Below are positions 1 through 64,000 of a DNA stretch of 64,000 bases, piece after piece. The DNA comes from Clostridia bacterium. GTDB lineage: Bacteria > Bacillota > Clostridia > Christensenellales > Aristaeellaceae. Every line of letters begins with the position of its first letter. Position 1 is the stretch's first letter. The position numbers and the translations under genes are program-made. The notes below the pieces were generated by a model. The model was not told where the DNA came from and made no database searches. It worked only from the letters and a program-made list of their open reading frames with translations. The stretch covers positions 26,988-90,987 of the forward strand of contig JAFSKN010000037.1 of NCBI GenBank assembly GCA_017448975.1. Direction: 5' to 3'.

Positions 1-2
1 AT

Positions 3-440
3 ATCAGCAATGACATCATTTATGATCAGAAATCTTTTGTCGAGCCATTCCTTCATGATGTCCGGAGCGCCAGAAAAAGCGTCTTCATTGTCAGTCCATT
101 CGTAAAAGAAGGACGTGTGGATTGGTTATTCCGTGCAATAAGTGAGAATCCTCACCCAATTCAAGTATCTGTTGTCACAAGGCCGTCCGATGCTTTCCAG
201 GGAAAGTCGTCAGCTGATGCTTTCCGGGCTATACAGCATCTTCGCGGGTGCGGCGCGACTGTTTCCTGCAAAAAAGCAATCCATCAGAAATTCGCTGTCA
301 TTGATGAAAAGATCGTTTGGTACGGCAGTATCAATTTGCTGTCCTTTGGGGCTTCTCAAGAGAGCATCATAAGAATTGTAACAGGAAGCGTAGCCCGGAC
401 ATTGTTCAAATCGGTTGGGGTTCTGGAAAAACAGTCGTAA
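3..440 (+). CDS. PLD-domain protein, C-terminal part (5' end outside window)
   Basis: The frame is open from the first bases of the window, so the start lies upstream. The visible part reads as a phospholipase D-like half-domain: ARKSVFIVSPFV, then the HKD-type signature HQKFAVID, then WYGSINLLSFG. This arrangement is typical of the PLD nuclease-like domain at the C-terminus of some superfamily I/II helicases and of stand-alone PLD nucleases. Which architecture applies cannot be decided because the N-terminus is missing. It ends about 50 bases before a strong promoter that opens the neighbouring mobilisable element. Confidence 0.7.
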   Translation: MSNDIIYDQKSFVEPFLHDVRSARKSVFIVSPFVKEGRVDWLFRAISENPHPIQVSVVTRPSDAFQGKSSADAFRAIQHLRGCGATVSCKKAIHQKFAVIDEKIVWYGSINLLSFGASQESIIRIVTGSVARTLFKSVGVLEKQS

Positions 441-487
441 ATATAGCCAGCAACCAGCTATTTAAAGACAACAAAGCAAATTTTTTC

Positions 488-516
488 TTGACAAGAAAAA
501 GAAAACGGGATAGAAT
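488..516 (+). promoter_or_regulatory. Sigma-A-type promoter of the first mobilisation module
   Basis: TTGACA at 488-493 and TAGAAT at 511-516 are separated by exactly 17 bases and follow a T-rich tract. The next gene in this direction starts at 812, so the leader would be close to 290 nt. I see no convincing gene in 441-811. Nothing else in that gap is clear except the ribosome-binding site AAAGGAGGG just before 812. Confidence 0.6.
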
Positions 517-811
517 GTTCTCGTATCATGATCGGTTCAAGCAACGAAAACTGCTTATGTGCTTGAGTGAGCATCATGGTCATTTACAATCGCCGCGGCT
601 CCTTGCTTATATGCATTGAAAAATCCGAGTGCAGCCCCGGATGGCCGAATTAAAAGTCATGATTGACTGATGCGATAAGATGCGCAATCCATTTTTGGAG
701 TGCGCCGCAGAAGTCGGTCATGACTTTTTTTATGTGATTAATCCAGATGTACAACATGACTGTAGGAACAAACTGTTCCAAACGACCAAACATCAAAGGA
801 GGGAAAAAACG

Positions 812-1147
812 ATGCCCCACAAACCTACCCTTCCCGAATTGTACGCGAAACGGGACAAGAACCAGAAGTATTTTGCAAAGCTCGCCCAGCGCCAACATGC
901 CTTGGGAGATAAGATCAAAGCGGACGAAAAGCTGATGGACAGCTACACGCGACGGGAGAGAACCCACCGCCTATGCACACGCGCCGGGATGCTGGAGAGT
1001 TTTCTCCGAGACCCGGAAGCACTTTCCAACGATCAAGTCATGACCCTGCTGAAAACTGCGTTTCAACAAGAACCCGTCCAACAAGCATCGAAAAAGATGC
1101 TGCAAGAAGCCTATTCGGGGCAGTCTCCAGGAACGACCGAAGCATGA
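812..1147 (+). CDS. DUF3847-like mobilisation accessory protein
   Basis: A 111-residue, highly charged, largely helical protein. The ATG at 812 is chosen because AAAGGAGGG lies directly upstream; an in-frame ATG at 680 lacks a ribosome-binding site. It contains YTRRERTHRLCTRAGMLESF, the hallmark of small DUF3847-type proteins encoded next to MobA/MobL relaxases. A related protein (RAKRAHRLITKGAAIESI) is encoded at 18942-19286 beside the second relaxase. The role is inferred from that recurring pairing: probably an oriT-binding accessory factor. It comes before the candidate oriT and the relaxase on the same strand. Confidence 0.7.
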   Translation: MPHKPTLPELYAKRDKNQKYFAKLAQRQHALGDKIKADEKLMDSYTRRERTHRLCTRAGMLESFLRDPEALSNDQVMTLLKTAFQQEPVQQASKKMLQEAYSGQSPGTTEA

Positions 1148-1148
1148 G

Positions 1149-1391
1149 GCGCAATTATACACCGTTCCGGTGCAATTGCGCTCTCCGAGGGTATTTGCGG
1201 TTCAGCTTCGCTGCTGAACGCGCAAATAGATGAAGCCTGTTCCTGGCCTGAACAGCCGGAACAGACTTCATCAACAAGGGGCCTCCCGGCATAGCCGTCC
1301 GGGGCCTTCCGGCCCGCTCTCCGCTGAAATCCAGCCCAAGGGCAGGATTTCCGGGCGCTCCGAGCCCCTTGCGCCGCTTCGCGGCTATCCC
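1149..1391 (+). other. Candidate oriT region with three hairpins and a shared core
   Basis: The gap between the accessory gene and the relaxase is packed with inverted repeats. Arms GCGCAATT/AATTGCGC lie at 1149-1181. Arms starting TATTTGCG lie at 1192-1228. Arms GATGAAGCCTGTTCC/GGAACAGACTTCATC lie at 1229-1272. It ends with a 26-base sequence at 1366-1391 that contains the small hairpin GCCGCTTCGCGGC. The same 26 bases recur on the minus strand at 19356-19381, again next to a MobA/MobL module. Position and structure fit a transfer origin; the nick site is not determined. Confidence 0.55.
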
Positions 1392-1456
1392 TTTTGAGAG
1401 AGGAACGACGGGTGCAGAGCACCGCGCAGGGTCAGGGCGTATGGGGAGGTGAGGAA

Positions 1457-3031
1457 ATGCCCTGCCCCCATTTTCAAGTTTCGCTGGTGAAGCGCTCAGC
1501 CAAGAAATCTGCCGTGGCCGGAGCGGCTTACCAAAGCGGAACCAACATCTATTCCGATTACGAACAAAAATGGAAGAAGTACCACACGAAACCGGGCGTG
1601 ATTCACACGGAAATCCTGCTGCCGAAAAATGCGCCGGAAGCATACCGGGATCGCGGCACATTATGGAACGCCGCCGAGAAAGCGGAAACACAGTGGAACG
1701 CGCAGCTTGCGAGGCGTATCATTATGGCGCTGCCCGTTGAAGTACCTGCCGATCAATACCCGGAAATGGTGCGGACGTATTGCCAGAAATATTTTGTGGA
1801 TGAAGGCATGTGCTGTGACTTCGCCATTCACGACGAAGGAAAGGAACCGCGCAATCCGCACGCGCATATTCTCCTGACGCTCCGTTCCCTGGACGAACAG
1901 GGAAAGTGGATGCCCAAATGCCGGAAGGTTTACGACCTGGACGGCAGTGGAAACCGGATGCAGCTTGCCAGCGGCGAATGGGCCAGCCATCGGGAGAACG
2001 TGAACGATTGGAACAATCCCCGGAACTGCGAAATCTGGCGTCACGGCTGGGAGACGATTCAGAACGAATATCTGGAACGGAACCATCAACCGGAGCGGGT
2101 GGATCTCCGTTCTTATAAACGGCAGGAGATTGATCAGATTCCCACCGTCCACATGGGCCGCGCCGCCTGCGCCATGGAAGCGCGGGGAGAGAAAAGCTAT
2201 TTGGGCGATTTGAACCGTGACATCAAAGAAACCAACAAGCTGCTGGCGTATTTGAGAAGGAACTTCAAGAAGCTCCAGGAGTGGGTGAAAGAAAAAACCG
2301 AAGCCGCCAAAGAGCATCGGGAAGAAAAGAAACTGGAAAAGAATCCGCCGATCAACGGTTATCTCTATTCATGGCTTCTGATTCGGAACGAAGAACGAGC
2401 CCATTGGAAAAACCGCACGGTAGTTTTGAAGCGGATGGCACAGGATATGATGCACATTTCACAGGCCACCACGTTTCTGAGAGAGCAGAAAATCTTCACC
2501 GTGGAGGACATGAAAGCCAAGCTGGAAGCGCTGCAAACCGAAACGGGAGATATTGACGCCGAACTGAAAAAGGCAAACAAGCGGCTGAAAAACATTTCCA
2601 CGATAACGGAGACTGGAAAAACGCTGCAACAGCTTCAGCCCCTTCACGACCAGTACAGCCGTATTTTTTTCAAAGGAAAGAAGGAAGCCTTTTACGCCCA
2701 GCACCAGGACGAATTGAAGCAGTACGGAAAAGCCTACCACTATCTCATGAAAGTGAACGGCAGTATCCAAGTGAATACCGCCGCCCTGAAAGCGGAAAGC
2801 GAAAGGCTGACAGCCCATCTTGCAAAGCTGCAAAATAAGCTGGAAGATATAAAGCCGATCCTGGATCAGCTTCGGAACGTCCAGCATTGCGTGGACGTCG
2901 CCATTCAGGACGAAGAACCGGAATATCCGTCCATTCTGGAACAGCTTGAACGGGCGAATCAGGAACGTCTTGCCCGGCAGCAGGCCGAACAAGCAGAGAG
3001 ACAAGCCCAGACACAGTATAATAGAAACTAA
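1457..3031 (+). CDS. MobA/MobL (MobQ) family relaxase
   Basis: A 524-residue DNA-nicking relaxase. The ATG at 1457 follows GGGGAGGTGAGGAA and gives the family N-terminus MPCPHFQVSLVKRSAKKSAV. The motif I tyrosine is Tyr25 in AGAAYQSGTN, and the metal-binding histidines are in NPHAHILLT near residue 135. The region after about residue 270 is a long helical, charged tail with coiled-coil character. The family cleaves oriT and covalently carries the transferred strand. The gene lies 66 bases after the shared oriT core and is followed by a TnpW-like gene and an LSR, so the unit is a mobilisable, site-specific recombinase-driven element. Confidence 0.92.
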   Translation: MPCPHFQVSLVKRSAKKSAVAGAAYQSGTNIYSDYEQKWKKYHTKPGVIHTEILLPKNAPEAYRDRGTLWNAAEKAETQWNAQLARRIIMALPVEVPADQYPEMVRTYCQKYFVDEGMCCDFAIHDEGKEPRNPHAHILLTLRSLDEQGKWMPKCRKVYDLDGSGNRMQLASGEWASHRENVNDWNNPRNCEIWRHGWETIQNEYLERNHQPERVDLRSYKRQEIDQIPTVHMGRAACAMEARGEKSYLGDLNRDIKETNKLLAYLRRNFKKLQEWVKEKTEAAKEHREEKKLEKNPPINGYLYSWLLIRNEERAHWKNRTVVLKRMAQDMMHISQATTFLREQKIFTVEDMKAKLEALQTETGDIDAELKKANKRLKNISTITETGKTLQQLQPLHDQYSRIFFKGKKEAFYAQHQDELKQYGKAYHYLMKVNGSIQVNTAALKAESERLTAHLAKLQNKLEDIKPILDQLRNVQHCVDVAIQDEEPEYPSILEQLERANQERLARQQAEQAERQAQTQYNRN

Positions 3032-3067
3032 AAATATGAACCTTATAAGAATGAAAGAGGCGAAACC

Positions 3068-3331
3068 ATGAACCACAATGATGACTATGAATCCGGCAAC
3101 TCCTATGATTATATTGATTATGCGATGGAAGATATAAAAAACCGTAAATCGCTTTCTCCATGCGTTGATGAATACGATCCATTTTCCGACCCTACAAAAA
3201 AAGAGATCGGCAATACAATTTACAAAATTACTGTGTGCTGTCAGGGCAAAGAACCGTTTCTTGATAAGCTCAAGCGGATTCTTTTTGATGATCTATTATC
3301 CGCCCAAACGCAGAAAGAGGTAAATACGTAA
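3068..3331 (+). CDS. TnpW-like small transposon-encoded protein
   Basis: An 87-residue protein with an acidic N-terminal half and a C-terminal block (GNTIYKITVCCQGKEPFLDKL) resembling the TnpW family found beside TnpX-type LSRs in Clostridia. An AGAGG motif lies before the ATG. Its stop ends one base before the LSR frame becomes open, so the two genes are probably co-transcribed. The molecular function of TnpW is unknown. The assignment rests on this short conserved block and on the neighbourhood. Confidence 0.6.
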   Translation: MNHNDDYESGNSYDYIDYAMEDIKNRKSLSPCVDEYDPFSDPTKKEIGNTIYKITVCCQGKEPFLDKLKRILFDDLLSAQTQKEVNT

Positions 3332-3411
3332 TGACTTTTCCAGCCAATCGTGATATAATACCTACAAGCACTACGGTACAGTCGGCTGATCCAACAAAGG
3401 AGGATAACGAA

Positions 3412-5058
3412 ATGGATCAGCAACTGATCACCGCGCTCTACTGCCGCCTTTCCAACGAGGATGACCAGGAAGGCGAGAGCAACTCCATCTCCAACCAGCG
3501 GACCATCCTTGGGAAATACGCCCAGGATCATGGTTTTCCCAACACTCGGTTCTTCGTCGATGACGGTTATACCGGCACCAATTTTGACCGTCCCGCCATG
3601 CAGGAAATTCTTGCTCTGGTAGAATGCGGTCAGGTAGGAACGATCATCGTCAAAGACCTGAGCCGATTTGGACGGGACTATCTGCAAGTGGGAAGGTACC
3701 TTGAAATTAAGTTTCCCATGCAGAACGTCCGCTTCATCGCTATCAACGATGGCGTAGATTCTGCCAAGGGAGAGGACGATTTCACGCCGGTCCGCAGCCT
3801 GTTCAACGATTTCTATGCGCGTGATACCAGCCGGAAAGTGCGGGCTGTGATGCAGGCCAAGGGAAAAAGCGGTCAGCATCTCAACCGCCCCATGTATGGG
3901 TATCGGGATTCGCCGGACGCGAAAGGCGCGTGGATCATTGACGAAGAATATGCGCCTGTCGTCAAGCGGATGTTCGCTCTGGCAATGGACGGAAAAGGGA
4001 CAAGGCAGATCGCGGAGCTGCTGGAAGCGGAAAAAGTGTTCAACCCGTCGGCGGTAAACGACCTTCGCCATGGCAGGATGCCCAAGAAAGAGCCGTACCG
4101 GTGGAACAACAATTCAGTTCGGAAGATTCTGCGGAGCAAAGAGTACACGGGCTGCACGATCAACTTTAAGACTTATTCCAAGTCTTATAAGCTGAAAAAG
4201 CGCCTGATGAACGCGCCGGAAAATACCCTTGAAATCCCGAATACGCAAGAAGCAATTATTCCGCTTGCGCAATGGGAACGGGTGCAGGAACTGCTGGACG
4301 AGAAGCGCCGCCCAACGAAGGAACCGAATCGGCAAGGCATGTTTTCCGGGCTGCTGTTCTGTGCCGATTGTGGAACGAGGCTGTATTACCGGGCCGATTC
4401 CAGGGGAAAGACTAACAGGGACAGCTATTACTGTGGAAAATACGCCTTGGGACGCGGGGATTGCAGCGCACACTACATCCGGGAAGTGGTTTTGAAAACC
4501 ATCGTTCTGGAACAGATCGTGTACATGACTTCATATGTGGCGGCGGAAGCGGTGGATTTTGCCGGTGAATGGATGCAGAGCCAACGCAAACGGCAGGAGA
4601 AAGAACTCCGTCAGGCACAGAAGCAGATGGAGCAGGCAAAGAAACGGAGCAATGAGATCGACGATCTTCTGACGCGCACCTATGAGGATTACGCCAAGGG
4701 CATCCTCACCCTGGAACGCTACCAGAAAATGTCCGCGAAGTACGAGCAGGAGCAGAAGGAATTGACCGATGAAATCTCCACGCTGGACAAAATTGTCCGA
4801 CGTCAGGAGGAAACCAACGATCATTTCACTCAGTTCATGAATCTTCTGCGCAAGTATGTTGGTGCGGGCATTGCGGAACTGACGCCCACCATTGTGAACG
4901 AATTTGTGAAAAAGATCGTCGTCCATGAGGCGGATAACACTTCCGGCAAGCGTGTCCAGAAGATCGAGATCATCTTCAACTTCATCGGCGAACTTGACTT
5001 CCCCGCGATCAACCAACCGATTACCGTGGTTAAAGGCTTGAACGAAAAAACTGCGTGA
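3412..5058 (+). CDS. Large serine recombinase, TnpX/Tn4451 type
   Basis: A 548-residue LSR. The ATG at 3412 follows AACAAAGGAGGATAACGA; an upstream in-frame ATG at 3331 has no such site. The N-terminal resolvase domain carries the Y-x-R-x-S active-site pattern with Ser14 (YCRLS), followed by VKDLSRFGRD and RSLFNDFYARD. A recombinase domain follows, then a zinc ribbon (FCADCGTRLYY and a second CxxxxxxxxxC pair) and a long coiled coil of about 110 residues. It should excise and integrate the element that also carries the relaxase at 1457. The ends of that element are not resolved here. It is distinct in sequence from the two LSRs tied to sigK. Confidence 0.9.
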   Translation: MDQQLITALYCRLSNEDDQEGESNSISNQRTILGKYAQDHGFPNTRFFVDDGYTGTNFDRPAMQEILALVECGQVGTIIVKDLSRFGRDYLQVGRYLEIKFPMQNVRFIAINDGVDSAKGEDDFTPVRSLFNDFYARDTSRKVRAVMQAKGKSGQHLNRPMYGYRDSPDAKGAWIIDEEYAPVVKRMFALAMDGKGTRQIAELLEAEKVFNPSAVNDLRHGRMPKKEPYRWNNNSVRKILRSKEYTGCTINFKTYSKSYKLKKRLMNAPENTLEIPNTQEAIIPLAQWERVQELLDEKRRPTKEPNRQGMFSGLLFCADCGTRLYYRADSRGKTNRDSYYCGKYALGRGDCSAHYIREVVLKTIVLEQIVYMTSYVAAEAVDFAGEWMQSQRKRQEKELRQAQKQMEQAKKRSNEIDDLLTRTYEDYAKGILTLERYQKMSAKYEQEQKELTDEISTLDKIVRRQEETNDHFTQFMNLLRKYVGAGIAELTPTIVNEFVKKIVVHEADNTSGKRVQKIEIIFNFIGELDFPAINQPITVVKGLNEKTA

Positions 5059-5173
5059 CCACACCGATCACGCAATCTTTCAGAAAAAGGTTCTTTATCA
5101 ACAATTGCCCAAGGGCATATTTTCCGGGCGCTTCGGCCCCTCCCGGCGTACACGCCGCCGGTGCGGATTTCAG

Positions 5174-5193
5174 TCAAGGGGAGATCCCCTTGA
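5174..5193. repeat. Perfect 9-bp inverted repeat
   Basis: tcaagggga and tccccttga flank a 2-base centre. It lies in the 378-base gap after the LSR, which otherwise looks like noncoding, GC-rich element-end sequence. It could mark the right-end region of the mobilisable element. Confidence 0.45.
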
Positions 5194-5274
5194 CAATCCC
5201 CCCTTGACGCCGGTTCTCGGTGGTTCTTCCAGGGGGGGGCTGAGTAGTAACCTCTGTTTCAAGATTCACCTTCC

Positions 5275-5370
5275 AAACCCCTCAGTCGGCTTCGCCGACA
5301 GCTCCCCTGATAGGGGAGCCTCAATTGCCTCCCCTGTCAGAGGAGGTGGCGCGAAGCGCCGGAGGGGTTT
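5275..5370. repeat. 96-bp palindromic MITE-like intergenic repeat
   Basis: The segment begins aaacccctc and ends gaggggttt, exact terminal inverted repeats. Internally it has the hairpins gtcggcttcgccgac, gctcccctgataggggagc and ggcgcgaagcgcc. From memory, repeats with this terminal wording and nested hairpins are scattered in intergenic regions of gut Clostridia. It sits 66 bases upstream of the hydrolase gene and could influence its transcript. No transposase is encoded, so any mobility would need a factor in trans. Confidence 0.6.
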
Positions 5371-5436
5371 TCCTTGCAAAGAATTTCGTTCAAGCGTATA
5401 ATATTGAAAAAAACTGAAACGACGGAGGAAAACGAA

Positions 5437-6021
5437 ATGGAAGCGTCCCTGGGTGAAAACACCAAAAAGCTGGCCGTGATCCTGCCCGGCATCGGCTATA
5501 CCTGCGACCGGCCCCTGCTGTATTACAGCGGCAAGCTGGCCCAGGGGCTGGGCTGGGAAGTGGTGCGCGTACCCTATGGCGGCTTTCCGGAAAAGGTTCG
5601 GGGCGATGCGGAAAAGATGCGTCAAAGCGCGGAGATAGCCCTGGCCCAGACGGAAGAAATGCTGCGGGGCATCGACTGGAAGCAGTACGGGCAGATCGTT
5701 TTCATTTCAAAAAGCGTGGGCACGGTGGCGGCCGTGGCCTATGCTCACGCCCACAGGCTTTCCTGCCGCCATCTTCTGTTCACGCCGGTGGAGGCCACTT
5801 TTGCCGTTCCGGTAGGAAACGCCATTGCTTTCCACGGCACCGCCGACCCCTGGGTGGCAACGGAAACGCTGACCCGCCTGTGCAGGGAGGCGGACATCCC
5901 CCTGTTTATCACGGAAAACGCCAACCATTCCCTGGAAACGGGGGACTTGGGAAAGGATATTGAAAATCTGAAAACCGTCATGACGCGGGCGGAATCGTTC
6001 CTGCGCGCCGGGGAGGAATGA
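5437..6021 (+). CDS. Alpha/beta hydrolase-like protein
   Basis: A 194-residue protein starting at the ATG preceded by GGAGGAAAACGAA. The fold and a catalytic triad are recognisable: nucleophile elbow SKSVGT near residue 90, an acid in HGTADPW near residue 132, and a histidine in NANHSLE near residue 157. The N-terminus (LAVILPGIGYTCDRPLLYY) is the oxyanion-side strand and loop typical of small, dienelactone hydrolase-like proteins. The substrate cannot be told. The stop lies 4 bases before the next ATG, so it forms an operon with the phosphodiesterase. Confidence 0.75.
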   Translation: MEASLGENTKKLAVILPGIGYTCDRPLLYYSGKLAQGLGWEVVRVPYGGFPEKVRGDAEKMRQSAEIALAQTEEMLRGIDWKQYGQIVFISKSVGTVAAVAYAHAHRLSCRHLLFTPVEATFAVPVGNAIAFHGTADPWVATETLTRLCREADIPLFITENANHSLETGDLGKDIENLKTVMTRAESFLRAGEE

Positions 6022-6025
6022 AACG

Positions 6026-6682
6026 ATGAAAATCGGCATTCTTTCGGACACCCATGATCTCCTGCGGCCCGAAGTCATCACGGCCCTGCAAGGCTGTGAA
6101 AGCATCCTCCACGCCGGAGATATCAGCAGCCCCGGCATCCTGGACAGGCTTTCCCAAATTGCCCCGGTGAAAGCGGTGCGGGGGAACAACGAAAAAGGCG
6201 GGACGGAAAGCCTGCCCCTGTTCCTGGATTTTGAGCTGGCCGGGCTGCGCGTTTTCATGACCCACAAAAAGAAGGATTTGCCCAAGGATTGCAGCGCTTA
6301 CGGCCTCATGATCTGCGGCCATTCCCACCAGTACGCGGAAGCTTGGGCCGGGCATACCCTGCTTTTGAACCCCGGAAGCTGCGGCCCCCGGCGCTTTCAT
6401 CAGCCCATTACCTTAGCCATTTTGGAAACGGACGGCCAGGACCTCTGCGTGACGCGCGTCGATATTCCCCACACCCCCAAGGAAACCGCGCCGAAAATCG
6501 AGTCCGGCAATATCAAAGCCCAAATCGAGCTGGTGATGAAGGAAACGCAAAAAGGCCGCGGGCCGAAAGAAATCGCCCAGCGCTCCGGCCTGGATCCCGC
6601 CCTGACGGAGCAGATCGCCCGCCTGTACGTCACCCACCCCGGCGTCACGGCGGACGGCATCATGACGAAAATGGGGCTGTGA
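6026..6682 (+). CDS. YfcE/MJ0936-type metallophosphoesterase with C-terminal helical extension
   Basis: A 218-residue protein with all calcineurin-type metal motifs in order: ILSDTHD, HAGDIS, GNNE, THKKK (usual GH/TH position), CGHSHQ and LLNPGSCGPRR. The family hydrolyses phosphodiesters using two metal ions. The catalytic domain ends near residue 155. The remaining 60 residues (KGRGPKEIAQRSGLDPALTE) look like a small helix-turn-helix-like unit, an extension found in some Clostridia homologues whose role is unknown. It is tightly linked to the hydrolase upstream. Confidence 0.85.
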   Translation: MKIGILSDTHDLLRPEVITALQGCESILHAGDISSPGILDRLSQIAPVKAVRGNNEKGGTESLPLFLDFELAGLRVFMTHKKKDLPKDCSAYGLMICGHSHQYAEAWAGHTLLLNPGSCGPRRFHQPITLAILETDGQDLCVTRVDIPHTPKETAPKIESGNIKAQIELVMKETQKGRGPKEIAQRSGLDPALTEQIARLYVTHPGVTADGIMTKMGL

Positions 6683-6875
6683 GGCGGGAAAGGACAAGCA
6701 ATTGGTTTTGTTATCGCGTTGCTCCAAAGCATAAAAATCAGTCCCAAAAGGGGCAGGACAGACGCCTGCCAACTCTACCAACAGGCGAGAGAACTTGAAA
6801 TCTGCGTTATTGAATTCAGCTGTTTGGTTCCGTATAATGAGCTTGCAGAAAAAACAAATGGGGGAGGTTTTGAAA

Positions 6876-7916
6876 ATGGAACTTGGAAAGAAAATCAAAC
6901 AGCTGCGCTATAAAGCCGGATTGACGCAGGAACAGCTTGCGGAGAAGCTGAATATCGGTCCGCAGTCTGTGTCCAAATGGGAAAACGCGGTGGCGATGCC
7001 GGACATCGGCACGCTTCCTCTGCTGGCGGAAATCTTTGGAATTACAATCGACGATCTGTTCGATATTACTACCGAACAGCGCTTTAACCGCATCGAGAAC
7101 AGGATGGACGCTGAAGAAGAGCTTCCACAGGATGTGTTCTGGGAATACGAAGAATTTCTGAAAGGCCAGCTTGCGTCGGAGCAGTACGCGAAGCGAGCCA
7201 CGGAACTGATTGCTTATCTTTACTGGCACCGCATGAATGCGGAAGCGCAAAAAGCGGCGCGCTATGCCAAGGAAGCAATCGCCCGTGCGCCGGGAGAAAA
7301 GGGCTGCCAGTGGATATTGTGCAAAACAGCAAATCATGCTGTCTGGGATTGGAATATGGGCAACCACACCAAAGCAATCAATTTTTATCAAGCCCTGGCA
7401 GAGGCGAATCCCGACACGGCTTTGCCCTATATGTATCTTTTAGATAATCTTATCGCCGATCACCGGGCAGACGAGGCGGAACGTTGGCTGAACCGTTACT
7501 GCGGATTGGAAAAAGCGAATCCCGTTATGAAACAAGTATACCGCGCTTCCATCGCGCTTGCCCGTTTTAACGAACCCGCGGCGGACAAAATCATTGAGGG
7601 GCTGTTACTGGAACAGCCGGAAAACGACGAAGTATTATTTGAGGCGGCACAATACTATGCCGGCAAATGCAACTATGAAAAGGCCATAGACTGTTATGAG
7701 CGCGCTTTCGCGGCAGATGAAAAGCGCCCAAGATTCCAGGACGCGCTCATGGGGATCGCGGATATTTACGAGATCATGGGTGATTATGTCAACGCCGCGA
7801 AAACTTATGGCCGCATCATCGACCTGCTGGAAAACGAATGGGGTCTTTCGGAAGAAACAGATTCTTCGGTGACCGTGGCGAAAAAGGAAAGAGATCGTTT
7901 GCTTGCGAAAGCATAA
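6876..7916 (+). CDS. XRE-family HTH regulator with TPR-like C-terminus
   Basis: A 346-residue protein. The ATG at 6876 follows GGGGGAGGTTTTGAAA, while the longer in-frame start at 6795 has no ribosome-binding site. Residues 1-60 are a cI/XRE helix-turn-helix (GLTQEQLAEKLNIGPQSVSKWE). The rest consists of helical repeats (NHTKAINFYQALAEANPD, CNYEKAIDCYERAFAADE) typical of tetratricopeptide repeats. The architecture is common for cytoplasmic regulators of unknown ligand in Clostridia. It stands alone, 148 bases before the first piece of sigK. Confidence 0.85.
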   Translation: MELGKKIKQLRYKAGLTQEQLAEKLNIGPQSVSKWENAVAMPDIGTLPLLAEIFGITIDDLFDITTEQRFNRIENRMDAEEELPQDVFWEYEEFLKGQLASEQYAKRATELIAYLYWHRMNAEAQKAARYAKEAIARAPGEKGCQWILCKTANHAVWDWNMGNHTKAINFYQALAEANPDTALPYMYLLDNLIADHRADEAERWLNRYCGLEKANPVMKQVYRASIALARFNEPAADKIIEGLLLEQPENDEVLFEAAQYYAGKCNYEKAIDCYERAFAADEKRPRFQDALMGIADIYEIMGDYVNAAKTYGRIIDLLENEWGLSEETDSSVTVAKKERDRLLAKA

Positions 7917-8064
7917 TCTTACAATAAATCTTCACAGCGGCGGCCTGTTTCATCAGGGGCTGATCCTGACGGTCATTGCTTTCGGGCCGGGTCAGGCAAC
8001 CGGTTCGTGATTTTTCGGGTTCGTTTTTTCCCGCCTCCGCATATACTTTTTCGGAGGTGAAAAC

Positions 8065-8395
8065 ATGCTGACCTTTTTGTATTGGCTGCTCAAGGACGCG
8101 CTGTTTTTCTTCGGCATTGTGTCGGGCCGGGGCAGCTTTCCCCGGCCCCTGTCCCGGCAGGAGGAACAGGAGGCCATCGCCGCTATGCGGGCGGGGGACG
8201 AGGACGCCCGCCGGAGGCTGATCGAACACAACCTGCGCCTGGTGAGCCACATCGCCCGCAAATACACCGTGCCCGGCTATACCTTGGAAGACCTGGTTTC
8301 CGTGGGTTCCCTGGGCCTGATCAAAGCCGTGAACACCTTTAAGCCCGACGCCGGCCCCCAGCTTTCCTCTTACGCCGCCCGTTGCATTGAAAATG
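8065..8395 (+). CDS. sigK: sigK, first segment (codons 1-110 plus one base)
   Basis: This is the 5' part of the mother-cell RNA polymerase sigma factor SigK. The start follows TCGGAGGTGAAAAC. It has a hydrophobic pro-sequence (MLTFLYWLLKDALFFFG), then FPRPLS, then sigma region 2 (EHNLRLVSHIARKY, DLVSVGSLGLIKAV, SSYAARCIEN). SigK precursors have just this layout. The frame runs on to 8463, but the residues after CIEN (AMPSPMRF...) do not match a sigma factor. The match resumes at 33981 with EILMLLRASRKRRG. Element A therefore interrupts the gene inside codon 111. Ser/Tyr/Ala-Arg-Cys-Ile-Glu-Asn is essentially the same position as the B. subtilis skin insertion. Confidence 0.9.
8391..8395 (+). 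other. Left attachment core of element A (attL)
   Basis: The five bases aaatg occur here and at 33976-33980. Crossing over within them joins cattga-aaatg to aaatcctg and restores ...IEN-EIL... in frame. In the reverse junction (the circle) the core sits inside the palindrome ATAGCA-AA-TGCTAT, so the exchanged dinucleotide is probably AA at 8392-8393. Confidence 0.8.
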
Positions 8396-8480
8396 CTATG
8401 CCATCGCCGATGCGTTTTGCGCGGGCGAAAGTGAGGATTCTTCCAGTAAATGGCATGCGATAGCCCGAATATCGGGTAAA

Positions 8481-9014
8481 ATGCATATCATGTGCCGCAC
8501 AGAGGGAAGTCATGTGCGGTACGCTCCCTTGTATATCCTTTCCTTCCGCGTGACCGTCACCAAGAAGATATCCGAAGCGTTTTCCCTGAACCAACGTTAT
8601 AGGCGCTATGAAGATATTGCTTCCATCCCCGACCGCCTCCGCTGGCGCAGGCATGAACTGGGCCTGCTTCAAAAAGAAGTCGCCGCAAAAATCGGCGTCG
8701 CCCGCGCCGTTTATTCCAGCCTGGAAACTGATGAAATGGATGCTTATGATCCGCTAATCATGGACAAGCTTGCCACGCTGTATCATATCCCCATAAACGA
8801 CCTGCTGAACGATTACACCCGCTTCCTGCAAGCCGGTCAGGGACAGGCGATCTTGAATCTGCGCCAATCCTTGAACATGACCCGAGCCGAATTTGCCCAA
8901 TACCTTCATACAGACATCGATAACATCACCATTTGGGAAACGGAGAAGAAACGAATCAGTAAAGAAATGTGGGAAAAATACTTCAAGTGCTTTATGGGAG
9001 ATTCAACAGGCTGA
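8481..9014 (+). CDS. HTH protein with two tandem XRE-like units
   Basis: About 177 residues. A first helix-turn-helix (LGLLQKEVAAKIGVARAVYSSLE) covers residues 57-95. A second, more diverged one (LNMTRAEFAQYLHTDIDNITIWE) lies near residues 130-165. The start is uncertain. ATG 8481 has no ribosome-binding site, while a GTG at 8514 follows AGAGGGAAGTCAT and would give a slightly shorter protein. It is the first gene inside element A, 86 bases from the left core, so it could control the recombinase or directionality, but nothing in the sequence proves that. A clear terminator follows. Confidence 0.7.
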   Translation: MHIMCRTEGSHVRYAPLYILSFRVTVTKKISEAFSLNQRYRRYEDIASIPDRLRWRRHELGLLQKEVAAKIGVARAVYSSLETDEMDAYDPLIMDKLATLYHIPINDLLNDYTRFLQAGQGQAILNLRQSLNMTRAEFAQYLHTDIDNITIWETEKKRISKEMWEKYFKCFMGDSTG

Positions 9015-9055
9015 TCGTTACACTTCACTATCGTGCAATATGGTCATAAAATTGT

Positions 9056-9090
9056 ACAGACGGAGGCTGAATCAAGTCTCCGTCTGTTTG
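9056..9090 (+). terminator. Rho-independent terminator
   Basis: Perfect 10-bp stem ACAGACGGAG / CTCCGTCTGT with a 12-base loop, ending in TTTG. It lies between the HTH gene and the convergent HEPN gene and can serve both. Confidence 0.65.
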
Positions 9091-9102
9091 CTATGCCATA
9101 TT

Positions 9103-9519
9103 TTAATCAGGAATTACGACGATTTGTTCTTTCAAATACGTTTCCACTGCCTCCATAAATATTCCGGCGCGACGGATTTGTTCCTGCACTTCATCTTTTG
9201 AGATGATATAAGAAACGTCGTAATCCGCTTCATTACGCACTTCAAAAGCGTCTGTAATGATTCGTGAAAGGCTTTTATCAAGGATACCGGTTTTCAGGTA
9301 TCGCTGCTGAAATAACGCGATCACGCCGGAATGTTTGGAGCGCTCCGGAACATCTTCCAGGATCAACACTGCCCGCATGGAATGAAAGATCGCATAATAC
9401 GAACGATTGGCGGCGGCTTTATAATCGCCGATTTCTACGTTGCTGTTCGCGGTTTTCAGGCACCTGTGCGCGTTTTCCAAAAGAACAGCGGAATAATTCA
9501 GCCTGTCTTCCTGCGTCAT
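9103..9519 (-). CDS. HEPN-domain protein (putative toxin of a HEPN/MNT pair)
   Basis: A 138-residue all-helical protein. It contains KAAANRSYYAIFHSMRAVL (the conserved SYYAxFH HEPN helix) and RNEADYDV, the C-terminal Rx4-6-type motif region. Proteins of this kind are ribonuclease-like toxins or partners that are modified by an adjacent MNT nucleotidyltransferase. Its ATG overlaps the stop of the upstream nucleotidyltransferase gene (ATGA), so the two are translationally coupled. It could be a stabilisation or anti-phage toxin-antitoxin pair within element A. Confidence 0.85.
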   Translation of the reverse strand: MTQEDRLNYSAVLLENAHRCLKTANSNVEIGDYKAAANRSYYAIFHSMRAVLILEDVPERSKHSGVIALFQQRYLKTGILDKSLSRIITDAFEVRNEADYDVSYIISKDEVQEQIRRAGIFMEAVETYLKEQIVVIPD

Positions 9520-9854
9520 ACGGCTGGCCTCCTGTATTTGATCCCGTCCCGGACAATGTTTTCATAATACGGATGGTGTTCCGGCTGAAACGCGGCCTGC
9601 GGACGAACGCACACAGACACCACCACGTCGTGCTCCAAGGATAAATCGCTGGCGACGCCGGAAATATCCCACCGCTTCTTTTCAATTTCCGGCATGGTCA
9701 GCGGCGTGGTCAGAAAAATATCCACATCCGATTCTTCGTCATGATCCCCGCGGGCATAGGAACCGTATAAGTAGGCATCGGAAACAGGGATGATTTCAGA
9801 ACAGCCCTTCACCACTTTTTCCAATATTGCCAGGGCTTCTGACTGATTACACAT
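9516..9854 (-). CDS. MNT-type minimal nucleotidyltransferase (antitoxin partner)
   Basis: A 112-residue protein with the nucleotidyltransferase signature YGSYARGDHDEESDVDIFL (GSxxRGD...DxD). The family transfers AMP to its HEPN partner and so neutralises it. AAGGAGG lies upstream of the ATG. Gene order is nucleotidyltransferase then HEPN, with a 4-base overlap. The opposite side of its promoter region holds two large palindromes that could be operators. Confidence 0.85.
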   Translation of the reverse strand: MCNQSEALAILEKVVKGCSEIIPVSDAYLYGSYARGDHDEESDVDIFLTTPLTMPEIEKKRWDISGVASDLSLEHDVVVSVCVRPQAAFQPEHHPYYENIVRDGIKYRRPAV

Positions 9855-10016
9855 ACGGCCATGCCTCCTTCCATTCGGTTATTTGTATTATACCGCTTTT
9901 CATCACGCATAGCAAGTCCCGTGTCCGCACCACTTTTTATATCTGCTCTGGCGTGATAATAGCCATCATCATCGCCGCCCGCTGTTATTTCACCCAAAAC
10001 CGAACGAAAAGTCCAT

Positions 10017-10078
10017 ATTTCGTATAAGTATACTTATATGAAATCCCATGTTTTCGTACAAGTATACTTGTATGAAAT
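10017..10078. promoter_or_regulatory. Two tandem 28-bp palindromic operators
   Basis: Two near-perfect palindromes, 10017-10044 and 10051-10078, are repeated with a 34-base period. Their cores are TATAAGTATACTTATA and TACAAGTATACTTGTA, each extended by ATTTC...GAAAT-type arms. They lie in the 368-base divergent gap between the MNT/HEPN pair and the SWIM gene, upstream of a sigma-A promoter. Size and spacing fit binding of two dimers of a repressor or activator. The protein that binds is not identified. Confidence 0.7.
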
Positions 10079-10125
10079 TTCTATTTCAACCCTGATTCTT
10101 CCTGATATGGATTCAAATTTTTACA

Positions 10126-10154
10126 TTGTGTTTTCCCGTGCGCTCTGGTATGAT
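10126..10154 (+). promoter_or_regulatory. Promoter of the SWIM gene
   Basis: TTGTGT at 10126-10131 and TATGAT at 10149-10154 with a 17-base spacer. The gene starts at 10223 after GCGGAGGG. The tandem palindromes lie 50-110 bases upstream. Confidence 0.55.
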
Positions 10155-10222
10155 AAGGCCATATGGGCTGGCGAAATACGGTGATTTGCGGTTCTGTGAT
10201 TCTGTACAAAGCGGAGGGTATT

Positions 10223-11902
10223 ATGCTGAATTGGAAAGCGTGGTTTGATTCCAAAATCCTGGAAAGAGGGAAGGATTATTTTCGGGGCGGGGCGGTGCAG
10301 GATTTAGAGATCGACGAGGATGAAATCTCTGCCGTGGTGGAGGGAACGGACGAATACCAAGTAACCATTTCATTATCTGACGGTGAAATCGATGCAATGG
10401 ACTGCTCCTGTCCCTATGCAGAGGAACACGAGTGCTGTAAACACATGGCCGCCGTTCTGTACGCCTATGAAGACACCTTGAAAAACAAAAAAGGCAAGGA
10501 CCAGTCGGACAAAACTGAAAAGCTGACCAGGGAGAAGCTATGCGCTTTGGTGGAGAAAACGGATGTTCAGACCGTCCGGCAGTTCTTAACGGACGTGCTT
10601 TGGAATGAAGAAAAATACCGCGTGCGGTTTCAGTCCATGGTGAGCCCCGATTTCGCCAAGCAGGCTCTGGACTACGCCAAAAAGCGCCTTTCCAAGATCG
10701 AACGGAAATATGCCAGCAGCTCGGGTTATATCAATTACCGGGAGGCGCGGGCATTCACAAAGGAAGTGGAGCAGTGGATCGATGAGGAAATCGACCTGCG
10801 GATGGATCGTCACGAATACGCCGCGGCCTTTGAACTGTCCAATTTGGCGCTTTTTACTATGGCCGATGTGGACATGGATGACGGCGAATTTGGGCTGGAT
10901 GTGATTGCGGAATACTGCCAGGGTGTGTGGAAGACCATGCTGGACGCCGGAGACCCGGAAATCGAAAAGGCCCTGTTTTCCTGGTTCACTTCACACATCA
11001 ATGACAGCGTTCATTCTCTCATCGTGGACGCTTATGAAACCGTGCTGATGGAATACTTTGTCACGCCGGAATACCTGAAACAGAAGCTGGCCTTGTACCA
11101 AGGCAAATTGGATAAGCTGGACAAGGACGACAGTACGTATACTCGCAACAGGGCGCAGGAATACTTGCAGCGCTGCTTTTCTCTCATGCGGCAAATACGC
11201 CGCCCGGAGGAAGAAATCCAAGCCTTGCAGCAAAAATACTGGGCGCTGCCCTGCGTCCGGCAGCAATATATGGAGCAATGTGAGAAGGAACATCGGTGGG
11301 ATGATTTGATCGCCGCGCTGAAAGAATCCATCGAGATAGAGAAAAGACATAAGGAAGGATACGCCGCCGGTGAATATGAATTACGCTTGAAGGAAGCCTA
11401 CCGGAAAGCTGGGAAAGCGGTGGAATACAAGGCGCAGCTATGGCGGCTCATGACAGAGATCAGGCCGGGAGATCGGGATTTTTTCAAGGAATACAAAGGC
11501 ATCATCCCGGAAACAGAATGGCCGGAAGAACGAGAAAAGGTCTTTTCCGCTCTGAAATCAAAAAGCTATCTGCTGCCATCCCTGTACCATGAAGAAAAGC
11601 TGTATGACCGCTTAATGCAGTATCTTCAGGAAAAGCACAATTTTGAAATGCTGCTCCGCTATGAAAAGGAATTGCTGCCGCTCTATCCCGAAGTGTATTT
11701 GGATGCGTATGTCGATAGACTGACCAGCGCCGCCCGGCATACCGCCGACCGGAAAACCTACCAGGAATGGGTGAATACCCTGCGGCATATGCGAATCATC
11801 CCCGGCGGCAAAGAAGCGGCAGAACAGATCGTGAACGAATGGAAAACGATCTACGGAAACCGTCGGGCTATGATGGAAGAACTGAAAAAGCTGGGAAAAT
11901 AA
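10223..11902 (+). CDS. SWIM zinc-finger protein
   Basis: A 559-residue protein. The ATG at 10223 follows GCGGAGGGTATT. Residues 1-90 hold a SWIM zinc finger (MDCSCPYAEEHECCKHMAAV, the CxCxnCxH pattern), which is known to bind DNA or proteins. The remaining 450 residues are helical and repeat-like, without a helicase domain. SWIM proteins of bacteria are often encoded beside SNF2 helicases, but none is adjacent here. The role in element A is unknown. A bidirectional terminator separates it from the convergent SIR2 gene. Confidence 0.8.
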   Translation: MLNWKAWFDSKILERGKDYFRGGAVQDLEIDEDEISAVVEGTDEYQVTISLSDGEIDAMDCSCPYAEEHECCKHMAAVLYAYEDTLKNKKGKDQSDKTEKLTREKLCALVEKTDVQTVRQFLTDVLWNEEKYRVRFQSMVSPDFAKQALDYAKKRLSKIERKYASSSGYINYREARAFTKEVEQWIDEEIDLRMDRHEYAAAFELSNLALFTMADVDMDDGEFGLDVIAEYCQGVWKTMLDAGDPEIEKALFSWFTSHINDSVHSLIVDAYETVLMEYFVTPEYLKQKLALYQGKLDKLDKDDSTYTRNRAQEYLQRCFSLMRQIRRPEEEIQALQQKYWALPCVRQQYMEQCEKEHRWDDLIAALKESIEIEKRHKEGYAAGEYELRLKEAYRKAGKAVEYKAQLWRLMTEIRPGDRDFFKEYKGIIPETEWPEEREKVFSALKSKSYLLPSLYHEEKLYDRLMQYLQEKHNFEMLLRYEKELLPLYPEVYLDAYVDRLTSAARHTADRKTYQEWVNTLRHMRIIPGGKEAAEQIVNEWKTIYGNRRAMMEELKKLGK

Positions 11903-11930
11903 GCGATGCTCAGACGACAAGCATCATGAT

Positions 11931-11963
11931 AAAAAGCAGTGCTGTCATTTTGCGCTGCTTTTT
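11931..11963. terminator. Bidirectional terminator
   Basis: AAAAAGCAG and CTGCTTTTT flank a 15-base loop, giving A and T tracts for both strands. It lies between the convergent SWIM and SIR2 genes. Confidence 0.65.
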
Positions 11964-11987
11964 ATGAACCACTATAAGTTTTCCCAT

Positions 11988-13016
11988 TTATGAAGGGGAC
12001 TTTGCTTTCTCTATCCTTTTCTGAATATCCTGAAAGGCCAATTCATAAAATGCCTGATAATCTGCGTCGGTTTTCGGCTTGTCCTTCGTAAGGCATGGAA
12101 TAAACGCCCCGTGAGCCAGCAAAAGCTTTTGCTTTACGCTGGTTTTGTCTGGTGCTTCGTAAAAATACACCCGGCTGTCGCTGAACCGTTCCCGCTGCTT
12201 CCGGCGCAGGAGCCACCAGAGATCGGTTTCGCAGGTCTCGAACCCAAAGCCAATGATGTACAAATCACCGAACAGGAACAGTTCCGGCCAGGAGATGAAG
12301 GGTTGGGGTTCCGTCACCGGTTCATTGCCGTCGTAGGACAGGGTGGCGCAGGTTTGTTCAATCTTGCTCAGCATGCGACCGTACCTGTCCGCGCCTAAAA
12401 CCACCCCGCGGGGTACAGAGGCTTCCCCGTGGATATGCCAGAGCCCCACGGGGCTTCCATCGGCGTTCCGGGCCTGATATCCGCTGTGAATGCGGTAATT
12501 CACTTCTCTGGGCTGCTTGTTATTCTCTTTCCGTTCCGGGTTTAAATTAAAACGGCGTGTGGAACGAACGTTTGATTTGCTGAAATCCTGACGAGGCAGG
12601 AATGCTTTTTCCAGGCAGTAAGAATAATTGGTGGTGAAAATGTGATCCGCCCCCAGGGATGGAAGCCTGTCCAGCAGGCGATTGCTTGCGTTTTTCAGTT
12701 CCTTCAAGCCCTCAGCAAGTCGCCTTTCCTGGTCGTCTATATCCTCCCGCCGCAAATGGGCCGGAGCGGGCTGTGGGGAGGATAGCAGCTCGTAGAGCAG
12801 GGGAAACGGGATTTTCTCCATCATCCCCTCGATTTCCTTCATGAACGCTTTTTTCTGCTCGTCGGTCATGGAACCGCTATCCTGCACGGCGATTTTCTCC
12901 AGCAGTTTGTCCCACCCAATCTGTCCGCTGCTTCTCTCCAAACCGTTCCCCACCAGCACGATCTGCGGACGGCCAGAACCATAGGGGATGTGACGAAATT
13001 GAATATTCTTGGGCAT
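11988..13016 (-). CDS. SIR2-like domain protein (putative defence NADase)
   Basis: A 342-residue protein. The ATG at 13016 follows AAGGAAGG; the TTG two codons earlier is less likely. SIR2 features run in order: QIVLVGNGLE (Rossmann start), HIFTTNYSYCLEKAF, LWHIHGEASV with the catalytic-type histidine, and LYIIGFGFETCETDLWWLL. Defence SIR2 proteins deplete NAD+ when triggered by phage. It starts 29 bases after the end of the nuclease-NACHT gene on the same strand, so the two form an operon. It could be the effector or a second effector of that sensor; this is inference. Confidence 0.82.
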   Translation of the reverse strand: MPKNIQFRHIPYGSGRPQIVLVGNGLERSSGQIGWDKLLEKIAVQDSGSMTDEQKKAFMKEIEGMMEKIPFPLLYELLSSPQPAPAHLRREDIDDQERRLAEGLKELKNASNRLLDRLPSLGADHIFTTNYSYCLEKAFLPRQDFSKSNVRSTRRFNLNPERKENNKQPREVNYRIHSGYQARNADGSPVGLWHIHGEASVPRGVVLGADRYGRMLSKIEQTCATLSYDGNEPVTEPQPFISWPELFLFGDLYIIGFGFETCETDLWWLLRRKQRERFSDSRVYFYEAPDKTSVKQKLLLAHGAFIPCLTKDKPKTDADYQAFYELAFQDIQKRIEKAKSPS

Positions 13017-13045
13017 AAGCAATCCTTCCTTATCCTATGCGGAGG

Positions 13046-16000
13046 TCAGTCGTTCCGGTGCGCTTCCTCCGCCAGAGCCAGCAGCCGTTGGGTGTCCACA
13101 GGCAGGACTTCCAACTTTTCGCGGATGCGTCTCCGGCAGGAGAAAATCAGATCCCTCGGCAGATTCGTTTGCGTTTCCGGCAGGGAAAGCAGGGCCTGAT
13201 ACAGCAGCATGCCGCCCGTGAGGCTGAGGCAGGCGGTTGCTCTCATCCAAAAATGATTCAATCGTTCTTCCCGGAGAAAGCCACGAAGCTCCTCCCAAAT
13301 ATCGTTTTTTACTTCTTCCGATACGGTGCCGGTGAGAATATGCAGAATGCAGCCCAGCAGCGCCAGGCGGTTTCCGGTGGCCCGAATCCCCGTCAGAAGG
13401 ATTCTGGCGCGCTCGTCGGACAGTTCGCCCAATGCCGTGTGCTCAATATCACCCGCCATAAACGGAACCAGCGAATACACCTGCAGATAAGTGCCGCTGA
13501 TATTGACTAATTGGCTGATTTTTTCAAACGCGGAGGATTCGTTTATCCCTCTGCGAGGGTATAGCACGATCCTCTCCGGCAGCTCGGATGGAAATTCGAT
13601 GTCCGCACGGAGAAGTGCATCCAACGGCGTATTGGCAAATGAATGAATCGCTATGCCCTGGCCGGCATAGTCCTGAAACATCGACGGAAAAATACGCAGG
13701 CAAAAGGATTGAAAATCTCCGTCTGTCTTCATGCGGTAGGAAACGCCATACACTAAATGATTACAAAACGCTTCTTTTCCTAACGCCAGCAGGACGCGCG
13801 GAACGTTCCCCCTCAGGTCAATATGAATGCCCATACCCATGGATTTCCATAACTTTTCCTTCGTGATTTCGTCATAGTTTTCCGCCTCCAGGAGGGCTTT
13901 GGCATATTCTTCTCGCTTCCTGCACGCCTCAAAACGGGCTTCATCGTAATACGACATCACCGCTTCCGCCGATCCCGTATTCAGCCGACGGCTGATATCG
14001 GCGAGCAGCCAATGACAGGGCATGACCGTGCGCCTGAAAAACGCCTGATCTTCATCTGATAAAGCTCCATAAACCCGCAGCAACTCATCAAGGGTATGCG
14101 GGGAAGGCGCCAGGAGAAAACCGATAAACGCGGTCAGCTCCGGCAGTCCGGCGGCGGCAAATTTTTCCGGCAGGTCTTTTATTGAGGACAGTTTGGACGC
14201 GGAAGCGAAAGCCGGCCTAAATCGAATCATATGGCTTTCAAAAGCGACGCCGGCCACAAGCGCATCGTATATCGTTTCGCATGCTTCAGCAAGCGCCGCG
14301 AGAGAATGTTCCGCATGCGCAGAATCTTCCGTCGCTTTGTCGAAACGATCTCCTTCCAGGATTTTATACAGGATGACCCGATAGAAGTCGGGGCAGGAGG
14401 AAGCTTCCTTTGCTTCTGGAAAACGCGTTAAATACTCGGCGGTAAACTCTTCAATCGCTCCAATGAAATAATATTCACATGTTTTCAGCCAACGCAATAA
14501 GGTATTCATCGTCCGGTTCCCTAAGCTGCCATAATTCCAGGAACGAATGAAAAAGTAATCCGCATCCCTGGGTGGGATTACCCGGTCAGCCAGCTCCTCC
14601 AGTTGCTCCGCCGCGTATGCGTTTCCCTCCGCGGCCAGGATCCATAAAGAATGGAAAGGGGACGAATCGGCGCTCAAGCTCGCATGAACAGCGGGGATAA
14701 TATATCTTTCCATCAGACTCTGTAACAGTTTTTTCGGCAAAAGGGAAATCTGCCGCATATAAGGTCTCCATTCGGAAAGCGTTTTTGTCGCTTCAATCAG
14801 GTATTTTTCCTGCTCATAGGGTCTGCGGAACAGGTTATCCACCAGCATATCCATCGCTAAATAAGAACCGGACTGGGCCGCACGATAAATTTCCGGAGAG
14901 ACACTCTCGCACTCAAAGCTTTCCTCGCCGTTATTGCATTTGCAAATTCGGAAAAGTTCATGATTGATCAGCGTCCGGCTTGGGTTTTTGGCGAAATACC
15001 CCGCAACAAACAGGTACACGTTCCGCCAGTAAGCGCTGGTGGAGAGCCTTTCCAGCGTTTCCCGAAGCGCCTCCGTTTTATCGTCGTGGAAGCTGATGAT
15101 CCATTCCGCGGCGAAGTATTCCTGAATGGAGCGAAGCGGGAAACGAACGACGCTTTCCTTCTCCCTTGGCACTTCTTCAAGGAACGGAAGCCGATTGATG
15201 ACGGCCTGATAGAGCGCCTGTGCCTGCGAAGGCGCGTCTTCCCCGCTGTATTCTTCGTTTTCAAGGTATTTTGTGATGATTTCCCTGTAGCGGTTGACCG
15301 TCAGTTCTGCCGCCGCGTTTTCTTTTGTTTCAGATTCCGCCTGCAGCAGGAAGCCGATTTGCGAAAGCAGCGGCACGATCCAGTCATACGTCCCTTCCAC
15401 CTGCGGCAGCGTGCGTTTTTCCTGTTCCCGTTTGCAGATGATTTCGCAGTAGTCGTGAAACAGGTCGTACCGCTTGGTGGGAGGCGTGCCGCCATGCTTT
15501 ACCATCACCACGATGATGGAGGTGTACAAGGGGGTGGTCATGAGCTTGGCGGTCATCGGTGTTTCCAGGGCGTGGAACAGGATGCTCCGGTACTGTTCCC
15601 GCATATCGCCGTTTTTTTCGATATGCTCCAGCAGCTTTTCGATGTACGCTTTACAGCGGTCAGGGGATAAATCCTTCAGCAGGTAATGACTGAAATATTT
15701 GGGAGAGAAAGCGTCGTTATAGCCTTGGGGCCGGGAGGTGCAGACGATCAGACAATCGCATTGGGCGTCCGACAGATCCTGACTCAAAAAATGCTCAATA
15801 CGGGAAAGCACCTCGTCTCGGTTGGAGGAAGCGGGCACCTCGTCCAGTCCGTCAAAGAAAAACGCCCAGGAATAAACGGACAGGAGCTCCCGCAGTTCAA
15901 ATTGGCGCAGTTGCCCGTTGGTTTTCTCATTGATGCGGTTACAGATATAAGAGAGCACCGACAAATCTTCCTGCCGGTTGAGCCTTGCCGCGTAGTCTTT

Positions 16001-17017
16001 CAGGTTGATCATAACGGGAAAGCGTTCGCAGTCAGGCGGCGCGACCGCTTCGCCTGCTTTTCCGGTAAAATACTGATCCGCCGCCCGCACCCCTCTATTG
16101 AACCTTTTGAGAAGCGCTGCCCGGTAAATCTGGCAGATATACTGGCAGAGGGTGGACTTCCCCTGGCCCGCGTTGCCGATCAGCACGAAATGAAAGCGGG
16201 TTGCGGGACGCGGCACATCGTTCCAGCGTCCAAGCCCCATGGAGGCTTCTTCCCTGCGTTTCGTCCGGTTACCGCAGGACAGGATATAATGGGCGATGCG
16301 GTCGATTTTTTCTTCGCCGCTGTCCAGCGCTTTGGCTTCCAAATCGGTATACACATTCCGGATATTGATCTCTCTGTCCGATACGCTTCCGGCCTGCTCC
16401 AAACGCACGGCATGGTTTTCGCTGAACGTGGACTGGGCATATTCGATAAGATGAAGGAAGGGCAGGAGGCTGAGCTTCTCCAAATAGTTCATAGCTTCCT
16501 GCAGCACGAGCCCTGGCGTGATAAAGGCGGCGTAGCTGCGGGCAACGTTGGGGTTGTTATCCAGCATGGCGCGGATTTCGTCCAGACCCAGAATTAAAAT
16601 ATTGGGAATAATATCGGTGTACTGGCTGACATACTTCTCAGCTTTATCCCTCGTTCCGCTGTCGAGCTTGGGGGTCAGAATGATATTGGTAAAGAAAAGA
16701 TACGTTTCCGGCACAAGCTCTGGCTGCGTTTCCTTTCTTTCCTGAAAGCTGTCCAGTTCCTTTTTCAGGTTATTTCGCAGCCAGGTCCAATCACCTTCTT
16801 TTCCGTCTGGGCTTTTGAATTTCATCTGCGCTACGGTATAACCTTTCGCCCGAACATCCTTCACGATTTCATGATTGGCATTCTGAATAACGGCGTCCCG
16901 TCCGCCGTCCGGGCCGTCGCCATATATAATCGTTCGCGGCCCCGCAATACCCATAAGCAGGCTTTGAATCAGTTTTTCAAAATTATCCGGGCCCAGTCGG
17001 TCCAGTTCGTATTTCAT
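13046..17017 (-). CDS. Mrr-like nuclease-NACHT NTPase (NLR-like defence protein)
   Basis: A 1,323-residue protein. The ATG at 17017 follows AAAGGAGCG. Residues 1-110 resemble the Mrr/PD-(D/E)xK fold: DNFEKLIQSLL, YGDGPDGGRDA, then AQMKFK. A NACHT NTPase follows, with Walker A GNAGQGKST at 281-289 and Walker B WAFFFDGLDEV near 388. After that come winged-helix regions and about 700 residues of helical repeats as a likely sensor. NACHT proteins with N-terminal effectors are established anti-phage proteins. Here the next gene adds a SIR2 enzyme. It is cytosolic, with no membrane segment. The exact subfamily cannot be fixed by eye. Confidence 0.82.
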   Translation of the reverse strand: MKYELDRLGPDNFEKLIQSLLMGIAGPRTIIYGDGPDGGRDAVIQNANHEIVKDVRAKGYTVAQMKFKSPDGKEGDWTWLRNNLKKELDSFQERKETQPELVPETYLFFTNIILTPKLDSGTRDKAEKYVSQYTDIIPNILILGLDEIRAMLDNNPNVARSYAAFITPGLVLQEAMNYLEKLSLLPFLHLIEYAQSTFSENHAVRLEQAGSVSDREINIRNVYTDLEAKALDSGEEKIDRIAHYILSCGNRTKRREEASMGLGRWNDVPRPATRFHFVLIGNAGQGKSTLCQYICQIYRAALLKRFNRGVRAADQYFTGKAGEAVAPPDCERFPVMINLKDYAARLNRQEDLSVLSYICNRINEKTNGQLRQFELRELLSVYSWAFFFDGLDEVPASSNRDEVLSRIEHFLSQDLSDAQCDCLIVCTSRPQGYNDAFSPKYFSHYLLKDLSPDRCKAYIEKLLEHIEKNGDMREQYRSILFHALETPMTAKLMTTPLYTSIIVVMVKHGGTPPTKRYDLFHDYCEIICKREQEKRTLPQVEGTYDWIVPLLSQIGFLLQAESETKENAAAELTVNRYREIITKYLENEEYSGEDAPSQAQALYQAVINRLPFLEEVPREKESVVRFPLRSIQEYFAAEWIISFHDDKTEALRETLERLSTSAYWRNVYLFVAGYFAKNPSRTLINHELFRICKCNNGEESFECESVSPEIYRAAQSGSYLAMDMLVDNLFRRPYEQEKYLIEATKTLSEWRPYMRQISLLPKKLLQSLMERYIIPAVHASLSADSSPFHSLWILAAEGNAYAAEQLEELADRVIPPRDADYFFIRSWNYGSLGNRTMNTLLRWLKTCEYYFIGAIEEFTAEYLTRFPEAKEASSCPDFYRVILYKILEGDRFDKATEDSAHAEHSLAALAEACETIYDALVAGVAFESHMIRFRPAFASASKLSSIKDLPEKFAAAGLPELTAFIGFLLAPSPHTLDELLRVYGALSDEDQAFFRRTVMPCHWLLADISRRLNTGSAEAVMSYYDEARFEACRKREEYAKALLEAENYDEITKEKLWKSMGMGIHIDLRGNVPRVLLALGKEAFCNHLVYGVSYRMKTDGDFQSFCLRIFPSMFQDYAGQGIAIHSFANTPLDALLRADIEFPSELPERIVLYPRRGINESSAFEKISQLVNISGTYLQVYSLVPFMAGDIEHTALGELSDERARILLTGIRATGNRLALLGCILHILTGTVSEEVKNDIWEELRGFLREERLNHFWMRATACLSLTGGMLLYQALLSLPETQTNLPRDLIFSCRRRIREKLEVLPVDTQRLLALAEEAHRND

Positions 17018-17147
17018 GCCGCACGCTCCTTTGTGACGAACGAAAGTGACGGTTTTCCATTTCTGCCCTGTCAGCTTCATTATACGGGAAAGAATGCCAA
17101 ATTGCAACCGCGATCTGCGCAAACAATTCAGAACAGCCTTACAAGAT

Positions 17148-17184
17148 AAGCCCGGCAATGGAACGTCTTTCATCGCCGGGTCTT
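17148..17184 (-). terminator. Terminator of the second mobilisation module
   Basis: Arms aagcccggcaatg and catcgccgggtctt form an 11-13 bp stem just beyond the stop of the 70-residue gene, on the minus strand. The nuclease-NACHT promoter must lie in the remaining 130 bases. Confidence 0.5.
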
Positions 17185-17197
17185 ATATTTCAGGCTA

Positions 17198-17410
17198 TTA
17201 TGGGCCTGATTCTTCATTCTTTGCGGTGTTCAGCACAGCATTCAATAATTCCGTTTTCTGATCGGAAGGACAATTCAATCTTTTTATTCTGTCTATTACG
17301 CTGTCAGCGTGAACCTGTGCCATGCGCTGGGCCAGCAGTTTTTTTCCTTCCTCGGATTTCGGATAATAAATGATCATGTTGATAGGAGCAGACTTGGCAA
17401 TAGAGGACAC
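17198..17410 (-). CDS. Small conserved-looking protein of the mobilisation module
   Basis: A 70-residue protein read from GTG at 17410, with an AGGAAGGG motif directly upstream. It contains SAPINMIIYYPKSEEGKKLL and ends in LLNAVLNTAKNEESGP, a soluble alpha/beta-looking sequence without membrane segments. I cannot name a family. Gene order (DUF3847-like, relaxase, this protein) and strand place it as the last gene of the second mobilisation operon. Confidence 0.6.
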   Translation of the reverse strand: MSSIAKSAPINMIIYYPKSEEGKKLLAQRMAQVHADSVIDRIKRLNCPSDQKTELLNAVLNTAKNEESGP

Positions 17411-17469
17411 CTCCCTTCCTGGTGCAATATATGCGCTCGATTCTGTTCCATATGAAGTAAAATGAGGAC

Positions 17470-18942
17470 TTATGATCTTGTAGGGTCGTTCTTGTTTTGC
17501 TGCTGTGTTTGCTGATCCCGCAGGGCGGAATCGATCTGTGCCTGGATACGGAACAGTTCTTTCGATTTTTCCCGCTGCTTTTTCAGTTCTTCATAATCGG
17601 CGGCGTATTCAGCCGATAACCGTTCTGCTTCTTCCTTCCATGAACGGACATGCATGGTTTTATCGGAATTATCTTTCAACAGCCGATCTAATGTCCTCTT
17701 GGCTGCGAAATGAATATTGAAATCCATTTCATGGTCTTTCCTGTATTGTTCACGGCGCTTGTTGAAATGAATCTCTTTCAGTTGATCCACAACGGCTTTC
17801 GTTCGCTGATAGTTCTCAGCCGCCGCAATCAGCTCTTTCAATTCCTTTTGCCGCTTCTCATTGGCCTTCATTTTCCGGTTGAGCCCGTTGAGCTTTTCCC
17901 GGAATTGATCGGTTATAGTCTGCAAGTCATCCAGGGTGTAAAGGTCATGTTCCTCCAGATAAACAATATCCTGGGATATTTTTTTCAAGTTATTTGCCTT
18001 GGCTTTATCGGAATAGGCTCCGGCGTTTCGTTTCCTCAGATAATCCAGGAGCAGCAGAGTCAGGTTTGGGGATTTCGGTTCATTCTGTGCTGCTTTTACT
18101 GCCTTGATCCATGCCGTCAGTTCCTGAAAACGGGTAATCAGCTTTTTCAGGATGGCGTTGGCGGATTGAATCATGCGATTCAGGTTTCCTTTTTCTGTGC
18201 GGATGCCCTTCTTCTCCATGGCGCGAACTGTCGGGCCTTCATGGATCGTCGGCAGTTGATGGACTCCCTGTTCCTTATAGGATCGGTGATCAACTTTCAT
18301 TGGAGCGTTTTTCTTCTCCAATTCTATGTTCACATATCGTGCCCATTCCTCCCGCCAATGTAGCAGTGTTTCCTTATGCCCCCAATCGGTAGTAGGTACA
18401 GATTTCCAGACATAGTTGCCGTTTTCATCTCTGATACGCTGGCCGTTTTTATCCAATACATAGTCACGCTTCTGCTTATTGCCCCACGTTCCGTCCGGAT
18501 TCATGGGACGAATGGGACACAGCACATGAAAATGCGGGTTTGGTATGCCTCCTTTTGGGTCAGGCATATGCACCGCAAAATCGCAGATTATGCCCCTGCT
18601 GACGAATTGTTCCAGCAAGAACCGTTTCGCCAGGCCGATGTTTTCTTCCAGGGTCAGTTCGTTTTGTAAAGCAATATCATAGCTGTAAGCCAATTGTGCT
18701 TTCGGATGTTCCTCTGTTTTCTCCACAGCGTTCCAAAGCGTTTCCCGATCAGCGTACTGCCGGGGAACATGGGAAGGCAGCAGGATTTCCTTATGCACTA
18801 CGCCTTTTTTCTTTGTATAGTCCGCTTCTTCGTGATAAAAATCGCTGAACAGGCATTCTCCCGTCCGGTAAGCGGCGGCAGCTAAAACGGATTGCCCGGC
18901 GGAACGTTTGATGATCCCGGCATGAAAATGATACAGGGCAAT
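17470..18942 (-). CDS. MobA/MobL relaxase with a non-AUG (ATT) start
   Basis: A relaxase of about 490 residues. A start at the GTG 18798 would give 442 residues lacking the catalytic motif. The frame stays open upstream. Read from an ATT codon at 18942 it gives ALYHFHAGIIKRSAGQSVL then AAAAYRTGE, the canonical family N-terminus with catalytic Tyr25. An in-frame TAG lies two codons before, so only CTG 18945 or ATT 18942 can serve. GGAAGGAGG lies 9 bases upstream, and the ATT overlaps the upstream stop (TGATT). Metal-binding histidines are in NPHFHVL. The C-terminal half is coiled coil. An ATG-to-ATT mutation in a decaying gene is the alternative. Confidence 0.8.
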   Translation of the reverse strand: MALYHFHAGIIKRSAGQSVLAAAAYRTGECLFSDFYHEEADYTKKKGVVHKEILLPSHVPRQYADRETLWNAVEKTEEHPKAQLAYSYDIALQNELTLEENIGLAKRFLLEQFVSRGIICDFAVHMPDPKGGIPNPHFHVLCPIRPMNPDGTWGNKQKRDYVLDKNGQRIRDENGNYVWKSVPTTDWGHKETLLHWREEWARYVNIELEKKNAPMKVDHRSYKEQGVHQLPTIHEGPTVRAMEKKGIRTEKGNLNRMIQSANAILKKLITRFQELTAWIKAVKAAQNEPKSPNLTLLLLDYLRKRNAGAYSDKAKANNLKKISQDIVYLEEHDLYTLDDLQTITDQFREKLNGLNRKMKANEKRQKELKELIAAAENYQRTKAVVDQLKEIHFNKRREQYRKDHEMDFNIHFAAKRTLDRLLKDNSDKTMHVRSWKEEAERLSAEYAADYEELKKQREKSKELFRIQAQIDSALRDQQTQQQNKNDPTRS

Positions 18943-19286
18943 CAGCTATCGCCTCCTTCCACTTGAACGGGATGTTCCGCCTGATACGCTTCCCAAATTG
19001 CTTTTGCGCTATTGGAAGACAAAATCTTCTGCATCAACTGGTAGAAGTCAGCATCCTCTATCTCCTTTGATCCCGGCCAGATGCTTTCAATGGCCGCGCC
19101 TTTGGTAATCAGGCGGTGGGCGCGCTTGGCCCGTTCACCGCGTTTGTAGTATTCATCCAGGTTTTCCAACCGCTGAATGCGCCGGGCCAGGATGATCTTT
19201 TCCCGCTCCGCCTTGGCAATGAGCGCCTGGTTTCGTCTGTATTCCGCTATATTCTTGGGTAAATCGGTAATGTATTCGTGTGCCAT
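18942..19286 (-). CDS. DUF3847-like mobilisation accessory protein
   Basis: A 114-residue protein. The ATG at 19286 follows GGAGGTAAGG; longer starts have no site. It is helical and charged, with RAKRAHRLITKGAAIESIWP, matching the family block in the protein at 812-1147. It is encoded directly before the relaxase, with stop and start overlapping. The shared oriT core lies 70 bases upstream. It is probably an oriT-binding helper of the relaxase. Confidence 0.7.
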   Translation of the reverse strand: MAHEYITDLPKNIAEYRRNQALIAKAEREKIILARRIQRLENLDEYYKRGERAKRAHRLITKGAAIESIWPGSKEIEDADFYQLMQKILSSNSAKAIWEAYQAEHPVQVEGGDS

Positions 19287-19355
19287 CCTTACCTCCAATT
19301 TGTTATTTGTATGGTCGTATAGAAAAATCATATGGCTTTCTTGGAAGGGGGTCTG

Positions 19356-19381
19356 GGGATAGCCGCGAAGCGGCGCAAGGG
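19356..19381 (-). other. oriT core shared with the first mobilisation module
   Basis: This 26-base stretch is identical, on the minus strand, to 1366-1391 and contains the hairpin GCCGCTTCGCGGC. It is upstream of the accessory and relaxase genes and oriented the same way relative to them. The surrounding 19382-19500 has further short inverted repeats. The rest of the 464-base gap holds the promoter of the HTH gene. Confidence 0.55.
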
Positions 19382-19678
19382 CAAAGCCCTTGTTCATCGC
19401 GGAGCGATGCTGGAGGGCGCGGCATTCGGATGCCGACGTCCTTCGCCTCGCAGAGCGCACATACGGGGCAGCAGGGCTGAACCCGTATATAAGTGCGCCA
19501 TTCGGTTCTTTTTTGTGTCTCCGATCCATTCCTTTCTTTTACTCCGTCAGGGCTGTACCTTCCCCGACCTCATATTTCTCGTTTTGCCATCGACAGCGTA
19601 AAAAGAATACCACAAAAAAGCCTGATACCCGGCAAAACAGGCACACTTGCAAATTTGAAGGATATTGCTTTTTCTAAA

Positions 19679-19707
19679 TTGCAAAAGTGCAATGCCCATG
19701 GTATACT
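19679..19707 (+). promoter_or_regulatory. Promoter of the HTH gene at 19751
   Basis: TTGCAA at 19679-19684 and TATACT at 19702-19707 with a 17-base spacer. TTGCAA-like words recur at 19648 and as TGCAA within the spacer, which might be regulator contact sites. Confidence 0.55.
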
Positions 19708-19750
19708 GTCTTTCGATTGGAACGATCATTTCATCTTTGGAGGAAACAAT

Positions 19751-20554
19751 ATGGCACGGAAAACGTCTCCCCGTGAACGAATTGCTGAATTGCTGGATCA
19801 AAAAGATATGCGCCAAAAGGAATTGGCAAAACGAACGGGTGTTTCAGAATCCCAGCTAAGCCGCATCATAAGCGGCGAAACGTCCACGATCAACAGCGAT
19901 ACGCTCATCGCCCTATCGAAAGAATTTAATGTTTCCACCGATTATCTGCTGTGCCTCACCGACATGAGCGCACGAAAAAACAGCGACATTTCCGAATTGG
20001 GGTTATCGGAGGCCGCTGTCAGAAAGCTGTTGGATGGTTCCATCAATACGGACATTCTGAACCGATTGATGGAGCATAAGGATTTTCCGTACCTGCTGAA
20101 GCTGATTCAGATTTATTTCTGTGATTCCGTAGCCCTGGGGATTGCTGACCGGAATGAATCTATCAATCTGATCATCGAAGTACTGACTGATTTCAGCACG
20201 GAAAATCCGGAATACAAAGAGGAAGTTCGGCAAGATCAGGACGTGCTGAAAGCGCAGAAGATGAAGCCCCATGAGGCGGAAAATGAAAAGATCAAGGAAG
20301 TTCTGTTCCGTATACTGCGGGACATCAAGCAGGGGATTGAAAACAAAGTCCCCACCAGTCCCATCATGATGGCCGGAACTATGAAGGAAATGTTAGCCGT
20401 TTTGCCGCGAGATAAGCGCCGGGTCGCGAAACACGATATTGTCAATTATGTTGCCAGGCAGATGGAAAAGCAGTGCAAAGATCTGGATCGGGAGGCGCTG
20501 GAACTGGTGCATGATATTTCGGAAAGAATGCTGGCTATGTCAAATAGACAGTAA
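19751..20554 (+). CDS. XRE-family HTH regulator
   Basis: A 267-residue protein. The ATG at 19751 follows TTGGAGGAAACAAT. Residues 5-65 are a cI-type helix-turn-helix (MRQKELAKRTGVSESQLSRI, then FNVSTDYLL). The C-terminal 200 residues are helical and unassigned. It lies between the oriT region and the restriction-modification genes, and is divergent from the mobilisation operon. It could regulate either; a palindrome in the next promoter makes the restriction operon a candidate target. Confidence 0.82.
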   Translation: MARKTSPRERIAELLDQKDMRQKELAKRTGVSESQLSRIISGETSTINSDTLIALSKEFNVSTDYLLCLTDMSARKNSDISELGLSEAAVRKLLDGSINTDILNRLMEHKDFPYLLKLIQIYFCDSVALGIADRNESINLIIEVLTDFSTENPEYKEEVRQDQDVLKAQKMKPHEAENEKIKEVLFRILRDIKQGIENKVPTSPIMMAGTMKEMLAVLPRDKRRVAKHDIVNYVARQMEKQCKDLDREALELVHDISERMLAMSNRQ

Positions 20555-20586
20555 TACTGGCAGGAACAAGCATTTTAGGAACACCC

Positions 20587-20615
20587 TTCCCGAATCTGGA
20601 GATTCGTGGTATAAT
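20587..20615 (+). promoter_or_regulatory. Extended -10 promoter of the type III R-M operon with an internal palindrome
   Basis: TGGTATAAT (extended -10, TATAAT at 20610-20615) is preceded by a weak -35. The spacer is filled by the perfect palindrome CGAATCT-GG-AGATTCG at 20591-20606. A protein bound there would block RNA polymerase, a layout typical of a repressor operator. Confidence 0.5.
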
Positions 20616-20723
20616 AAGAAAGAAGTCATTCGTTTAGTGGATGGCACGTGACGGAATCGCTTATCATTTGCTATTGTGGCATGATAACTGAACACTATCT
20701 TGAAGGCCGGGAGGATATACATA

Positions 20724-22382
20724 ATGCCGACGCTGAACTGGATCGGGAAAGAGAAGGTGGTGAATCACCATCTGGAGGTTCCCTTCCGCACGCTGGAAAA
20801 GAAATACACTTTTGCCGCGGACGGTCAGGACGACGGCGGCAACATGATTATTCACGGGGACAATCTGGATGCGCTGAAAGCCCTTTTGCCGATGTATGAA
20901 GGGAAAGTGAAGTGCATTTATATTGATCCTCCGTATAATACAGCAAAGAGTTCAGAGAAGAACAAAGCATGGATATATTCAGATAATGTAGATGACCCTC
21001 ATATCCAAAAATGGTTAAATGATGCAGTTGGAGATGAAGGTGAAGATTTATCGCGTCATGATAAGTGGCTATGTATGATGTATCCTAGATTGAAGATGCT
21101 TCAAAAGCTGTTATCTGATGACGGGATAATTTTTATCAGTATTGATGATAATGAAAATGCTATTTTGCGAATGATTTGTGACGAGGTATTCGGAAGAAAA
21201 AACTTCATTGCTCAACTAATTTGGCGTTCTGATGGTAATTTTGATAATCAGGCTAAAATCAAAATCTGCCATGAATACATTCTTTGTTATTCTAAAACGC
21301 CGAACCTGCTTGGTTTACCTCATGGTATAGATCCAAGCGTTACAGAAAAAAGTAAGGTATATAATGATGCTATTAGAAATACAATAGTTAAAAATGGATA
21401 TAAAAACCCGAAGTCAGTTATTACGCTTCCAAAAGGGTTTCCGTGCTCAGAGAAAGACTTAGTTATAAATGAAAGGTATGATTCATTTCCGTATTATCAT
21501 CAGACAGCTATTATAAAAGAAGGGGTTTTGCAAGAACCAGTTGAAATAGAAAGTGGTTGGTCATCTAAAAATATACTTTTGGATTTTATCAAAAACGACT
21601 GCAAAGAAGTACCAGATTCAAAGGGGCAAATGACATATTTTGAAATAATCCGAACAGGAGCTATTGAAGGTGTAAAGAAAAGAGAACAAGTAAGTCATGT
21701 CCTTTCTGTTTTATCAAATTTGGGCAGTACACAAAATATGAGCAACGAACTTGCGAATATGAATATTGTGTTCAATTTTCCAAAGCCTATTGAACTGATC
21801 GAATATCTATTAGGGTTTTATTGCGAAAAAGAAGATATAATCCTCGATTCTTTCGCCGGTTCCGGCACGACCGCTCATGCTGTTCTGAACATGAACAAGC
21901 AGGACGGCGGCCATCGAAAGTTTATTCTGGTGGAAATGATGGACTATGCTGACAGCATTACCGCCGAACGGGTCAAGCGCGTGATTCAAGGCTATGGAGA
22001 AGGGAAAAAAGCCGTGGCCGGTACGGGCGGCGGGTTCAGCTATTATGAATTGGGTGAAGCGCTGCTGATTGATGGGATGCTCAATCCCGACGTTTCCGAG
22101 GATAAGATTCGGGCGTATGTGTACTACACCGAAACCCGTGAAAACATCCCGGAACAGAAGGAAGATGAAAAGTATCTGCTGGGCGTCCATCATGATTTCG
22201 CGTATTATTTCTATTATGAACAAGAGCGCGTGACCACCTTGAACCACGCTTTTCTGCGCACCATCAAAACAAACGCCTCCGACTATTTGATCTATGCCGA
22301 CGTGAACGCGCTCAGCGCGGAAGAAATGGCAAAGTATCATGTCACCTTCAAAAAAATACCCCGTGACATCGCACATCTGTGA
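20724..22382 (+). CDS. mod: Type III restriction-modification DNA methyltransferase (Mod)
   Basis: A 552-residue beta-class N6-adenine methyltransferase. The ATG at 20724 follows GGGAGGATATACATA. Catalytic motif IV is DPPY (IYIDPPYNTAKSS, residues 67-70). The AdoMet-binding motif I comes later (DSFAGSGTTAHAV, near 376), the order expected for Mod subunits. The central part between them, which holds the target-recognition domain, is markedly richer in A+T than both flanks, suggesting the specificity domain was exchanged. It lies 12 bases before the restriction subunit gene, in one operon. Confidence 0.92.
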   Translation: MPTLNWIGKEKVVNHHLEVPFRTLEKKYTFAADGQDDGGNMIIHGDNLDALKALLPMYEGKVKCIYIDPPYNTAKSSEKNKAWIYSDNVDDPHIQKWLNDAVGDEGEDLSRHDKWLCMMYPRLKMLQKLLSDDGIIFISIDDNENAILRMICDEVFGRKNFIAQLIWRSDGNFDNQAKIKICHEYILCYSKTPNLLGLPHGIDPSVTEKSKVYNDAIRNTIVKNGYKNPKSVITLPKGFPCSEKDLVINERYDSFPYYHQTAIIKEGVLQEPVEIESGWSSKNILLDFIKNDCKEVPDSKGQMTYFEIIRTGAIEGVKKREQVSHVLSVLSNLGSTQNMSNELANMNIVFNFPKPIELIEYLLGFYCEKEDIILDSFAGSGTTAHAVLNMNKQDGGHRKFILVEMMDYADSITAERVKRVIQGYGEGKKAVAGTGGGFSYYELGEALLIDGMLNPDVSEDKIRAYVYYTETRENIPEQKEDEKYLLGVHHDFAYYFYYEQERVTTLNHAFLRTIKTNASDYLIYADVNALSAEEMAKYHVTFKKIPRDIAHL

Positions 22383-22394
22383 GGGGGAAGACGC

Positions 22395-25001
22395 ATGAAG
22401 CTAAAAAACTATCAGAAGCGGGTTTTGCGCAATCTGGATGATTTTATGAACCTGCTGAACAGCACACAGAGCATTGAAAAAGCTTATACGCGGTCCTGGG
22501 AATTGCAGAACGTTCGTGTAGGCTTTGAGAAAATGCCCCCATACAATAACAATGTGCTGCCTGGGGTGCCGCATGTTTGCTTTAAGGTGCCTACCGGCGG
22601 CGGAAAAACGCTGCTGGCCTGCGCGTCCCTCAGGCATATTTTTGACGGCCTGGGGCTGACCAGGCGGAGGGCGGTGGTTTGGCTGGTGCCGTCCAATTCC
22701 ATTTTAGAGCAGACCATCCGAAACCTGCAAAACCCGGAGCACGATTATCGCCGCCAAATTGACTTTGATTTTTCATCCAGGGTGGAAGTTTATAACGGAG
22801 AACAGGCCCTCAACGGTCAGGCGCTTTCCCCGTCCAGCGTGGAAGAAAACCTGTCCATCTTCGTATTGAGCTATGACGCTTTGCGTATTACCCGCAAGGA
22901 AGGACGCAGGATATACAAAGAGAATGGAAACCTGGCGCAGTTTGTGCCGCATTACCCGGATCGCGGCACGCTGGTGCCGGAGGTGGATGAATCGGCGCTG
23001 ATTCAGGTGCTGAATCAATTGTCCCCTGTTGTAATCGTGGATGAAAGCCATAACGCGCAAAGCGATTTGAGCGTTGAAATGCTGAAAAACCTGAATCCTT
23101 CTTTCGTGCTGGATTTGACAGCCACGCCCAAAAACAACAGCAATATCATTTCCATTGTGAACGCCTGGGAACTGAAAACGGAAAACATGGTGAAACTGCC
23201 TGTGGTGATTTATAATCGCAGGTCAAAGGACGATGTTTTATTTGACGCGCTGAATATGCGGCGCCTTCTTGAAGCGGCAGCAAAAGAAGAATTTGAAGAA
23301 GCGGGCTCCTACATCCGCCCGATTATTTTGTTCCAGGCGCAGCCCAAGGGAAAAGAAAACGCCGCCACCTTTGAGCAACTGAAGCGGGAACTGATGGATG
23401 CGGGCATACCCGAAGACCAAATCGCCATTAAAACAGCGGAAATCAACGAATTGAAGCATACCAATTTGCTGTCGCCGGAATGCCCCATTCGCTATATTAT
23501 TACGGTAAACGCCCTCAAAGAAGGGTGGGACTGCCCCTTTGCGTACATCCTGGCAACGCTGGCAAACAGAACGTCCAAAGTGGATGTGGAGCAGATCGTG
23601 GGCCGTGTGCTGCGGCTGCCGTATGTGAAAAAGCATCGTCATGACGAATTGAATATGTCTTATGTGATTACTTCATCCGTCCATTTCCGGGAAACGGTAG
23701 ATAATGTGGTGAAGGGGCTGAATCAGGCAGGATTTACCGATAAGGATTATCGGGTTGGCGATCCCGCGCCGGAAACGCCGGAAGAAAAGCATGAGCAGAC
23801 GGTTATAAATCCACCTGCCCCCGAAGAAACCGAGGAAGAATTTGTCGGATTCGATACTGCCGCCATTCGAGCGCGGATGGAACAGCAGCGGCAGGCTGAG
23901 GAAAACGGAGAACAAAGCGCCGCCTCAATCATGCTCCAGGAAGCGGAACGGCAGGGAAAAGCCTTTGATGAAGAAATGCAAAAGGCCGAGAATATGGGTT
24001 TGCCGATAACGGGAGGAAGCGAAATGCGGGATTATTATGAAATGCAAAATGAATACGCAGAAGACGCACTCTCCCTGAAATTGCCTATTTTCTATGAAAC
24101 CGTTGGGTTATCCATGATTATGGATGATAAAGTGGCGGTAACGAAGGAAAGCCTGTCGGAAGGCTTTACCTTGGCGGATAAGGATACGCAGATCAACTTC
24201 AACATGACTGCCGGGGATGTGGCAATGCTGGATGTGGATGATACGAAAGGCCGCCCGTATCAGGTGGCCATGTCTGTGAGGAAAGCCCAGCAACTGAGCC
24301 AATATGTGCGCTCCTGCCCGCCGGAAAAGCGCAAAGAAGAATGCGTGAATCAGATTTATAAGCAGATGAACAGGCTGGACTATCTTAGCGCTGACGATCT
24401 GAAGAAGTATATCCGGCGTATCGTTGAGCAAATGTCCAGCGATGAAGTGGCGCAGATGGAAAGCTCCCTGCCATCGTATGCGTACAAGATCAAGAAAAAG
24501 ATCGAATCATTGCTGGATGTATACCGGGAAAAACTGTTCATGGAGAAGATCGTGACCCAGGAAATCACAGTAGAGCCTTTCTATCATTTCCCCAAGGGAA
24601 TCTCCCCGACATCAACGATGCTGCCTATCAGCAAACAGCTGTATACAGATGAAGAAGATGTGAATGACTTTGAACGCCGCGTGATTATGGCAATTGCCGG
24701 GCTGGATAACATTCGGTGGTGGCACCGCAATATTGATCGTCAAGACTTCTGCCTGAACGGTTTTATCAATCATTATCCCGATTTTATCGTAAGGACCGTG
24801 AAGGGAAATATCGTTCTGGTTGAAACAAAAGGCGATGATCGGGATAACAGCGACAGTAAAGCAAAACTGCGGCTGGGATTGAAATGGCAGGAGCTGGCCG
24901 GAAAGGGCTACCAGTACTTCATGGTATTTGACGAGAAGGAAACGGGGTTTGAAGGAGCGTATAGGTTTGGGGAGTTCTTGGATATATTAATAAAATTATA
25001 A
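22395..25001 (+). CDS. res: Type III restriction enzyme subunit (Res), helicase-nuclease
   Basis: An 868-residue protein. Superfamily II helicase motifs are clear: Walker A PTGGGKT near residue 66, DESHNAQ near 216, DLTATPKN, and motif VI EQIVGRVLRLP. A C-terminal PD-(D/E)xK nuclease is visible as HYPDFIVRTVKGNIVLVETK. Res subunits work with Mod: the complex translocates on unmethylated DNA and cuts between two sites. The gene follows mod directly with a GAGGGGGAAGACGC site. It looks intact. The 220 bases after it are AT-rich, with no gene seen. Confidence 0.92.
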   Translation: MKLKNYQKRVLRNLDDFMNLLNSTQSIEKAYTRSWELQNVRVGFEKMPPYNNNVLPGVPHVCFKVPTGGGKTLLACASLRHIFDGLGLTRRRAVVWLVPSNSILEQTIRNLQNPEHDYRRQIDFDFSSRVEVYNGEQALNGQALSPSSVEENLSIFVLSYDALRITRKEGRRIYKENGNLAQFVPHYPDRGTLVPEVDESALIQVLNQLSPVVIVDESHNAQSDLSVEMLKNLNPSFVLDLTATPKNNSNIISIVNAWELKTENMVKLPVVIYNRRSKDDVLFDALNMRRLLEAAAKEEFEEAGSYIRPIILFQAQPKGKENAATFEQLKRELMDAGIPEDQIAIKTAEINELKHTNLLSPECPIRYIITVNALKEGWDCPFAYILATLANRTSKVDVEQIVGRVLRLPYVKKHRHDELNMSYVITSSVHFRETVDNVVKGLNQAGFTDKDYRVGDPAPETPEEKHEQTVINPPAPEETEEEFVGFDTAAIRARMEQQRQAEENGEQSAASIMLQEAERQGKAFDEEMQKAENMGLPITGGSEMRDYYEMQNEYAEDALSLKLPIFYETVGLSMIMDDKVAVTKESLSEGFTLADKDTQINFNMTAGDVAMLDVDDTKGRPYQVAMSVRKAQQLSQYVRSCPPEKRKEECVNQIYKQMNRLDYLSADDLKKYIRRIVEQMSSDEVAQMESSLPSYAYKIKKKIESLLDVYREKLFMEKIVTQEITVEPFYHFPKGISPTSTMLPISKQLYTDEEDVNDFERRVIMAIAGLDNIRWWHRNIDRQDFCLNGFINHYPDFIVRTVKGNIVLVETKGDDRDNSDSKAKLRLGLKWQELAGKGYQYFMVFDEKETGFEGAYRFGEFLDILIKL

Positions 25002-25221
25002 CCCATACGTTGACATGTTTTCTATTAGCCAAAGTAAACGATAAAATATTTTTACTTTGAGAAAATACCAGAGTTTTAACAATCCTGCTGAGAACCAGGA
25101 AAGTAAAATATTTATTGTCGTTCACTATAATTATTTTATACTTGATCTAAAAGATCAATATACAATACTGCTTTTATATATTTTAAAAGCATCTATTATC
25201 TGATTTTTGGAGGCTTTTCAG

Positions 25222-28200
25222 ATGAAATACACAGCAGATACAAAACCAGGAATGGGTGATCCTTATTGGTATGAGTGGTCTGTCGGCCTCCAGTATATAA
25301 TCGACATGCTCAATCCTGATAGCGGGATAAACTATGTCGAACTTCAGGCTGACGTATCCCTTGGGCTTGATGATGTCGTTGTAACTTACGAAAACGGTGA
25401 AAAACTATTTGTCCAAGTTAAACATACCAGGGCTAGGGATACTCTAACCTTTGGCGATCTTGTTTCAAGCAGCGGCGAGAATGGTCAATCGATTTTGCAT
25501 GAACTTGCCATTGGGTGGAATGAGGAGAAAGATAAGTTTAGCCAATCGCGTGTTATGGTGTTCACGAACAGATCCGCCGGGAGCACAGCTGGACACACAA
25601 GAGGTTCAGCTTCTTTCCCGCGCCCTTCACTCATTAGTTTTTTGTCAGATCTAAAAAAACAAGTTGATGAGGTAAACTGTTTTAAAGATATAAAGTTTCC
25701 CGGTTATGAGGACGCGTGGGCAGAATGGACCAGCCAACTCGATTGTATTGATGACGATGCGGATAAACTGCGTTTTTTAAGGTGCTTGTCAATTGAAACG
25801 GGTAATGATGATTTATCTGTAATAGAGACAACTCTGATCGATAAACTGAGGGTGGTTTTTCAAATAAATGAAACAGTTGCTAATAATCTTTTCTCAAAGC
25901 TCGACCATGCACTGAGGACTTGGAGTACCTCAATGCGTAGTAGTTCAAAGATAGACAAAGAGGAAGTATATAATAAGCTTTCTTTGCAACAAGACAATCT
26001 TTTTTATAATCAAGATTTGGTTCCCTGCGAACCGTTCTTTCCTAGCAGAGAAAAATTAGTTGCATCAATAGAAGAAAAACTGTGTTCCGATCATCATAAA
26101 GTTGTATTCCTTTCTGGAATTGCTGGCTGCGGAAAAACAAACATTATAAGTAAACTGAGCGCTAAGCGTGAATCAGTAATAGATATACGTTACTATGCTT
26201 ATGAGCCAATTAACCCCGAAAAGGAGTATTTTACGGGTGATGTATCTCGTCGTGTAGATAAAAACTACTTTTGGAATGAATTGTTCAATCAGCTTCGTCG
26301 GTTACTAAAAGGCCAGTTAGCAAGATACAATGTCCCGGTTACAATTGAATTCATGACTCTTGAGGAAAAGAGAAACAGATTCTTCGAGATTGCATCAAAT
26401 TATGCCAAAGATCGTGGGGTTACATTTGTCATTGCAATTGATGGGATTGATCACGCGGCTCGAGCTTCAAATATTCAAAACACTTTTCTTCCAACGCTTC
26501 CCAATCCTGAGTACATCCCATCTAGTGTCAAGATTCTTCTTGCGGGACAGCCTAAAGCTAATTATCACAATTATCCGAATTGGTTGTTTTCAGACACCGC
26601 TAATGTGGTAGAAATAGATGTACCTTCTATTTTGATTGAAGATATCCATTCTTTGGTAGATGCGAAATTTGAAAAAGAGTCTCCTGATTATAAACAGCAA
26701 TTATCTGAATTGATTTCAAAGTACGCTGAAGGTAATACATTGGCGGCAATTTTTGCAGTTCATGAAGCTTATCTACAACCTGAATTGTTTAAACTGGAAA
26801 AAAACCTACAAGAAAGAAAACTTAGTGGAAATATTCACGAATACTATAATACTATCTGGAATAGTGCGATTGGCAGAATTCAACCACTTTTTCTCGATTA
26901 CAAAATTGCAGGAGTCTTTGCCTTTTTTAATGAGTCAGTAAATGAGAATAAGCTTCATAGTATCTTTTCAGAAGAACGATTCTCTGTATCAGACTGGCGT
27001 AATATTCTAAAAAACTTTCATCCCCTTCTTTCAGAAGATGCAGGGAACTATACGATTTTACACAACGATGTTCGAGTTTTCCTGTCGAGCATAATAGGGC
27101 AAGACCAAGACCACGTTCAAGAGGTATACAGTAATCTTACTGACTATTATATTGCGCTTGAAGACAAAAACGAGGCATATTATCGAGATGTTTTCAGATT
27201 TATGAAAGCATCAGGTCGACTCGATGAGTTTGAACAAGTTTTTTCACCTGAATTTATTATTTCGGCATATGCTTACGGCGTAGAATTGGACGAAATCACT
27301 GAGATAACCTTGAATATTCTTAAGGAAGTTAAAGGGAAAAAACCAATAAACTGGGTGCAAATGCGTTCACTTGCATTTGGATTCATGACAATCAATCAAA
27401 TAGAAAGAAGTAACTATGAGACTGAATCTTACAGTTTTCGTAGAAGCAATAGTGCTATCCCCATACATCCGTTTGAATGTTATGTAGAATCAACTTCTTC
27501 ATGGAATAATACTATTATCTCTGATGTTCTCTCTCTGACAGAAAAATTATATCAAGTCGGTCTAATTGATAGGGCTAATAGTATCTTTAAACGATGGTTT
27601 GCTAATATGACGGTATCAACTATATTTGGAGCAGTTGAATTGCCAGAAGATAAAGATTTCCTTTCTCTTCCTACGCGGGAAATAGCAAAACAATTGGGCG
27701 TTGGAATAGTTTACACTGGAGAATATGGTTTACTTGAGGATACAAGAGTTCTTTCAGAGAGCAACAAAGCATTTGTATTCCACATGATAGATGCCGCTTT
27801 TGAAACGATCATAAAAGTTCAATCTGGGTATGAAATGGAAGTCTCCATGAAGCATCTTAATGCCATATATTTTGAATCGTTACTAAATGGCATTTTAACA
27901 TTGCTATCAGAAAACAGGCTGTCTGATATATACATCATTGCAGTTTCATTAGCTGATCTTTTAAGTACAACACCTGTTGGAATCCTATTTAAAACTTTTA
28001 TGGAAATTGTTTCTTTTAAAGCTGACTATCCACAGGAACAAAAAGATGAGCTTTGGAAACAAATATATCCAATAAAATTTGAAGATATTCCTTTTGAAAA
28101 TATGAATGCATATTATAGCATTTATGCTATAACTGCAGCCTTCTTGCAGTCAAAATCTTACTCAGCTGTTGCCCACGAAATTGTTGAAAAGTATATCGAT

Positions 28201-31059
28201 AAGAATCCACATAGTGATCGCACTTATTATGGGATGTACTTCAGCAATGTTTGTGTAATTGGAAAATGGCTGTCGTGCTATCAGAAAGGGGATATTCTTT
28301 TAACTGGGACAAAAGAGTTGAATCAGCTTTTACAGGCGCTTTTTCTCAAAAAATGGAATATGAGCGTTGGTGATTATGAAATCAATAAACTTCGCGTTCA
28401 TCTCTTAAAAGCATATATTTTTCTTTCAAAAACAGCTAATGATCAAATCCGTAATATCGTTGATAGTGTTTGCAAAAAAGTCTTTGAGAATAATCCCGTT
28501 AATTCTTTATTGGATGCTGGATTTTATTTCTACAGCGGTAATGATGAGAGGCAAAAAGAATGGTATAATGAATGGCTCGCTAATGACGGGCTTGTTTGGC
28601 AGGAATCGTTAGCTGAGCGAAATAGTATAATACAGCATTTCGTAAAGCTAGTTCATCTGTATGATATCAACAAAAGCATTGATATGTCGGAAGCACTGGA
28701 AAAAGCTCGTTGGTCTGTTATTGGTTACGCCTCTCATAAAGAGTATTCTTGTGATTATTTATTGAAATGGTATAAAAGTTTAGTAAGAAAAAATGGAATA
28801 GTTAACCCCGGTGCGGCGACGCAAATAAAGGAAGTATCTGATCAGGTAGAAGAACTTGGTGATAATCGCTTAGAATACCAAGTAAACAGCAAAATTTTTG
28901 GAGATCTATTCTCTTGCGGTTTCCAAACAATAAAAGAGACATTACAAAACAATCACTATTTATGCCAAGGGCTTGAATCGCCGAGTTACCTTGTGGACGG
29001 GTTGATCGGTTATTTAAAAGATGGCTCATTTAATCAAGAATCATTGTTGAAAATATGGGCAATTGGAATGGCAGTTTTAGACTTGAGAGATGATGAAAAC
29101 CACGCAACAATACATTCCCTTCAAAGAGCTATTGAACTGTGTGCCGAACGATCTGAAATACCAAATATACACGCTTTATTACAAGAAATTGGCCCTGCAT
29201 ATATTGATTTGGCTTCCGATCCTACCCAGTCTGTCATTCCGGAGAGATGGTGTGATGATTCCGAGAAAGAAGATGAATTAGTATCTGATGAAATAATCAC
29301 CTCATATTTAAATGGTGATAAAATTCAAAAGGAAACTATTGCAGCAAGCATAGGAGTTTTGACGAGTCAAGGTAAAATTGAAAAAGAAACCTTAATAGAA
29401 TTATTTGAGTCTGAGTTAGAGAAAGATGAATGGGGAATAGACCGAAATCCAATTATCTCTTATCTATATCAATTTCTATCTTCTACTGATACTGATCTAC
29501 TCGTTGATCAGTATCTTGATAGACTGATAGAACACAAGCATGATTATTTAGCTACAAATCTTCCATCATTCGTACTCTGGCAAGTGGTTCAGCAAGACAG
29601 GTCATATGGCGAAGAAGGGCTTGCGGCGCTTATTACGATGCATAAAGAATGGATGACATCTGCTAGACACTTTCAAGAACCTAAGATTAAAGACAGTTAT
29701 GACTATACTCGACTTGTTGATTGGGAACGTGTTACAGACATCTACTCCCTTTTTTATCAAATCATAAGAATCCTTATCCTATCTGAGGATGCAGAAGCAG
29801 CCAGATCAGCTCTTTCAGGACTTTTTGCTCTCGAATCACTCGATGCGTCTTATGTAGATTGGCTTGAATCAGATTGGTCAACATTTCATTACAGGGCAAA
29901 AGAATGGCTAATGATGACATACGAGCTACTTTGGGATCTGGATGTGGAAAAGAGACCTTATATTCAGCGCCATATAGAAACGCATTGCCAGGATGAGGAT
30001 TTTAATGTCGCTTTATATGCAAACCTCCTTCGAGAGAATACTTTGAATGGTGATTTCTCATATATTCAAACTGTTCAACAGTACTTCGATTCGATCCCAA
30101 GTTTTGGAGCTCGAAAACTGATACGAGCCCCTAAGCAAGGGCATTGGATAACCGGAGAAAGATATGTAACGGCGACATTGTCTTTGCTGAAAGAATTGAC
30201 AAGCGAAGATTGCTCTGATATCGAGGAAAGGACTGTTTTATACTCTGAAAACATTGATACAGCATTATTTCTCATTCCACTAAACCGACATCGTATAGGT
30301 GGTTGCAAGGTTACTCTTGATAAAATAATTCTGTCCTTTTTACGAGTGCTATATAAAGATTGGATATCGGGCCGATGGGAAGGCATGGAAGCGCAAATTG
30401 CGAGGATAGTCTTATCAGCATCTGAGCCATTCACGTTATTAGTTACTCCCCCTTTATGGAAAAACAATGGCTGCAAGCTTATCATGGATACTGAAGATTT
30501 TATTAAGCAGCCAAAGATAGCAAGAAATAATCTTATAAAGGAAGAAATTGAAACTGGTCTTCTTGATGATGAAGTTATTCTTGCAGGGAGTATTCGGGAT
30601 TATACATACGACAAAGAAATCTTTGGATTCTACCTATCGTATATTGACTTTCCGGGCATCTCTCCTGTATATGCGTCTCAACAGTTTGAAAGGAATTCAA
30701 GATTCTTCTTGCAACGGCGAGAAGACTTTGTTGAAGACAAGCACTACAATATAACTCTACATCATAATGGTGTTGAGAGTTTCAAAGACAGCAACATCTC
30801 TTGTGGCCTGAGTAAAATAGCTCTCAACACGTTCGGCTGGAGAATATGCCTATCCCACAATGGATTTGTTTTGCTTGACTCAAGAGATGTTCCAATTGGA
30901 CATCATGAAAGCTACTATGCATTTAGAAACAGCAGTAATCGATATCCCAGTAACCAGCCGAGTTTACAACGTTGGATTATAAAGAGAGAGGCATTAGACG
31001 TTTTGAAGCCTTGGCAAATCAGAACTGTCATCGATAGCATAACAGATGATTATATGTAA
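25222..31059 (+). CDS. Giant nuclease-STAND NTPase, Avs-like defence protein
   Basis: A 1,945-residue protein. The ATG at 25222 lies 8 bases after GGAGG. Residues 20-230 look like a Cap4/DUF4297-type nuclease: VELQADVSLGLDDVVV, then LFVQVKHTRA, a D...QxK pattern. A STAND-type NTPase follows: FFPSREKLV, Walker A SGIAGCGKT near 300, Walker B FVIAIDGIDHAAR near 405. The remaining 1,400 residues are helical repeats, a plausible phage-protein sensor. Avs proteins share the order effector-STAND-long repeat domain and this size range. It is single-gene, AT-rich compared with its neighbours, and ends at a terminator. Subtype and target are unknown. Confidence 0.8.
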   Translation: MKYTADTKPGMGDPYWYEWSVGLQYIIDMLNPDSGINYVELQADVSLGLDDVVVTYENGEKLFVQVKHTRARDTLTFGDLVSSSGENGQSILHELAIGWNEEKDKFSQSRVMVFTNRSAGSTAGHTRGSASFPRPSLISFLSDLKKQVDEVNCFKDIKFPGYEDAWAEWTSQLDCIDDDADKLRFLRCLSIETGNDDLSVIETTLIDKLRVVFQINETVANNLFSKLDHALRTWSTSMRSSSKIDKEEVYNKLSLQQDNLFYNQDLVPCEPFFPSREKLVASIEEKLCSDHHKVVFLSGIAGCGKTNIISKLSAKRESVIDIRYYAYEPINPEKEYFTGDVSRRVDKNYFWNELFNQLRRLLKGQLARYNVPVTIEFMTLEEKRNRFFEIASNYAKDRGVTFVIAIDGIDHAARASNIQNTFLPTLPNPEYIPSSVKILLAGQPKANYHNYPNWLFSDTANVVEIDVPSILIEDIHSLVDAKFEKESPDYKQQLSELISKYAEGNTLAAIFAVHEAYLQPELFKLEKNLQERKLSGNIHEYYNTIWNSAIGRIQPLFLDYKIAGVFAFFNESVNENKLHSIFSEERFSVSDWRNILKNFHPLLSEDAGNYTILHNDVRVFLSSIIGQDQDHVQEVYSNLTDYYIALEDKNEAYYRDVFRFMKASGRLDEFEQVFSPEFIISAYAYGVELDEITEITLNILKEVKGKKPINWVQMRSLAFGFMTINQIERSNYETESYSFRRSNSAIPIHPFECYVESTSSWNNTIISDVLSLTEKLYQVGLIDRANSIFKRWFANMTVSTIFGAVELPEDKDFLSLPTREIAKQLGVGIVYTGEYGLLEDTRVLSESNKAFVFHMIDAAFETIIKVQSGYEMEVSMKHLNAIYFESLLNGILTLLSENRLSDIYIIAVSLADLLSTTPVGILFKTFMEIVSFKADYPQEQKDELWKQIYPIKFEDIPFENMNAYYSIYAITAAFLQSKSYSAVAHEIVEKYIDKNPHSDRTYYGMYFSNVCVIGKWLSCYQKGDILLTGTKELNQLLQALFLKKWNMSVGDYEINKLRVHLLKAYIFLSKTANDQIRNIVDSVCKKVFENNPVNSLLDAGFYFYSGNDERQKEWYNEWLANDGLVWQESLAERNSIIQHFVKLVHLYDINKSIDMSEALEKARWSVIGYASHKEYSCDYLLKWYKSLVRKNGIVNPGAATQIKEVSDQVEELGDNRLEYQVNSKIFGDLFSCGFQTIKETLQNNHYLCQGLESPSYLVDGLIGYLKDGSFNQESLLKIWAIGMAVLDLRDDENHATIHSLQRAIELCAERSEIPNIHALLQEIGPAYIDLASDPTQSVIPERWCDDSEKEDELVSDEIITSYLNGDKIQKETIAASIGVLTSQGKIEKETLIELFESELEKDEWGIDRNPIISYLYQFLSSTDTDLLVDQYLDRLIEHKHDYLATNLPSFVLWQVVQQDRSYGEEGLAALITMHKEWMTSARHFQEPKIKDSYDYTRLVDWERVTDIYSLFYQIIRILILSEDAEAARSALSGLFALESLDASYVDWLESDWSTFHYRAKEWLMMTYELLWDLDVEKRPYIQRHIETHCQDEDFNVALYANLLRENTLNGDFSYIQTVQQYFDSIPSFGARKLIRAPKQGHWITGERYVTATLSLLKELTSEDCSDIEERTVLYSENIDTALFLIPLNRHRIGGCKVTLDKIILSFLRVLYKDWISGRWEGMEAQIARIVLSASEPFTLLVTPPLWKNNGCKLIMDTEDFIKQPKIARNNLIKEEIETGLLDDEVILAGSIRDYTYDKEIFGFYLSYIDFPGISPVYASQQFERNSRFFLQRREDFVEDKHYNITLHHNGVESFKDSNISCGLSKIALNTFGWRICLSHNGFVLLDSRDVPIGHHESYYAFRNSSNRYPSNQPSLQRWIIKREALDVLKPWQIRTVIDSITDDYM

Positions 31060-31078
31060 ACGATGTCAGTTAACAAAA

Positions 31079-31108
31079 AGGCTGCTTCGATCACAATCGA
31101 TGCAGCCT
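31079..31108 (+). terminator. Terminator after the STAND gene
   Basis: A 13-bp stem with one mismatch (AGGCTGCTTCGAT / ATCGATGCAGCCT) and a CACA loop lies 20 bases after the stop and is followed by aacaaaaaac. The tail lacks a good T run, so it may also be a processing hairpin. Confidence 0.5.
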
Positions 31109-31195
31109 AACAAAAAACAAGATAATTGAGCTAAAAACTAGATCAATCCATGGTAACCCCAGTTTTCCTTCTGAAAGCCAAATCGGAGATGATAC

Positions 31196-31573
31196 TTATA
31201 AAACGTTGACGACTTCATTTATGACAATTTCTTTAATCCTGGAACGGATGCTGTTCATTTGTCTGACCCATTCCATCGGCGATTCCGCTTTGAATTTCTC
31301 AGTGATGCCCTCTTGCCTTACCATTTGGGTTGTCAGTTGCTCTATCATTACATTTGCCCGTTTATCAGCATCTGCCAAGTGTATAAAAAGTGTTCCATTC
31401 AAAAAAAGCTGTTCATATAACCCTGAATGCGTAGCTTTCAAATATGCTCTGTGCATTCTGCCCCATCTTCCAATGGGCTGCTGTTCCTCGTCACCGTTGG
31501 TCAGGTTGGGGTATAGCATGCCATCTTTGCCAAGAGTATAGGTGCTGCCAAGTTCTTCAAAAATGGACTTCAT
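31196..31573 (-). CDS. tnpV: TnpV family transposon-encoded protein
   Basis: A 125-residue protein matching the TnpV pattern: SIFEELGSTYTLGKDGMLYP, then QPIGRWGRMHRAYLK, then SPMEWVRQMNSIRSR. Of three consecutive ATG codons, the third (31573) has the best spacing from AAGGAGGA. TnpV proteins occur in Tn4451-like elements, and their function is unknown. It stands alone between the STAND gene and the LSR, so it may be a leftover of an older element inside A. Confidence 0.75.
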   Translation of the reverse strand: MKSIFEELGSTYTLGKDGMLYPNLTNGDEEQQPIGRWGRMHRAYLKATHSGLYEQLFLNGTLFIHLADADKRANVMIEQLTTQMVRQEGITEKFKAESPMEWVRQMNSIRSRIKEIVINEVVNVL

Positions 31574-31736
31574 CATCATTTCCTCCTTCAAATTGGTTGT
31601 TGGTGCTGTAAATTGTGGTGAGCACTACGGTTGCCGACTTGTGTGTTGAGGGTGATGAATAGTTCCATATAACAATAAATTCAAGCAATGAAAAGGTTTT
31701 CCGCGGATGAGCCGCCAATTGCATGATAGGATGTGT

Positions 31737-32090
31737 TCATTTGATAGCATCATGTTCAGCCTCATTTGATGCTGAACTTTGATGCTCAACCTCATTTTTC
31801 GGCATCACTACGCCAAACGGATCGGTTTCAAAGGGCTTTCGATGTATGCTGACCGGGAAAGAAGTGCCAAAATCCTTGATTTCGGGATCGCCCAGGCCAT
31901 ACATGCGGGGGAATCCCGCTGCCCCATTTTTCGATGATGTGCATGTACTGGAACGCTGCGCCGATGGCGATATTCCGCACACGGGAATTGCCTTTGATCA
32001 GCTGCCTTTGGTCAGATCAGGGCTCAGCCTGCCGGGGGATGTAACCTCCAATAAGATCATTATATCCGAAAGCGCAATTCGTTTCAATCA
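31737..32090 (-). pseudogene. Decayed AlbA_2/Schlafen-type ATP-binding protein, C-terminal remnant
   Basis: Reading the minus strand across frames gives pieces of the C-terminus of this family: LEVTSPGRLSPDLTKG, then (frameshift) NSRVRNIAIGAAFQYMHII followed by EKWGSGI, then (frameshift) PRMYGLGDPEIKDFG and KPFETDPFGVV. At least two frameshifts, one beside a run of five C, and loss of the N-terminal part show that it is not functional. It fills most of the 600-base gap upstream of the LSR gene. Confidence 0.6.
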
Positions 32091-32181
32091 GAGAAAAATG
32101 AAAAACCTCATTTACAAATGAAATACTCTATGTTATTATGATTTTGTAAATATATCGCACAATATACGACAGGCGGTGAGT

Positions 32182-33981
32182 ATGATGAAGGACAAGCAGA
32201 AGAAAGCGGCGGAGCCCAAAGTGATTGCCATTTATTCCCGGAAATCCAAGTTCACGGGGAAGGGCGAAAGCATCGGGAATCAGATCGAGCTTTGCCGGGA
32301 GTACATCCGGCGGACGATGGGGGAGGAAGCGGCGGACAGCGCCGTGGTGTATGAAGACGAGGGGTTTTCCGGAGGGAATCTGAACCGGCCAGCGTTCCGG
32401 CAGATGATGGAGGCCGTCAAGGGGAAGAAGCACAGTGCGGTGATCGTGTACCGTCTGGACCGGATCAGCAGGAACATCAGCGATTTCACGGGGCTGATCG
32501 AGGAATTGAGCCGGCTCAAGGTGGATTTTGTGTCCATCCGGGAGCAATTCGACACCAGCCAGCCCATGGGCCGGGCCATGATGTACATTGCTTCGGTGTT
32601 TTCCCAGTTGGAGAGGGAAACCATCGCCGAGCGCATCCGGGACAACATGCAGGAACTGGCGAAAACGGGGCGATGGCTGGGAGGCATTACGCCCACGGGG
32701 TATGAATCGGAAAGCGTGAAAAGCGTCACCGTGGACGGGAAGACCAAGAAGATGTGCAAGCTGAAACCCATCCCGGAGGAAGTGGAGACAGTGAAAACCA
32801 TTTTCGCCCTTTTCAGCGAAACCAATTCCCTGACCAAGACGGAGACGGAATTGATGCAGCGGCGCATCGTCAGCAAGAACGGCAAGTACCACACCCGCTT
32901 TTCCATCAAGGGCATTTTGCAGAATCCCGCGTACGCCCTGGCAGACGGGGACATGTACCGATATTTTACGGACAATGGCGCGGAAATATTTTCCGATGAA
33001 AAAGAGTTTGACGGGGTGCGCGGGATCATGGCCTACAATCGCACGGATCAGGAAAAAGGCCGGGCCACCGTGTTCCTGCCTGTCAACGAATGGATCGTGG
33101 CGGTGGGCCAGCATCCTGGCCTGATCCCCGGAAAAGATTGGATCAAGGTGCAGGAAGCGCTGACCCAGAACAAATCCAAAGCTTTCCGCCGCCCCCGGAG
33201 CAATGAAGCACTGCTCACCGGCTTCCTGTTCTGCAAGTGCGGCAATCGGATGTATCCCAAGCTGACCAAACGCACCGCCCCGGATGGCAAGCCGATTTTC
33301 ACCTACGTATGCAAATTGAAGGAGCGCAGCCAGAAAAGTCTGTGCAATAACAAAAACGTCAACGGCAACGTGCTGGACAGCATGATCGTGGAGAAGATCA
33401 AGGAATTGGACGAGGACAAAAGCGCCTTTGTGGAACAGCTTGCCCGCAGCCGCAGTTTTTTTACCGGCGACCGCACCGAGTACGAACAGCAGAAAATGGC
33501 TTTGCAGCAGGATCAAACCGATATAGAAAAAAAGATTAACGGACTGTTGGATTCCCTGGCTGAAATCAGCGACAAGGAAACGCGAAATCTAATTACCAAA
33601 CGCATCGAAGCGCTGAGCCAACAAAAAAAGGCCGTGGAAAACCGGTTGCAAGAGGTGGAAAGCCTGCTGAACCAGCACGCCCTGACGGACAGCGAATTTG
33701 ACCTGTTGCGGGACATGCTGGCAGGCTTCAAACACGGTATCGACGATATGCCCATCGAACAAAAGCGGGCCGCCCTGAAAACAGTGATTCGCCGGGTGAT
33801 TTGGGACGGGGAAAACGCCCATGTGATCCTGTTCGGGGTGGACGACGGGGAAATCGAATACCCGGACATTCTGCCTGCGCTCACCGGCGCGGATGAGGAA
33901 ACGGATGAGCTGCAAGCCTTCGCCGACGTGGATTACGATGATGGGGAGCCCATCGCGCCTTGGGGAGAGGATAGCAAATGA
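32182..33981 (+). CDS. SpoIVCA-type large serine recombinase of element A
   Basis: A 599-residue LSR; the ATG at 32182 follows AGGCGGTGAG. The resolvase domain begins VIAIYSRKSKFTGKGES with catalytic Ser22 in Y-S-R-K-S, followed by VYRLDRISRN and SVFSQLERETIAERI. A recombinase domain, a zinc ribbon (FCKCGNRM, YVCKLKERSQKSLC) and a coiled coil (about 450-520) follow. This is the family of the B. subtilis sigK recombinase SpoIVCA. Its TGA stop overlaps the right aaatg core, so the gene literally ends in the attachment site. It reads in the same direction as sigK. It should excise element A; the directionality factor is not identified. Confidence 0.92.
   Translation: MMKDKQKKAAEPKVIAIYSRKSKFTGKGESIGNQIELCREYIRRTMGEEAADSAVVYEDEGFSGGNLNRPAFRQMMEAVKGKKHSAVIVYRLDRISRNISDFTGLIEELSRLKVDFVSIREQFDTSQPMGRAMMYIASVFSQLERETIAERIRDNMQELAKTGRWLGGITPTGYESESVKSVTVDGKTKKMCKLKPIPEEVETVKTIFALFSETNSLTKTETELMQRRIVSKNGKYHTRFSIKGILQNPAYALADGDMYRYFTDNGAEIFSDEKEFDGVRGIMAYNRTDQEKGRATVFLPVNEWIVAVGQHPGLIPGKDWIKVQEALTQNKSKAFRRPRSNEALLTGFLFCKCGNRMYPKLTKRTAPDGKPIFTYVCKLKERSQKSLCNNKNVNGNVLDSMIVEKIKELDEDKSAFVEQLARSRSFFTGDRTEYEQQKMALQQDQTDIEKKINGLLDSLAEISDKETRNLITKRIEALSQQKKAVENRLQEVESLLNQHALTDSEFDLLRDMLAGFKHGIDDMPIEQKRAALKTVIRRVIWDGENAHVILFGVDDGEIEYPDILPALTGADEETDELQAFADVDYDDGEPIAPWGEDSK
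33976..33980 (+). other. Right attachment core of element A (attR)
   Basis: aaatg, the direct repeat of 8391-8395. Sequence to the left (gaggatagc) belongs to the element and is the end of the recombinase gene. Sequence to the right (aaatcctgatg) is sigK. Confidence 0.8.
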
Positions 33982-34285
33982 AATCCTGATGCTGCTTCGA
34001 GCATCGCGGAAGCGGCGGGGGGACGTGAGCCTGTCCGATCCGGTGGGGACGGATGGGGAGGGGAACGATATTTCCTTCGCGGATATCTTGGGCACGGAGG
34101 CCGGGTTTGTGGAGGACGAAGCCCTGCGGCGGGTGACGATCCGGCAGGTGCGGCGGATGGTGAAAACGCTGCCGAAAAAGGAACGGCTGGTGATCGAAAT
34201 GCGCTACGGCCTGCTGGACGGCGCGGCCCATCCCCAGCATGAGGTGGCCGCCGTGCTGGGCATTTCCCGCAGCTATGTATCGCGC
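33981..34285 (+). CDS. sigK: sigK, middle segment
   Basis: It begins with the last two bases of codon 111 (Glu) and reads EILMLLRASRKRRGDVSL, then DPVGTDGEGNDISFADILG (region 3), then KTLPKKERLVIEMRYGLL, and GISRSYVSR of the region 4.2 helix-turn-helix. The frame continues to 34336 as RRYCKRCLKAEKACGN, which does not look like a sigma factor. The expected ending is found at 50526. There is no promoter or start codon of its own, so by itself it cannot make a functional protein. Confidence 0.88.
34275..34285 (+). other. Left attachment core of element B
   Basis: The 11 bases atgtatcgcgc occur here and at 50515-50525. Joining at this repeat gives ...SYVSR-MEKRALEM... in frame. In the circle junction this core is the centre of a palindrome of about 46 bp with GT (34277-34278) in the middle, the probable exchanged dinucleotide. 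Confidence 0.85.
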
Positions 34286-34361
34286 CGCCGCTATTGTAAA
34301 CGCTGCCTGAAAGCAGAAAAAGCCTGCGGAAATTGATGTGTTGAGGGAAAACGGCGATTCA

Positions 34362-34524
34362 TCATTCTTCTATGCCCGGATGGGACGATTTGTTACAGCG
34401 GATGATTTGCCGGCGTTTTTCGTTCATTTCCGCGACGCGCGCCTTACTGAAGCCTTCTGTGCTTTCTTTTTGAAACAGCACTTTTATGGTTTCTATCATG
34501 ATTTCAATGTCCAGGCAAATATTT
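34362..34524 (-). pseudogene. Possible 3' remnant of a sugar transferase gene
   Basis: A minus-strand reading without a start gives RRQSNRNICLDIEIMIETIK then VLFQKESTEGFSKARV, ending at the TGA at 34362. The block LDIxIMxxTIKVLF resembles the C-terminus of polyprenyl-phosphate sugar-1-phosphate transferases (EPS initiating enzymes). The rest of such a gene is missing; the transglutaminase gene occupies the place where it would continue. The similarity is short, so this is tentative. Confidence 0.4.
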
Positions 34525-35934
34525 CTATTGCTTTGACGGCGTTATTTCCAAGCAAAAGCCGTTTTGTTTGGCATAATCAACGGCCGCGGATTCTTCCTCT
34601 GTTATAATCAACAGGTCCGGATCGCATCCTGCAAAAGCTTTCCTTTCAATAGACAAAACACTTTTAGGGATATAAATTTCTTTCAGATTGGGCATATGGG
34701 CAAAAGCCAAACGCTTAATTTTCGTACACTTTTCGTCAAGCATGACGCGGGCCGCCCCACACCCTGAAAAAGCTTCCTTTCTGATTTCCGCTGCCGATAT
34801 CGAGAGGATTTCATCTGTATTTTTCGCATAATGGATTTCAAAGTCAAGCAGATAATCAGCTAAGTGGTCATCTCCGATAATCAATTCTAAAGGATGGGTT
34901 CGATAAACCATTCCGTTCTTTTCCAACAGCATCGCGCTTAATCCGTATGAAACAGCAGGTTCTATACGATATATTCTTTCAAGTTCCAGGGTAAACGTGC
35001 TTTCATAACCGTTCATTTTTTCCAGAATGGAAGAAACGAGCGCGCTGTGCCAGGGAAGCTGGTTTTTTTGTATGGCATAGTTGTAAGTGATAGACTGACA
35101 ATCGGGGTAGCTGCTTACGGGATGATGATGATCGAGCTGAAACAGGAGCCGATTCGGCAGGCCAAAATAATGGTGGCATTCTTTTCCGCTTATGGGAACC
35201 GGCAGATAGATTGGATCGTCCCATGTGACATCGATGTTGTACCATTCGCCCTCTATTTCCACCGCGTTCCATGAATGCGTAGACGAAGTGATTCGCCGTG
35301 ACTGGATTCCTGCCGCGGACAGCAATAAATCGAACGCCTTTGAATAGCTGTCGCATACCCCGTAACCGTCCATTAATACGCCGTCGGCATAATATCGCGT
35401 CAGGTTTGAATCATAATAAGAATGATGAATCAGATAATCATGAAGAAACAATACTTTATCGTATTCTCCTCCGTTTGGACAGGCGGAAACGATTTCATTG
35501 ATCTTTTTCGTTAGCAGGTTCTCCCCCTGAACGACAAAATATGCTGATTTTTCTTCCTTTTTTCCTTTTTCGTCTTCTGTCGTTACCCGAATCCAATAAT
35601 TTCCCGGATAATAAAATACATATTCAAATGAAGGATTTGAGGAACCATAATGATCGATATAAATATATTGGTATGTATTTGATCCCGGCTCAACCGGGGA
35701 CAGGAGCGAAAAATAGTATTTGAAGGCTTCCGCATCGATTGTGAAAGAAACAGGAACGCCCGTATCAATAGAGGCGGGAATGTGTATTTCTTTGGCAGCG
35801 GAGCGCGATCTGAACGGCAATGCAACCGGCTGCGACGAGGCAAAATATGGATCAATCGGGCCTTCCGCGAAGGCGCAGCAGCATCCCATACACAATAATG
35901 CCATGATTACACCGATTGAGCCCCATTTTGCCAT
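34525..35934 (-). CDS. Secreted transglutaminase-like protein with BspA-type repeats
   Basis: A 469-residue protein preceded by GAGGGAGCAGA. A signal peptide (GVIMALLCMGCCCAFAEGP) directs export. A beta domain spans residues 30-145. A transglutaminase-like core follows with the Cys-His-Asp triad in DGYGVCDSYSKAFDLLL, SSTHSWNAV and YNIDVTWDD. The last 90 residues are leucine-rich repeats of the BspA/LRR_5 type (AFAHMPNLKEIYIPKSVLSI). The family crosslinks or cleaves peptides; the substrate is unknown. It is the leftmost intact gene of element B. Confidence 0.85.
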   Translation of the reverse strand: MAKWGSIGVIMALLCMGCCCAFAEGPIDPYFASSQPVALPFRSRSAAKEIHIPASIDTGVPVSFTIDAEAFKYYFSLLSPVEPGSNTYQYIYIDHYGSSNPSFEYVFYYPGNYWIRVTTEDEKGKKEEKSAYFVVQGENLLTKKINEIVSACPNGGEYDKVLFLHDYLIHHSYYDSNLTRYYADGVLMDGYGVCDSYSKAFDLLLSAAGIQSRRITSSTHSWNAVEIEGEWYNIDVTWDDPIYLPVPISGKECHHYFGLPNRLLFQLDHHHPVSSYPDCQSITYNYAIQKNQLPWHSALVSSILEKMNGYESTFTLELERIYRIEPAVSYGLSAMLLEKNGMVYRTHPLELIIGDDHLADYLLDFEIHYAKNTDEILSISAAEIRKEAFSGCGAARVMLDEKCTKIKRLAFAHMPNLKEIYIPKSVLSIERKAFAGCDPDLLIITEEESAAVDYAKQNGFCLEITPSKQ

Positions 35935-36010
35935 TCTGCTCCCTCTTTTTGCGCTTCTTTCTCAGCGTCTATGGAATTGAACCATAGCAAAGAACCCTCA
36001 CGCTGTTGAG

Positions 36011-36032
36011 AGGGGGACGGTACCGCCCCCCT
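36011..36032. terminator. Hairpin between secreted-protein genes
   Basis: AGGGGGACGGT / ACCGCCCCCCT pairs with one mismatch. It lies after the stop of the repeat protein on the minus strand; the tail is not T-rich on either side, so termination is only probable. The gap 35935-36125 holds nothing else I recognise. Confidence 0.4.
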
Positions 36033-36125
36033 GTTTGAAATAGACATTGGAAACCCATTCGTCTTGATTCAGCACAGATCATCTTTGCGTTCGTCTGTTC
36101 TGAACAAAGGACTTGCTTCCGGTGA

Positions 36126-39110
36126 TCAGTACATGCTCCTCAGATTCGTACAATTCTTGAAAGCCTTGTCCCAGATGATTTGGATCGAATCGGGCAGGTC
36201 AATGCTTACGAGGTCTGTATTCCATTCAAAGGCAGAGGGGCCAATTTCTGTTACAGTTTTGCCCTCTACTGTTTCAGGGATCGTGATGGAGGAAGCGGAA
36301 CCGGTATATCCAACCACGCGCAGAGAAGTCTCGCTTATGATCAGATACATGATCCCGTCGCTTTCAAAAGGTTCTTCCAGATTGTCCTCAATCGTCGTTG
36401 GGGTATCGGGATAAGCATTTTGAATCTGGACGCCATCTGAAGATACGCGATACCACACATTGTGTACACCAGCGGTATCGAAGGTTACTTCAATGTTCCA
36501 GTCCTTGCAGGAAGCCCACAAATCCATACTGTCGTCGTTCGCGTCAAATACCCATTGGCCAATCACTTCTTCGCCTTCCATGGCATACAGATAATTTGCC
36601 GCGAGATTTGTGGTAACGAAGATTTCTACCGGTTCGTTCACCGTTCCCGTTTCGGGCTGAATCAGGGTAATGATGTCATGGCGTTCAACCGTCGCCGCTT
36701 CAGGACTAAAAGCGCGTCCGGTGTTTTCGCCGTCCTTGGAGGCCTTATACCATACGTAATAGTCGCCCGGATCATCGAACGTATAGCGGAGATCCCAAAT
36801 TTTGCAGGATGCCGCCGTCTCGATTCCGACGCACCCTTCATCATCCGCGGAGAAAATCATCTCGATATCCTCCGGATAATGCGGGATATACATATGCACA
36901 TGTTCCATTTCCAGGCTTGTGGTTACATAGATCTTCGCGGGTTCATTTTCAAAGATTCTGTCGTAATACTCAACCGCGATGACATCGGGACGCTTGACAG
37001 TCAGAGCGGGCTTCCGCGCGTTTCCACTCTCCACGTTATAGGCCTTGGAGGTTTGCTGACCGTCACTCGCCGTAAACCACAGCAAGAAATTGCCTGGTTC
37101 TTGGAACGGGTATTGGCCTTCCGCATAATCTGTGGGCTTTAAGTATCCGTGCCAGTATTTGTAGTTATTTTCCGTAACCACCTCAACCCCATCCGTTCCT
37201 GCCGTCCAAACGGCGATGGGGCCGTCACCCAAACAGATTTGCACCGAAGTCATATCGACGTTCGTATCAATACCGATTTCTACGACTGTGTTTTCTGTGG
37301 CGGGGCCAAACCACCAGTCAATGACAGGAGGACGGGTGATAAAGACGTGTGAATCCAATTGCTCACCGTAGTCCTGTCCGTCCTTAGAGGCCTGGAAAGA
37401 CGGATAATAGTCGCCAAATTCTTCAAAGGTGTAGGTTACCATGATCTCCTGGTTGGAGGCATTGGAATCGGTTACTACCCAATCCGCTTCTGTCCACACA
37501 GCTGATTGGCCGCTTCCGCTCATTTTGACGGACTGTGTATCCAGGCCTGTGGTGATATAGATTTGGGTTTCTTCTGTCTCAATTGTGTTCCAATACCATA
37601 CGCCGGAAACAAAGGCGGTGGAGTTTCCTTCAGCCAGAGGATCCTCAATAATGGGCTCGTCGGCGTCGGGTTCGTCAGCGTCGGGCTCATCGGCGTCGGG
37701 CTCGTCGGCGTCGGGCTCGTCAGCGTCGGGTTCGTCGGCGTCGGGTTCGTCAGCGTCGGGTTCGTCAGCGTCGGGTTCGTCAGCGTCGGGTTCGTCGGCG
37801 TCGGGCTCGTCGGCGTCGGGCTCGTCAGTGTCGGGCTCGTCGGCGTCGGGTTCGTCGGCGTTGGGTTCGTCAGCGTCGGGCTCGTCGGCGTCGGGTTCGT
37901 CGGTGTCGGGTTCGTCAGCGTCGGGTTCGTCGGTGTCGGGTTCGTCAGCGTCGGGTTCGTCGGCGTCGGGTTCGTCAGCGTCGGGTTCGTCGGCGTCGGG
38001 TTCGTCAGCGTCGTGTTCGTCAGCGTCGGGCTCGTCGGCGTCGGGTTCGTCAGCGTCGGGCTCGTCAGCGTCGGGCTCGTCGGCGTCGGGTTCGTCAGCG
38101 TCGGGCTCGTCGGCGTCGGGTTCGTCAGCGTCAGGCTCGTCGGCGTCAGGTTCGTTGGTTACGGCTTCCTCTTGATGAAGCTTGATTTGAATGACAGGAA
38201 TCCGAACTTCATTGACCAGCCGGCCAGTTTTCAGTTCGATATCTTCCCAGGTCACATCCTTGATTTTGATGTAACCGCCGAGGCAATTCTCCTGATCCTT
38301 TGATTCTTCTGTATCAAAGGTGATGCGGATCAGTTTCGCTCCATCGCTCTTTGTTTCAACGACGCGTCCGTAAACGATGCAATCATTACTCATTTCAGCG
38401 TACAAACGAGTCATATCATAGTCACGATAGATCTTCGTGTTTTCCTTGACCTTTAAGTAACCAGCTGTTTGTTCCGTGTCGGGCTCGTCGGTGTCGGGCT
38501 CGTCGGTGTCGGGCTCGTCGGTGTCGGGCTCGTCGGTATCGGGCTCGTCGGTGTCGGGCTCGTCGGTGTCGGGCTCGTCGGTGTCGGGCTCGTCGGTGTC
38601 GGGCTCGTCGGTGCTGGGTTCGTCGGTATCGGGCTCGTCGGTGTCGGGCTCGTCGGTGCTGGGTTCGTCGGTATCGGGTTTGTCGGTATCGGGCTCGTCG
38701 GTATCGGGCTCGTTGGCTGCGGGTTCGTTGGCGGCGGGCTCGTTGGCCGCGGGTTCATTCGCGGCGGGCTCGTTGGCCGCGGGTTCATTCGCGGCGGGCT
38801 CGTTGGCCGCGGGTTCATTCGCGGCGGGCTCGTTCGCGGTGGGCTCGTTGGCGGCGGGCTCGTTGGCTGCGGGTTCATTCGCGGCGGGTTCATTCGCGGC
38901 GGGCTCGTTGGCGGCGGGCTCGTTGGCCGCGGGTTCATTCGCGGCGGGTTTTTCCACGGAGGTATTCTCTGATCCAGCATTTTCCACGACAGGCGTTTCT
39001 TCAGCAGGCGCTGTAATGCCGCTTCCTTCTGCGATCATTACAGAAGGAACGATCATATTCACGATCAGGCAAAGCGCGAGAAGAATGCCCCAAAAACGCT
39101 TCTTATTCAT
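36126..39110 (-). CDS. Large secreted repeat protein (NEPAA, DEPDT, DEPDA arrays) with BspA-like end
   Basis: A 994-residue protein; AAAGGAGAAATT precedes the ATG. A signal peptide covers residues 1-29. Then follow about 15 NEPAA pentapeptides, about 16 DEPDT-type pentapeptides, a globular domain (YLKVKENTKIYRDYD..., about residues 220-315, possibly SH3-like), and about 34 acidic DEPDA pentapeptides. Four similar beta-rich units of about 90 residues come next (e.g. YITTGLDTQSVKM, FVTTNLAANYLYAM). The C-terminus is a BspA-type leucine-rich repeat (ITIPETVEGKTVTEIGPSAF). The acidic arrays resemble rigid stalks of surface adhesins. No sortase motif is seen. The repeat DNA is prone to length change. 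Confidence 0.85.
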   Translation of the reverse strand: MNKKRFWGILLALCLIVNMIVPSVMIAEGSGITAPAEETPVVENAGSENTSVEKPAANEPAANEPAANEPAANEPAANEPAANEPAANEPTANEPAANEPAANEPAANEPAANEPAANEPAANEPAANEPAANEPDTDEPDTDKPDTDEPSTDEPDTDEPDTDEPSTDEPDTDEPDTDEPDTDEPDTDEPDTDEPDTDEPDTDEPDTDEPDTEQTAGYLKVKENTKIYRDYDMTRLYAEMSNDCIVYGRVVETKSDGAKLIRITFDTEESKDQENCLGGYIKIKDVTWEDIELKTGRLVNEVRIPVIQIKLHQEEAVTNEPDADEPDADEPDADEPDADEPDADEPDADEPDADEPDADEPDADEHDADEPDADEPDADEPDADEPDADEPDTDEPDADEPDTDEPDADEPDADEPNADEPDADEPDTDEPDADEPDADEPDADEPDADEPDADEPDADEPDADEPDADEPDADEPDADEPDADEPIIEDPLAEGNSTAFVSGVWYWNTIETEETQIYITTGLDTQSVKMSGSGQSAVWTEADWVVTDSNASNQEIMVTYTFEEFGDYYPSFQASKDGQDYGEQLDSHVFITRPPVIDWWFGPATENTVVEIGIDTNVDMTSVQICLGDGPIAVWTAGTDGVEVVTENNYKYWHGYLKPTDYAEGQYPFQEPGNFLLWFTASDGQQTSKAYNVESGNARKPALTVKRPDVIAVEYYDRIFENEPAKIYVTTSLEMEHVHMYIPHYPEDIEMIFSADDEGCVGIETAASCKIWDLRYTFDDPGDYYVWYKASKDGENTGRAFSPEAATVERHDIITLIQPETGTVNEPVEIFVTTNLAANYLYAMEGEEVIGQWVFDANDDSMDLWASCKDWNIEVTFDTAGVHNVWYRVSSDGVQIQNAYPDTPTTIEDNLEEPFESDGIMYLIISETSLRVVGYTGSASSITIPETVEGKTVTEIGPSAFEWNTDLVSIDLPDSIQIIWDKAFKNCTNLRSMY
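37653..38157 (-). repeat. 15-bp tandem repeat array encoding DEPDA
   Basis: About 34 copies of a 15-base unit (plus strand wording ggctcgtcggcgtcg with third-base variants) run head to tail, all in frame within the secreted protein gene. Rare copies encode DEPDT, NEPDA or EHDA variants. No spacers are present, so it is not CRISPR. Confidence 0.9.
38476..38708 (-). repeat. 15-bp tandem repeat array encoding DEPDT/DEPST
   Basis: About 16 copies of a unit reading ggctcgtcggtgtcg on the plus strand. It differs from the first array mainly by one codon position (Thr in place of Ala), which suggests that the arrays derive from one another. Confidence 0.88.
38709..38949 (-). repeat. 15-bp tandem repeat array encoding NEPAA
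   Basis: About 16 copies of a unit reading ggctcgttggcggcg or ggttcattcgcggcg on the plus strand, directly adjoining the DEPDT array. Copies alternate between Asn codons AAC and AAT. Confidence 0.88.
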
Positions 39111-39165
39111 AATTTCTCCTTTTTCATCAGTCGTTTGAGAAGCTTTGATCCTATGAAGAATCCCA

Positions 39166-39768
39166 TCAGGGAAAAATCAAATCTAAAGCATGCAGCGCAA
39201 CGCTTCTCTTAGGCCGGATCCGGTTCGTTTCACAACAATCCATGCAGGTCGTACGCATCCGGTTTACAAAGAGGAAAAACGCGGCGGTCAGGAACAGAAC
39301 AACTGTGTTCAATGGCTGCGCCGAGGCTTGATCGCTTGATTCGCTTGGCGCCAAAGCCTGAACAGGCTGAAAATCGATTCGGTTCTCCTGCGCGTATTCT
39401 TCCGCTTTGCTCCCGGGGCTTCCATAAATCGTTACGTTCCAATCGCCGGCGAAGATGTCATCGCCCATCCGTAAAACGCTGTCCGGAATGATGATGGCTT
39501 CCAGGCGGGGCATCTCGGCGAACGCCCGGGATTGAATCGTTTGAACGGTTTCCGGAAGGATCACGCCTTCCGCGGCGGTTGCTTCAAAAGCGTCTTCACC
39601 GATAAACAGAAGCGCTGGCGGCAGATGAAAGATCCCGTCGCGCGCCTGCTCCGCCGCATATTCATCGCCTTTCTTTGCCGCAGCGCTCTCCGCCCTGACG
39701 GAAGGCAGGAAGAAAAACATGAAACCGCAAATAACAAGCAGACAGATCAATCCGTAAATTCGCTTCAT
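39166..39768 (-). CDS. Exported BspA-like leucine-rich repeat protein, C-terminal membrane anchor
   Basis: A 200-residue protein with a signal peptide (LICLLVICGFMFFFLPSVRA), two to three LRR_5/BspA repeats (ILPETVQTIQSRAFAEMPRL, IIIPDSVLRMGDDIF), a linker, and a C-terminal hydrophobic segment (TVVLFLTAAFFLFV) followed by basic residues. It is probably displayed on the cell surface. It shares repeat type with both neighbours, so the three form a surface-protein set ahead of the exopolysaccharide genes. AGGAGGAAG lies before the ATG. Confidence 0.75.
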   Translation of the reverse strand: MKRIYGLICLLVICGFMFFFLPSVRAESAAAKKGDEYAAEQARDGIFHLPPALLFIGEDAFEATAAEGVILPETVQTIQSRAFAEMPRLEAIIIPDSVLRMGDDIFAGDWNVTIYGSPGSKAEEYAQENRIDFQPVQALAPSESSDQASAQPLNTVVLFLTAAFFLFVNRMRTTCMDCCETNRIRPKRSVALHALDLIFP

Positions 39769-39821
39769 GCATCTTCCTCCTTCCTGTCAGATTGTTTGCC
39801 GGCAGAAACGGCGCGTGGCCG

Positions 39822-41129
39822 TTATCCCTGCTGATTCTGCACCGCGAGCGTCAGCAGCAGCCGCGGGTTCAGTCCCTTCCAAATCAGCCTGTTGTTCCCG
39901 CGAATCGCCGGCAGCAGATAGCCAATGCCCCAATTTGCGAACATCTGCGTCACCAGGGAAGCAAGGGCGGCGCCTTCTATTCCCCAACGCGGAATAAGAA
40001 GCAGATTCAGCCCAATGTTCGCGGCGGCTCCACAGAAATTGATCAACAGCAGCGTCTTTTCTTTTCTTTCCCCAAGGATCCACACGGTTCTCGCTGTTCC
40101 AATGTAGGAAAACGCCGTATACCAGACGATGATCCGTAGCGCCCGCACCGCGCCGGCGTACGCCTGCCCATAGAGGATGTTCACGATGGGCTGTGCCAGC
40201 AAAGTGATAACCACACTTTGCAGCAGCGCAAGATAAATCACGATGCAATACAGAAGGCTCATGCCTTTCTCATAAGCGCGCTGGCTCTTCAGCTTATCCT
40301 CCAGGATCACCGGACGCAATGAGTCAATGATTGCCAGAAAGACAAAATCGGTCATATTGGCGCATACAACCGCCGCCGAGTAGTACCCCATCGCTGTGTT
40401 TCCCATCATTCGTTTGATCATGATGCGGTCAGCCTGGGCAAAGGTCATTACCATCAGGAAAGAAACCATGTAGTGCCAGGAATGGGCAAGCATCCGTCGG
40501 GCAATCCGCGCGTTCCACCGCAGCTTCCCATGGGACAAACGATGGTAAAACAGCAGCAGACCGGCGGCGATGATTCCGTATTCCAGCGTCTTGGACAGAG
40601 CAAACCAGGCAACGGGCTTTCGCGTGACCAGCAGATACGTCTGGTAGGCGCTCATGACGGTGTACGCACACAGCGTCAGGATGGCGGAATACTTGGACAG
40701 CAGCTTTTCCTGAAACCAGTATTGAATCAGTTCCAGACTCTGCATCAGAAGCACAAGACTGTACAGCCCGCAAACCAGCACAGTTTCCGGTTCGCCTGGC
40801 GATGAAAGCCTGACATATCCCATCAGGCCCGCAATGCAGAGCAAGCTGGAAAAAGCGGACATCGCAATCGCGGTGCCAACAATCTCTCCTTCCTGTTCCG
40901 GGTGATTCACCAATTCATGCACCATCGTGGAGGTAAGGCCCAATTGCGCAACCGGCGTAATAAACGTTACGAGGGATTGCGCGTAGTTCACCACGCCGAA
41001 ATTTGCCGGGCCCAGATAACGGGCGGTAAGCATAGAAATTACTAAGCCCAGAACGGCTTGAATCAGTTTGCAGGCAATGATCCAGGCGGCGTTTTTTGCC
41101 ACTTTTTTTTTGAAAAGCGCACGTATCAT
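39822..41129 (-). CDS. Polysaccharide flippase (Wzx/MATE-like)
   Basis: A 435-residue polytopic membrane protein with about 12-14 hydrophobic segments and the family start KNAAWIIACKLIQAVLGLVI, followed by LTARYLGPANFGVVNYAQSL. Wzx proteins move lipid-linked repeat units to the outer face of the membrane. The ATG at 41129 lies one base after the stop of the upstream glycosyltransferase; an earlier in-frame start would overlap that gene. Last gene of the exopolysaccharide operon. Confidence 0.88.
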   Translation of the reverse strand: MIRALFKKKVAKNAAWIIACKLIQAVLGLVISMLTARYLGPANFGVVNYAQSLVTFITPVAQLGLTSTMVHELVNHPEQEGEIVGTAIAMSAFSSLLCIAGLMGYVRLSSPGEPETVLVCGLYSLVLLMQSLELIQYWFQEKLLSKYSAILTLCAYTVMSAYQTYLLVTRKPVAWFALSKTLEYGIIAAGLLLFYHRLSHGKLRWNARIARRMLAHSWHYMVSFLMVMTFAQADRIMIKRMMGNTAMGYYSAAVVCANMTDFVFLAIIDSLRPVILEDKLKSQRAYEKGMSLLYCIVIYLALLQSVVITLLAQPIVNILYGQAYAGAVRALRIIVWYTAFSYIGTARTVWILGERKEKTLLLINFCGAAANIGLNLLLIPRWGIEGAALASLVTQMFANWGIGYLLPAIRGNNRLIWKGLNPRLLLTLAVQNQQG

Positions 41130-41130
41130 C

Positions 41131-42087
41131 CTATCGGTGCTCCGTTCTTGCAATGACGAATCGATAAACGGGAACAAAATAGCAGAAAACAAACGCCTGA
41201 ATCTTCTTTATCAAGGGGAGACGGTCGTGCCGCCATACGCTTTTCAGGAACCGCCTGCAAACAGAACGCAGGCTTTCCAGCTGCTCTGGCGGGCAAACGG
41301 CGCCATTGCGTATGTAGGCTGTATAAATCCCCATGCGGGCAAACACACAGTCCGATTCGGCCGCCCAGGCAATATTCGGAAAGTTTTTCCGAAAGAATGC
41401 CAACTGCGCGTCGGAAGCGGCCATCGGGGCCAAACTGATGTGCTGGCTTCGGGACCGGCTCTGCGGCCTTTGGTAATAGTGGTAAACAGGCTTGGATGTA
41501 TAGGCGATCCACCGCGCGTCGGCGATCAGCTGATATTGCAGGAAATAGTCTTCACACATTGTATTCAGCGGAAAACGTTTATCGGAAAACAGTTTCCGTG
41601 AATACAGCGCCGCACAGCAGGAAATTCGCAAGTATCGGTAGCTGCAAATCTCGATCAGCGCGTCTTCCGCGTTCCACCGAAAGGAAACATCCGCCCCTGT
41701 CTGGCAATAAACGCTGCCGTCGGGGTTTTCAACAAGCATTTCCCCGAAAACAATGTCGGCGTCTCCCTTTGCCTTCACCAATCGTTCCAGGGCGTCCCGC
41801 TCCAAATAATCATCCGAGTCAAGAAAGCATAAATAATCTCCTTCCGCGGCGTTGATTCCATTGTTCCGCGCGGCGGACGGCCCCGCGTTCTCCTGATGGA
41901 TCACGCGAAGCAGGTTTGGCCATTGCCGCGCGTACAGATCGCAGATTTCGCCGCTTTGATCCGTCGATCCGTCATCCACCAACAAGATTTCAGCCGGAGG
42001 CATCGTTTGGGAAAGAACCGAATCAACGCACCTGTTAAGATATAGTCCGGCATTGTAAACCGGAACGATCACGCTGATTTTTTCCAC
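41131..42087 (-). CDS. Glycosyltransferase family 2
   Basis: A 318-residue GT-A enzyme: ISVIVPVYNAGLYLNRCVDS, LLVDDGSTD, NAGPSAARNNGI, and the DxD site in CFLDSDDYL. The start is taken as GTG 42087 because AGGTGG lies 5 bases upstream and the codon overlaps the stop of the EpsG gene (TAGTG). It adds a sugar to the lipid-linked repeat unit; donor and acceptor are not readable. It is a cytoplasmic, membrane-associated enzyme. Confidence 0.85.
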   Translation of the reverse strand: MEKISVIVPVYNAGLYLNRCVDSVLSQTMPPAEILLVDDGSTDQSGEICDLYARQWPNLLRVIHQENAGPSAARNNGINAAEGDYLCFLDSDDYLERDALERLVKAKGDADIVFGEMLVENPDGSVYCQTGADVSFRWNAEDALIEICSYRYLRISCCAALYSRKLFSDKRFPLNTMCEDYFLQYQLIADARWIAYTSKPVYHYYQRPQSRSRSQHISLAPMAASDAQLAFFRKNFPNIAWAAESDCVFARMGIYTAYIRNGAVCPPEQLESLRSVCRRFLKSVWRHDRLPLIKKIQAFVFCYFVPVYRFVIARTEHR

Positions 42088-43139
42088 TAAAACCACCTGC
42101 TTAGAATGGTCTGATAAGGCAATACGCTGTTGCTGTTCTGCACGCCGACTGTAATCAGTGTGTATACAGAATACAATAACACGATCGCGGCTTTCAATAC
42201 TTTCTGGCTTTTCTCTTCCAGTATCGATTCAACGACCAAGGGAAGAGAAATGATCGTCGTTAAGCCGAACATCCACATCATTCTGATGCCCAGAACGATT
42301 CTTCCGGAGAAGAAGGAAATCCACAATGCCGACAGCAGAAAATTGTAGTACATCTGGAATTTGGGGTTATCCGCATAAAAAACAGAGAAGAAAACGGCCA
42401 GTACCGCAAGCATGAGGATGGTGACCGTCGCGTCTTTTCCCGTATCAAAGACGGAATACAGATAGACGGCATACTGCGTTTTCTGCATGATGGCCTTGAC
42501 GATCTCCGTGATGATTTGGCTCAGGCACAGAATAACGACCGTCAGGACGGCCGCGCGTATTGGCGTGATCCTGACCCTTGCCACAAAATAAGCGACAAGG
42601 AAGAAGACGCAGGTCATATGGAAACCGGCTGCCGCGGCTACGCAGAGAAGAAAGGGGATAAACCTTTTTTCTCGGATAAACCGCACGGACCATAGCAGAA
42701 TAGCGCAGCCCACCATCTGCCGCATGGCGTTCAGAAAGATGAACAGGTAGCCCATCCCCGTCAGAAGAAAAATACTGAGCGCCGGATTGGGGGAATCCTC
42801 AAACACCTGGTCGACGGTAAAGAGATAAAAGACAACGGCGCAAATCGCAAACACCCATACGTAACTGCCGCCCAGCTTTGCAATCACCCAATTCAACACA
42901 TGGAACAAAAAATCCATTTGATCTTTTTGAGACAGGGTGTTTAACTGTATCATTTCAAAGTATGATACGTACCCGCTTAAATAGTCCTTTCCAACGTCAT
43001 ATCGCAGGGCGGCCACCAGGATGAGAGGCAGACTGGAGAAAAAAACAAGTTCCGCCCGATGGACCCGCTTTCTCCGGTTCCGATTCCCGATATAGGCAAC
43101 CAGGCAGGCGGCCGCACAGCTGATTCCATACACAATCAT
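42087..43139 (-). CDS. EpsG-family polysaccharide polymerase (Wzy-like)
   Basis: A 350-residue membrane protein with about 10 segments. It has the EpsG-type features LRYDVGKDYLSGYVSYF early and FLNAMRQMVGCAILLWS in the middle, the latter being the conserved N-x-x-RQ block. It should polymerise repeat units on the outer face. The ATG at 43139 overlaps the upstream stop (ATGA). Confidence 0.85.
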   Translation of the reverse strand: MIVYGISCAAACLVAYIGNRNRRKRVHRAELVFFSSLPLILVAALRYDVGKDYLSGYVSYFEMIQLNTLSQKDQMDFLFHVLNWVIAKLGGSYVWVFAICAVVFYLFTVDQVFEDSPNPALSIFLLTGMGYLFIFLNAMRQMVGCAILLWSVRFIREKRFIPFLLCVAAAAGFHMTCVFFLVAYFVARVRITPIRAAVLTVVILCLSQIITEIVKAIMQKTQYAVYLYSVFDTGKDATVTILMLAVLAVFFSVFYADNPKFQMYYNFLLSALWISFFSGRIVLGIRMMWMFGLTTIISLPLVVESILEEKSQKVLKAAIVLLYSVYTLITVGVQNSNSVLPYQTILSRWF

Positions 43140-44242
43140 GCTTCTTTCTCCAAGAGCGCGCAATACCGATCAGCCATTTTCTTTGCCACGGTATCAGCGT
43201 CATATTCCCAAATCGAGTCTGAAATATCGGCTCTGTCGATTGTTTTTCCCCCGATTTCATTCAGCGCGTCCACCCACGCGCTTATCTGATGATCCTCCGG
43301 GGGAAGCTGTTTTGTGTTTGGCGTGATCAGGAGCGATGGCGATACACGGTCTGTGAACAGGCACGGAAGCCCCGCGCTTTGCGCCTCGATACCGGTCAGC
43401 GGGAACCCTTCGTACAGAGAAGGAAGAACAAACGCATCCATCGCCTGATAGTACGGGCTTGTGTCCTTCTGCAAGCCGACAAACAAAACGTCTTTTTCAA
43501 GCCCCAAATTCACGGCCAGCTGCTGAATGTCTTCCATCAAATAACCGCCGCCGACCAAAAGCAATGCCGCGCTGTCCATCGATTTTTTTAGTTCGCAAAA
43601 CATTTCTAAAAGAAACCGATGGTTTTTTTCCGGGAAAAACCTGCCCACGTGGCCGACCACGAAGCGGCCTTCTACGCCCAATTCTTTCCGGATTTCTTTT
43701 CGGGTGCGCTCATGATACAGGAAACGGCGAACATCGATTCCGTTATGAACGATTTCAAAAGATTTGTTCCGAAATTGATATTGCCCCGCTTCCGGAGAAC
43801 AGGCCAAATGGATATTTGCGTAAAGCGGAGAAAGCCTGAACAGCATATTTTTCGCGCAGCCTTTGACGGAGCGGACATAGGATGGAACATGGCTGTGAAG
43901 GATCCGCCAGGGAACCCCCGCCCGTTTCGCTTCTCCCAGATACCAATAGGCCATACTCCCCAAGTGACCGTGCACGATCCGATATTCGGGATGCTCCTGA
44001 TACAGACGGCGAAGCTGCCGGCGGTATTTGATCAGATTGCCATCGTCCGTCACCGTCGTATGGTAGATATGCCCCCCCATTGCTTCTATCTCGTCTTCAA
44101 ATGTTCCCCGCCTTCCGTGATGCGTCAAAAAGTCGAATTGAATCTCAGATCGATCCATGCAGCGATAAAGATTCATAATATAGTTTTCCATTCCGCCGTA
44201 TTCCATCGCGCCTACGACGTGAAGTATCCGTATCGCTTTCAA
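43136..44242 (-). CDS. Glycosyltransferase family 4 (GT-B)
   Basis: A 368-residue enzyme. The start is read as TTG 44242 (LKAIRILHVVGAMEYGGMEN), which follows GAGAGGAG and matches the usual family N-terminus; an in-frame ATG further upstream would run into the previous gene. Conserved regions are HGHLGSMAYWYL, EIVHNGIDVRRF, VGHVGRFFPEKNHRFL, and the nucleotide-sugar site PSLYEGFPLTGIEAQSAGLP. It acts in repeat-unit assembly. Confidence 0.85.
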   Translation of the reverse strand: MKAIRILHVVGAMEYGGMENYIMNLYRCMDRSEIQFDFLTHHGRRGTFEDEIEAMGGHIYHTTVTDDGNLIKYRRQLRRLYQEHPEYRIVHGHLGSMAYWYLGEAKRAGVPWRILHSHVPSYVRSVKGCAKNMLFRLSPLYANIHLACSPEAGQYQFRNKSFEIVHNGIDVRRFLYHERTRKEIRKELGVEGRFVVGHVGRFFPEKNHRFLLEMFCELKKSMDSAALLLVGGGYLMEDIQQLAVNLGLEKDVLFVGLQKDTSPYYQAMDAFVLPSLYEGFPLTGIEAQSAGLPCLFTDRVSPSLLITPNTKQLPPEDHQISAWVDALNEIGGKTIDRADISDSIWEYDADTVAKKMADRYCALLEKEA

Positions 44243-44264
44243 TCCAGGTTTTCTCCTCTCAGCT

Positions 44265-45179
44265 TTAGTTCCGAAGGAAAGCTTTGTAAAACCATGACCG
44301 AAACTGTCTTGGCGATAATCCAACGATTGCCGTACTTGCTGATCTGATGAAAAAGTCCGCAGGCGAAGACCAATGCGCTTTTAACATCCACAGGTTAAAA
44401 CTGATCGAGTTCTTTACGTATTTCCACCCCCCGCGCCGCTGGTAATAATCGTCTCCAACGCGCACATAGTACAAAAATTCGTTTACCGTACAGCACTTTG
44501 CGCCGGAAATCAGCATACGAATGAACAGATCGTAATCTTCCACAACGTAATCGCCGCGATAATTGCCCGCCTCGATAACCTTTCCTTTCTTCATCATCAC
44601 AGCGGCATGACACAGGGGCGATCTTCTGCGTGACAGCCGGGCAAGCGATGCATGGTCTGCGGGATAAATCCTGCGGGCTACCACATGGTCGGTGGAACCG
44701 TAAAACTCTTTGTAATTACAGCTCACCATATCCGCGCCGTTTTTGATGGCTAACCGCAATTCTTTTTCGCAGCGACCCGGATCCGCTATGTCATCGGCAT
44801 CCATTCGTGCAATCCACTCGTTTTTTGCCTGGTTGACGCCAAACCGCAAGGCTTCTGCCAAACCCATATTGCGGGGCAGGCTCAGGCATCTGATCATCCC
44901 GGGATATTGGACGGAATACTTGCGTTCAACATCGGAAATCTCTTGGGGGACAGGGCCGTCTTCAATAATCAGGATTTCATCGGGAGGGAAACTCTGGTTC
45001 GCCATCGATTTGACTGCTTGATCAAACCATACCGCACAGTCTTTTTTAAATACGGATAATATAACGCTGTATGGCGGCAGAGCAAAACCGGGATCTTTGT
45101 TTTTGACCATCTCCTGATCTGGCAATTGGTTTTCATTCATTCGGCATTTGCCCCCATCGCTGTTTCTAATCCGGATCAC
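44265..45179 (-). CDS. Glycosyltransferase family 2 (rhamnosyl/galactosyl type)
   Basis: A 304-residue GT-A enzyme: YSVILSVFKKDCAVWFDQAV, ILIIEDGPVPQEI, and DxD in IARMDADDIADPGRCEKEL. Two starts are possible: GTG 45179, overlapping the upstream stop as GTGA, and ATG 45140, preceded by GGGGGC. The operon pattern of overlaps favours the GTG, but the extra 13 residues are not conserved-looking. The family is common in capsular and exopolysaccharide loci. Confidence 0.82.
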   Translation of the reverse strand: MIRIRNSDGGKCRMNENQLPDQEMVKNKDPGFALPPYSVILSVFKKDCAVWFDQAVKSMANQSFPPDEILIIEDGPVPQEISDVERKYSVQYPGMIRCLSLPRNMGLAEALRFGVNQAKNEWIARMDADDIADPGRCEKELRLAIKNGADMVSCNYKEFYGSTDHVVARRIYPADHASLARLSRRRSPLCHAAVMMKKGKVIEAGNYRGDYVVEDYDLFIRMLISGAKCCTVNEFLYYVRVGDDYYQRRGGWKYVKNSISFNLWMLKAHWSSPADFFIRSASTAIVGLSPRQFRSWFYKAFLRN

Positions 45180-45886
45180 TTATGTTTCTTCTTTTCTTTC
45201 CCGCCGCCGTAATAGTAATAGGAGTAATGATTCTTTGCATAATCCTTTTTATCGATTTTATTCATTACGTACCCCATAATGGGACAGCCTGTTTTTTCGA
45301 TTTGCGCGGTGGATTTTTTCAGCATGCTCACAGTCACCGCTCCGCTTTGAACGACGAACAGGGCGGCGTTGCAGAATTTGGAGATTTTGGCCGTATCGAT
45401 GATCGTTCCAATAGGCGGCGTATCAATCAGGACGAGGTCGTACCGTTTCCCCAATTCATCCAGCAATTCTTCCAGCCTGAAAGAATTAAACAGAGGGAAG
45501 GAGTTCATCACGGTTTTTCCGGGCAGGATCATATCCGCGCCGGGGATATCCGTGTGCCCGATCACATCGTCAATTCCACACAATCCGGAAAGCAGCCCGC
45601 TCAGCCCAAGATATTCATTCGCACCGCCGACTTCAATATCGTAACTGCGCTGAAGGGTGGAAGCCCGTACGTCGGCGTCAACCAGGATGATCTTCTTGCC
45701 CAGTTCGGCCATGGCGCGAAACAGATGAATCGAAACAAAGCTTTTTCCTTCGTTTGGATAGCAGCTGGTAATCAATATTTTGCGGATATCGCCCCCGGCT
45801 ATGGACAAATTGGCACAAAGCTTATTGATGGCTTCCGCTCCTTGAAAATCAAGATTTTCAAGGTGATTGATGCTCATTGTCGTCAT
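45176..45886 (-). CDS. CpsD/CapB-type tyrosine autokinase
   Basis: A 236-residue BY-kinase. Walker A is in ITSCYPNEGKSFVS, Walker A' in IILVDADVRAS and Walker B in YDLVLIDTPP. The C-terminus has the tyrosine cluster HYSYYYYGGG that is autophosphorylated in this family. It works with the Wzz-type membrane protein encoded just upstream (ATGA overlap) to control polymerisation and export. Cytoplasmic. Confidence 0.92.
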   Translation of the reverse strand: MTTMSINHLENLDFQGAEAINKLCANLSIAGGDIRKILITSCYPNEGKSFVSIHLFRAMAELGKKIILVDADVRASTLQRSYDIEVGGANEYLGLSGLLSGLCGIDDVIGHTDIPGADMILPGKTVMNSFPLFNSFRLEELLDELGKRYDLVLIDTPPIGTIIDTAKISKFCNAALFVVQSGAVTVSMLKKSTAQIEKTGCPIMGYVMNKIDKKDYAKNHYSYYYYGGGKEKKKHK

Positions 45887-46602
45887 AGTAAATGCCTGTC
45901 CTTTTCGATGGTTTCATAGCAGGGGATCTCGCTTAACGGCTCTACTCCCATATATTTATACAGGTCGTCCGCGGTTTTTATCTTGTCGTCGCATATATAT
46001 GCGATGAACAGGCACCAAACGGCCATCAAGCCAGCCAGAATCGTACTTGCGCCCATGATCAGCATTTTTCTTGGACGGGAAGGGGCCAATGGCTCCAAAG
46101 CGACGGATATCGTGGTCGGTTTACTTGTCAGCATCGCGTCGGAAATGTATTGGCTTACGACGGAAGCGTATTCGTTTGCCACAGCTGCCGCTTCACTGGC
46201 GCTGGGAGAAGAAAACGTGATCGTTAATACGCGGGTGTTGTTCGGATTGCTTACCGACAGGTGTTCTTTCATCTGCTTGACCGTATAGGACAAGTTCAGA
46301 TGATTGATCACCGTTTGGTTGACCTCCCAGGTCTGGAACATCCATTGGTAATCGCTTGTCAGATACGAGCCAATCTGCAAATCAGACAAATTGATCACCG
46401 AATCCTGAGAATTGACCACATAAATCTGGGAAGTGGCCTCGTACATGGGACGAATGACAAAAAACACCGCGATGGCAGAAACGATAAGGGAGGCACACAT
46501 GACGCCCGCTATCAGCTTCCATTTTTTTAGCAGAAACCGAACGAACCCCAAAAAATCATAAAATCGGTTTTCCTGAGTTGATTGTCGTGTCATCGCAGCC
46601 AT
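45883..46602 (-). CDS. Wzz/CpsC-type chain-length and kinase activator protein
   Basis: A 239-residue protein with two membrane segments (WKLIAGVMCASLIVSAIAVF and MLIMGASTILAGLMAVWCLF) flanking an extracellular domain, and the conserved proline-rich motif APSRPRK before the second segment. Known partners activate the CpsD kinase and set chain length. Start 46602 is used, but ATG 46593 is equally possible (GAGGGAG upstream). First gene of the exopolysaccharide operon. Confidence 0.88.
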   Translation of the reverse strand: MAAMTRQSTQENRFYDFLGFVRFLLKKWKLIAGVMCASLIVSAIAVFFVIRPMYEATSQIYVVNSQDSVINLSDLQIGSYLTSDYQWMFQTWEVNQTVINHLNLSYTVKQMKEHLSVSNPNNTRVLTITFSSPSASEAAAVANEYASVVSQYISDAMLTSKPTTISVALEPLAPSRPRKMLIMGASTILAGLMAVWCLFIAYICDDKIKTADDLYKYMGVEPLSEIPCYETIEKDRHLL

Positions 46603-46700
46603 TCTCCCTCATGCTTTTGGAAATCATTTTTTTCAATGACAATGGTTCGGAATGCCATGTTCATTCATGCAAAATGATGATCCTTCTTCATTCCGGTCTT

Positions 46701-47315
46701 TTAGCCGAAGACCATATCGCCCTGCAAAAGGGCAATCAGTACGCCTTCGCTGGCAAAGATTTCTTCCAGAATACTCTGGGAGAAAGTGAGCTTCACCAGG
46801 CCATTGATGGGTTCCGCGGGAATCGGCACCCAGGTGATTTCGTTATCATTGATAAAGCCGACCATCCCAACGAGAAGCGTGTCGGCTTCATACACTGTGT
46901 CAAAGGCGTAGAACAGTTCCACGTCCTCTTGGATCTGTCCGGAAATCGACACTTCTTCCACAGCCCAGAGTTCCGCCAGAACAAGCTCTTGCGCGATGTC
47001 GGACGCTTTTTCTGCCGCGGTGCTCTCAGCCAGGGAATCGGCCAATGCCTCGACCACCTTTTCCATTGCTTCTTCACCGAAGTAATCGGCAGCAGTCTTG
47101 CTCTCTTTGGCGAACGCGATTTGTTCATCAAGGGCAGCACTGTCTTCCGTCAGCGTAATAACCACCGAGAATCCCTTCGACGCGTCTTCTGTCTGGGCGA
47201 CGATGGTGTTTTGCCTTGCGGGCGAAGGTGCTGCTGCGGTAGTTTCACACAGCGCCAACGTATGTGTGAACAGTACGATGACGGCGAGAATACCGCAAAT
47301 CATCTTCTTTTTCAC
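46701..47315 (-). CDS. Exported protein of unknown function
   Basis: A 204-residue protein starting at GTG 47315 after AAAGGAG. The N-terminus is a signal peptide (MKKKMICGILAVIVLFTHTL, cleavage probably after ALCE or ALC). The mature part is acidic with a helical middle (EKVVEALADSLAESTAAEKA) and a mixed C-terminus (YEADTLLVGMVGFINDNEIT). No family recognised. Its place between the Wzz and LCP genes suggests a role in the cell envelope or polysaccharide. Confidence 0.7.
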   Translation of the reverse strand: MKKKMICGILAVIVLFTHTLALCETTAAAPSPARQNTIVAQTEDASKGFSVVITLTEDSAALDEQIAFAKESKTAADYFGEEAMEKVVEALADSLAESTAAEKASDIAQELVLAELWAVEEVSISGQIQEDVELFYAFDTVYEADTLLVGMVGFINDNEITWVPIPAEPINGLVKLTFSQSILEEIFASEGVLIALLQGDMVFG

Positions 47316-47453
47316 TCTTTTCTCCTTTCTGCATCATTTCCTGTGCAACAGATTTCCTTATATGTATGAAGCCCGATGGCATTCCGACAAATAGATCAAA
47401 AGCGGCGCCTGCACAGCGCGGCGTGCAACATAACGACCGCGTTTGAACGAAGC

Positions 47454-48413
47454 TCACGATATCCGCTCGTAAAAGCAATCGATCACAGTTTCCCACAAAG
47501 CATCCGAATCCACATAGAATTCTTCAAAGCCTTCGGCGCCGATTTGCCATTCCCCCTCCATTTCCTGAAGGGAAACAATATCGTATTGCCGCGTCTTATT
47601 GGACAGATTCAGAATCAATCCACGTTTCATATCCGTGTTGGCATAGGGCGAAAGGGCGTCGAACACATCCAGAATAAAAGAGGCGGATTCCTGCACTCGC
47701 GCCTCCAGCGCGCCTTTTGCTTTCTCCAAATAGTCTTTTTGCCGCGTCATACGGGACGCGCTGGTTTGATCGCCCACATCATAACGGCCTCTTACATAAT
47801 ATTCCGCCTGTTTCCCCGCAAGCACCAGCGTTTTTCCCTTTGTCATGCTGGGATCGTACGCGGTAAAATCATCCTCCAGCGTCACCTCGATGCCGCCGAG
47901 CAGGTCGTTCAATACCTGGATGCCGTCCAGATTGATCGCGTAATAATAATCGATGGGAGTATCCAGCAAAAAAGCGCTGCATGCTTTTTTCGTCAGTTTT
48001 CCGCTGATTTCGCCGCCGTTTCCATAAGAATACGCCAGACAAATCTGCGCGTTTCTCTCCCCGATTTCCTGCCCGAGTAAATTGAGGACGGTCATGCGCA
48101 CCATGGTATTCCGGTTGATACGCAAGAGTGAAACAGTTTTGTTCTCGTCGTTGATGACAGCGACAGCCAGAAAATCGGCTTGACCGCCCTGGCGAAAAGC
48201 GCCGTCGCCAGCGCGCTCGTTTTCCCATTGGTCGATCCCCAGAATCAGGATCGTCGTGATTCTTTTCCGAAGCCGATAGGTGAGGCCCTGATAGTCTATG
48301 GTCTTTCCCATCAGTGTCATTTGAGGATCGCCTGTCATGGTTTCGGATATTCCGGCTGAGGATAAAGCAACAATGATACAGCAAATCCATACGGCGGTTC
48401 TTAATCTGTGCAT
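47454..48413 (-). CDS. LytR-CpsA-Psr (LCP) family protein
   Basis: A 319-residue protein. The ATG at 48413 follows AGGTGGAACTG; longer in-frame starts lack a site. One N-terminal membrane segment (AVWICCIIVALSSAGI) anchors it, with the LCP domain outside: TTILILGIDQ, DFLAVAVINDENKTVSLLRI, NRNTMV, and GIQVLNDLLGGIEVTL. LCP enzymes attach lipid-linked polymers to peptidoglycan, which fits the adjacent exopolysaccharide operon. Confidence 0.88.
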   Translation of the reverse strand: MHRLRTAVWICCIIVALSSAGISETMTGDPQMTLMGKTIDYQGLTYRLRKRITTILILGIDQWENERAGDGAFRQGGQADFLAVAVINDENKTVSLLRINRNTMVRMTVLNLLGQEIGERNAQICLAYSYGNGGEISGKLTKKACSAFLLDTPIDYYYAINLDGIQVLNDLLGGIEVTLEDDFTAYDPSMTKGKTLVLAGKQAEYYVRGRYDVGDQTSASRMTRQKDYLEKAKGALEARVQESASFILDVFDALSPYANTDMKRGLILNLSNKTRQYDIVSLQEMEGEWQIGAEGFEEFYVDSDALWETVIDCFYERIS

Positions 48414-48599
48414 CAGTTCCACCTGCTTTCTTCGTTTGCGGTGGGAGATCAAGCAGACTTCAATCTCCGGATTTTGCAGAAGAATTTTTGCCCACGGATG
48501 CGGGATATGTCCGGAAAGCATCCTAAAAAATGGCAAAAAAACCACGGCATGATTATACCATAAACGGAGCCTGAAGTCTACCGTTTTACACCAAAAGAA

Positions 48600-48619
48600 C
48601 ATTTGTTTACATTTGTTTA
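48600..48619. repeat. Tandem 10-bp repeat upstream of the LCP gene
   Basis: catttgttta occurs twice head to tail in the 322-base divergent gap between the LCP gene and the small gene at 48736. It could be a regulator site for either direction; no clear sigma-A promoter was identified in this gap. Confidence 0.45.
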
Positions 48620-48735
48620 TCCGAGCGTCATGAGGATTTTCCGCACCCGAAAGGTTCCTGCCCGGATATATTTTCAGCGTGGACAGGCAAAACAGCGGGC
48701 GTTCAGACATACGTTCAACGCAGGAGGTGGGATAT

Positions 48736-48882
48736 GTGAAAAAGAACGGCGCGCCTGTGGTTCATTGCGTATATACAAAAGCCGAAGAAAGCCTCTCGCG
48801 GCTGCTGGAGGAAGCTTTTCGGCTCTATCTTGCCCGCATCCTTGCTCCGGCAGGGGGAAACGCGGTGCTTTGGGAGCGATGA
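48736..48882 (+). CDS. 48-residue protein before the element B recombinase
   Basis: Read from GTG 48736 after CAGGAGGTGGGATAT. The sequence starts MKKNGAPVVHCVYTKAEESL (initiator GTG read as Met) and continues as an amphipathic helix (SRLLEEAFRLYLARILA). Its stop overlaps an in-frame ATG of the recombinase (CGATGA). Small proteins of this look often precede LSR genes in gut Clostridia. It is a candidate recombination directionality factor or regulator, by position only. Confidence 0.6.
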   Translation: MKKNGAPVVHCVYTKAEESLSRLLEEAFRLYLARILAPAGGNAVLWER

Positions 48883-48908
48883 ACAGCCGTTTATTTCAGG
48901 GAGAAAAG

Positions 48909-50504
48909 ATGTATCCGGAAATAAGCAATCCCCTGGATTATCATGCCGCGCTATACATTCGGCTGTCAAAGGAGGACGAAACCGAAGGGCCCTCCCAAAG
49001 CGTGACCAACCAGCAGTCGCTGCTGAAAGCGTTTGCGCGGCAGCATCGGCTATCCGTGTACGGCACCTACATCGACGACGGCTTCAGCGGAACCAGCTTT
49101 GACCGGCCGGGCTTTCAGCGGATGATCGCTGACATCGAGGCAAAGAAGGTCAATATGGTCATCACCAAGGACTTGTCCCGCTTGGGACGCGACTATATCA
49201 TGACCGGCCACTACATGGAGCGGTACTTTCCGGAGAAGGGGGTGCGGTACATCTCCCTGCTGGACGGCATCGACACGGGCGTGGAATCCAGCGCCAACGA
49301 CATCACCCCCTTCCGCGCCATCATGAATGATATGTACGCCAAGGACATCTCCAAGAAAATCAAGTCCGTGAAGCGTGACAAGCAGCGCAAGGGGCAGTTC
49401 ATCGGCGGCAAACCCGTATACGGCTATAAGATGCACCCCACGGAGAAAAACAAAATCGTTATTGACGAAGAAGCGGCTTTTGTTGTCCGGCGCATTTTCG
49501 GCATGGCATTGGAGGGCGTCAGCTGCCGGCAGATCGCCGTGCGGCTGAACGAGGAGCACATTCCCACGCCCGCTGTCTACGCCGGGCTGCCCCGCGGCAC
49601 AAAAGGCGCTTACCGCGGTCAATGGTCGTCAGAGCGCATCTCGGAAATGCTGAAAAACGAAACCTACATCGGCCATATGGTGCAGGGACGAACGGTGAAG
49701 ATCAGTTACAAGTCCAAGAAATGCCGCGCGCAGCCGCCGGAAAACTGGGTGGTGGTGAAGCATACCCATGAAGCGCTGATCGAAGAGGACGCCTTCCGCA
49801 AGGTGCAGCTGCTGATCGGCAGCCGGAAACACACCCGAAGCCGAACCTACGATTTCCTGCTGAAAGGGCTGATTTTCTGCCGCGAATGCGGCTACCCCAT
49901 GGCGGTCATGAACCGTCCCAACGCCGCCGGGGAAGAAAGGCTGTTCTTCGTCTGCCGTACCTATCAGCGGTTCACCAAGGCGGGGGTATGCACCTGCCAC
50001 TCCATCAAAGAGCAAACGGTGACGGAGGCGGTCATCGCCAAGGTGAAGGAGGTGTGCCAAGCCTTCCTTTGCCCGGACAGATTGCAGCCCATTGCCGCGG
50101 CGGCGGTGGAGAAAGCCCGGAAGGCGGACGGCGGCGAGGCGGAAATCCAGAGCCTGCAAAGCAAAATCGAAAACCTGAGCGCAAATCTGGATCAAGTGTA
50201 CATGGACCGGCTGGGCGGCCTGCTGTCGGGGGCAGACTTTGACCGCATCTGCAAACGGGTGCGGACGGATCGCGCGGCACTGGAAGAAAGGCTGAAGCAG
50301 CTGGAGGCACAAAAGGAAAAACCAGTCTCCGCCGAAGACCTGGCAAGGAAGCTGGTGCGGCAGTATCTGTCGTCCGCCTGCGCCAGCAGGGAACTGCTGG
50401 TGAGCCTCATCGAGCGCGTGGAACTGACCGACGACAAGCAAATCATCATTCATTTCCGCTTCCGCGAGCCGGAAGCCGTTTCTCAGGGCAATCGTTTGCA
50501 ATAA
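48909..50504 (+). CDS. TnpX-type large serine recombinase of element B
   Basis: A 531-residue LSR. The ATG at 48909 follows CAGGGAGAAAAG; an ATG at 48879, overlapping the small gene's stop, would add 10 residues. The resolvase domain has catalytic Ser20 (YIRLS), VITKDLSRLGRD and AIMNDMYAKDISKKI. A recombinase domain, a zinc ribbon (FCRECGYPM and FVCRTYQRFTKAGVCTC) and a short coiled coil follow. It stops 10 bases before the right core of element B and reads in the direction of sigK. It differs clearly in sequence from the element A recombinase, so the two elements have separate origins. Confidence 0.92.
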   Translation: MYPEISNPLDYHAALYIRLSKEDETEGPSQSVTNQQSLLKAFARQHRLSVYGTYIDDGFSGTSFDRPGFQRMIADIEAKKVNMVITKDLSRLGRDYIMTGHYMERYFPEKGVRYISLLDGIDTGVESSANDITPFRAIMNDMYAKDISKKIKSVKRDKQRKGQFIGGKPVYGYKMHPTEKNKIVIDEEAAFVVRRIFGMALEGVSCRQIAVRLNEEHIPTPAVYAGLPRGTKGAYRGQWSSERISEMLKNETYIGHMVQGRTVKISYKSKKCRAQPPENWVVVKHTHEALIEEDAFRKVQLLIGSRKHTRSRTYDFLLKGLIFCRECGYPMAVMNRPNAAGEERLFFVCRTYQRFTKAGVCTCHSIKEQTVTEAVIAKVKEVCQAFLCPDRLQPIAAAAVEKARKADGGEAEIQSLQSKIENLSANLDQVYMDRLGGLLSGADFDRICKRVRTDRAALEERLKQLEAQKEKPVSAEDLARKLVRQYLSSACASRELLVSLIERVELTDDKQIIIHFRFREPEAVSQGNRLQ

Positions 50505-50514
50505 GCGCGGCGCG

Positions 50515-50525
50515 ATGTATCGCGC
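50515..50525 (+). other. Right attachment core of element B
   Basis: atgtatcgcgc, the direct repeat of 34275-34285, 10 bases after the recombinase stop. Left flank gcaataagcgcggcgcg is element sequence and pairs with gccgccgctattgtaaa from the other end when the ends are joined. Confidence 0.85.
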
Positions 50526-50576
50526 ATGGAAAAACGGGCGCTGGAAATGCTGCGGCAGGGGCTGGAAACGGAATGA
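50526..50576 (+). CDS. sigK: sigK, last segment (16 codons and stop)
   Basis: It reads MEKRALEMLRQGLETE and a TGA stop. In its frame the preceding core encodes DVSR here and YVSR on the other side, so joining gives SYVSRMEKRALEML, the near-invariant ending of region 4.2 in sporulation sigma factors (SYVSRIEKRAL...). The three segments sum to 687 nt, 228 residues plus stop, close to known SigK length. A hairpin follows directly. Confidence 0.85.
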   Translation: MEKRALEMLRQGLETE

Positions 50577-50629
50577 ACGCAAAAAGACGCGCTTCAGCTG
50601 GTGTGCGGAAGCGCGCTTTCTGTTTGCGT
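50577..50629 (+). terminator. Terminator-like hairpin after sigK
   Basis: Long imperfect stem: ACGCAAAAAGACGCGCTTC pairs with GAAGCGCGCTTTCTGTTTGCGT. It starts at the last base before ACGC, one base after the sigK stop. It also faces the truncated flavin reductase gene and could end transcripts from both sides. Confidence 0.55.
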
Positions 50630-50636
50630 CAATATG

Positions 50637-50771
50637 CTTATAGGTGGTCACCAGAAGGAGGGGCGAAGGCACGGTGGCGACGAATTCTTTCCACGAAAAC
50701 CCCCACGCCTGAGACGCTTCCGCATAGGAGCCTTTCAGGGGTTCGGGCATTTCTTGGTAAGAAAATTTCAT
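50637..50771 (-). pseudogene. Truncated flavin reductase-like gene, 5' end only
   Basis: The minus strand reads MKFSYQEMPEPLKGSYAEAS then QAWGFSWKEFVATVPSPLLL then VTTYK, the start of a flavin reductase-like (FMN-binding split-barrel) protein. After TTYK the reading changes to HIDANRKRASA, which belongs to the sigK terminator region. About three quarters of a normal gene is missing and is not found elsewhere in the window. The ATG lacks a strong ribosome-binding site. Confidence 0.6.
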
Positions 50772-50790
50772 GCTGCTTAACCTCTTTGCG

Positions 50791-54174
<3,384 letters not shown>

Positions 54175-54206
54175 TCATCAAGTATGAACACGATAAAAGT
54201 GAAAGA

Positions 54207-54333
<127 letters not shown>

Positions 54334-54343
54334 GCATAAGCGT

Positions 54344-54715
54344 TTAGGCTCCCGCCACATACTCCTCGATCCCCCTGACCGTGCGCTGGTACATTTCATC
54401 CAGCACGGCCAGCTTTTCCTTGACTTCGGCGTCGGTCATTTTCCGGGTGGATCCGGGGCGGAATTCCTCGGTGATTTCCCCGGCGGCGAGGGAAAGGGCG
54501 TCCAGCCCCAGGTTGGCGCATACGCCCTTCATGGCGTGGGCGGATTCAAACAGCAGGGTGGGGTCCAGGATCTTTCCCGCTTCCGCCAGCTTTTCATAAG
54601 TGCCGCTGGCGGGCAGCTTGCGCACGTAGCGGTCGATGAGCTTATCCATTTTCATATTTTTCTGCGCCTGTTCGTAATTGCCGCCGATTTTCGCGTACAG
54701 TTCCTGAATGGTCAT
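54344..54715 (-). CDS. HPt phosphotransfer protein
   Basis: A 123-residue helical protein with the HPt motif ESAHAMKGVCANLGLDAL; the phospho-acceptor is His60. HPt proteins relay phosphate between receiver domains, which fits the two hybrid kinases and the receiver-EAL protein around it. Its ATG overlaps the stop of the upstream EAL gene by four bases, so they are co-translated. Soluble, cytoplasmic. Confidence 0.88.
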   Translation of the reverse strand: MTIQELYAKIGGNYEQAQKNMKMDKLIDRYVRKLPASGTYEKLAEAGKILDPTLLFESAHAMKGVCANLGLDALSLAAGEITEEFRPGSTRKMTDAEVKEKLAVLDEMYQRTVRGIEEYVAGA

Positions 54716-56415
54716 GCCTGCGTCCCCCTTGTGATTTCTTTTTCACGTTCGATCAGTTTTTCAAATTCTTCCGGCGGCAGGGGCCGGGAGAAATAATAAC
54801 CCTGCACCAAATCGCAGTCCGCCGCTTTGAGCAGCCGCAGCTGGTTTTCCGTTTCCACGCCCTCCGCCACCACGGGCACCTTCAAATATTTGGCGATGTC
54901 CATCACCAGCTCCACCAGGCGGAAGTCCTTGGCGTTGTGCTCGATATTTTTGATGAACTTCATGTCCATTTTCAGCACGTCCAGGGGCATGGCGGAAATC
55001 ATGTTCAGGGATGAATAGCCGGACCCGAAATCGTCCATTTCGATCTCGAAGCCGATTTCCCTCAGACGCCCCACCACGGCAAGCAATTGGGTGGCGTTGT
55101 CGGTGTAGGCCGATTCGGTTACTTCCAGCTTTAAGTTCTTGTAATCCAGGCCGTTTTTTTCGATCAGCGCTGTCAGGTTCTGCACCAGATTGGGGTCAAA
55201 CACGTCCGCCCGGGAAAGGTTCACGGAAACGGGAATCACGATGCCGAACTTGTCCCGCCAGGCCGCGATCTGCCGCGCCGCCTCGGCCCACACATAATTG
55301 TCCACGATGCTGATTTGGCCGTTGCCCTCAAAGAGGGGAATAAAGTCCCCGGGGAAAACCATGCCCAGCTCGGGATGCTTCCAGCGGATCAGCGCTTCGG
55401 CGCTGCTCAGGCGCGGCGGGTCGCACTGGATATTGTACTTGGCCTGATAGAACACCACGAACTGCTTTTCCTGCACCGCCTGCCTCAGATCGTTCAGCAG
55501 CCGCTGGTTCAGCAGCTCGCGCATCAGCAGGTCCTCGCTGTAAATCATCAGGTGGGACTTGTATTCGCCGCGCACCATGCTGCACGCCGCCCGGGCCCGG
55601 TCAAAGAGCAGGATGGGCTCCACGTCCTCCTGCCAGGGCATCACGCCCATGCGCAGGCGGATGCTCACGTTTTCGGAAATGCCGTCCACCTTGCGCTGGA
55701 ACCGATCCAGCAGAGCCTGATAATCGTCCTGGGCCTTACAGAAAATGTCGAAGCGGTCCGCCTCGATGCGGCTGGCGATGCCTTCCGTTTCGGCTAAGAA
55801 CGCGCGGATCTCGTTGCCGATGATGCGCAGCACGTTGTCGCCGAATTCGCGGCCGTTCAGCTCGTTCACGGTATGAAACCGCTCGATGTTCATCACCACC
55901 GCGTCCATACGCCACTCGGGGTGGTAAAGGTGAATGCGGTTGGCGTATTCAAAGAAGAAATTGCGGTTATAGAGCATGGTCAGCTTATCGTGCTCGGCGG
56001 CGGAAATCAGCTTCCGCCCATCGCTCAACTCGATGATGCGGGCCACGCGGGCGCGGATGATCTCGTGCATATCAAAGGGCTTGGTGATAAAGTCCGCCGC
56101 CCCCATTTGCAGGGCGCGCAGCTCCGCGTCCTTTTCGGCGGTGAGCACGATCACGGGGATGCGTTTGAGGTTTTGGTTTTCATGTACGTGGGAAAGCACC
56201 TGAAAGCCGTCCATTTCCGGCATGATCAGGTCCAGCATGATCAGCGACAGCTTGTCCTGGTATTCTTCGATTTTCTGCACGGCTTCCTTGCCGTCGCAGG
56301 CGTAAATGAGTTCATAATAATCTTCCAGAATCATCCCCAGCATGTCGCGGTTGATTTCCTGGTCGTCTACGATCAGCACCAGCTGCGGAGCTTTGAGGTG
56401 CTTGGACTGAATCAT
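54712..56415 (-). CDS. Receiver-GGDEF(degenerate)-EAL cyclic-di-GMP phosphodiesterase
   Basis: A 567-residue response regulator. The receiver domain (10-130) has LVLIVDDQEIN and Asp in LIMLDLIMPEMDG. The GGDEF domain (145-305) has lost its signature: the site reads RIEADRFDIF, so no cyclase activity is expected. The EAL domain (315-555) keeps all catalytic motifs: SAEALIRWKHPELG, SVNLSRAD, LEVTESAY, EMDDFGSGYSSL, KMDMKFI, VVAEGVET and QGYYFSRPL. It should hydrolyse cyclic di-GMP in response to phosphorelay input. The upstream site CAAAGGAGAGCG precedes the ATG. Confidence 0.92.
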   Translation of the reverse strand: MIQSKHLKAPQLVLIVDDQEINRDMLGMILEDYYELIYACDGKEAVQKIEEYQDKLSLIMLDLIMPEMDGFQVLSHVHENQNLKRIPVIVLTAEKDAELRALQMGAADFITKPFDMHEIIRARVARIIELSDGRKLISAAEHDKLTMLYNRNFFFEYANRIHLYHPEWRMDAVVMNIERFHTVNELNGREFGDNVLRIIGNEIRAFLAETEGIASRIEADRFDIFCKAQDDYQALLDRFQRKVDGISENVSIRLRMGVMPWQEDVEPILLFDRARAACSMVRGEYKSHLMIYSEDLLMRELLNQRLLNDLRQAVQEKQFVVFYQAKYNIQCDPPRLSSAEALIRWKHPELGMVFPGDFIPLFEGNGQISIVDNYVWAEAARQIAAWRDKFGIVIPVSVNLSRADVFDPNLVQNLTALIEKNGLDYKNLKLEVTESAYTDNATQLLAVVGRLREIGFEIEMDDFGSGYSSLNMISAMPLDVLKMDMKFIKNIEHNAKDFRLVELVMDIAKYLKVPVVAEGVETENQLRLLKAADCDLVQGYYFSRPLPPEEFEKLIEREKEITRGTQA

Positions 56416-56452
56416 GAAATCGCTCTCCTTTGGCGTTGTTAGAAGTTTTTCA

Positions 56453-56588
56453 GAGTGGAGAGTTGAGCGTGGAGAGTTGAGATGGTATGGTTCGTGATTT
56501 CTGAAACCTGAATAGTTTGGCTATATAAATCTCAACGCTCAACGCTCAACGCTCAACGCTTACCTCTTAACTCTCAACGCTCCACGCT
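56453..56588. repeat. Second intergenic heptad inverted repeat
   Basis: Arm gagtggagagttgagcgtgg (56453 onward) faces ctcaacgctcaacgctcaac and further copies (56530-56588). It fills most of the 186-base gap between the EAL gene and the second kinase gene. Confidence 0.6.
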
Positions 56589-56601
56589 GTCAATTGTGCG
56601 T

Positions 56602-58095
<1,494 letters not shown>

Positions 58096-58289
58096 TTTAC
58101 AAGCCCCCTTTAAGATGATTCTGTCGAACGCCGCGCCAAAGAAGCGTATACAAAGCCATTTCTATTATAATGGATTTTTTTGCGAATGGCAAGCCAGATT
58201 TCGCATTTTCCTCCAATTTGCCCTTTTCATTCCGTCCGTTTTCCGGTATAATAGAAAAAACTCCCAACGAAAAACCAAGGGTGAATCGC

Positions 58290-59486
58290 ATGCAGAAGAA
58301 TTACCGCAAAACCCTGCTGGCCTGCTACCTGGGCATTATCACCCAGGCCATCGCCGCCAACTTCGCTCCTCTTTTGTTTTTGAAATTCCACACGGACTGG
58401 GGCATTTCCCTGGGGCAGATCGCCCTGATCCCCACGGTGTTTTTCTTCACCCAGATTTTGGTGGACGTATTCTGCGCCCGCTTCGTGGACCGGATCGGCT
58501 ACCGGCGCAGCATCCTGCTGTCGCAGATATTGGTGGGCGCGGGCCTGGCTGGGCTGGCCTTTGTGCCCGAGCTCACGGGCAGCCCCTTCGCGGGCGTCAT
58601 GATCTGCGTGGTGGTGTACGCCGTCGGCAGCGGGCTGATCGAGGTGCTGGTGAGCCCCATCGTGGAGGCCTGCCCCTTTGAGCACAAGGACGCGGTAATG
58701 AGCCTGCTGCATTCCTTTTACTGCTGGGGCTGTGTGGGCGTGATCCTTTTATCCACCCTGTTCTTCGCCGCCTTCGGCGTGGAAAACTGGCGGTGGCTGG
58801 CCTGCGCGTGGGCTCTGGTGCCCCTGTATAACATATATAATTTTGCCGCCTGCCCCATCGAGCGCCTGACGGAGGAAGGCCAGGGCATGACCCTTTCTCA
58901 GCTGTTCAAAGTGCCGGTATTCTGGATTTCCCTGCTGCTGATGGTGTGCGCGGGAGCCAGCGAGCTTTCTATGGCCCAGTGGGCCTCCGCCTTTACCGAA
59001 GCGGCCTTGGGCTTTTCCAAAACCGTGGGCGATTTGGCCGGGCCCTGCCTGTTTGCCGTCACCATGGGCCTGAGCCGGGTGATCTACGGCAAATACGGGC
59101 CCAAAATGAATTTGAGCCGCTGCATGATCGGCTCCGGCATCCTGTGCCTGTGCTGCTACCTGCTGGCAAGCCTGTCGAAAAACCCCGTGCTGTGCCTGAT
59201 CGGGTGCGTGTGCTGCGGCTTTTCCGTGGGCATCATGTGGCCCGGCACCATCAGCGTCACGTCTCCCCGCCTGCCCAAGGGCGGCACGGCCCTGTTTGCC
59301 ATGCTGGCTATGGCGGGGGATCTGGGCGGGGCCTTCGGCCCCAGCTTAGTGGGCGCGGTCACCCAGCAGGCGGGGGATAACCTCCAGTCCGGCATGCTCA
59401 CGGGCAGCGTGTTTCCCCTGGTGCTGGTGGCGGCACTGGTATTGCTGGATCGAAAAACACACCGAGACGGTTTTCAGGAACACTGA
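58290..59486 (+). CDS. MFS transporter
   Basis: A 398-residue polytopic protein with about 12 hydrophobic segments. The ATG at 58290 follows AAGGGTGAATCGC; longer in-frame starts have no site. It has features of the sugar/FucP-like MFS group, such as DVFCARFVDRIGYRRSILL in the loop between segments 2 and 3, and EACPFEHKDAVMSLLHSFYC. The substrate is unknown. It stands alone, divergent from the second kinase. Confidence 0.85.
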   Translation: MQKNYRKTLLACYLGIITQAIAANFAPLLFLKFHTDWGISLGQIALIPTVFFFTQILVDVFCARFVDRIGYRRSILLSQILVGAGLAGLAFVPELTGSPFAGVMICVVVYAVGSGLIEVLVSPIVEACPFEHKDAVMSLLHSFYCWGCVGVILLSTLFFAAFGVENWRWLACAWALVPLYNIYNFAACPIERLTEEGQGMTLSQLFKVPVFWISLLLMVCAGASELSMAQWASAFTEAALGFSKTVGDLAGPCLFAVTMGLSRVIYGKYGPKMNLSRCMIGSGILCLCCYLLASLSKNPVLCLIGCVCCGFSVGIMWPGTISVTSPRLPKGGTALFAMLAMAGDLGGAFGPSLVGAVTQQAGDNLQSGMLTGSVFPLVLVAALVLLDRKTHRDGFQEH

Positions 59487-59547
59487 GGGACATTTTCTAT
59501 GCCCCTCTTGTTATGCGTATCTGGTTCAGAACAATAAAGACGATCCG

Positions 59548-59694
59548 TCAGATCATGCGATCATATATGCCGGCAGCAAGATTACATATAGAGAATGATT
59601 CAAGGACATCGTCAGGACTGCCGCCGCCAGCGGAAGCGTTGGCGCTGTCCGCGATGGCGGAAAGGTTCAGGTGCGGATTCTTCGGTACGATCAT
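59548..59694 (-). CDS. Possible 48-residue protein
   Basis: Minus-strand frame beginning MIVPKNPHLNLSAIADSANA and ending GIYDRMI, preceded by AACGGAGGAAAGAGGGTT, a good ribosome-binding site at about 10 bases. No family recognised and no signal peptide. It may be a real small gene or the remnant of a longer one. It is the only coding candidate in the 565-base gap 59487-60051. Confidence 0.35.
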   Translation of the reverse strand: MIVPKNPHLNLSAIADSANASAGGGSPDDVLESFSICNLAAGIYDRMI

Positions 59695-59799
59695 AACCCT
59701 CTTTCCTCCGTTTTCTTTTCTGGCTGATATGATCAAACGGGCAGGGAAAAAGCGACCCGAAAGCGTGGCGGAAATGGCTGGTTTTTTTCCAAAAGGGGC

Positions 59800-59828
59800 T
59801 TGCAAAGCACGAAATGATCTGCTATAAT
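59800..59828 (+). promoter_or_regulatory. Strong promoter of the sugar ABC operon
   Basis: TTGCAA at 59800-59805, 17-base spacer, consensus TATAAT at 59823-59828. Transcription would start near 59835, about 215 bases before the first permease gene. Confidence 0.7.
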
Positions 59829-59923
59829 AAAAATTGCCCAAGAAAAGCAAATGGAAATGTAAAGAATAGACAATTTTATTTGGCTTCAATGGCTGATCGA
59901 AGCACCATAAATCGGGAATAAAG

Positions 59924-60000
59924 CCGGGCGCGGTCATTTTTCCGTCCACAGACGGGCGGGAAAACGGCGCGAGGGGGATTGCGGACTCCGCCCGGTTTTT
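59924..60000 (+). terminator. Terminator-like structure in the leader of the ABC operon
   Basis: CCGGGCG at 59924-59930 can pair with CGCCCGG at 59989-59995, which is followed by TTTTT. Between them lies an inner hairpin CCGTC-CACA-GACGG. As it lies between promoter and first gene it could work as an attenuator. Alternatively it ends an unrelated short transcript. Confidence 0.4.
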
Positions 60001-60051
60001 CATCGTTGAACGTTCAGACACTGAATAATTTCAGCAGTTGGGAGGCGGACT

Positions 60052-61008
60052 ATGACGACGATCAACCCCAGGAAAGTGGAGCCCTATTCGGTAAAAGGCT
60101 CCCTGCGGAGGAAGCTGTTCAATTCAAAAACGCTGATACTGATGTGCGTTCCCGCCATCATCTACTTCATCGCGTTCAGCTACGCTCCGCTGCCCGGCAT
60201 CTATGTGGCCTTCGTAAACTACAACTACCGCAAAGGCATTTTCGGCAGCCCCTTCGTGGGCCTGAAAAACTTCGATTTCGTGGCGAAATCGGGCAAGCTG
60301 TGGATGCTGACCCAGAACACCATCCTGTTCAATTTGGCGTTCATTCTGCTGGATAACCTGCTGGCGGTGACGGTGGCCATCCTGCTCAAGGAAATCCAAA
60401 GCAAATCCTTCCGTAAGGTCAGCCAGACCATGATGTTCCTGCCCTACTTCATTTCCCAGGTGCTGGTGGGCCTGCTGGTGTTCAGCCTGCTGAACTCCGA
60501 CACCGGCTTCCTGAACGTGATTTTGAAGGGCTTAGGGGCGGAACCCCTGCGCTTGTACAAAACCGGCGATCCCTGGCCGCTGATCATCATTCTGGTGCAC
60601 CTGTGGCAGAAAACGGGCTACAATTCGGTGGTGTACTTCGCCGCCATCATGGGCATTGACGATTCCATCATCGAAGCGTCCATGATCGACGGCGCCAACG
60701 GCTGGCAGAAGATCCGCTACATCATCCTGCCGTCCTTAAAGCCCACCGTGGTGATCCTGCTGCTGTTCGCCCTGGGCGGCATCGTGAAGGGCGACTTCGG
60801 CCTGTTCTGGAACCTGGTGGGCCGCAATCCCATCCTGTACAACAAGGTGGACATCATTGAAATGTTCGTATACCGCGCCACGGTGTCCGACTTCAACTTC
60901 TCCACCGCGTCGGCTGTGGGCCTGTACCAGTCCCTGATCGGCTTTATCCTGGTGCTCACCGTGAACGCCATCGTAAAGAAGATCGAGCCCGACTACTCCC
61001 TGTTCTGA
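60052..61008 (+). CDS. Sugar ABC transporter permease, LplB type
   Basis: A 318-residue inner-membrane permease with about six segments. The ATG at 60052 follows GGGAGGCGGACT. The conserved ATPase-contact loop is EASMIDGANGWQKIRYIILP, and the start (CVPAIIYFIAFSYAPLPGIY) matches the LplB group that imports oligosaccharides or related compounds. It is 13 bases before the second permease gene. No ATPase is encoded here; such systems usually share an MsmK-like ATPase from elsewhere. Confidence 0.9.
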   Translation: MTTINPRKVEPYSVKGSLRRKLFNSKTLILMCVPAIIYFIAFSYAPLPGIYVAFVNYNYRKGIFGSPFVGLKNFDFVAKSGKLWMLTQNTILFNLAFILLDNLLAVTVAILLKEIQSKSFRKVSQTMMFLPYFISQVLVGLLVFSLLNSDTGFLNVILKGLGAEPLRLYKTGDPWPLIIILVHLWQKTGYNSVVYFAAIMGIDDSIIEASMIDGANGWQKIRYIILPSLKPTVVILLLFALGGIVKGDFGLFWNLVGRNPILYNKVDIIEMFVYRATVSDFNFSTASAVGLYQSLIGFILVLTVNAIVKKIEPDYSLF

Positions 61009-61021
61009 GGAGGTGGGAAGA

Positions 61022-61942
61022 ATGGCAAAGAATAAAGACGGCATGCTGGAAAGCACCGGCAAAATCAAGCTGACGGGTTCGGACTATGTGATCCGCGGCA
61101 TCGGCTACTTCTTCATCACCATTTTCGCCATCATGAGCATCTTCCCCTTCCTGGTGATCCTTGGCACCTCCTTTGAAACGGAGGACAATATCATCACCCA
61201 GGGCGTGACGCTGCTTCCCCGGGAATTTACCACCGCGGCCTATGAACTGGTCATCAAGGGCGGCACCATCTGGCAGTCCTACTGCCTGACCATCGTTTTG
61301 ACGGCGGTTGGCACCACCATCGGCCTGTTCATCTGCGCCATGACGGGCTACGCCCTCCAGCGCAGGGACTTCCCCTTCCGCAACGGCATTTCCTTCTTCG
61401 TCTACTTCACCAGCCTGTTCCAGGCCGGTCTGGCGCCGTACTACCTGCTCATGACTCAGACCTACCACCTGAACAATTCTTATTTCGCGGTGCTGCTGCC
61501 GCTGATGGTATCAAGCTGGCTGATCATCCTGATGAAGAACTTCGCCAAATCCATTCCCCACGAGCTGACCGAGTCCGGCAAGATCGACGGCGCGGGCGAT
61601 TTCAAAATTTTCACCTCCATCATTCTGCCCATGTTAAAGCCCGGTCTGGCTACGGTTGGCCTGTTCCTGGCCCTGGGCTATTGGAACGAGTGGTATCAGT
61701 CCTCCCTGTTCCTCCAGAATAAAACCGTGCTGCCCCTGCAGTACAGCCTGTACAAGATCATCAACGAGGCCCAGTCTCTTAAAAACTCCGTGGCAAGCCA
61801 GTACGTAACCGTGGACAGCCTGCCTTCCGAATCCCTCAAGATGGCCACCGCCATGATGGCCACCGGCCCCATCATCTTCCTGTATCCCTTCGTGCAGCGT
61901 TACTTCATCGGCGGTATCACCGTAGGCGCGGTGAAGGGATAA
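61022..61942 (+). CDS. Sugar ABC transporter permease, LplC/YtcP type
   Basis: A 306-residue permease with six segments. The ATG at 61022 follows AGGAGGTGGGAAGA. The EAA-like loop is ELTESGKIDGAGDFKIFTSI. It pairs with the LplB-type protein to form the membrane channel. The C-terminus (QRYFIGGITVGAVKG) is typical of the group. Confidence 0.9.
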   Translation: MAKNKDGMLESTGKIKLTGSDYVIRGIGYFFITIFAIMSIFPFLVILGTSFETEDNIITQGVTLLPREFTTAAYELVIKGGTIWQSYCLTIVLTAVGTTIGLFICAMTGYALQRRDFPFRNGISFFVYFTSLFQAGLAPYYLLMTQTYHLNNSYFAVLLPLMVSSWLIILMKNFAKSIPHELTESGKIDGAGDFKIFTSIILPMLKPGLATVGLFLALGYWNEWYQSSLFLQNKTVLPLQYSLYKIINEAQSLKNSVASQYVTVDSLPSESLKMATAMMATGPIIFLYPFVQRYFIGGITVGAVKG

Positions 61943-62022
61943 AAGTGGAAAGTGGAAATTGATAATGTCTGCATACAAAGCGTCTGATAAATTTTCACTT
62001 TTCACTCTCCACTTTTCACTTT
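61943..62022. repeat. Third intergenic inverted repeat, AAGTGGA type
   Basis: Arm aagtggaaagtggaaatt faces attttcacttttcactctcc and acttttcacttt. It is built like the heptad repeats at 54212 and 56453 but with different wording. It lies between permease and binding-protein genes and may uncouple their expression. Confidence 0.55.
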
Positions 62023-62075
62023 CTGTCAACCTGTTCCTAAGGGCTAAAGCCCTAAAATAAAAAGGAGGAAAAAAC

Positions 62076-63674
62076 ATGAAGAAAATCCTTGCTCTGCTCC
62101 TGGCCGCCGTCATGGTCCTGAGCCTGTGCGCCGTTTCCTTCGCGGAAGATATTTCCGTGGAGAACGCGGAAGCCGTATGGGCTGAAAAATGGGCCGACGT
62201 AGACACTTCCAAGCATGTGGTGATCAACTACATGACCACCGGCGACGCTCCCAAGACCGGCGCCAACGCCGAAATGCTGGCCCAGCTCAACGCCATCCTG
62301 ACCGAAAAGGTGAACGCCGAGCTGAACATCGTCTGGATCTCCTGGACGGATTATCTGGCCAACTACAACCTGCGCATCGCGTCCATGGACGGCTCCATCG
62401 ACCTGATCGGTTCTTCCACCGACTGGCTGGACGCGTGGCCCAACGCCAAGCGCGGCGGCTTCCTGGAACTGGATCCGGAAATGCTGGCGAAATACGCGCC
62501 CGTGACCTATGCCACCGTTCCCCAGGAGCATTGGGATGTGTGCACCTATGAAGGCGACATCTACTTCATCCCCGAGGACAATTATTCCCAGTGGACCAAC
62601 CACGGCTTCGCCTATCGTCTGGACTGGGCCAAGGAAGCCGGGCTGGAAAACGGCTGCCAGACTTGGGCTGACCTGACCACTTATGTGAAGTACGTCAAGG
62701 CCACCTACGGCGATCAGCTGATCGCGCTGTGGGATACCGACGGCACCGCGTATCCCGCGGGCGGCTATATCTGCTCCTTCGCCAAGTGGCGCGCCATCGA
62801 CGGCCTGGCCAGCGGCGCCATCTGGGGCGGCTATCTGGACGATCCCTACACCATCAACTGCCTGTACCTGGAAGAAACCGATAAGCTGGTGGAATACGCC
62901 AAGCTGATGAAGGAATGGGACGAACTGGGCGTGTGGCCCACCGACGTGCTTTCCAACACCGGCGCTGACAACCGCCTTGAATTCCGTCAGGGCAAGACCG
63001 CTCTGGAACAGCACCACACCCAGACCTGGACCGGCCTTGTGTCTCCTCTGGCCAGCACCGACAACACCATGTACCTGAACGATGAAGACTGCGACGTGGG
63101 CTTCTACTACTGGGGCAAGGAAGCCGGCTACGTGACCCGCGACCTGGTGACCCACGGTGTGGCCGCTGTCTCCGCCGCTTCCGAAAATCCCGAGCGCACC
63201 CTGATGGTGTACGACCTGCTGCGCAACGACAAGGAATGCTACGACCTGTTCAACTATGGTCTGGAAGGCCGCAGCTATGCCATCGATGAAAACGGCTACC
63301 GCTACACGCCCGACACCTACGTGGCCGACAACGACAGCATCTCCACCAACTGGTGGTGGGGCCGCAACGACGCGCTGGAAATCCCCTCCGCCGCCATGAA
63401 CTGGGACGCCATCAACGCCCTGTACGAGGAATATGACCAGATCGCCGTGATGTATCCCTACGAAGCTTTCGTGTTCGACAACAGCATGGTGCAGAGCTAC
63501 ATCAACCAGTGCAACGAAATCTACAACACCTACATGAAGTACATCTGCTTCGGCCAGTACAGCGGCACCGCCGAGGAAATCGTGGCTGAATTCCAGAACG
63601 CCCTGCGCGCCGCCGGCGTGGACGAAGTGACCGCCGAACTGCAGGCCCAGATCAACGCCACCTACGGCAAATAA
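62076..63674 (+). CDS. Extracellular sugar-binding protein (LplA/DUF3502-like)
   Basis: A 532-residue solute-binding protein with a signal peptide (MKKILALLLAAVMVLSLCAV, cleavage probably after SFA). The word LSLC is not a good lipobox, so membrane anchoring is uncertain. The mature part has features of the LplA group: INYMTTGDAP near the start, WTDYLANYNLRIASMDGSID, and a C-terminal DUF3502-like region (YMKYICFGQYSGTAEEIVAE). AAGGAGGAAAAAAC precedes the ATG. Very regular, GC-ending codons suggest high expression. It delivers substrate to the two permeases. Confidence 0.9.
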   Translation: MKKILALLLAAVMVLSLCAVSFAEDISVENAEAVWAEKWADVDTSKHVVINYMTTGDAPKTGANAEMLAQLNAILTEKVNAELNIVWISWTDYLANYNLRIASMDGSIDLIGSSTDWLDAWPNAKRGGFLELDPEMLAKYAPVTYATVPQEHWDVCTYEGDIYFIPEDNYSQWTNHGFAYRLDWAKEAGLENGCQTWADLTTYVKYVKATYGDQLIALWDTDGTAYPAGGYICSFAKWRAIDGLASGAIWGGYLDDPYTINCLYLEETDKLVEYAKLMKEWDELGVWPTDVLSNTGADNRLEFRQGKTALEQHHTQTWTGLVSPLASTDNTMYLNDEDCDVGFYYWGKEAGYVTRDLVTHGVAAVSAASENPERTLMVYDLLRNDKECYDLFNYGLEGRSYAIDENGYRYTPDTYVADNDSISTNWWWGRNDALEIPSAAMNWDAINALYEEYDQIAVMYPYEAFVFDNSMVQSYINQCNEIYNTYMKYICFGQYSGTAEEIVAEFQNALRAAGVDEVTAELQAQINATYGK

Positions 63675-63693
63675 TCGCTTGACAAAACCAGGG

Positions 63694-63725
63694 GGGGATG
63701 CCAAACTGCAAGGGGAGGCATCCCC
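63694..63725 (+). terminator. Terminator of the sugar ABC operon
   Basis: GGGGATGCC / GGCATCCCC, 9-bp perfect stem with a 14-base loop, followed by TTTCTCT. It lies 20 bases after the stop. Confidence 0.7.
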
Positions 63726-63788
63726 TTTCTCTATGCGGGAACATTCAGTAACGGCTGATTTCTAAAGAACACTTTAAGTCACAAGGAA

Positions 63789-63982
63789 GCGAGGGCCTGT
63801 GCGGCCCTCGCGCACCTGCACCAGGAGGTTTCACCTCCTGGACCTCTTACCCGGAAGCGGCTTGAAAGGGAAAAGGAAGTTGGTTCCCGGTGATGCATGA
63901 AAGGACGCGGAAGTCTGGCTTGACGCCATTGTGCTTCTGGCCCGGCGTCCTTTGGACGCCAACCCGGATGCGAAGCATCCGG
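63789..63982. repeat. Cluster of four hairpins (REP-like intergenic repeat)
   Basis: Perfect inverted repeats follow each other: GCGAGGGCC/GGCCCTCGC (63789-63811), CCAGGAGGT/ACCTCCTGG (63821-63841), GGCGTCC/GGACGCC (63944-63960) and CCGGATGC/GCATCCGG (63964-63982). No gene is visible from 63726 to the end of the window. The density of hairpins suggests a repetitive extragenic element. Confidence 0.5.
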
Positions 63983-64000
63983 GGAAAGCCGGGAAAATCC

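Follow-up and report, generated by a model that had tools for sequence, protein, structure and literature searches.

How could a cell obtain SigK from a sigK gene that is cut into three by two DNA elements? The question is raised by the genome of an uncultured gut bacterium (G000; 80 contigs, 85% complete, taken to be metagenome-assembled), in which a stretch of 64,000 nucleotides, here called the window, carries three pieces of sigK on one contig with spacers of 25,585 and 16,240 bp between them (Table 1). A sequence-only reading of the window had given exactly these two element sizes. It had also proposed that the three segments make up one 228-residue SigK, that a short direct repeat lies at each junction and that each intervening segment is closed by its own large serine recombinase (LSR) gene reading with sigK, and all of this was borne out.

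sigK in three pieces

The sigK gene is cut into three by two elements. When joined, the pieces are in frame and encode 228 residues, codon 110 being common to both sides of the first junction through the site-1 repeat. The joined protein scored 270.6 bits against the SigK model NF004471, above its cut-off of 252, and 275.5 bits against TIGR02846, below the cut-off of 298.65. Because the SigK of a naturally intact relative (G024) scores alike (271.8 and 274.4 bits, respectively), we regard the shortfall against TIGR02846 as a trait of the lineage. An intact sigK elsewhere in the genome had been named as the finding that would speak against a split gene, and no second SigK was found among the 80 contigs of this 85% complete genome. 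The nearest match, considered as a second intact copy, is SigE, encoded behind a spoIIGA-like gene. A search of related genomes for an uninterrupted homologue had been suggested as a check, and the nearest relative within the genus has one (98% in the middle piece).

Element 1 enters sigK at codon 110 and element 2 at codon 210; in the joined gene these sites are nt 328-329 and 628-629. The direct repeats are AAATG at site 1 and ATGTATCGCGC at site 2, and the 5-bp repeat of site 1, taken alone, could be due to chance. The joined ends of each element, the predicted attP, form a near-palindrome, with 16/25 pairs for element 1 (a frequency of 8e-5 among 200,000 random joins) and 20/25 for element 2 (0/200,000), frequencies that are somewhat too small, the centre of each palindrome having been picked by the analyst inside the repeat. 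From these near-palindromic ends we infer the crossover dinucleotides AA (site 1) and GT (site 2). The palindromes and the presence of the same two junctions in other genomes both argue against chance.

Table 1 Features of the interrupted sigK locus, in window coordinates.
Feature	Position	Strand	Remarks
CATATACT, -10-like motif upstream of sigK	8040..8047	+	same motif class in genus
sigK piece 1	8065..8394	+	codons 1-110; N-terminus hydrophobic and pro-sequence-like; most of region 2
attL of element 1	8391..8395	+	AAATG; predicted crossover dinucleotide AA at 8392-8393
Element 1	8392..33976	.	25,585 bp; relaxase, defence genes, candidate RDF1, LSR1
HEPN / nucleotidyltransferase pair, toxin-antitoxin-like	9103..9854	-	Pfam HEPN, NTP_transf_2
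SIR2-like protein and 1375-aa NACHT-like protein	11988..17173	-	
Candidate RDF1	17198..17401	-	67 aa from ATT, 8 nt behind GGAGG; alignment conserved
CATATATT, -10-like motif upstream of candidate RDF1	17426..17433	-	
MobA/MobL relaxase	17470..18798	-	Pfam E 9e-68
Type III restriction-modification pair (methylase and restriction subunit)	20700..25001	+	Pfam, PADLOC
1950-aa AAA ATPase, Cap4-nuclease-like N-terminus	25207..31059	+	Cap4 match under gathering score
Sigma-A-like promoter TTTACA-17-TATTAT upstream of LSR1	32111..32139	+	
LSR1, large serine recombinase	32176..33981	+	Pfam Resolvase, Recombinase, Zn_ribbon_recom
attR of element 1	33976..33980	+	AAATG; predicted crossover AA at 33977-33978
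sigK piece 2	33977..34285	+	codons 110/111-213
attL of element 2	34275..34285	+	ATGTATCGCGC; predicted crossover GT at 34277-34278
Element 2	34277..50516	.	16,240 bp; carries surface-protein and polysaccharide genes with candidate RDF2 and LSR2
Three putative surface proteins, BspA-type repeats; one with transglutaminase-like domain	34525..39768	-	
Exopolysaccharide set: flippase, glycosyltransferases, EpsG-like, Wzz, LytR-CpsA-Psr	39822..48710	-	
CATACGTT, -10-like motif upstream of candidate RDF2	48708..48715	+	
Candidate RDF2	48736..48882	+	48 aa from GTG; directly 5' of LSR2
LSR2, large serine recombinase	48879..50504	+	Pfam Resolvase, Recombinase, Zn_ribbon_recom
attR of element 2	50515..50525	+	ATGTATCGCGC; predicted crossover GT at 50517-50518
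sigK piece 3	50526..50576	+	codons 214-228 and stop

Two elements and their candidate directionality factors

Both LSR genes have open frames in the direction of sigK, the stop codon of LSR1 overlapping the attR of element 1. The likely start of LSR2 was set by comparison with the frames of its relatives, its open frame beginning at 48603. The two enzymes are about 23% identical to each other and match the NCBIfam models Ccr and XisF below cut-off, LSR2 also YneB. LSR1 has a dN/dS of 0.08 (G000 vs G015), and its sigma-A-like promoter is good in four of eight elements.

Integrative mobilizable elements that combine a MobA/MobL relaxase with an LSR are a known class, and element 1 resembles them in carrying both a relaxase and an integrase (LSR1) and in the absence of phage structural genes among the ORFs scanned; it differs in that its target is a sporulation gene and that its transfer is putative. 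No relaxase was found by Pfam in the 10 ORFs scanned of element 2, nor any phage structural gene in the 22 ORFs scanned of both elements, a set counted without the LSRs and small factors and next to which the elements have seven or more further ORFs, shorter or overlapping. Five proteins run against PHROGs gave one weak tape-measure match (E 7e-4), which is the relaxase of element 1. The recognised cargo of both elements is without relation to sporulation.

Each element also encodes a small protein, RDF1 or RDF2, that may be its recombination directionality factor, as suggested by co-occurrence and promoter resemblance. These candidates are new here. RDF1 was found in 10 of 308 family genomes, nine of which also carry LSR1, in searches that used a 70-aa frame from GTG 17410; RDF2 is conserved in all 10 site-2 elements examined. 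We rejected the GTG as the RDF1 start, which overlaps the ribosome-binding site and is unconserved, in favour of a conserved start position 8-9 nt behind that site, occupied by ATT or ATC in 6/8 elements and by ATG in 2/8; in G136 a stop codon falls just ahead of it. The dN/dS of RDF1 is 0.27, a value that comes from 12 differences and lends weak support. Neither protein has a Pfam match; in PHROGs, RDF1 has two marginal matches (E 0.04-0.05) and RDF2 none. Small ORFs directly 5' of LSR1 were also considered, and none is conserved, the conserved candidate sitting elsewhere in the element.

A CATA motif lies upstream of RDF1 in 8/8 cases, of RDF2 in 10/10 and of sigK in 15/16 (genus upstream regions), compared to 7/45 control genes, three of the seven being sigK itself. 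The motif probably represents a sigma-E/sigma-K -10 element, and since it precedes the genes of both small factors as it does sigK, each element looks tuned to the programme of its host.

Occupation of the two sites in the family

Full-length sigK was found in 17/29 genomes of the genus, within which both sites were seen occupied in G000 only. Among 308 family genomes, LSR1 is present at 59% identity or above in 10, nine of which abut sigK at site 1; since the G248 copy duplicates that of G213, this amounts to eight of nine independent genomes. LSR2, at 68% identity or above, is present in 15, every one at site 2 (15/15), with the 3' piece of sigK behind it in 13/15 and inverted against the 5' part in 2/15. 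Judged by position, each LSR appears to be dedicated to its own sigK site, which, together with the low identity between the two enzymes, upholds the earlier proposal of two independent serine-recombinase elements.

For the interruption counts, 26 genomes were searched a second time, and nine of 166 genomes that had SigE-like matches alone were dropped (G008, G031, G056, G089, G115, G204, G233, G251 and G257). Among the matches listed, a hand count of the 157 left gave 10 genomes interrupted at site 1 and 20 at site 2. G101, where sigK parts overlap on two contigs, was taken to hold an intact gene and dropped, as was G080, which ends at a contig end. A contig of G018 starts at the site-1 core, G280 has a site-1 attL with neither LSR1 nor RDF1 found in the genome, and G235 has an RDF1-like gene, LSR1 not being found there.

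At least three doubles were seen against 1.27 expected from these 10 and 20 genomes among the matches listed (P 0.12). The second, G213, is a nearly complete case from another genus, in which one contig bears attL1, attR1 and attL2; the third, G238, is fragmentary, and its LSR1 does not abut sigK. Contig C7 of G248, a possible further double, is 99.9% the same as part of G213 contig C30 and was counted once with it. Three is a lower bound because one site is not visible in G007, G011, G091 and G235 (3' side alone visible) or in G280 (site 1 alone visible). Viral contigs with the attP pattern (3 and 2 matches) were rejected as circular or phage forms, the stretches retrieved being without LSR1, LSR2 or sigK, and a motif search of viral contigs gave no confirmed LSR1. 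One viral contig (L208), retrieved via LSR2, encodes an LSR1 relative at 59%.

Proposed restoration of sigK and its alternatives

We consider it probable that sigK holds two unrelated skin-type elements in series and that excision in the mother cell, switched by directionality factors, restores pro-sigK. Each serine recombinase would have joined the attP of its own element to an attB in sigK, LSR1 at codon 110 and LSR2 at codon 210. In the mother cell, to which excision is presumably confined, a small element-encoded factor made from a sigK-class promoter would turn each LSR towards excision by attL x attR recombination. The elements would exit as circles of 25.6 and 16.2 kb, and the complete pro-sigK frame would remain, its product then probably being processed by a SpoIVFB-type protease; the germ line would retain both elements.

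Two rival readings deny that there is a living split gene. A chimeric contig might be suspected in an 80-contig assembly with a redundant contig, C50, that repeats window 5160-19358 at 99.99%, but C50 runs unchanged across the site-1 attL, other assemblies show all four junction types and one contig of G213 bears three of them, so that we give an assembly artefact almost no weight. C50 was also considered as an excised form and is the same unexcised DNA, with its last bases differing. That sigK is instead permanently disrupted, in a lineage that no longer forms spores, would fit the absence of any match to joined sigK among the G000 contigs, and at 85% completeness no certain count of the sporulation genes is possible. 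On the other side, all three pieces keep open frames and are almost identical to sigK of an intact relative (dN/dS ~0.07 for piece 1 and ~0.04 for piece 2, vs G024), joined frames are open in all 13 interrupted genomes tried (window included; 225-234 aa), the LSR genes are open and the att sites match. The genome also encodes SigE, a SpoIIID-like protein (103.8 bits, just under the curated cut-off of 111.5) and a SpoIVFA/SpoIVFB-like pair, and we regard a dead gene as very unlikely. Excision in growing cells, with the elements mobile or phase-variable and sporulation control incidental, finds some support in the element 1 relaxase, which could allow transfer, in the sigma-A-like promoter at LSR1 of G000 and in a 26-bp sequence near the relaxase, at a guess an oriT, that recurs in a neighbouring, likewise relaxase-bearing element. 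The sigK-type motif upstream of the candidate factors, where this motif class was the one searched for, argues against it, and we think this reading improbable.

Why there are two elements is a separate matter, for which the simplest account is that two conserved sites were filled independently. That two unrelated parasites, each with its own excision, sit in sigK without joint regulation seems to us likely, and is compatible with mother-cell excision as proposed above. The number of doubles fits this, as does the recognised cargo, and horizontal movement is suggested by an LSR1 dS of 0.36 compared to 0.83-0.87 for sigK (G000 vs G015) and by the LSR2 of G248, from another genus, sharing 85% identity with that of G000, when SigK of G248 and G024 are 62% identical. 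The sigK-type motif ahead of both small factors speaks against pure neutrality, as a tuning of each element and not of the pair. Since each element seems to bring its own cutting enzyme and release factor, sigK would probably work only after both excisions, in effect a double lock. With element 1 alone excised, the product would stop at residue 210 in G213, but in G000 it would be a 228-residue protein foreign in no more than its last 15 residues, so that the second lock might leak there. A sequential two-key switch, in which the elements exit at different times and an interim full-length SigK isoform precedes the final SigK, is unlikely in our view. In such a switch, element 1 would pair a constitutive recombinase with a mother-cell factor, perhaps throttled by its ATT/ATC start, factor and recombinase of element 2 would form one mother-cell unit, and element 2 would supply the isoform's final 15 residues, among them the end of the helix that reads the promoter. 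An evolved two-key design is unproven because doubles are not clearly commoner than chance.

The closest likeness to element 1 is the skin element of Clostridioides difficile (CD1231/CD1234), described as having a constitutive LSR, encoded immediately 5' of the sigK 3' part, and a small directionality factor with a sigma-E/SpoIIID promoter, its circle leaving in the mother cell (PMC5025042). Element 1 matches this layout, with an LSR that may be constitutive and a separate candidate mother-cell factor, whereas C. difficile as described there has a single element and G000 two. In Bacillus subtilis skin (SpoIVCA/Skr) the factor gene overlaps the LSR start, like RDF2-LSR2, and the core AATGA is also found at site 1 after joining; unlike the G000 pair, that element is described as one defective prophage (PMC6957869, PMC10745906). 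Alternative sigK insertion sites, at nt 195 and 423, are described in the Bacillus cereus group, and the cargo of some is not of phage type but, for instance, a restriction-modification system, as in element 1; that account has one element per gene, at positions other than those of G000 (PMC10745906). The gin element in gerE of B. cereus is likewise non-phage and encodes an LSR plus a small additional factor, but lies in another gene, with several recombinases within one element rather than two elements per gene (PMC5595907). Clostridium tetani and Alicyclobacillus also have a large element in sigK, in these accounts, unlike G000, a phage genome and one per gene (PMC5553647, PMC13141910). The sequence-only reading knew of no described sigK with two elements, and likewise none of the papers listed in our literature searches deals with a sigK that holds two.

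Single skin elements have so far been seen in two ways, as parasites that acquired a way out or as regulatory timers. A two-element gene, with a near-complete second case in another genus, offers a natural comparison of genes with neither element, element 1, element 2 or both, in a family where either sigK site can be vacant or filled on its own. Two recombinases whose att sites are mapped and two short proteins that may be directionality factors also come out of it, all testable in E. coli. Our results suggest that a sporulation gene can house defence islands with a relaxase as well as polysaccharide cassettes, and for such elements exit from a doomed mother cell would be cost-free.

Structure of the interrupted sigK gene

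Three pieces of sigK were found in the window, and joining them gives a single frame of 228 residues whose product passes the SigK model NF004471. This upholds the sequence-only reading, which had proposed one 228-residue SigK with junctions at short direct repeats; the repeats are AAATG at site 1 and ATGTATCGCGC at site 2, each present twice. The joined protein misses the TIGR02846 cut-off by a margin nearly equal to that of the naturally intact SigK of G024, which of the genus genomes is nearest to the window, at 98% over the middle sigK piece. Comparison with this uninterrupted homologue gave a dN/dS of about 0.07 for piece 1 and about 0.04 for piece 2. The strongest other SigK relative in the window's own genome (G000; 80 contigs, 85% complete) is SigE, not a second SigK; this SigE gene passes SigE models and has a spoIIGA-like gene, recognized by eye, ahead of it.

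Features of the window (bases 26988-90987 of contig C61) and, in the last line, of another contig
Feature	Position	Remarks
26-bp sequence, two identical inverted copies	1366-1391, 19356-19381	near both relaxase genes
Another mobile element, upstream of sigK	1394-5058	has a MobA/MobL relaxase; its large serine recombinase, the third in the window, is 31% like LSR2
AAATG, one copy	8391-8395	sigK piece 1 ends into it
Element 1	8392-33976	
RDF1 candidate	17198-17401	60-70 aa protein
RDF1 start position	17399-17410	conserved position; non-standard codon (ATT/ATC) in 6/8 site-1 elements, ATG in 2/8
AAATG, second copy	33976-33980	opens piece 2
ATGTATCGCGC, one copy	34275-34285	closes piece 2
Element 2	34277-50516	
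Putative surface protein gene	36126-39110	in element 2
Closely similar repeats in a run	38473-38950	in the surface protein gene
GGACAAGC-like block	48600-48720	~20 nt ahead of the CATA of RDF2; kept in closer relatives; resembles a SpoIIID site
ATGTATCGCGC, second copy	50515-50525	piece 3 follows
Shortest site-2 element measured	172-3152 of G248:C56 (L085)	2.4 kb

Occupancy of the two sites

Among 29 genus genomes, 17 have a full-length sigK. Site 1 is filled and site 2 empty in three (G010, G012, G015), the reverse is seen in two (G005, G014), and in two others (G007, G011) site 2 is filled with the 3' side alone visible; the window's genome is the one with both sites filled. One genome each has a contig starting at the site-1 core (G018), a sigK truncated by a contig end (G025) and SigE as the only match found (G008). 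The G018:C211 end (L090/L216), at the site-1 crossover, is what would be expected if the sample mixed joined and interrupted forms. G019:C22 (L035; 1/29) carries an in-frame internal deletion in sigK, from the N-terminus to region 4, and G028:C10 (L039) a damaged second copy with a stop codon, the intact copy lying on another contig. Relatives named through the genus alignment are mostly uncultured Clostridia, including Candidatus Limiplasma, the nearest ones from gut and rumen.

The SigK scan covered 300 family genomes, 26 of them re-searched, and was tallied by hand. In the 157 with any sigK evidence, site 1 is filled in 10 and site 2 in 20. Both are filled in three (G000, G213 and G238), compared to 1.27 predicted by independence (P 0.12). 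In G213, attL1, attR1 and attL2 share a single contig, attR2 and piece 3 lie on another, and the joined frame is also 228 residues; in G238, attL1 and attR2 are on two contigs and the middle sigK piece was not found. G235, with attR2 and an RDF1-like gene, may be a fourth double-occupied genome. We found no report of two elements in one sigK in the portions of the open-access literature covered, subscription papers and preprints being outside this scope. Published accounts describe single insertions in sigK. In the B. cereus group these lie at nt 195 and 423 (PMC10745906); B. subtilis and C. difficile have theirs at two different sites.

Recombinases, attachment sites and candidate directionality factors

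LSR1 relatives of at least 59% identity occur in 10/308 genomes and adjoin sigK piece 2 in 9/10, the G213 and G248 contigs being one sequence; LSR2 relatives of at least 68% occur in 15/308, all 15 at site 2. LSR1 has five weaker relatives (34-42%); the stretches retrieved around two of these contain no sigK. Between G000 and G015, LSR1 has a dN of 0.028 and a dS of 0.357, the latter below the sigK dS of 0.83-0.87; LSR1 is thus under constraint and has probably moved between these species. A sigma-A-like promoter precedes LSR1 in G000, G015, G158 and G250 and is unclear in four others. In G218 and G225 (L080 and L081), the site-2 elements are seated in reverse orientation, with LSR2 inverted, at the attL end and reading towards sigK. 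Among viral contigs, L208 (4460 bp) has an LSR1-like gene back to back with an LSR2-like one, and its LSR1 end holds the start of sigK piece 2. In L204, L205, L206 and L212, several distinct large serine recombinase genes follow one another; the last such gene of L206 adjoins a sigK 3' end, and L205 stops just within such a junction.

At each site, attL and attR have shared arms that are unlike sigK, those of site 1 being more divergent in G158, G250 and G280. Joined, the element-side arms form near-palindromes centred on AA at site 1 (14 to 20 of 25 pairs in seven genomes) and GT at site 2, which fits serine recombinases, whose crossover is at the central dinucleotide. A stop codon lies just past the core, on the element side, in 8/15 site-2 attL seen, and would go with excision. 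The L085 attL has no stop, and an 816 aa open frame, long enough to enter LSR2, is reported across sigK.

Among the matches listed, the candidate directionality factor RDF1 is the sole gene found besides LSR1 in 9/9 sufficiently sequenced site-1 elements. Searched alone, it occurs in 10/308 genomes, namely G235 and nine LSR1 genomes (all but G248, not counted separately because its contig copies part of G213's). Its probable start, 8-9 nt behind GGAGG (spacing by eye in G238), is ATT in 2/8, ATC in 4/8 and ATG in 2/8; a non-ATG start would imply weak, tightly limited translation. RDF1 dN/dS is 0.27, from 12 differences only. The RDF2 candidate, a protein of some 50 aa, is encoded immediately ahead of LSR2 in 10/10 site-2 elements examined. 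In the 30 nt ahead of the ribosome-binding site, CATA occurs in RDF1 (8/8), RDF2 (10/10) and sigK (15/16), and in 7/45 control genes, three of the seven being sigK itself; kinship among the sequences and the choice of the motif after inspection make the P values too small here. We read CATA as a putative -10 of sigma-E or sigma-K promoters, on the basis of the consensus sequences of such promoters and of the systems described for C. difficile and B. subtilis (PMC5025042, PMC6957869).

Element content and partial excision

Besides a MobA/MobL relaxase, element 1 encodes a HEPN-nucleotidyltransferase pair, SIR2/NACHT-like proteins, a SWIM protein, a type III restriction-modification pair, a large ATPase and a TnpV-like protein; the cargo of element 2 includes polysaccharide genes and surface proteins. 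The five site-1 elements measured are about 7.9 to 40.3 kb long and the six site-2 elements 2.4 to 38.1 kb, so the recombination unit is constant and element size variable. The shared 26-bp sequence is possibly a common transfer origin; the match of redundant contig C50 to the window ends at it.

If element 1 alone left, G000 would make a 228-residue protein with its final 15 residues foreign, and the G213 product would end at residue 210. The site-2 break falls inside the promoter-reading helix of region 4.2, so activity of such a SigK would likely be lost. A third step, cleavage of the pro-sequence, is suggested by a SpoIVFA/SpoIVFB-like pair in the genome, in which Pfam M50 identifies SpoIVFB and SpoIVFA was recognized by eye.
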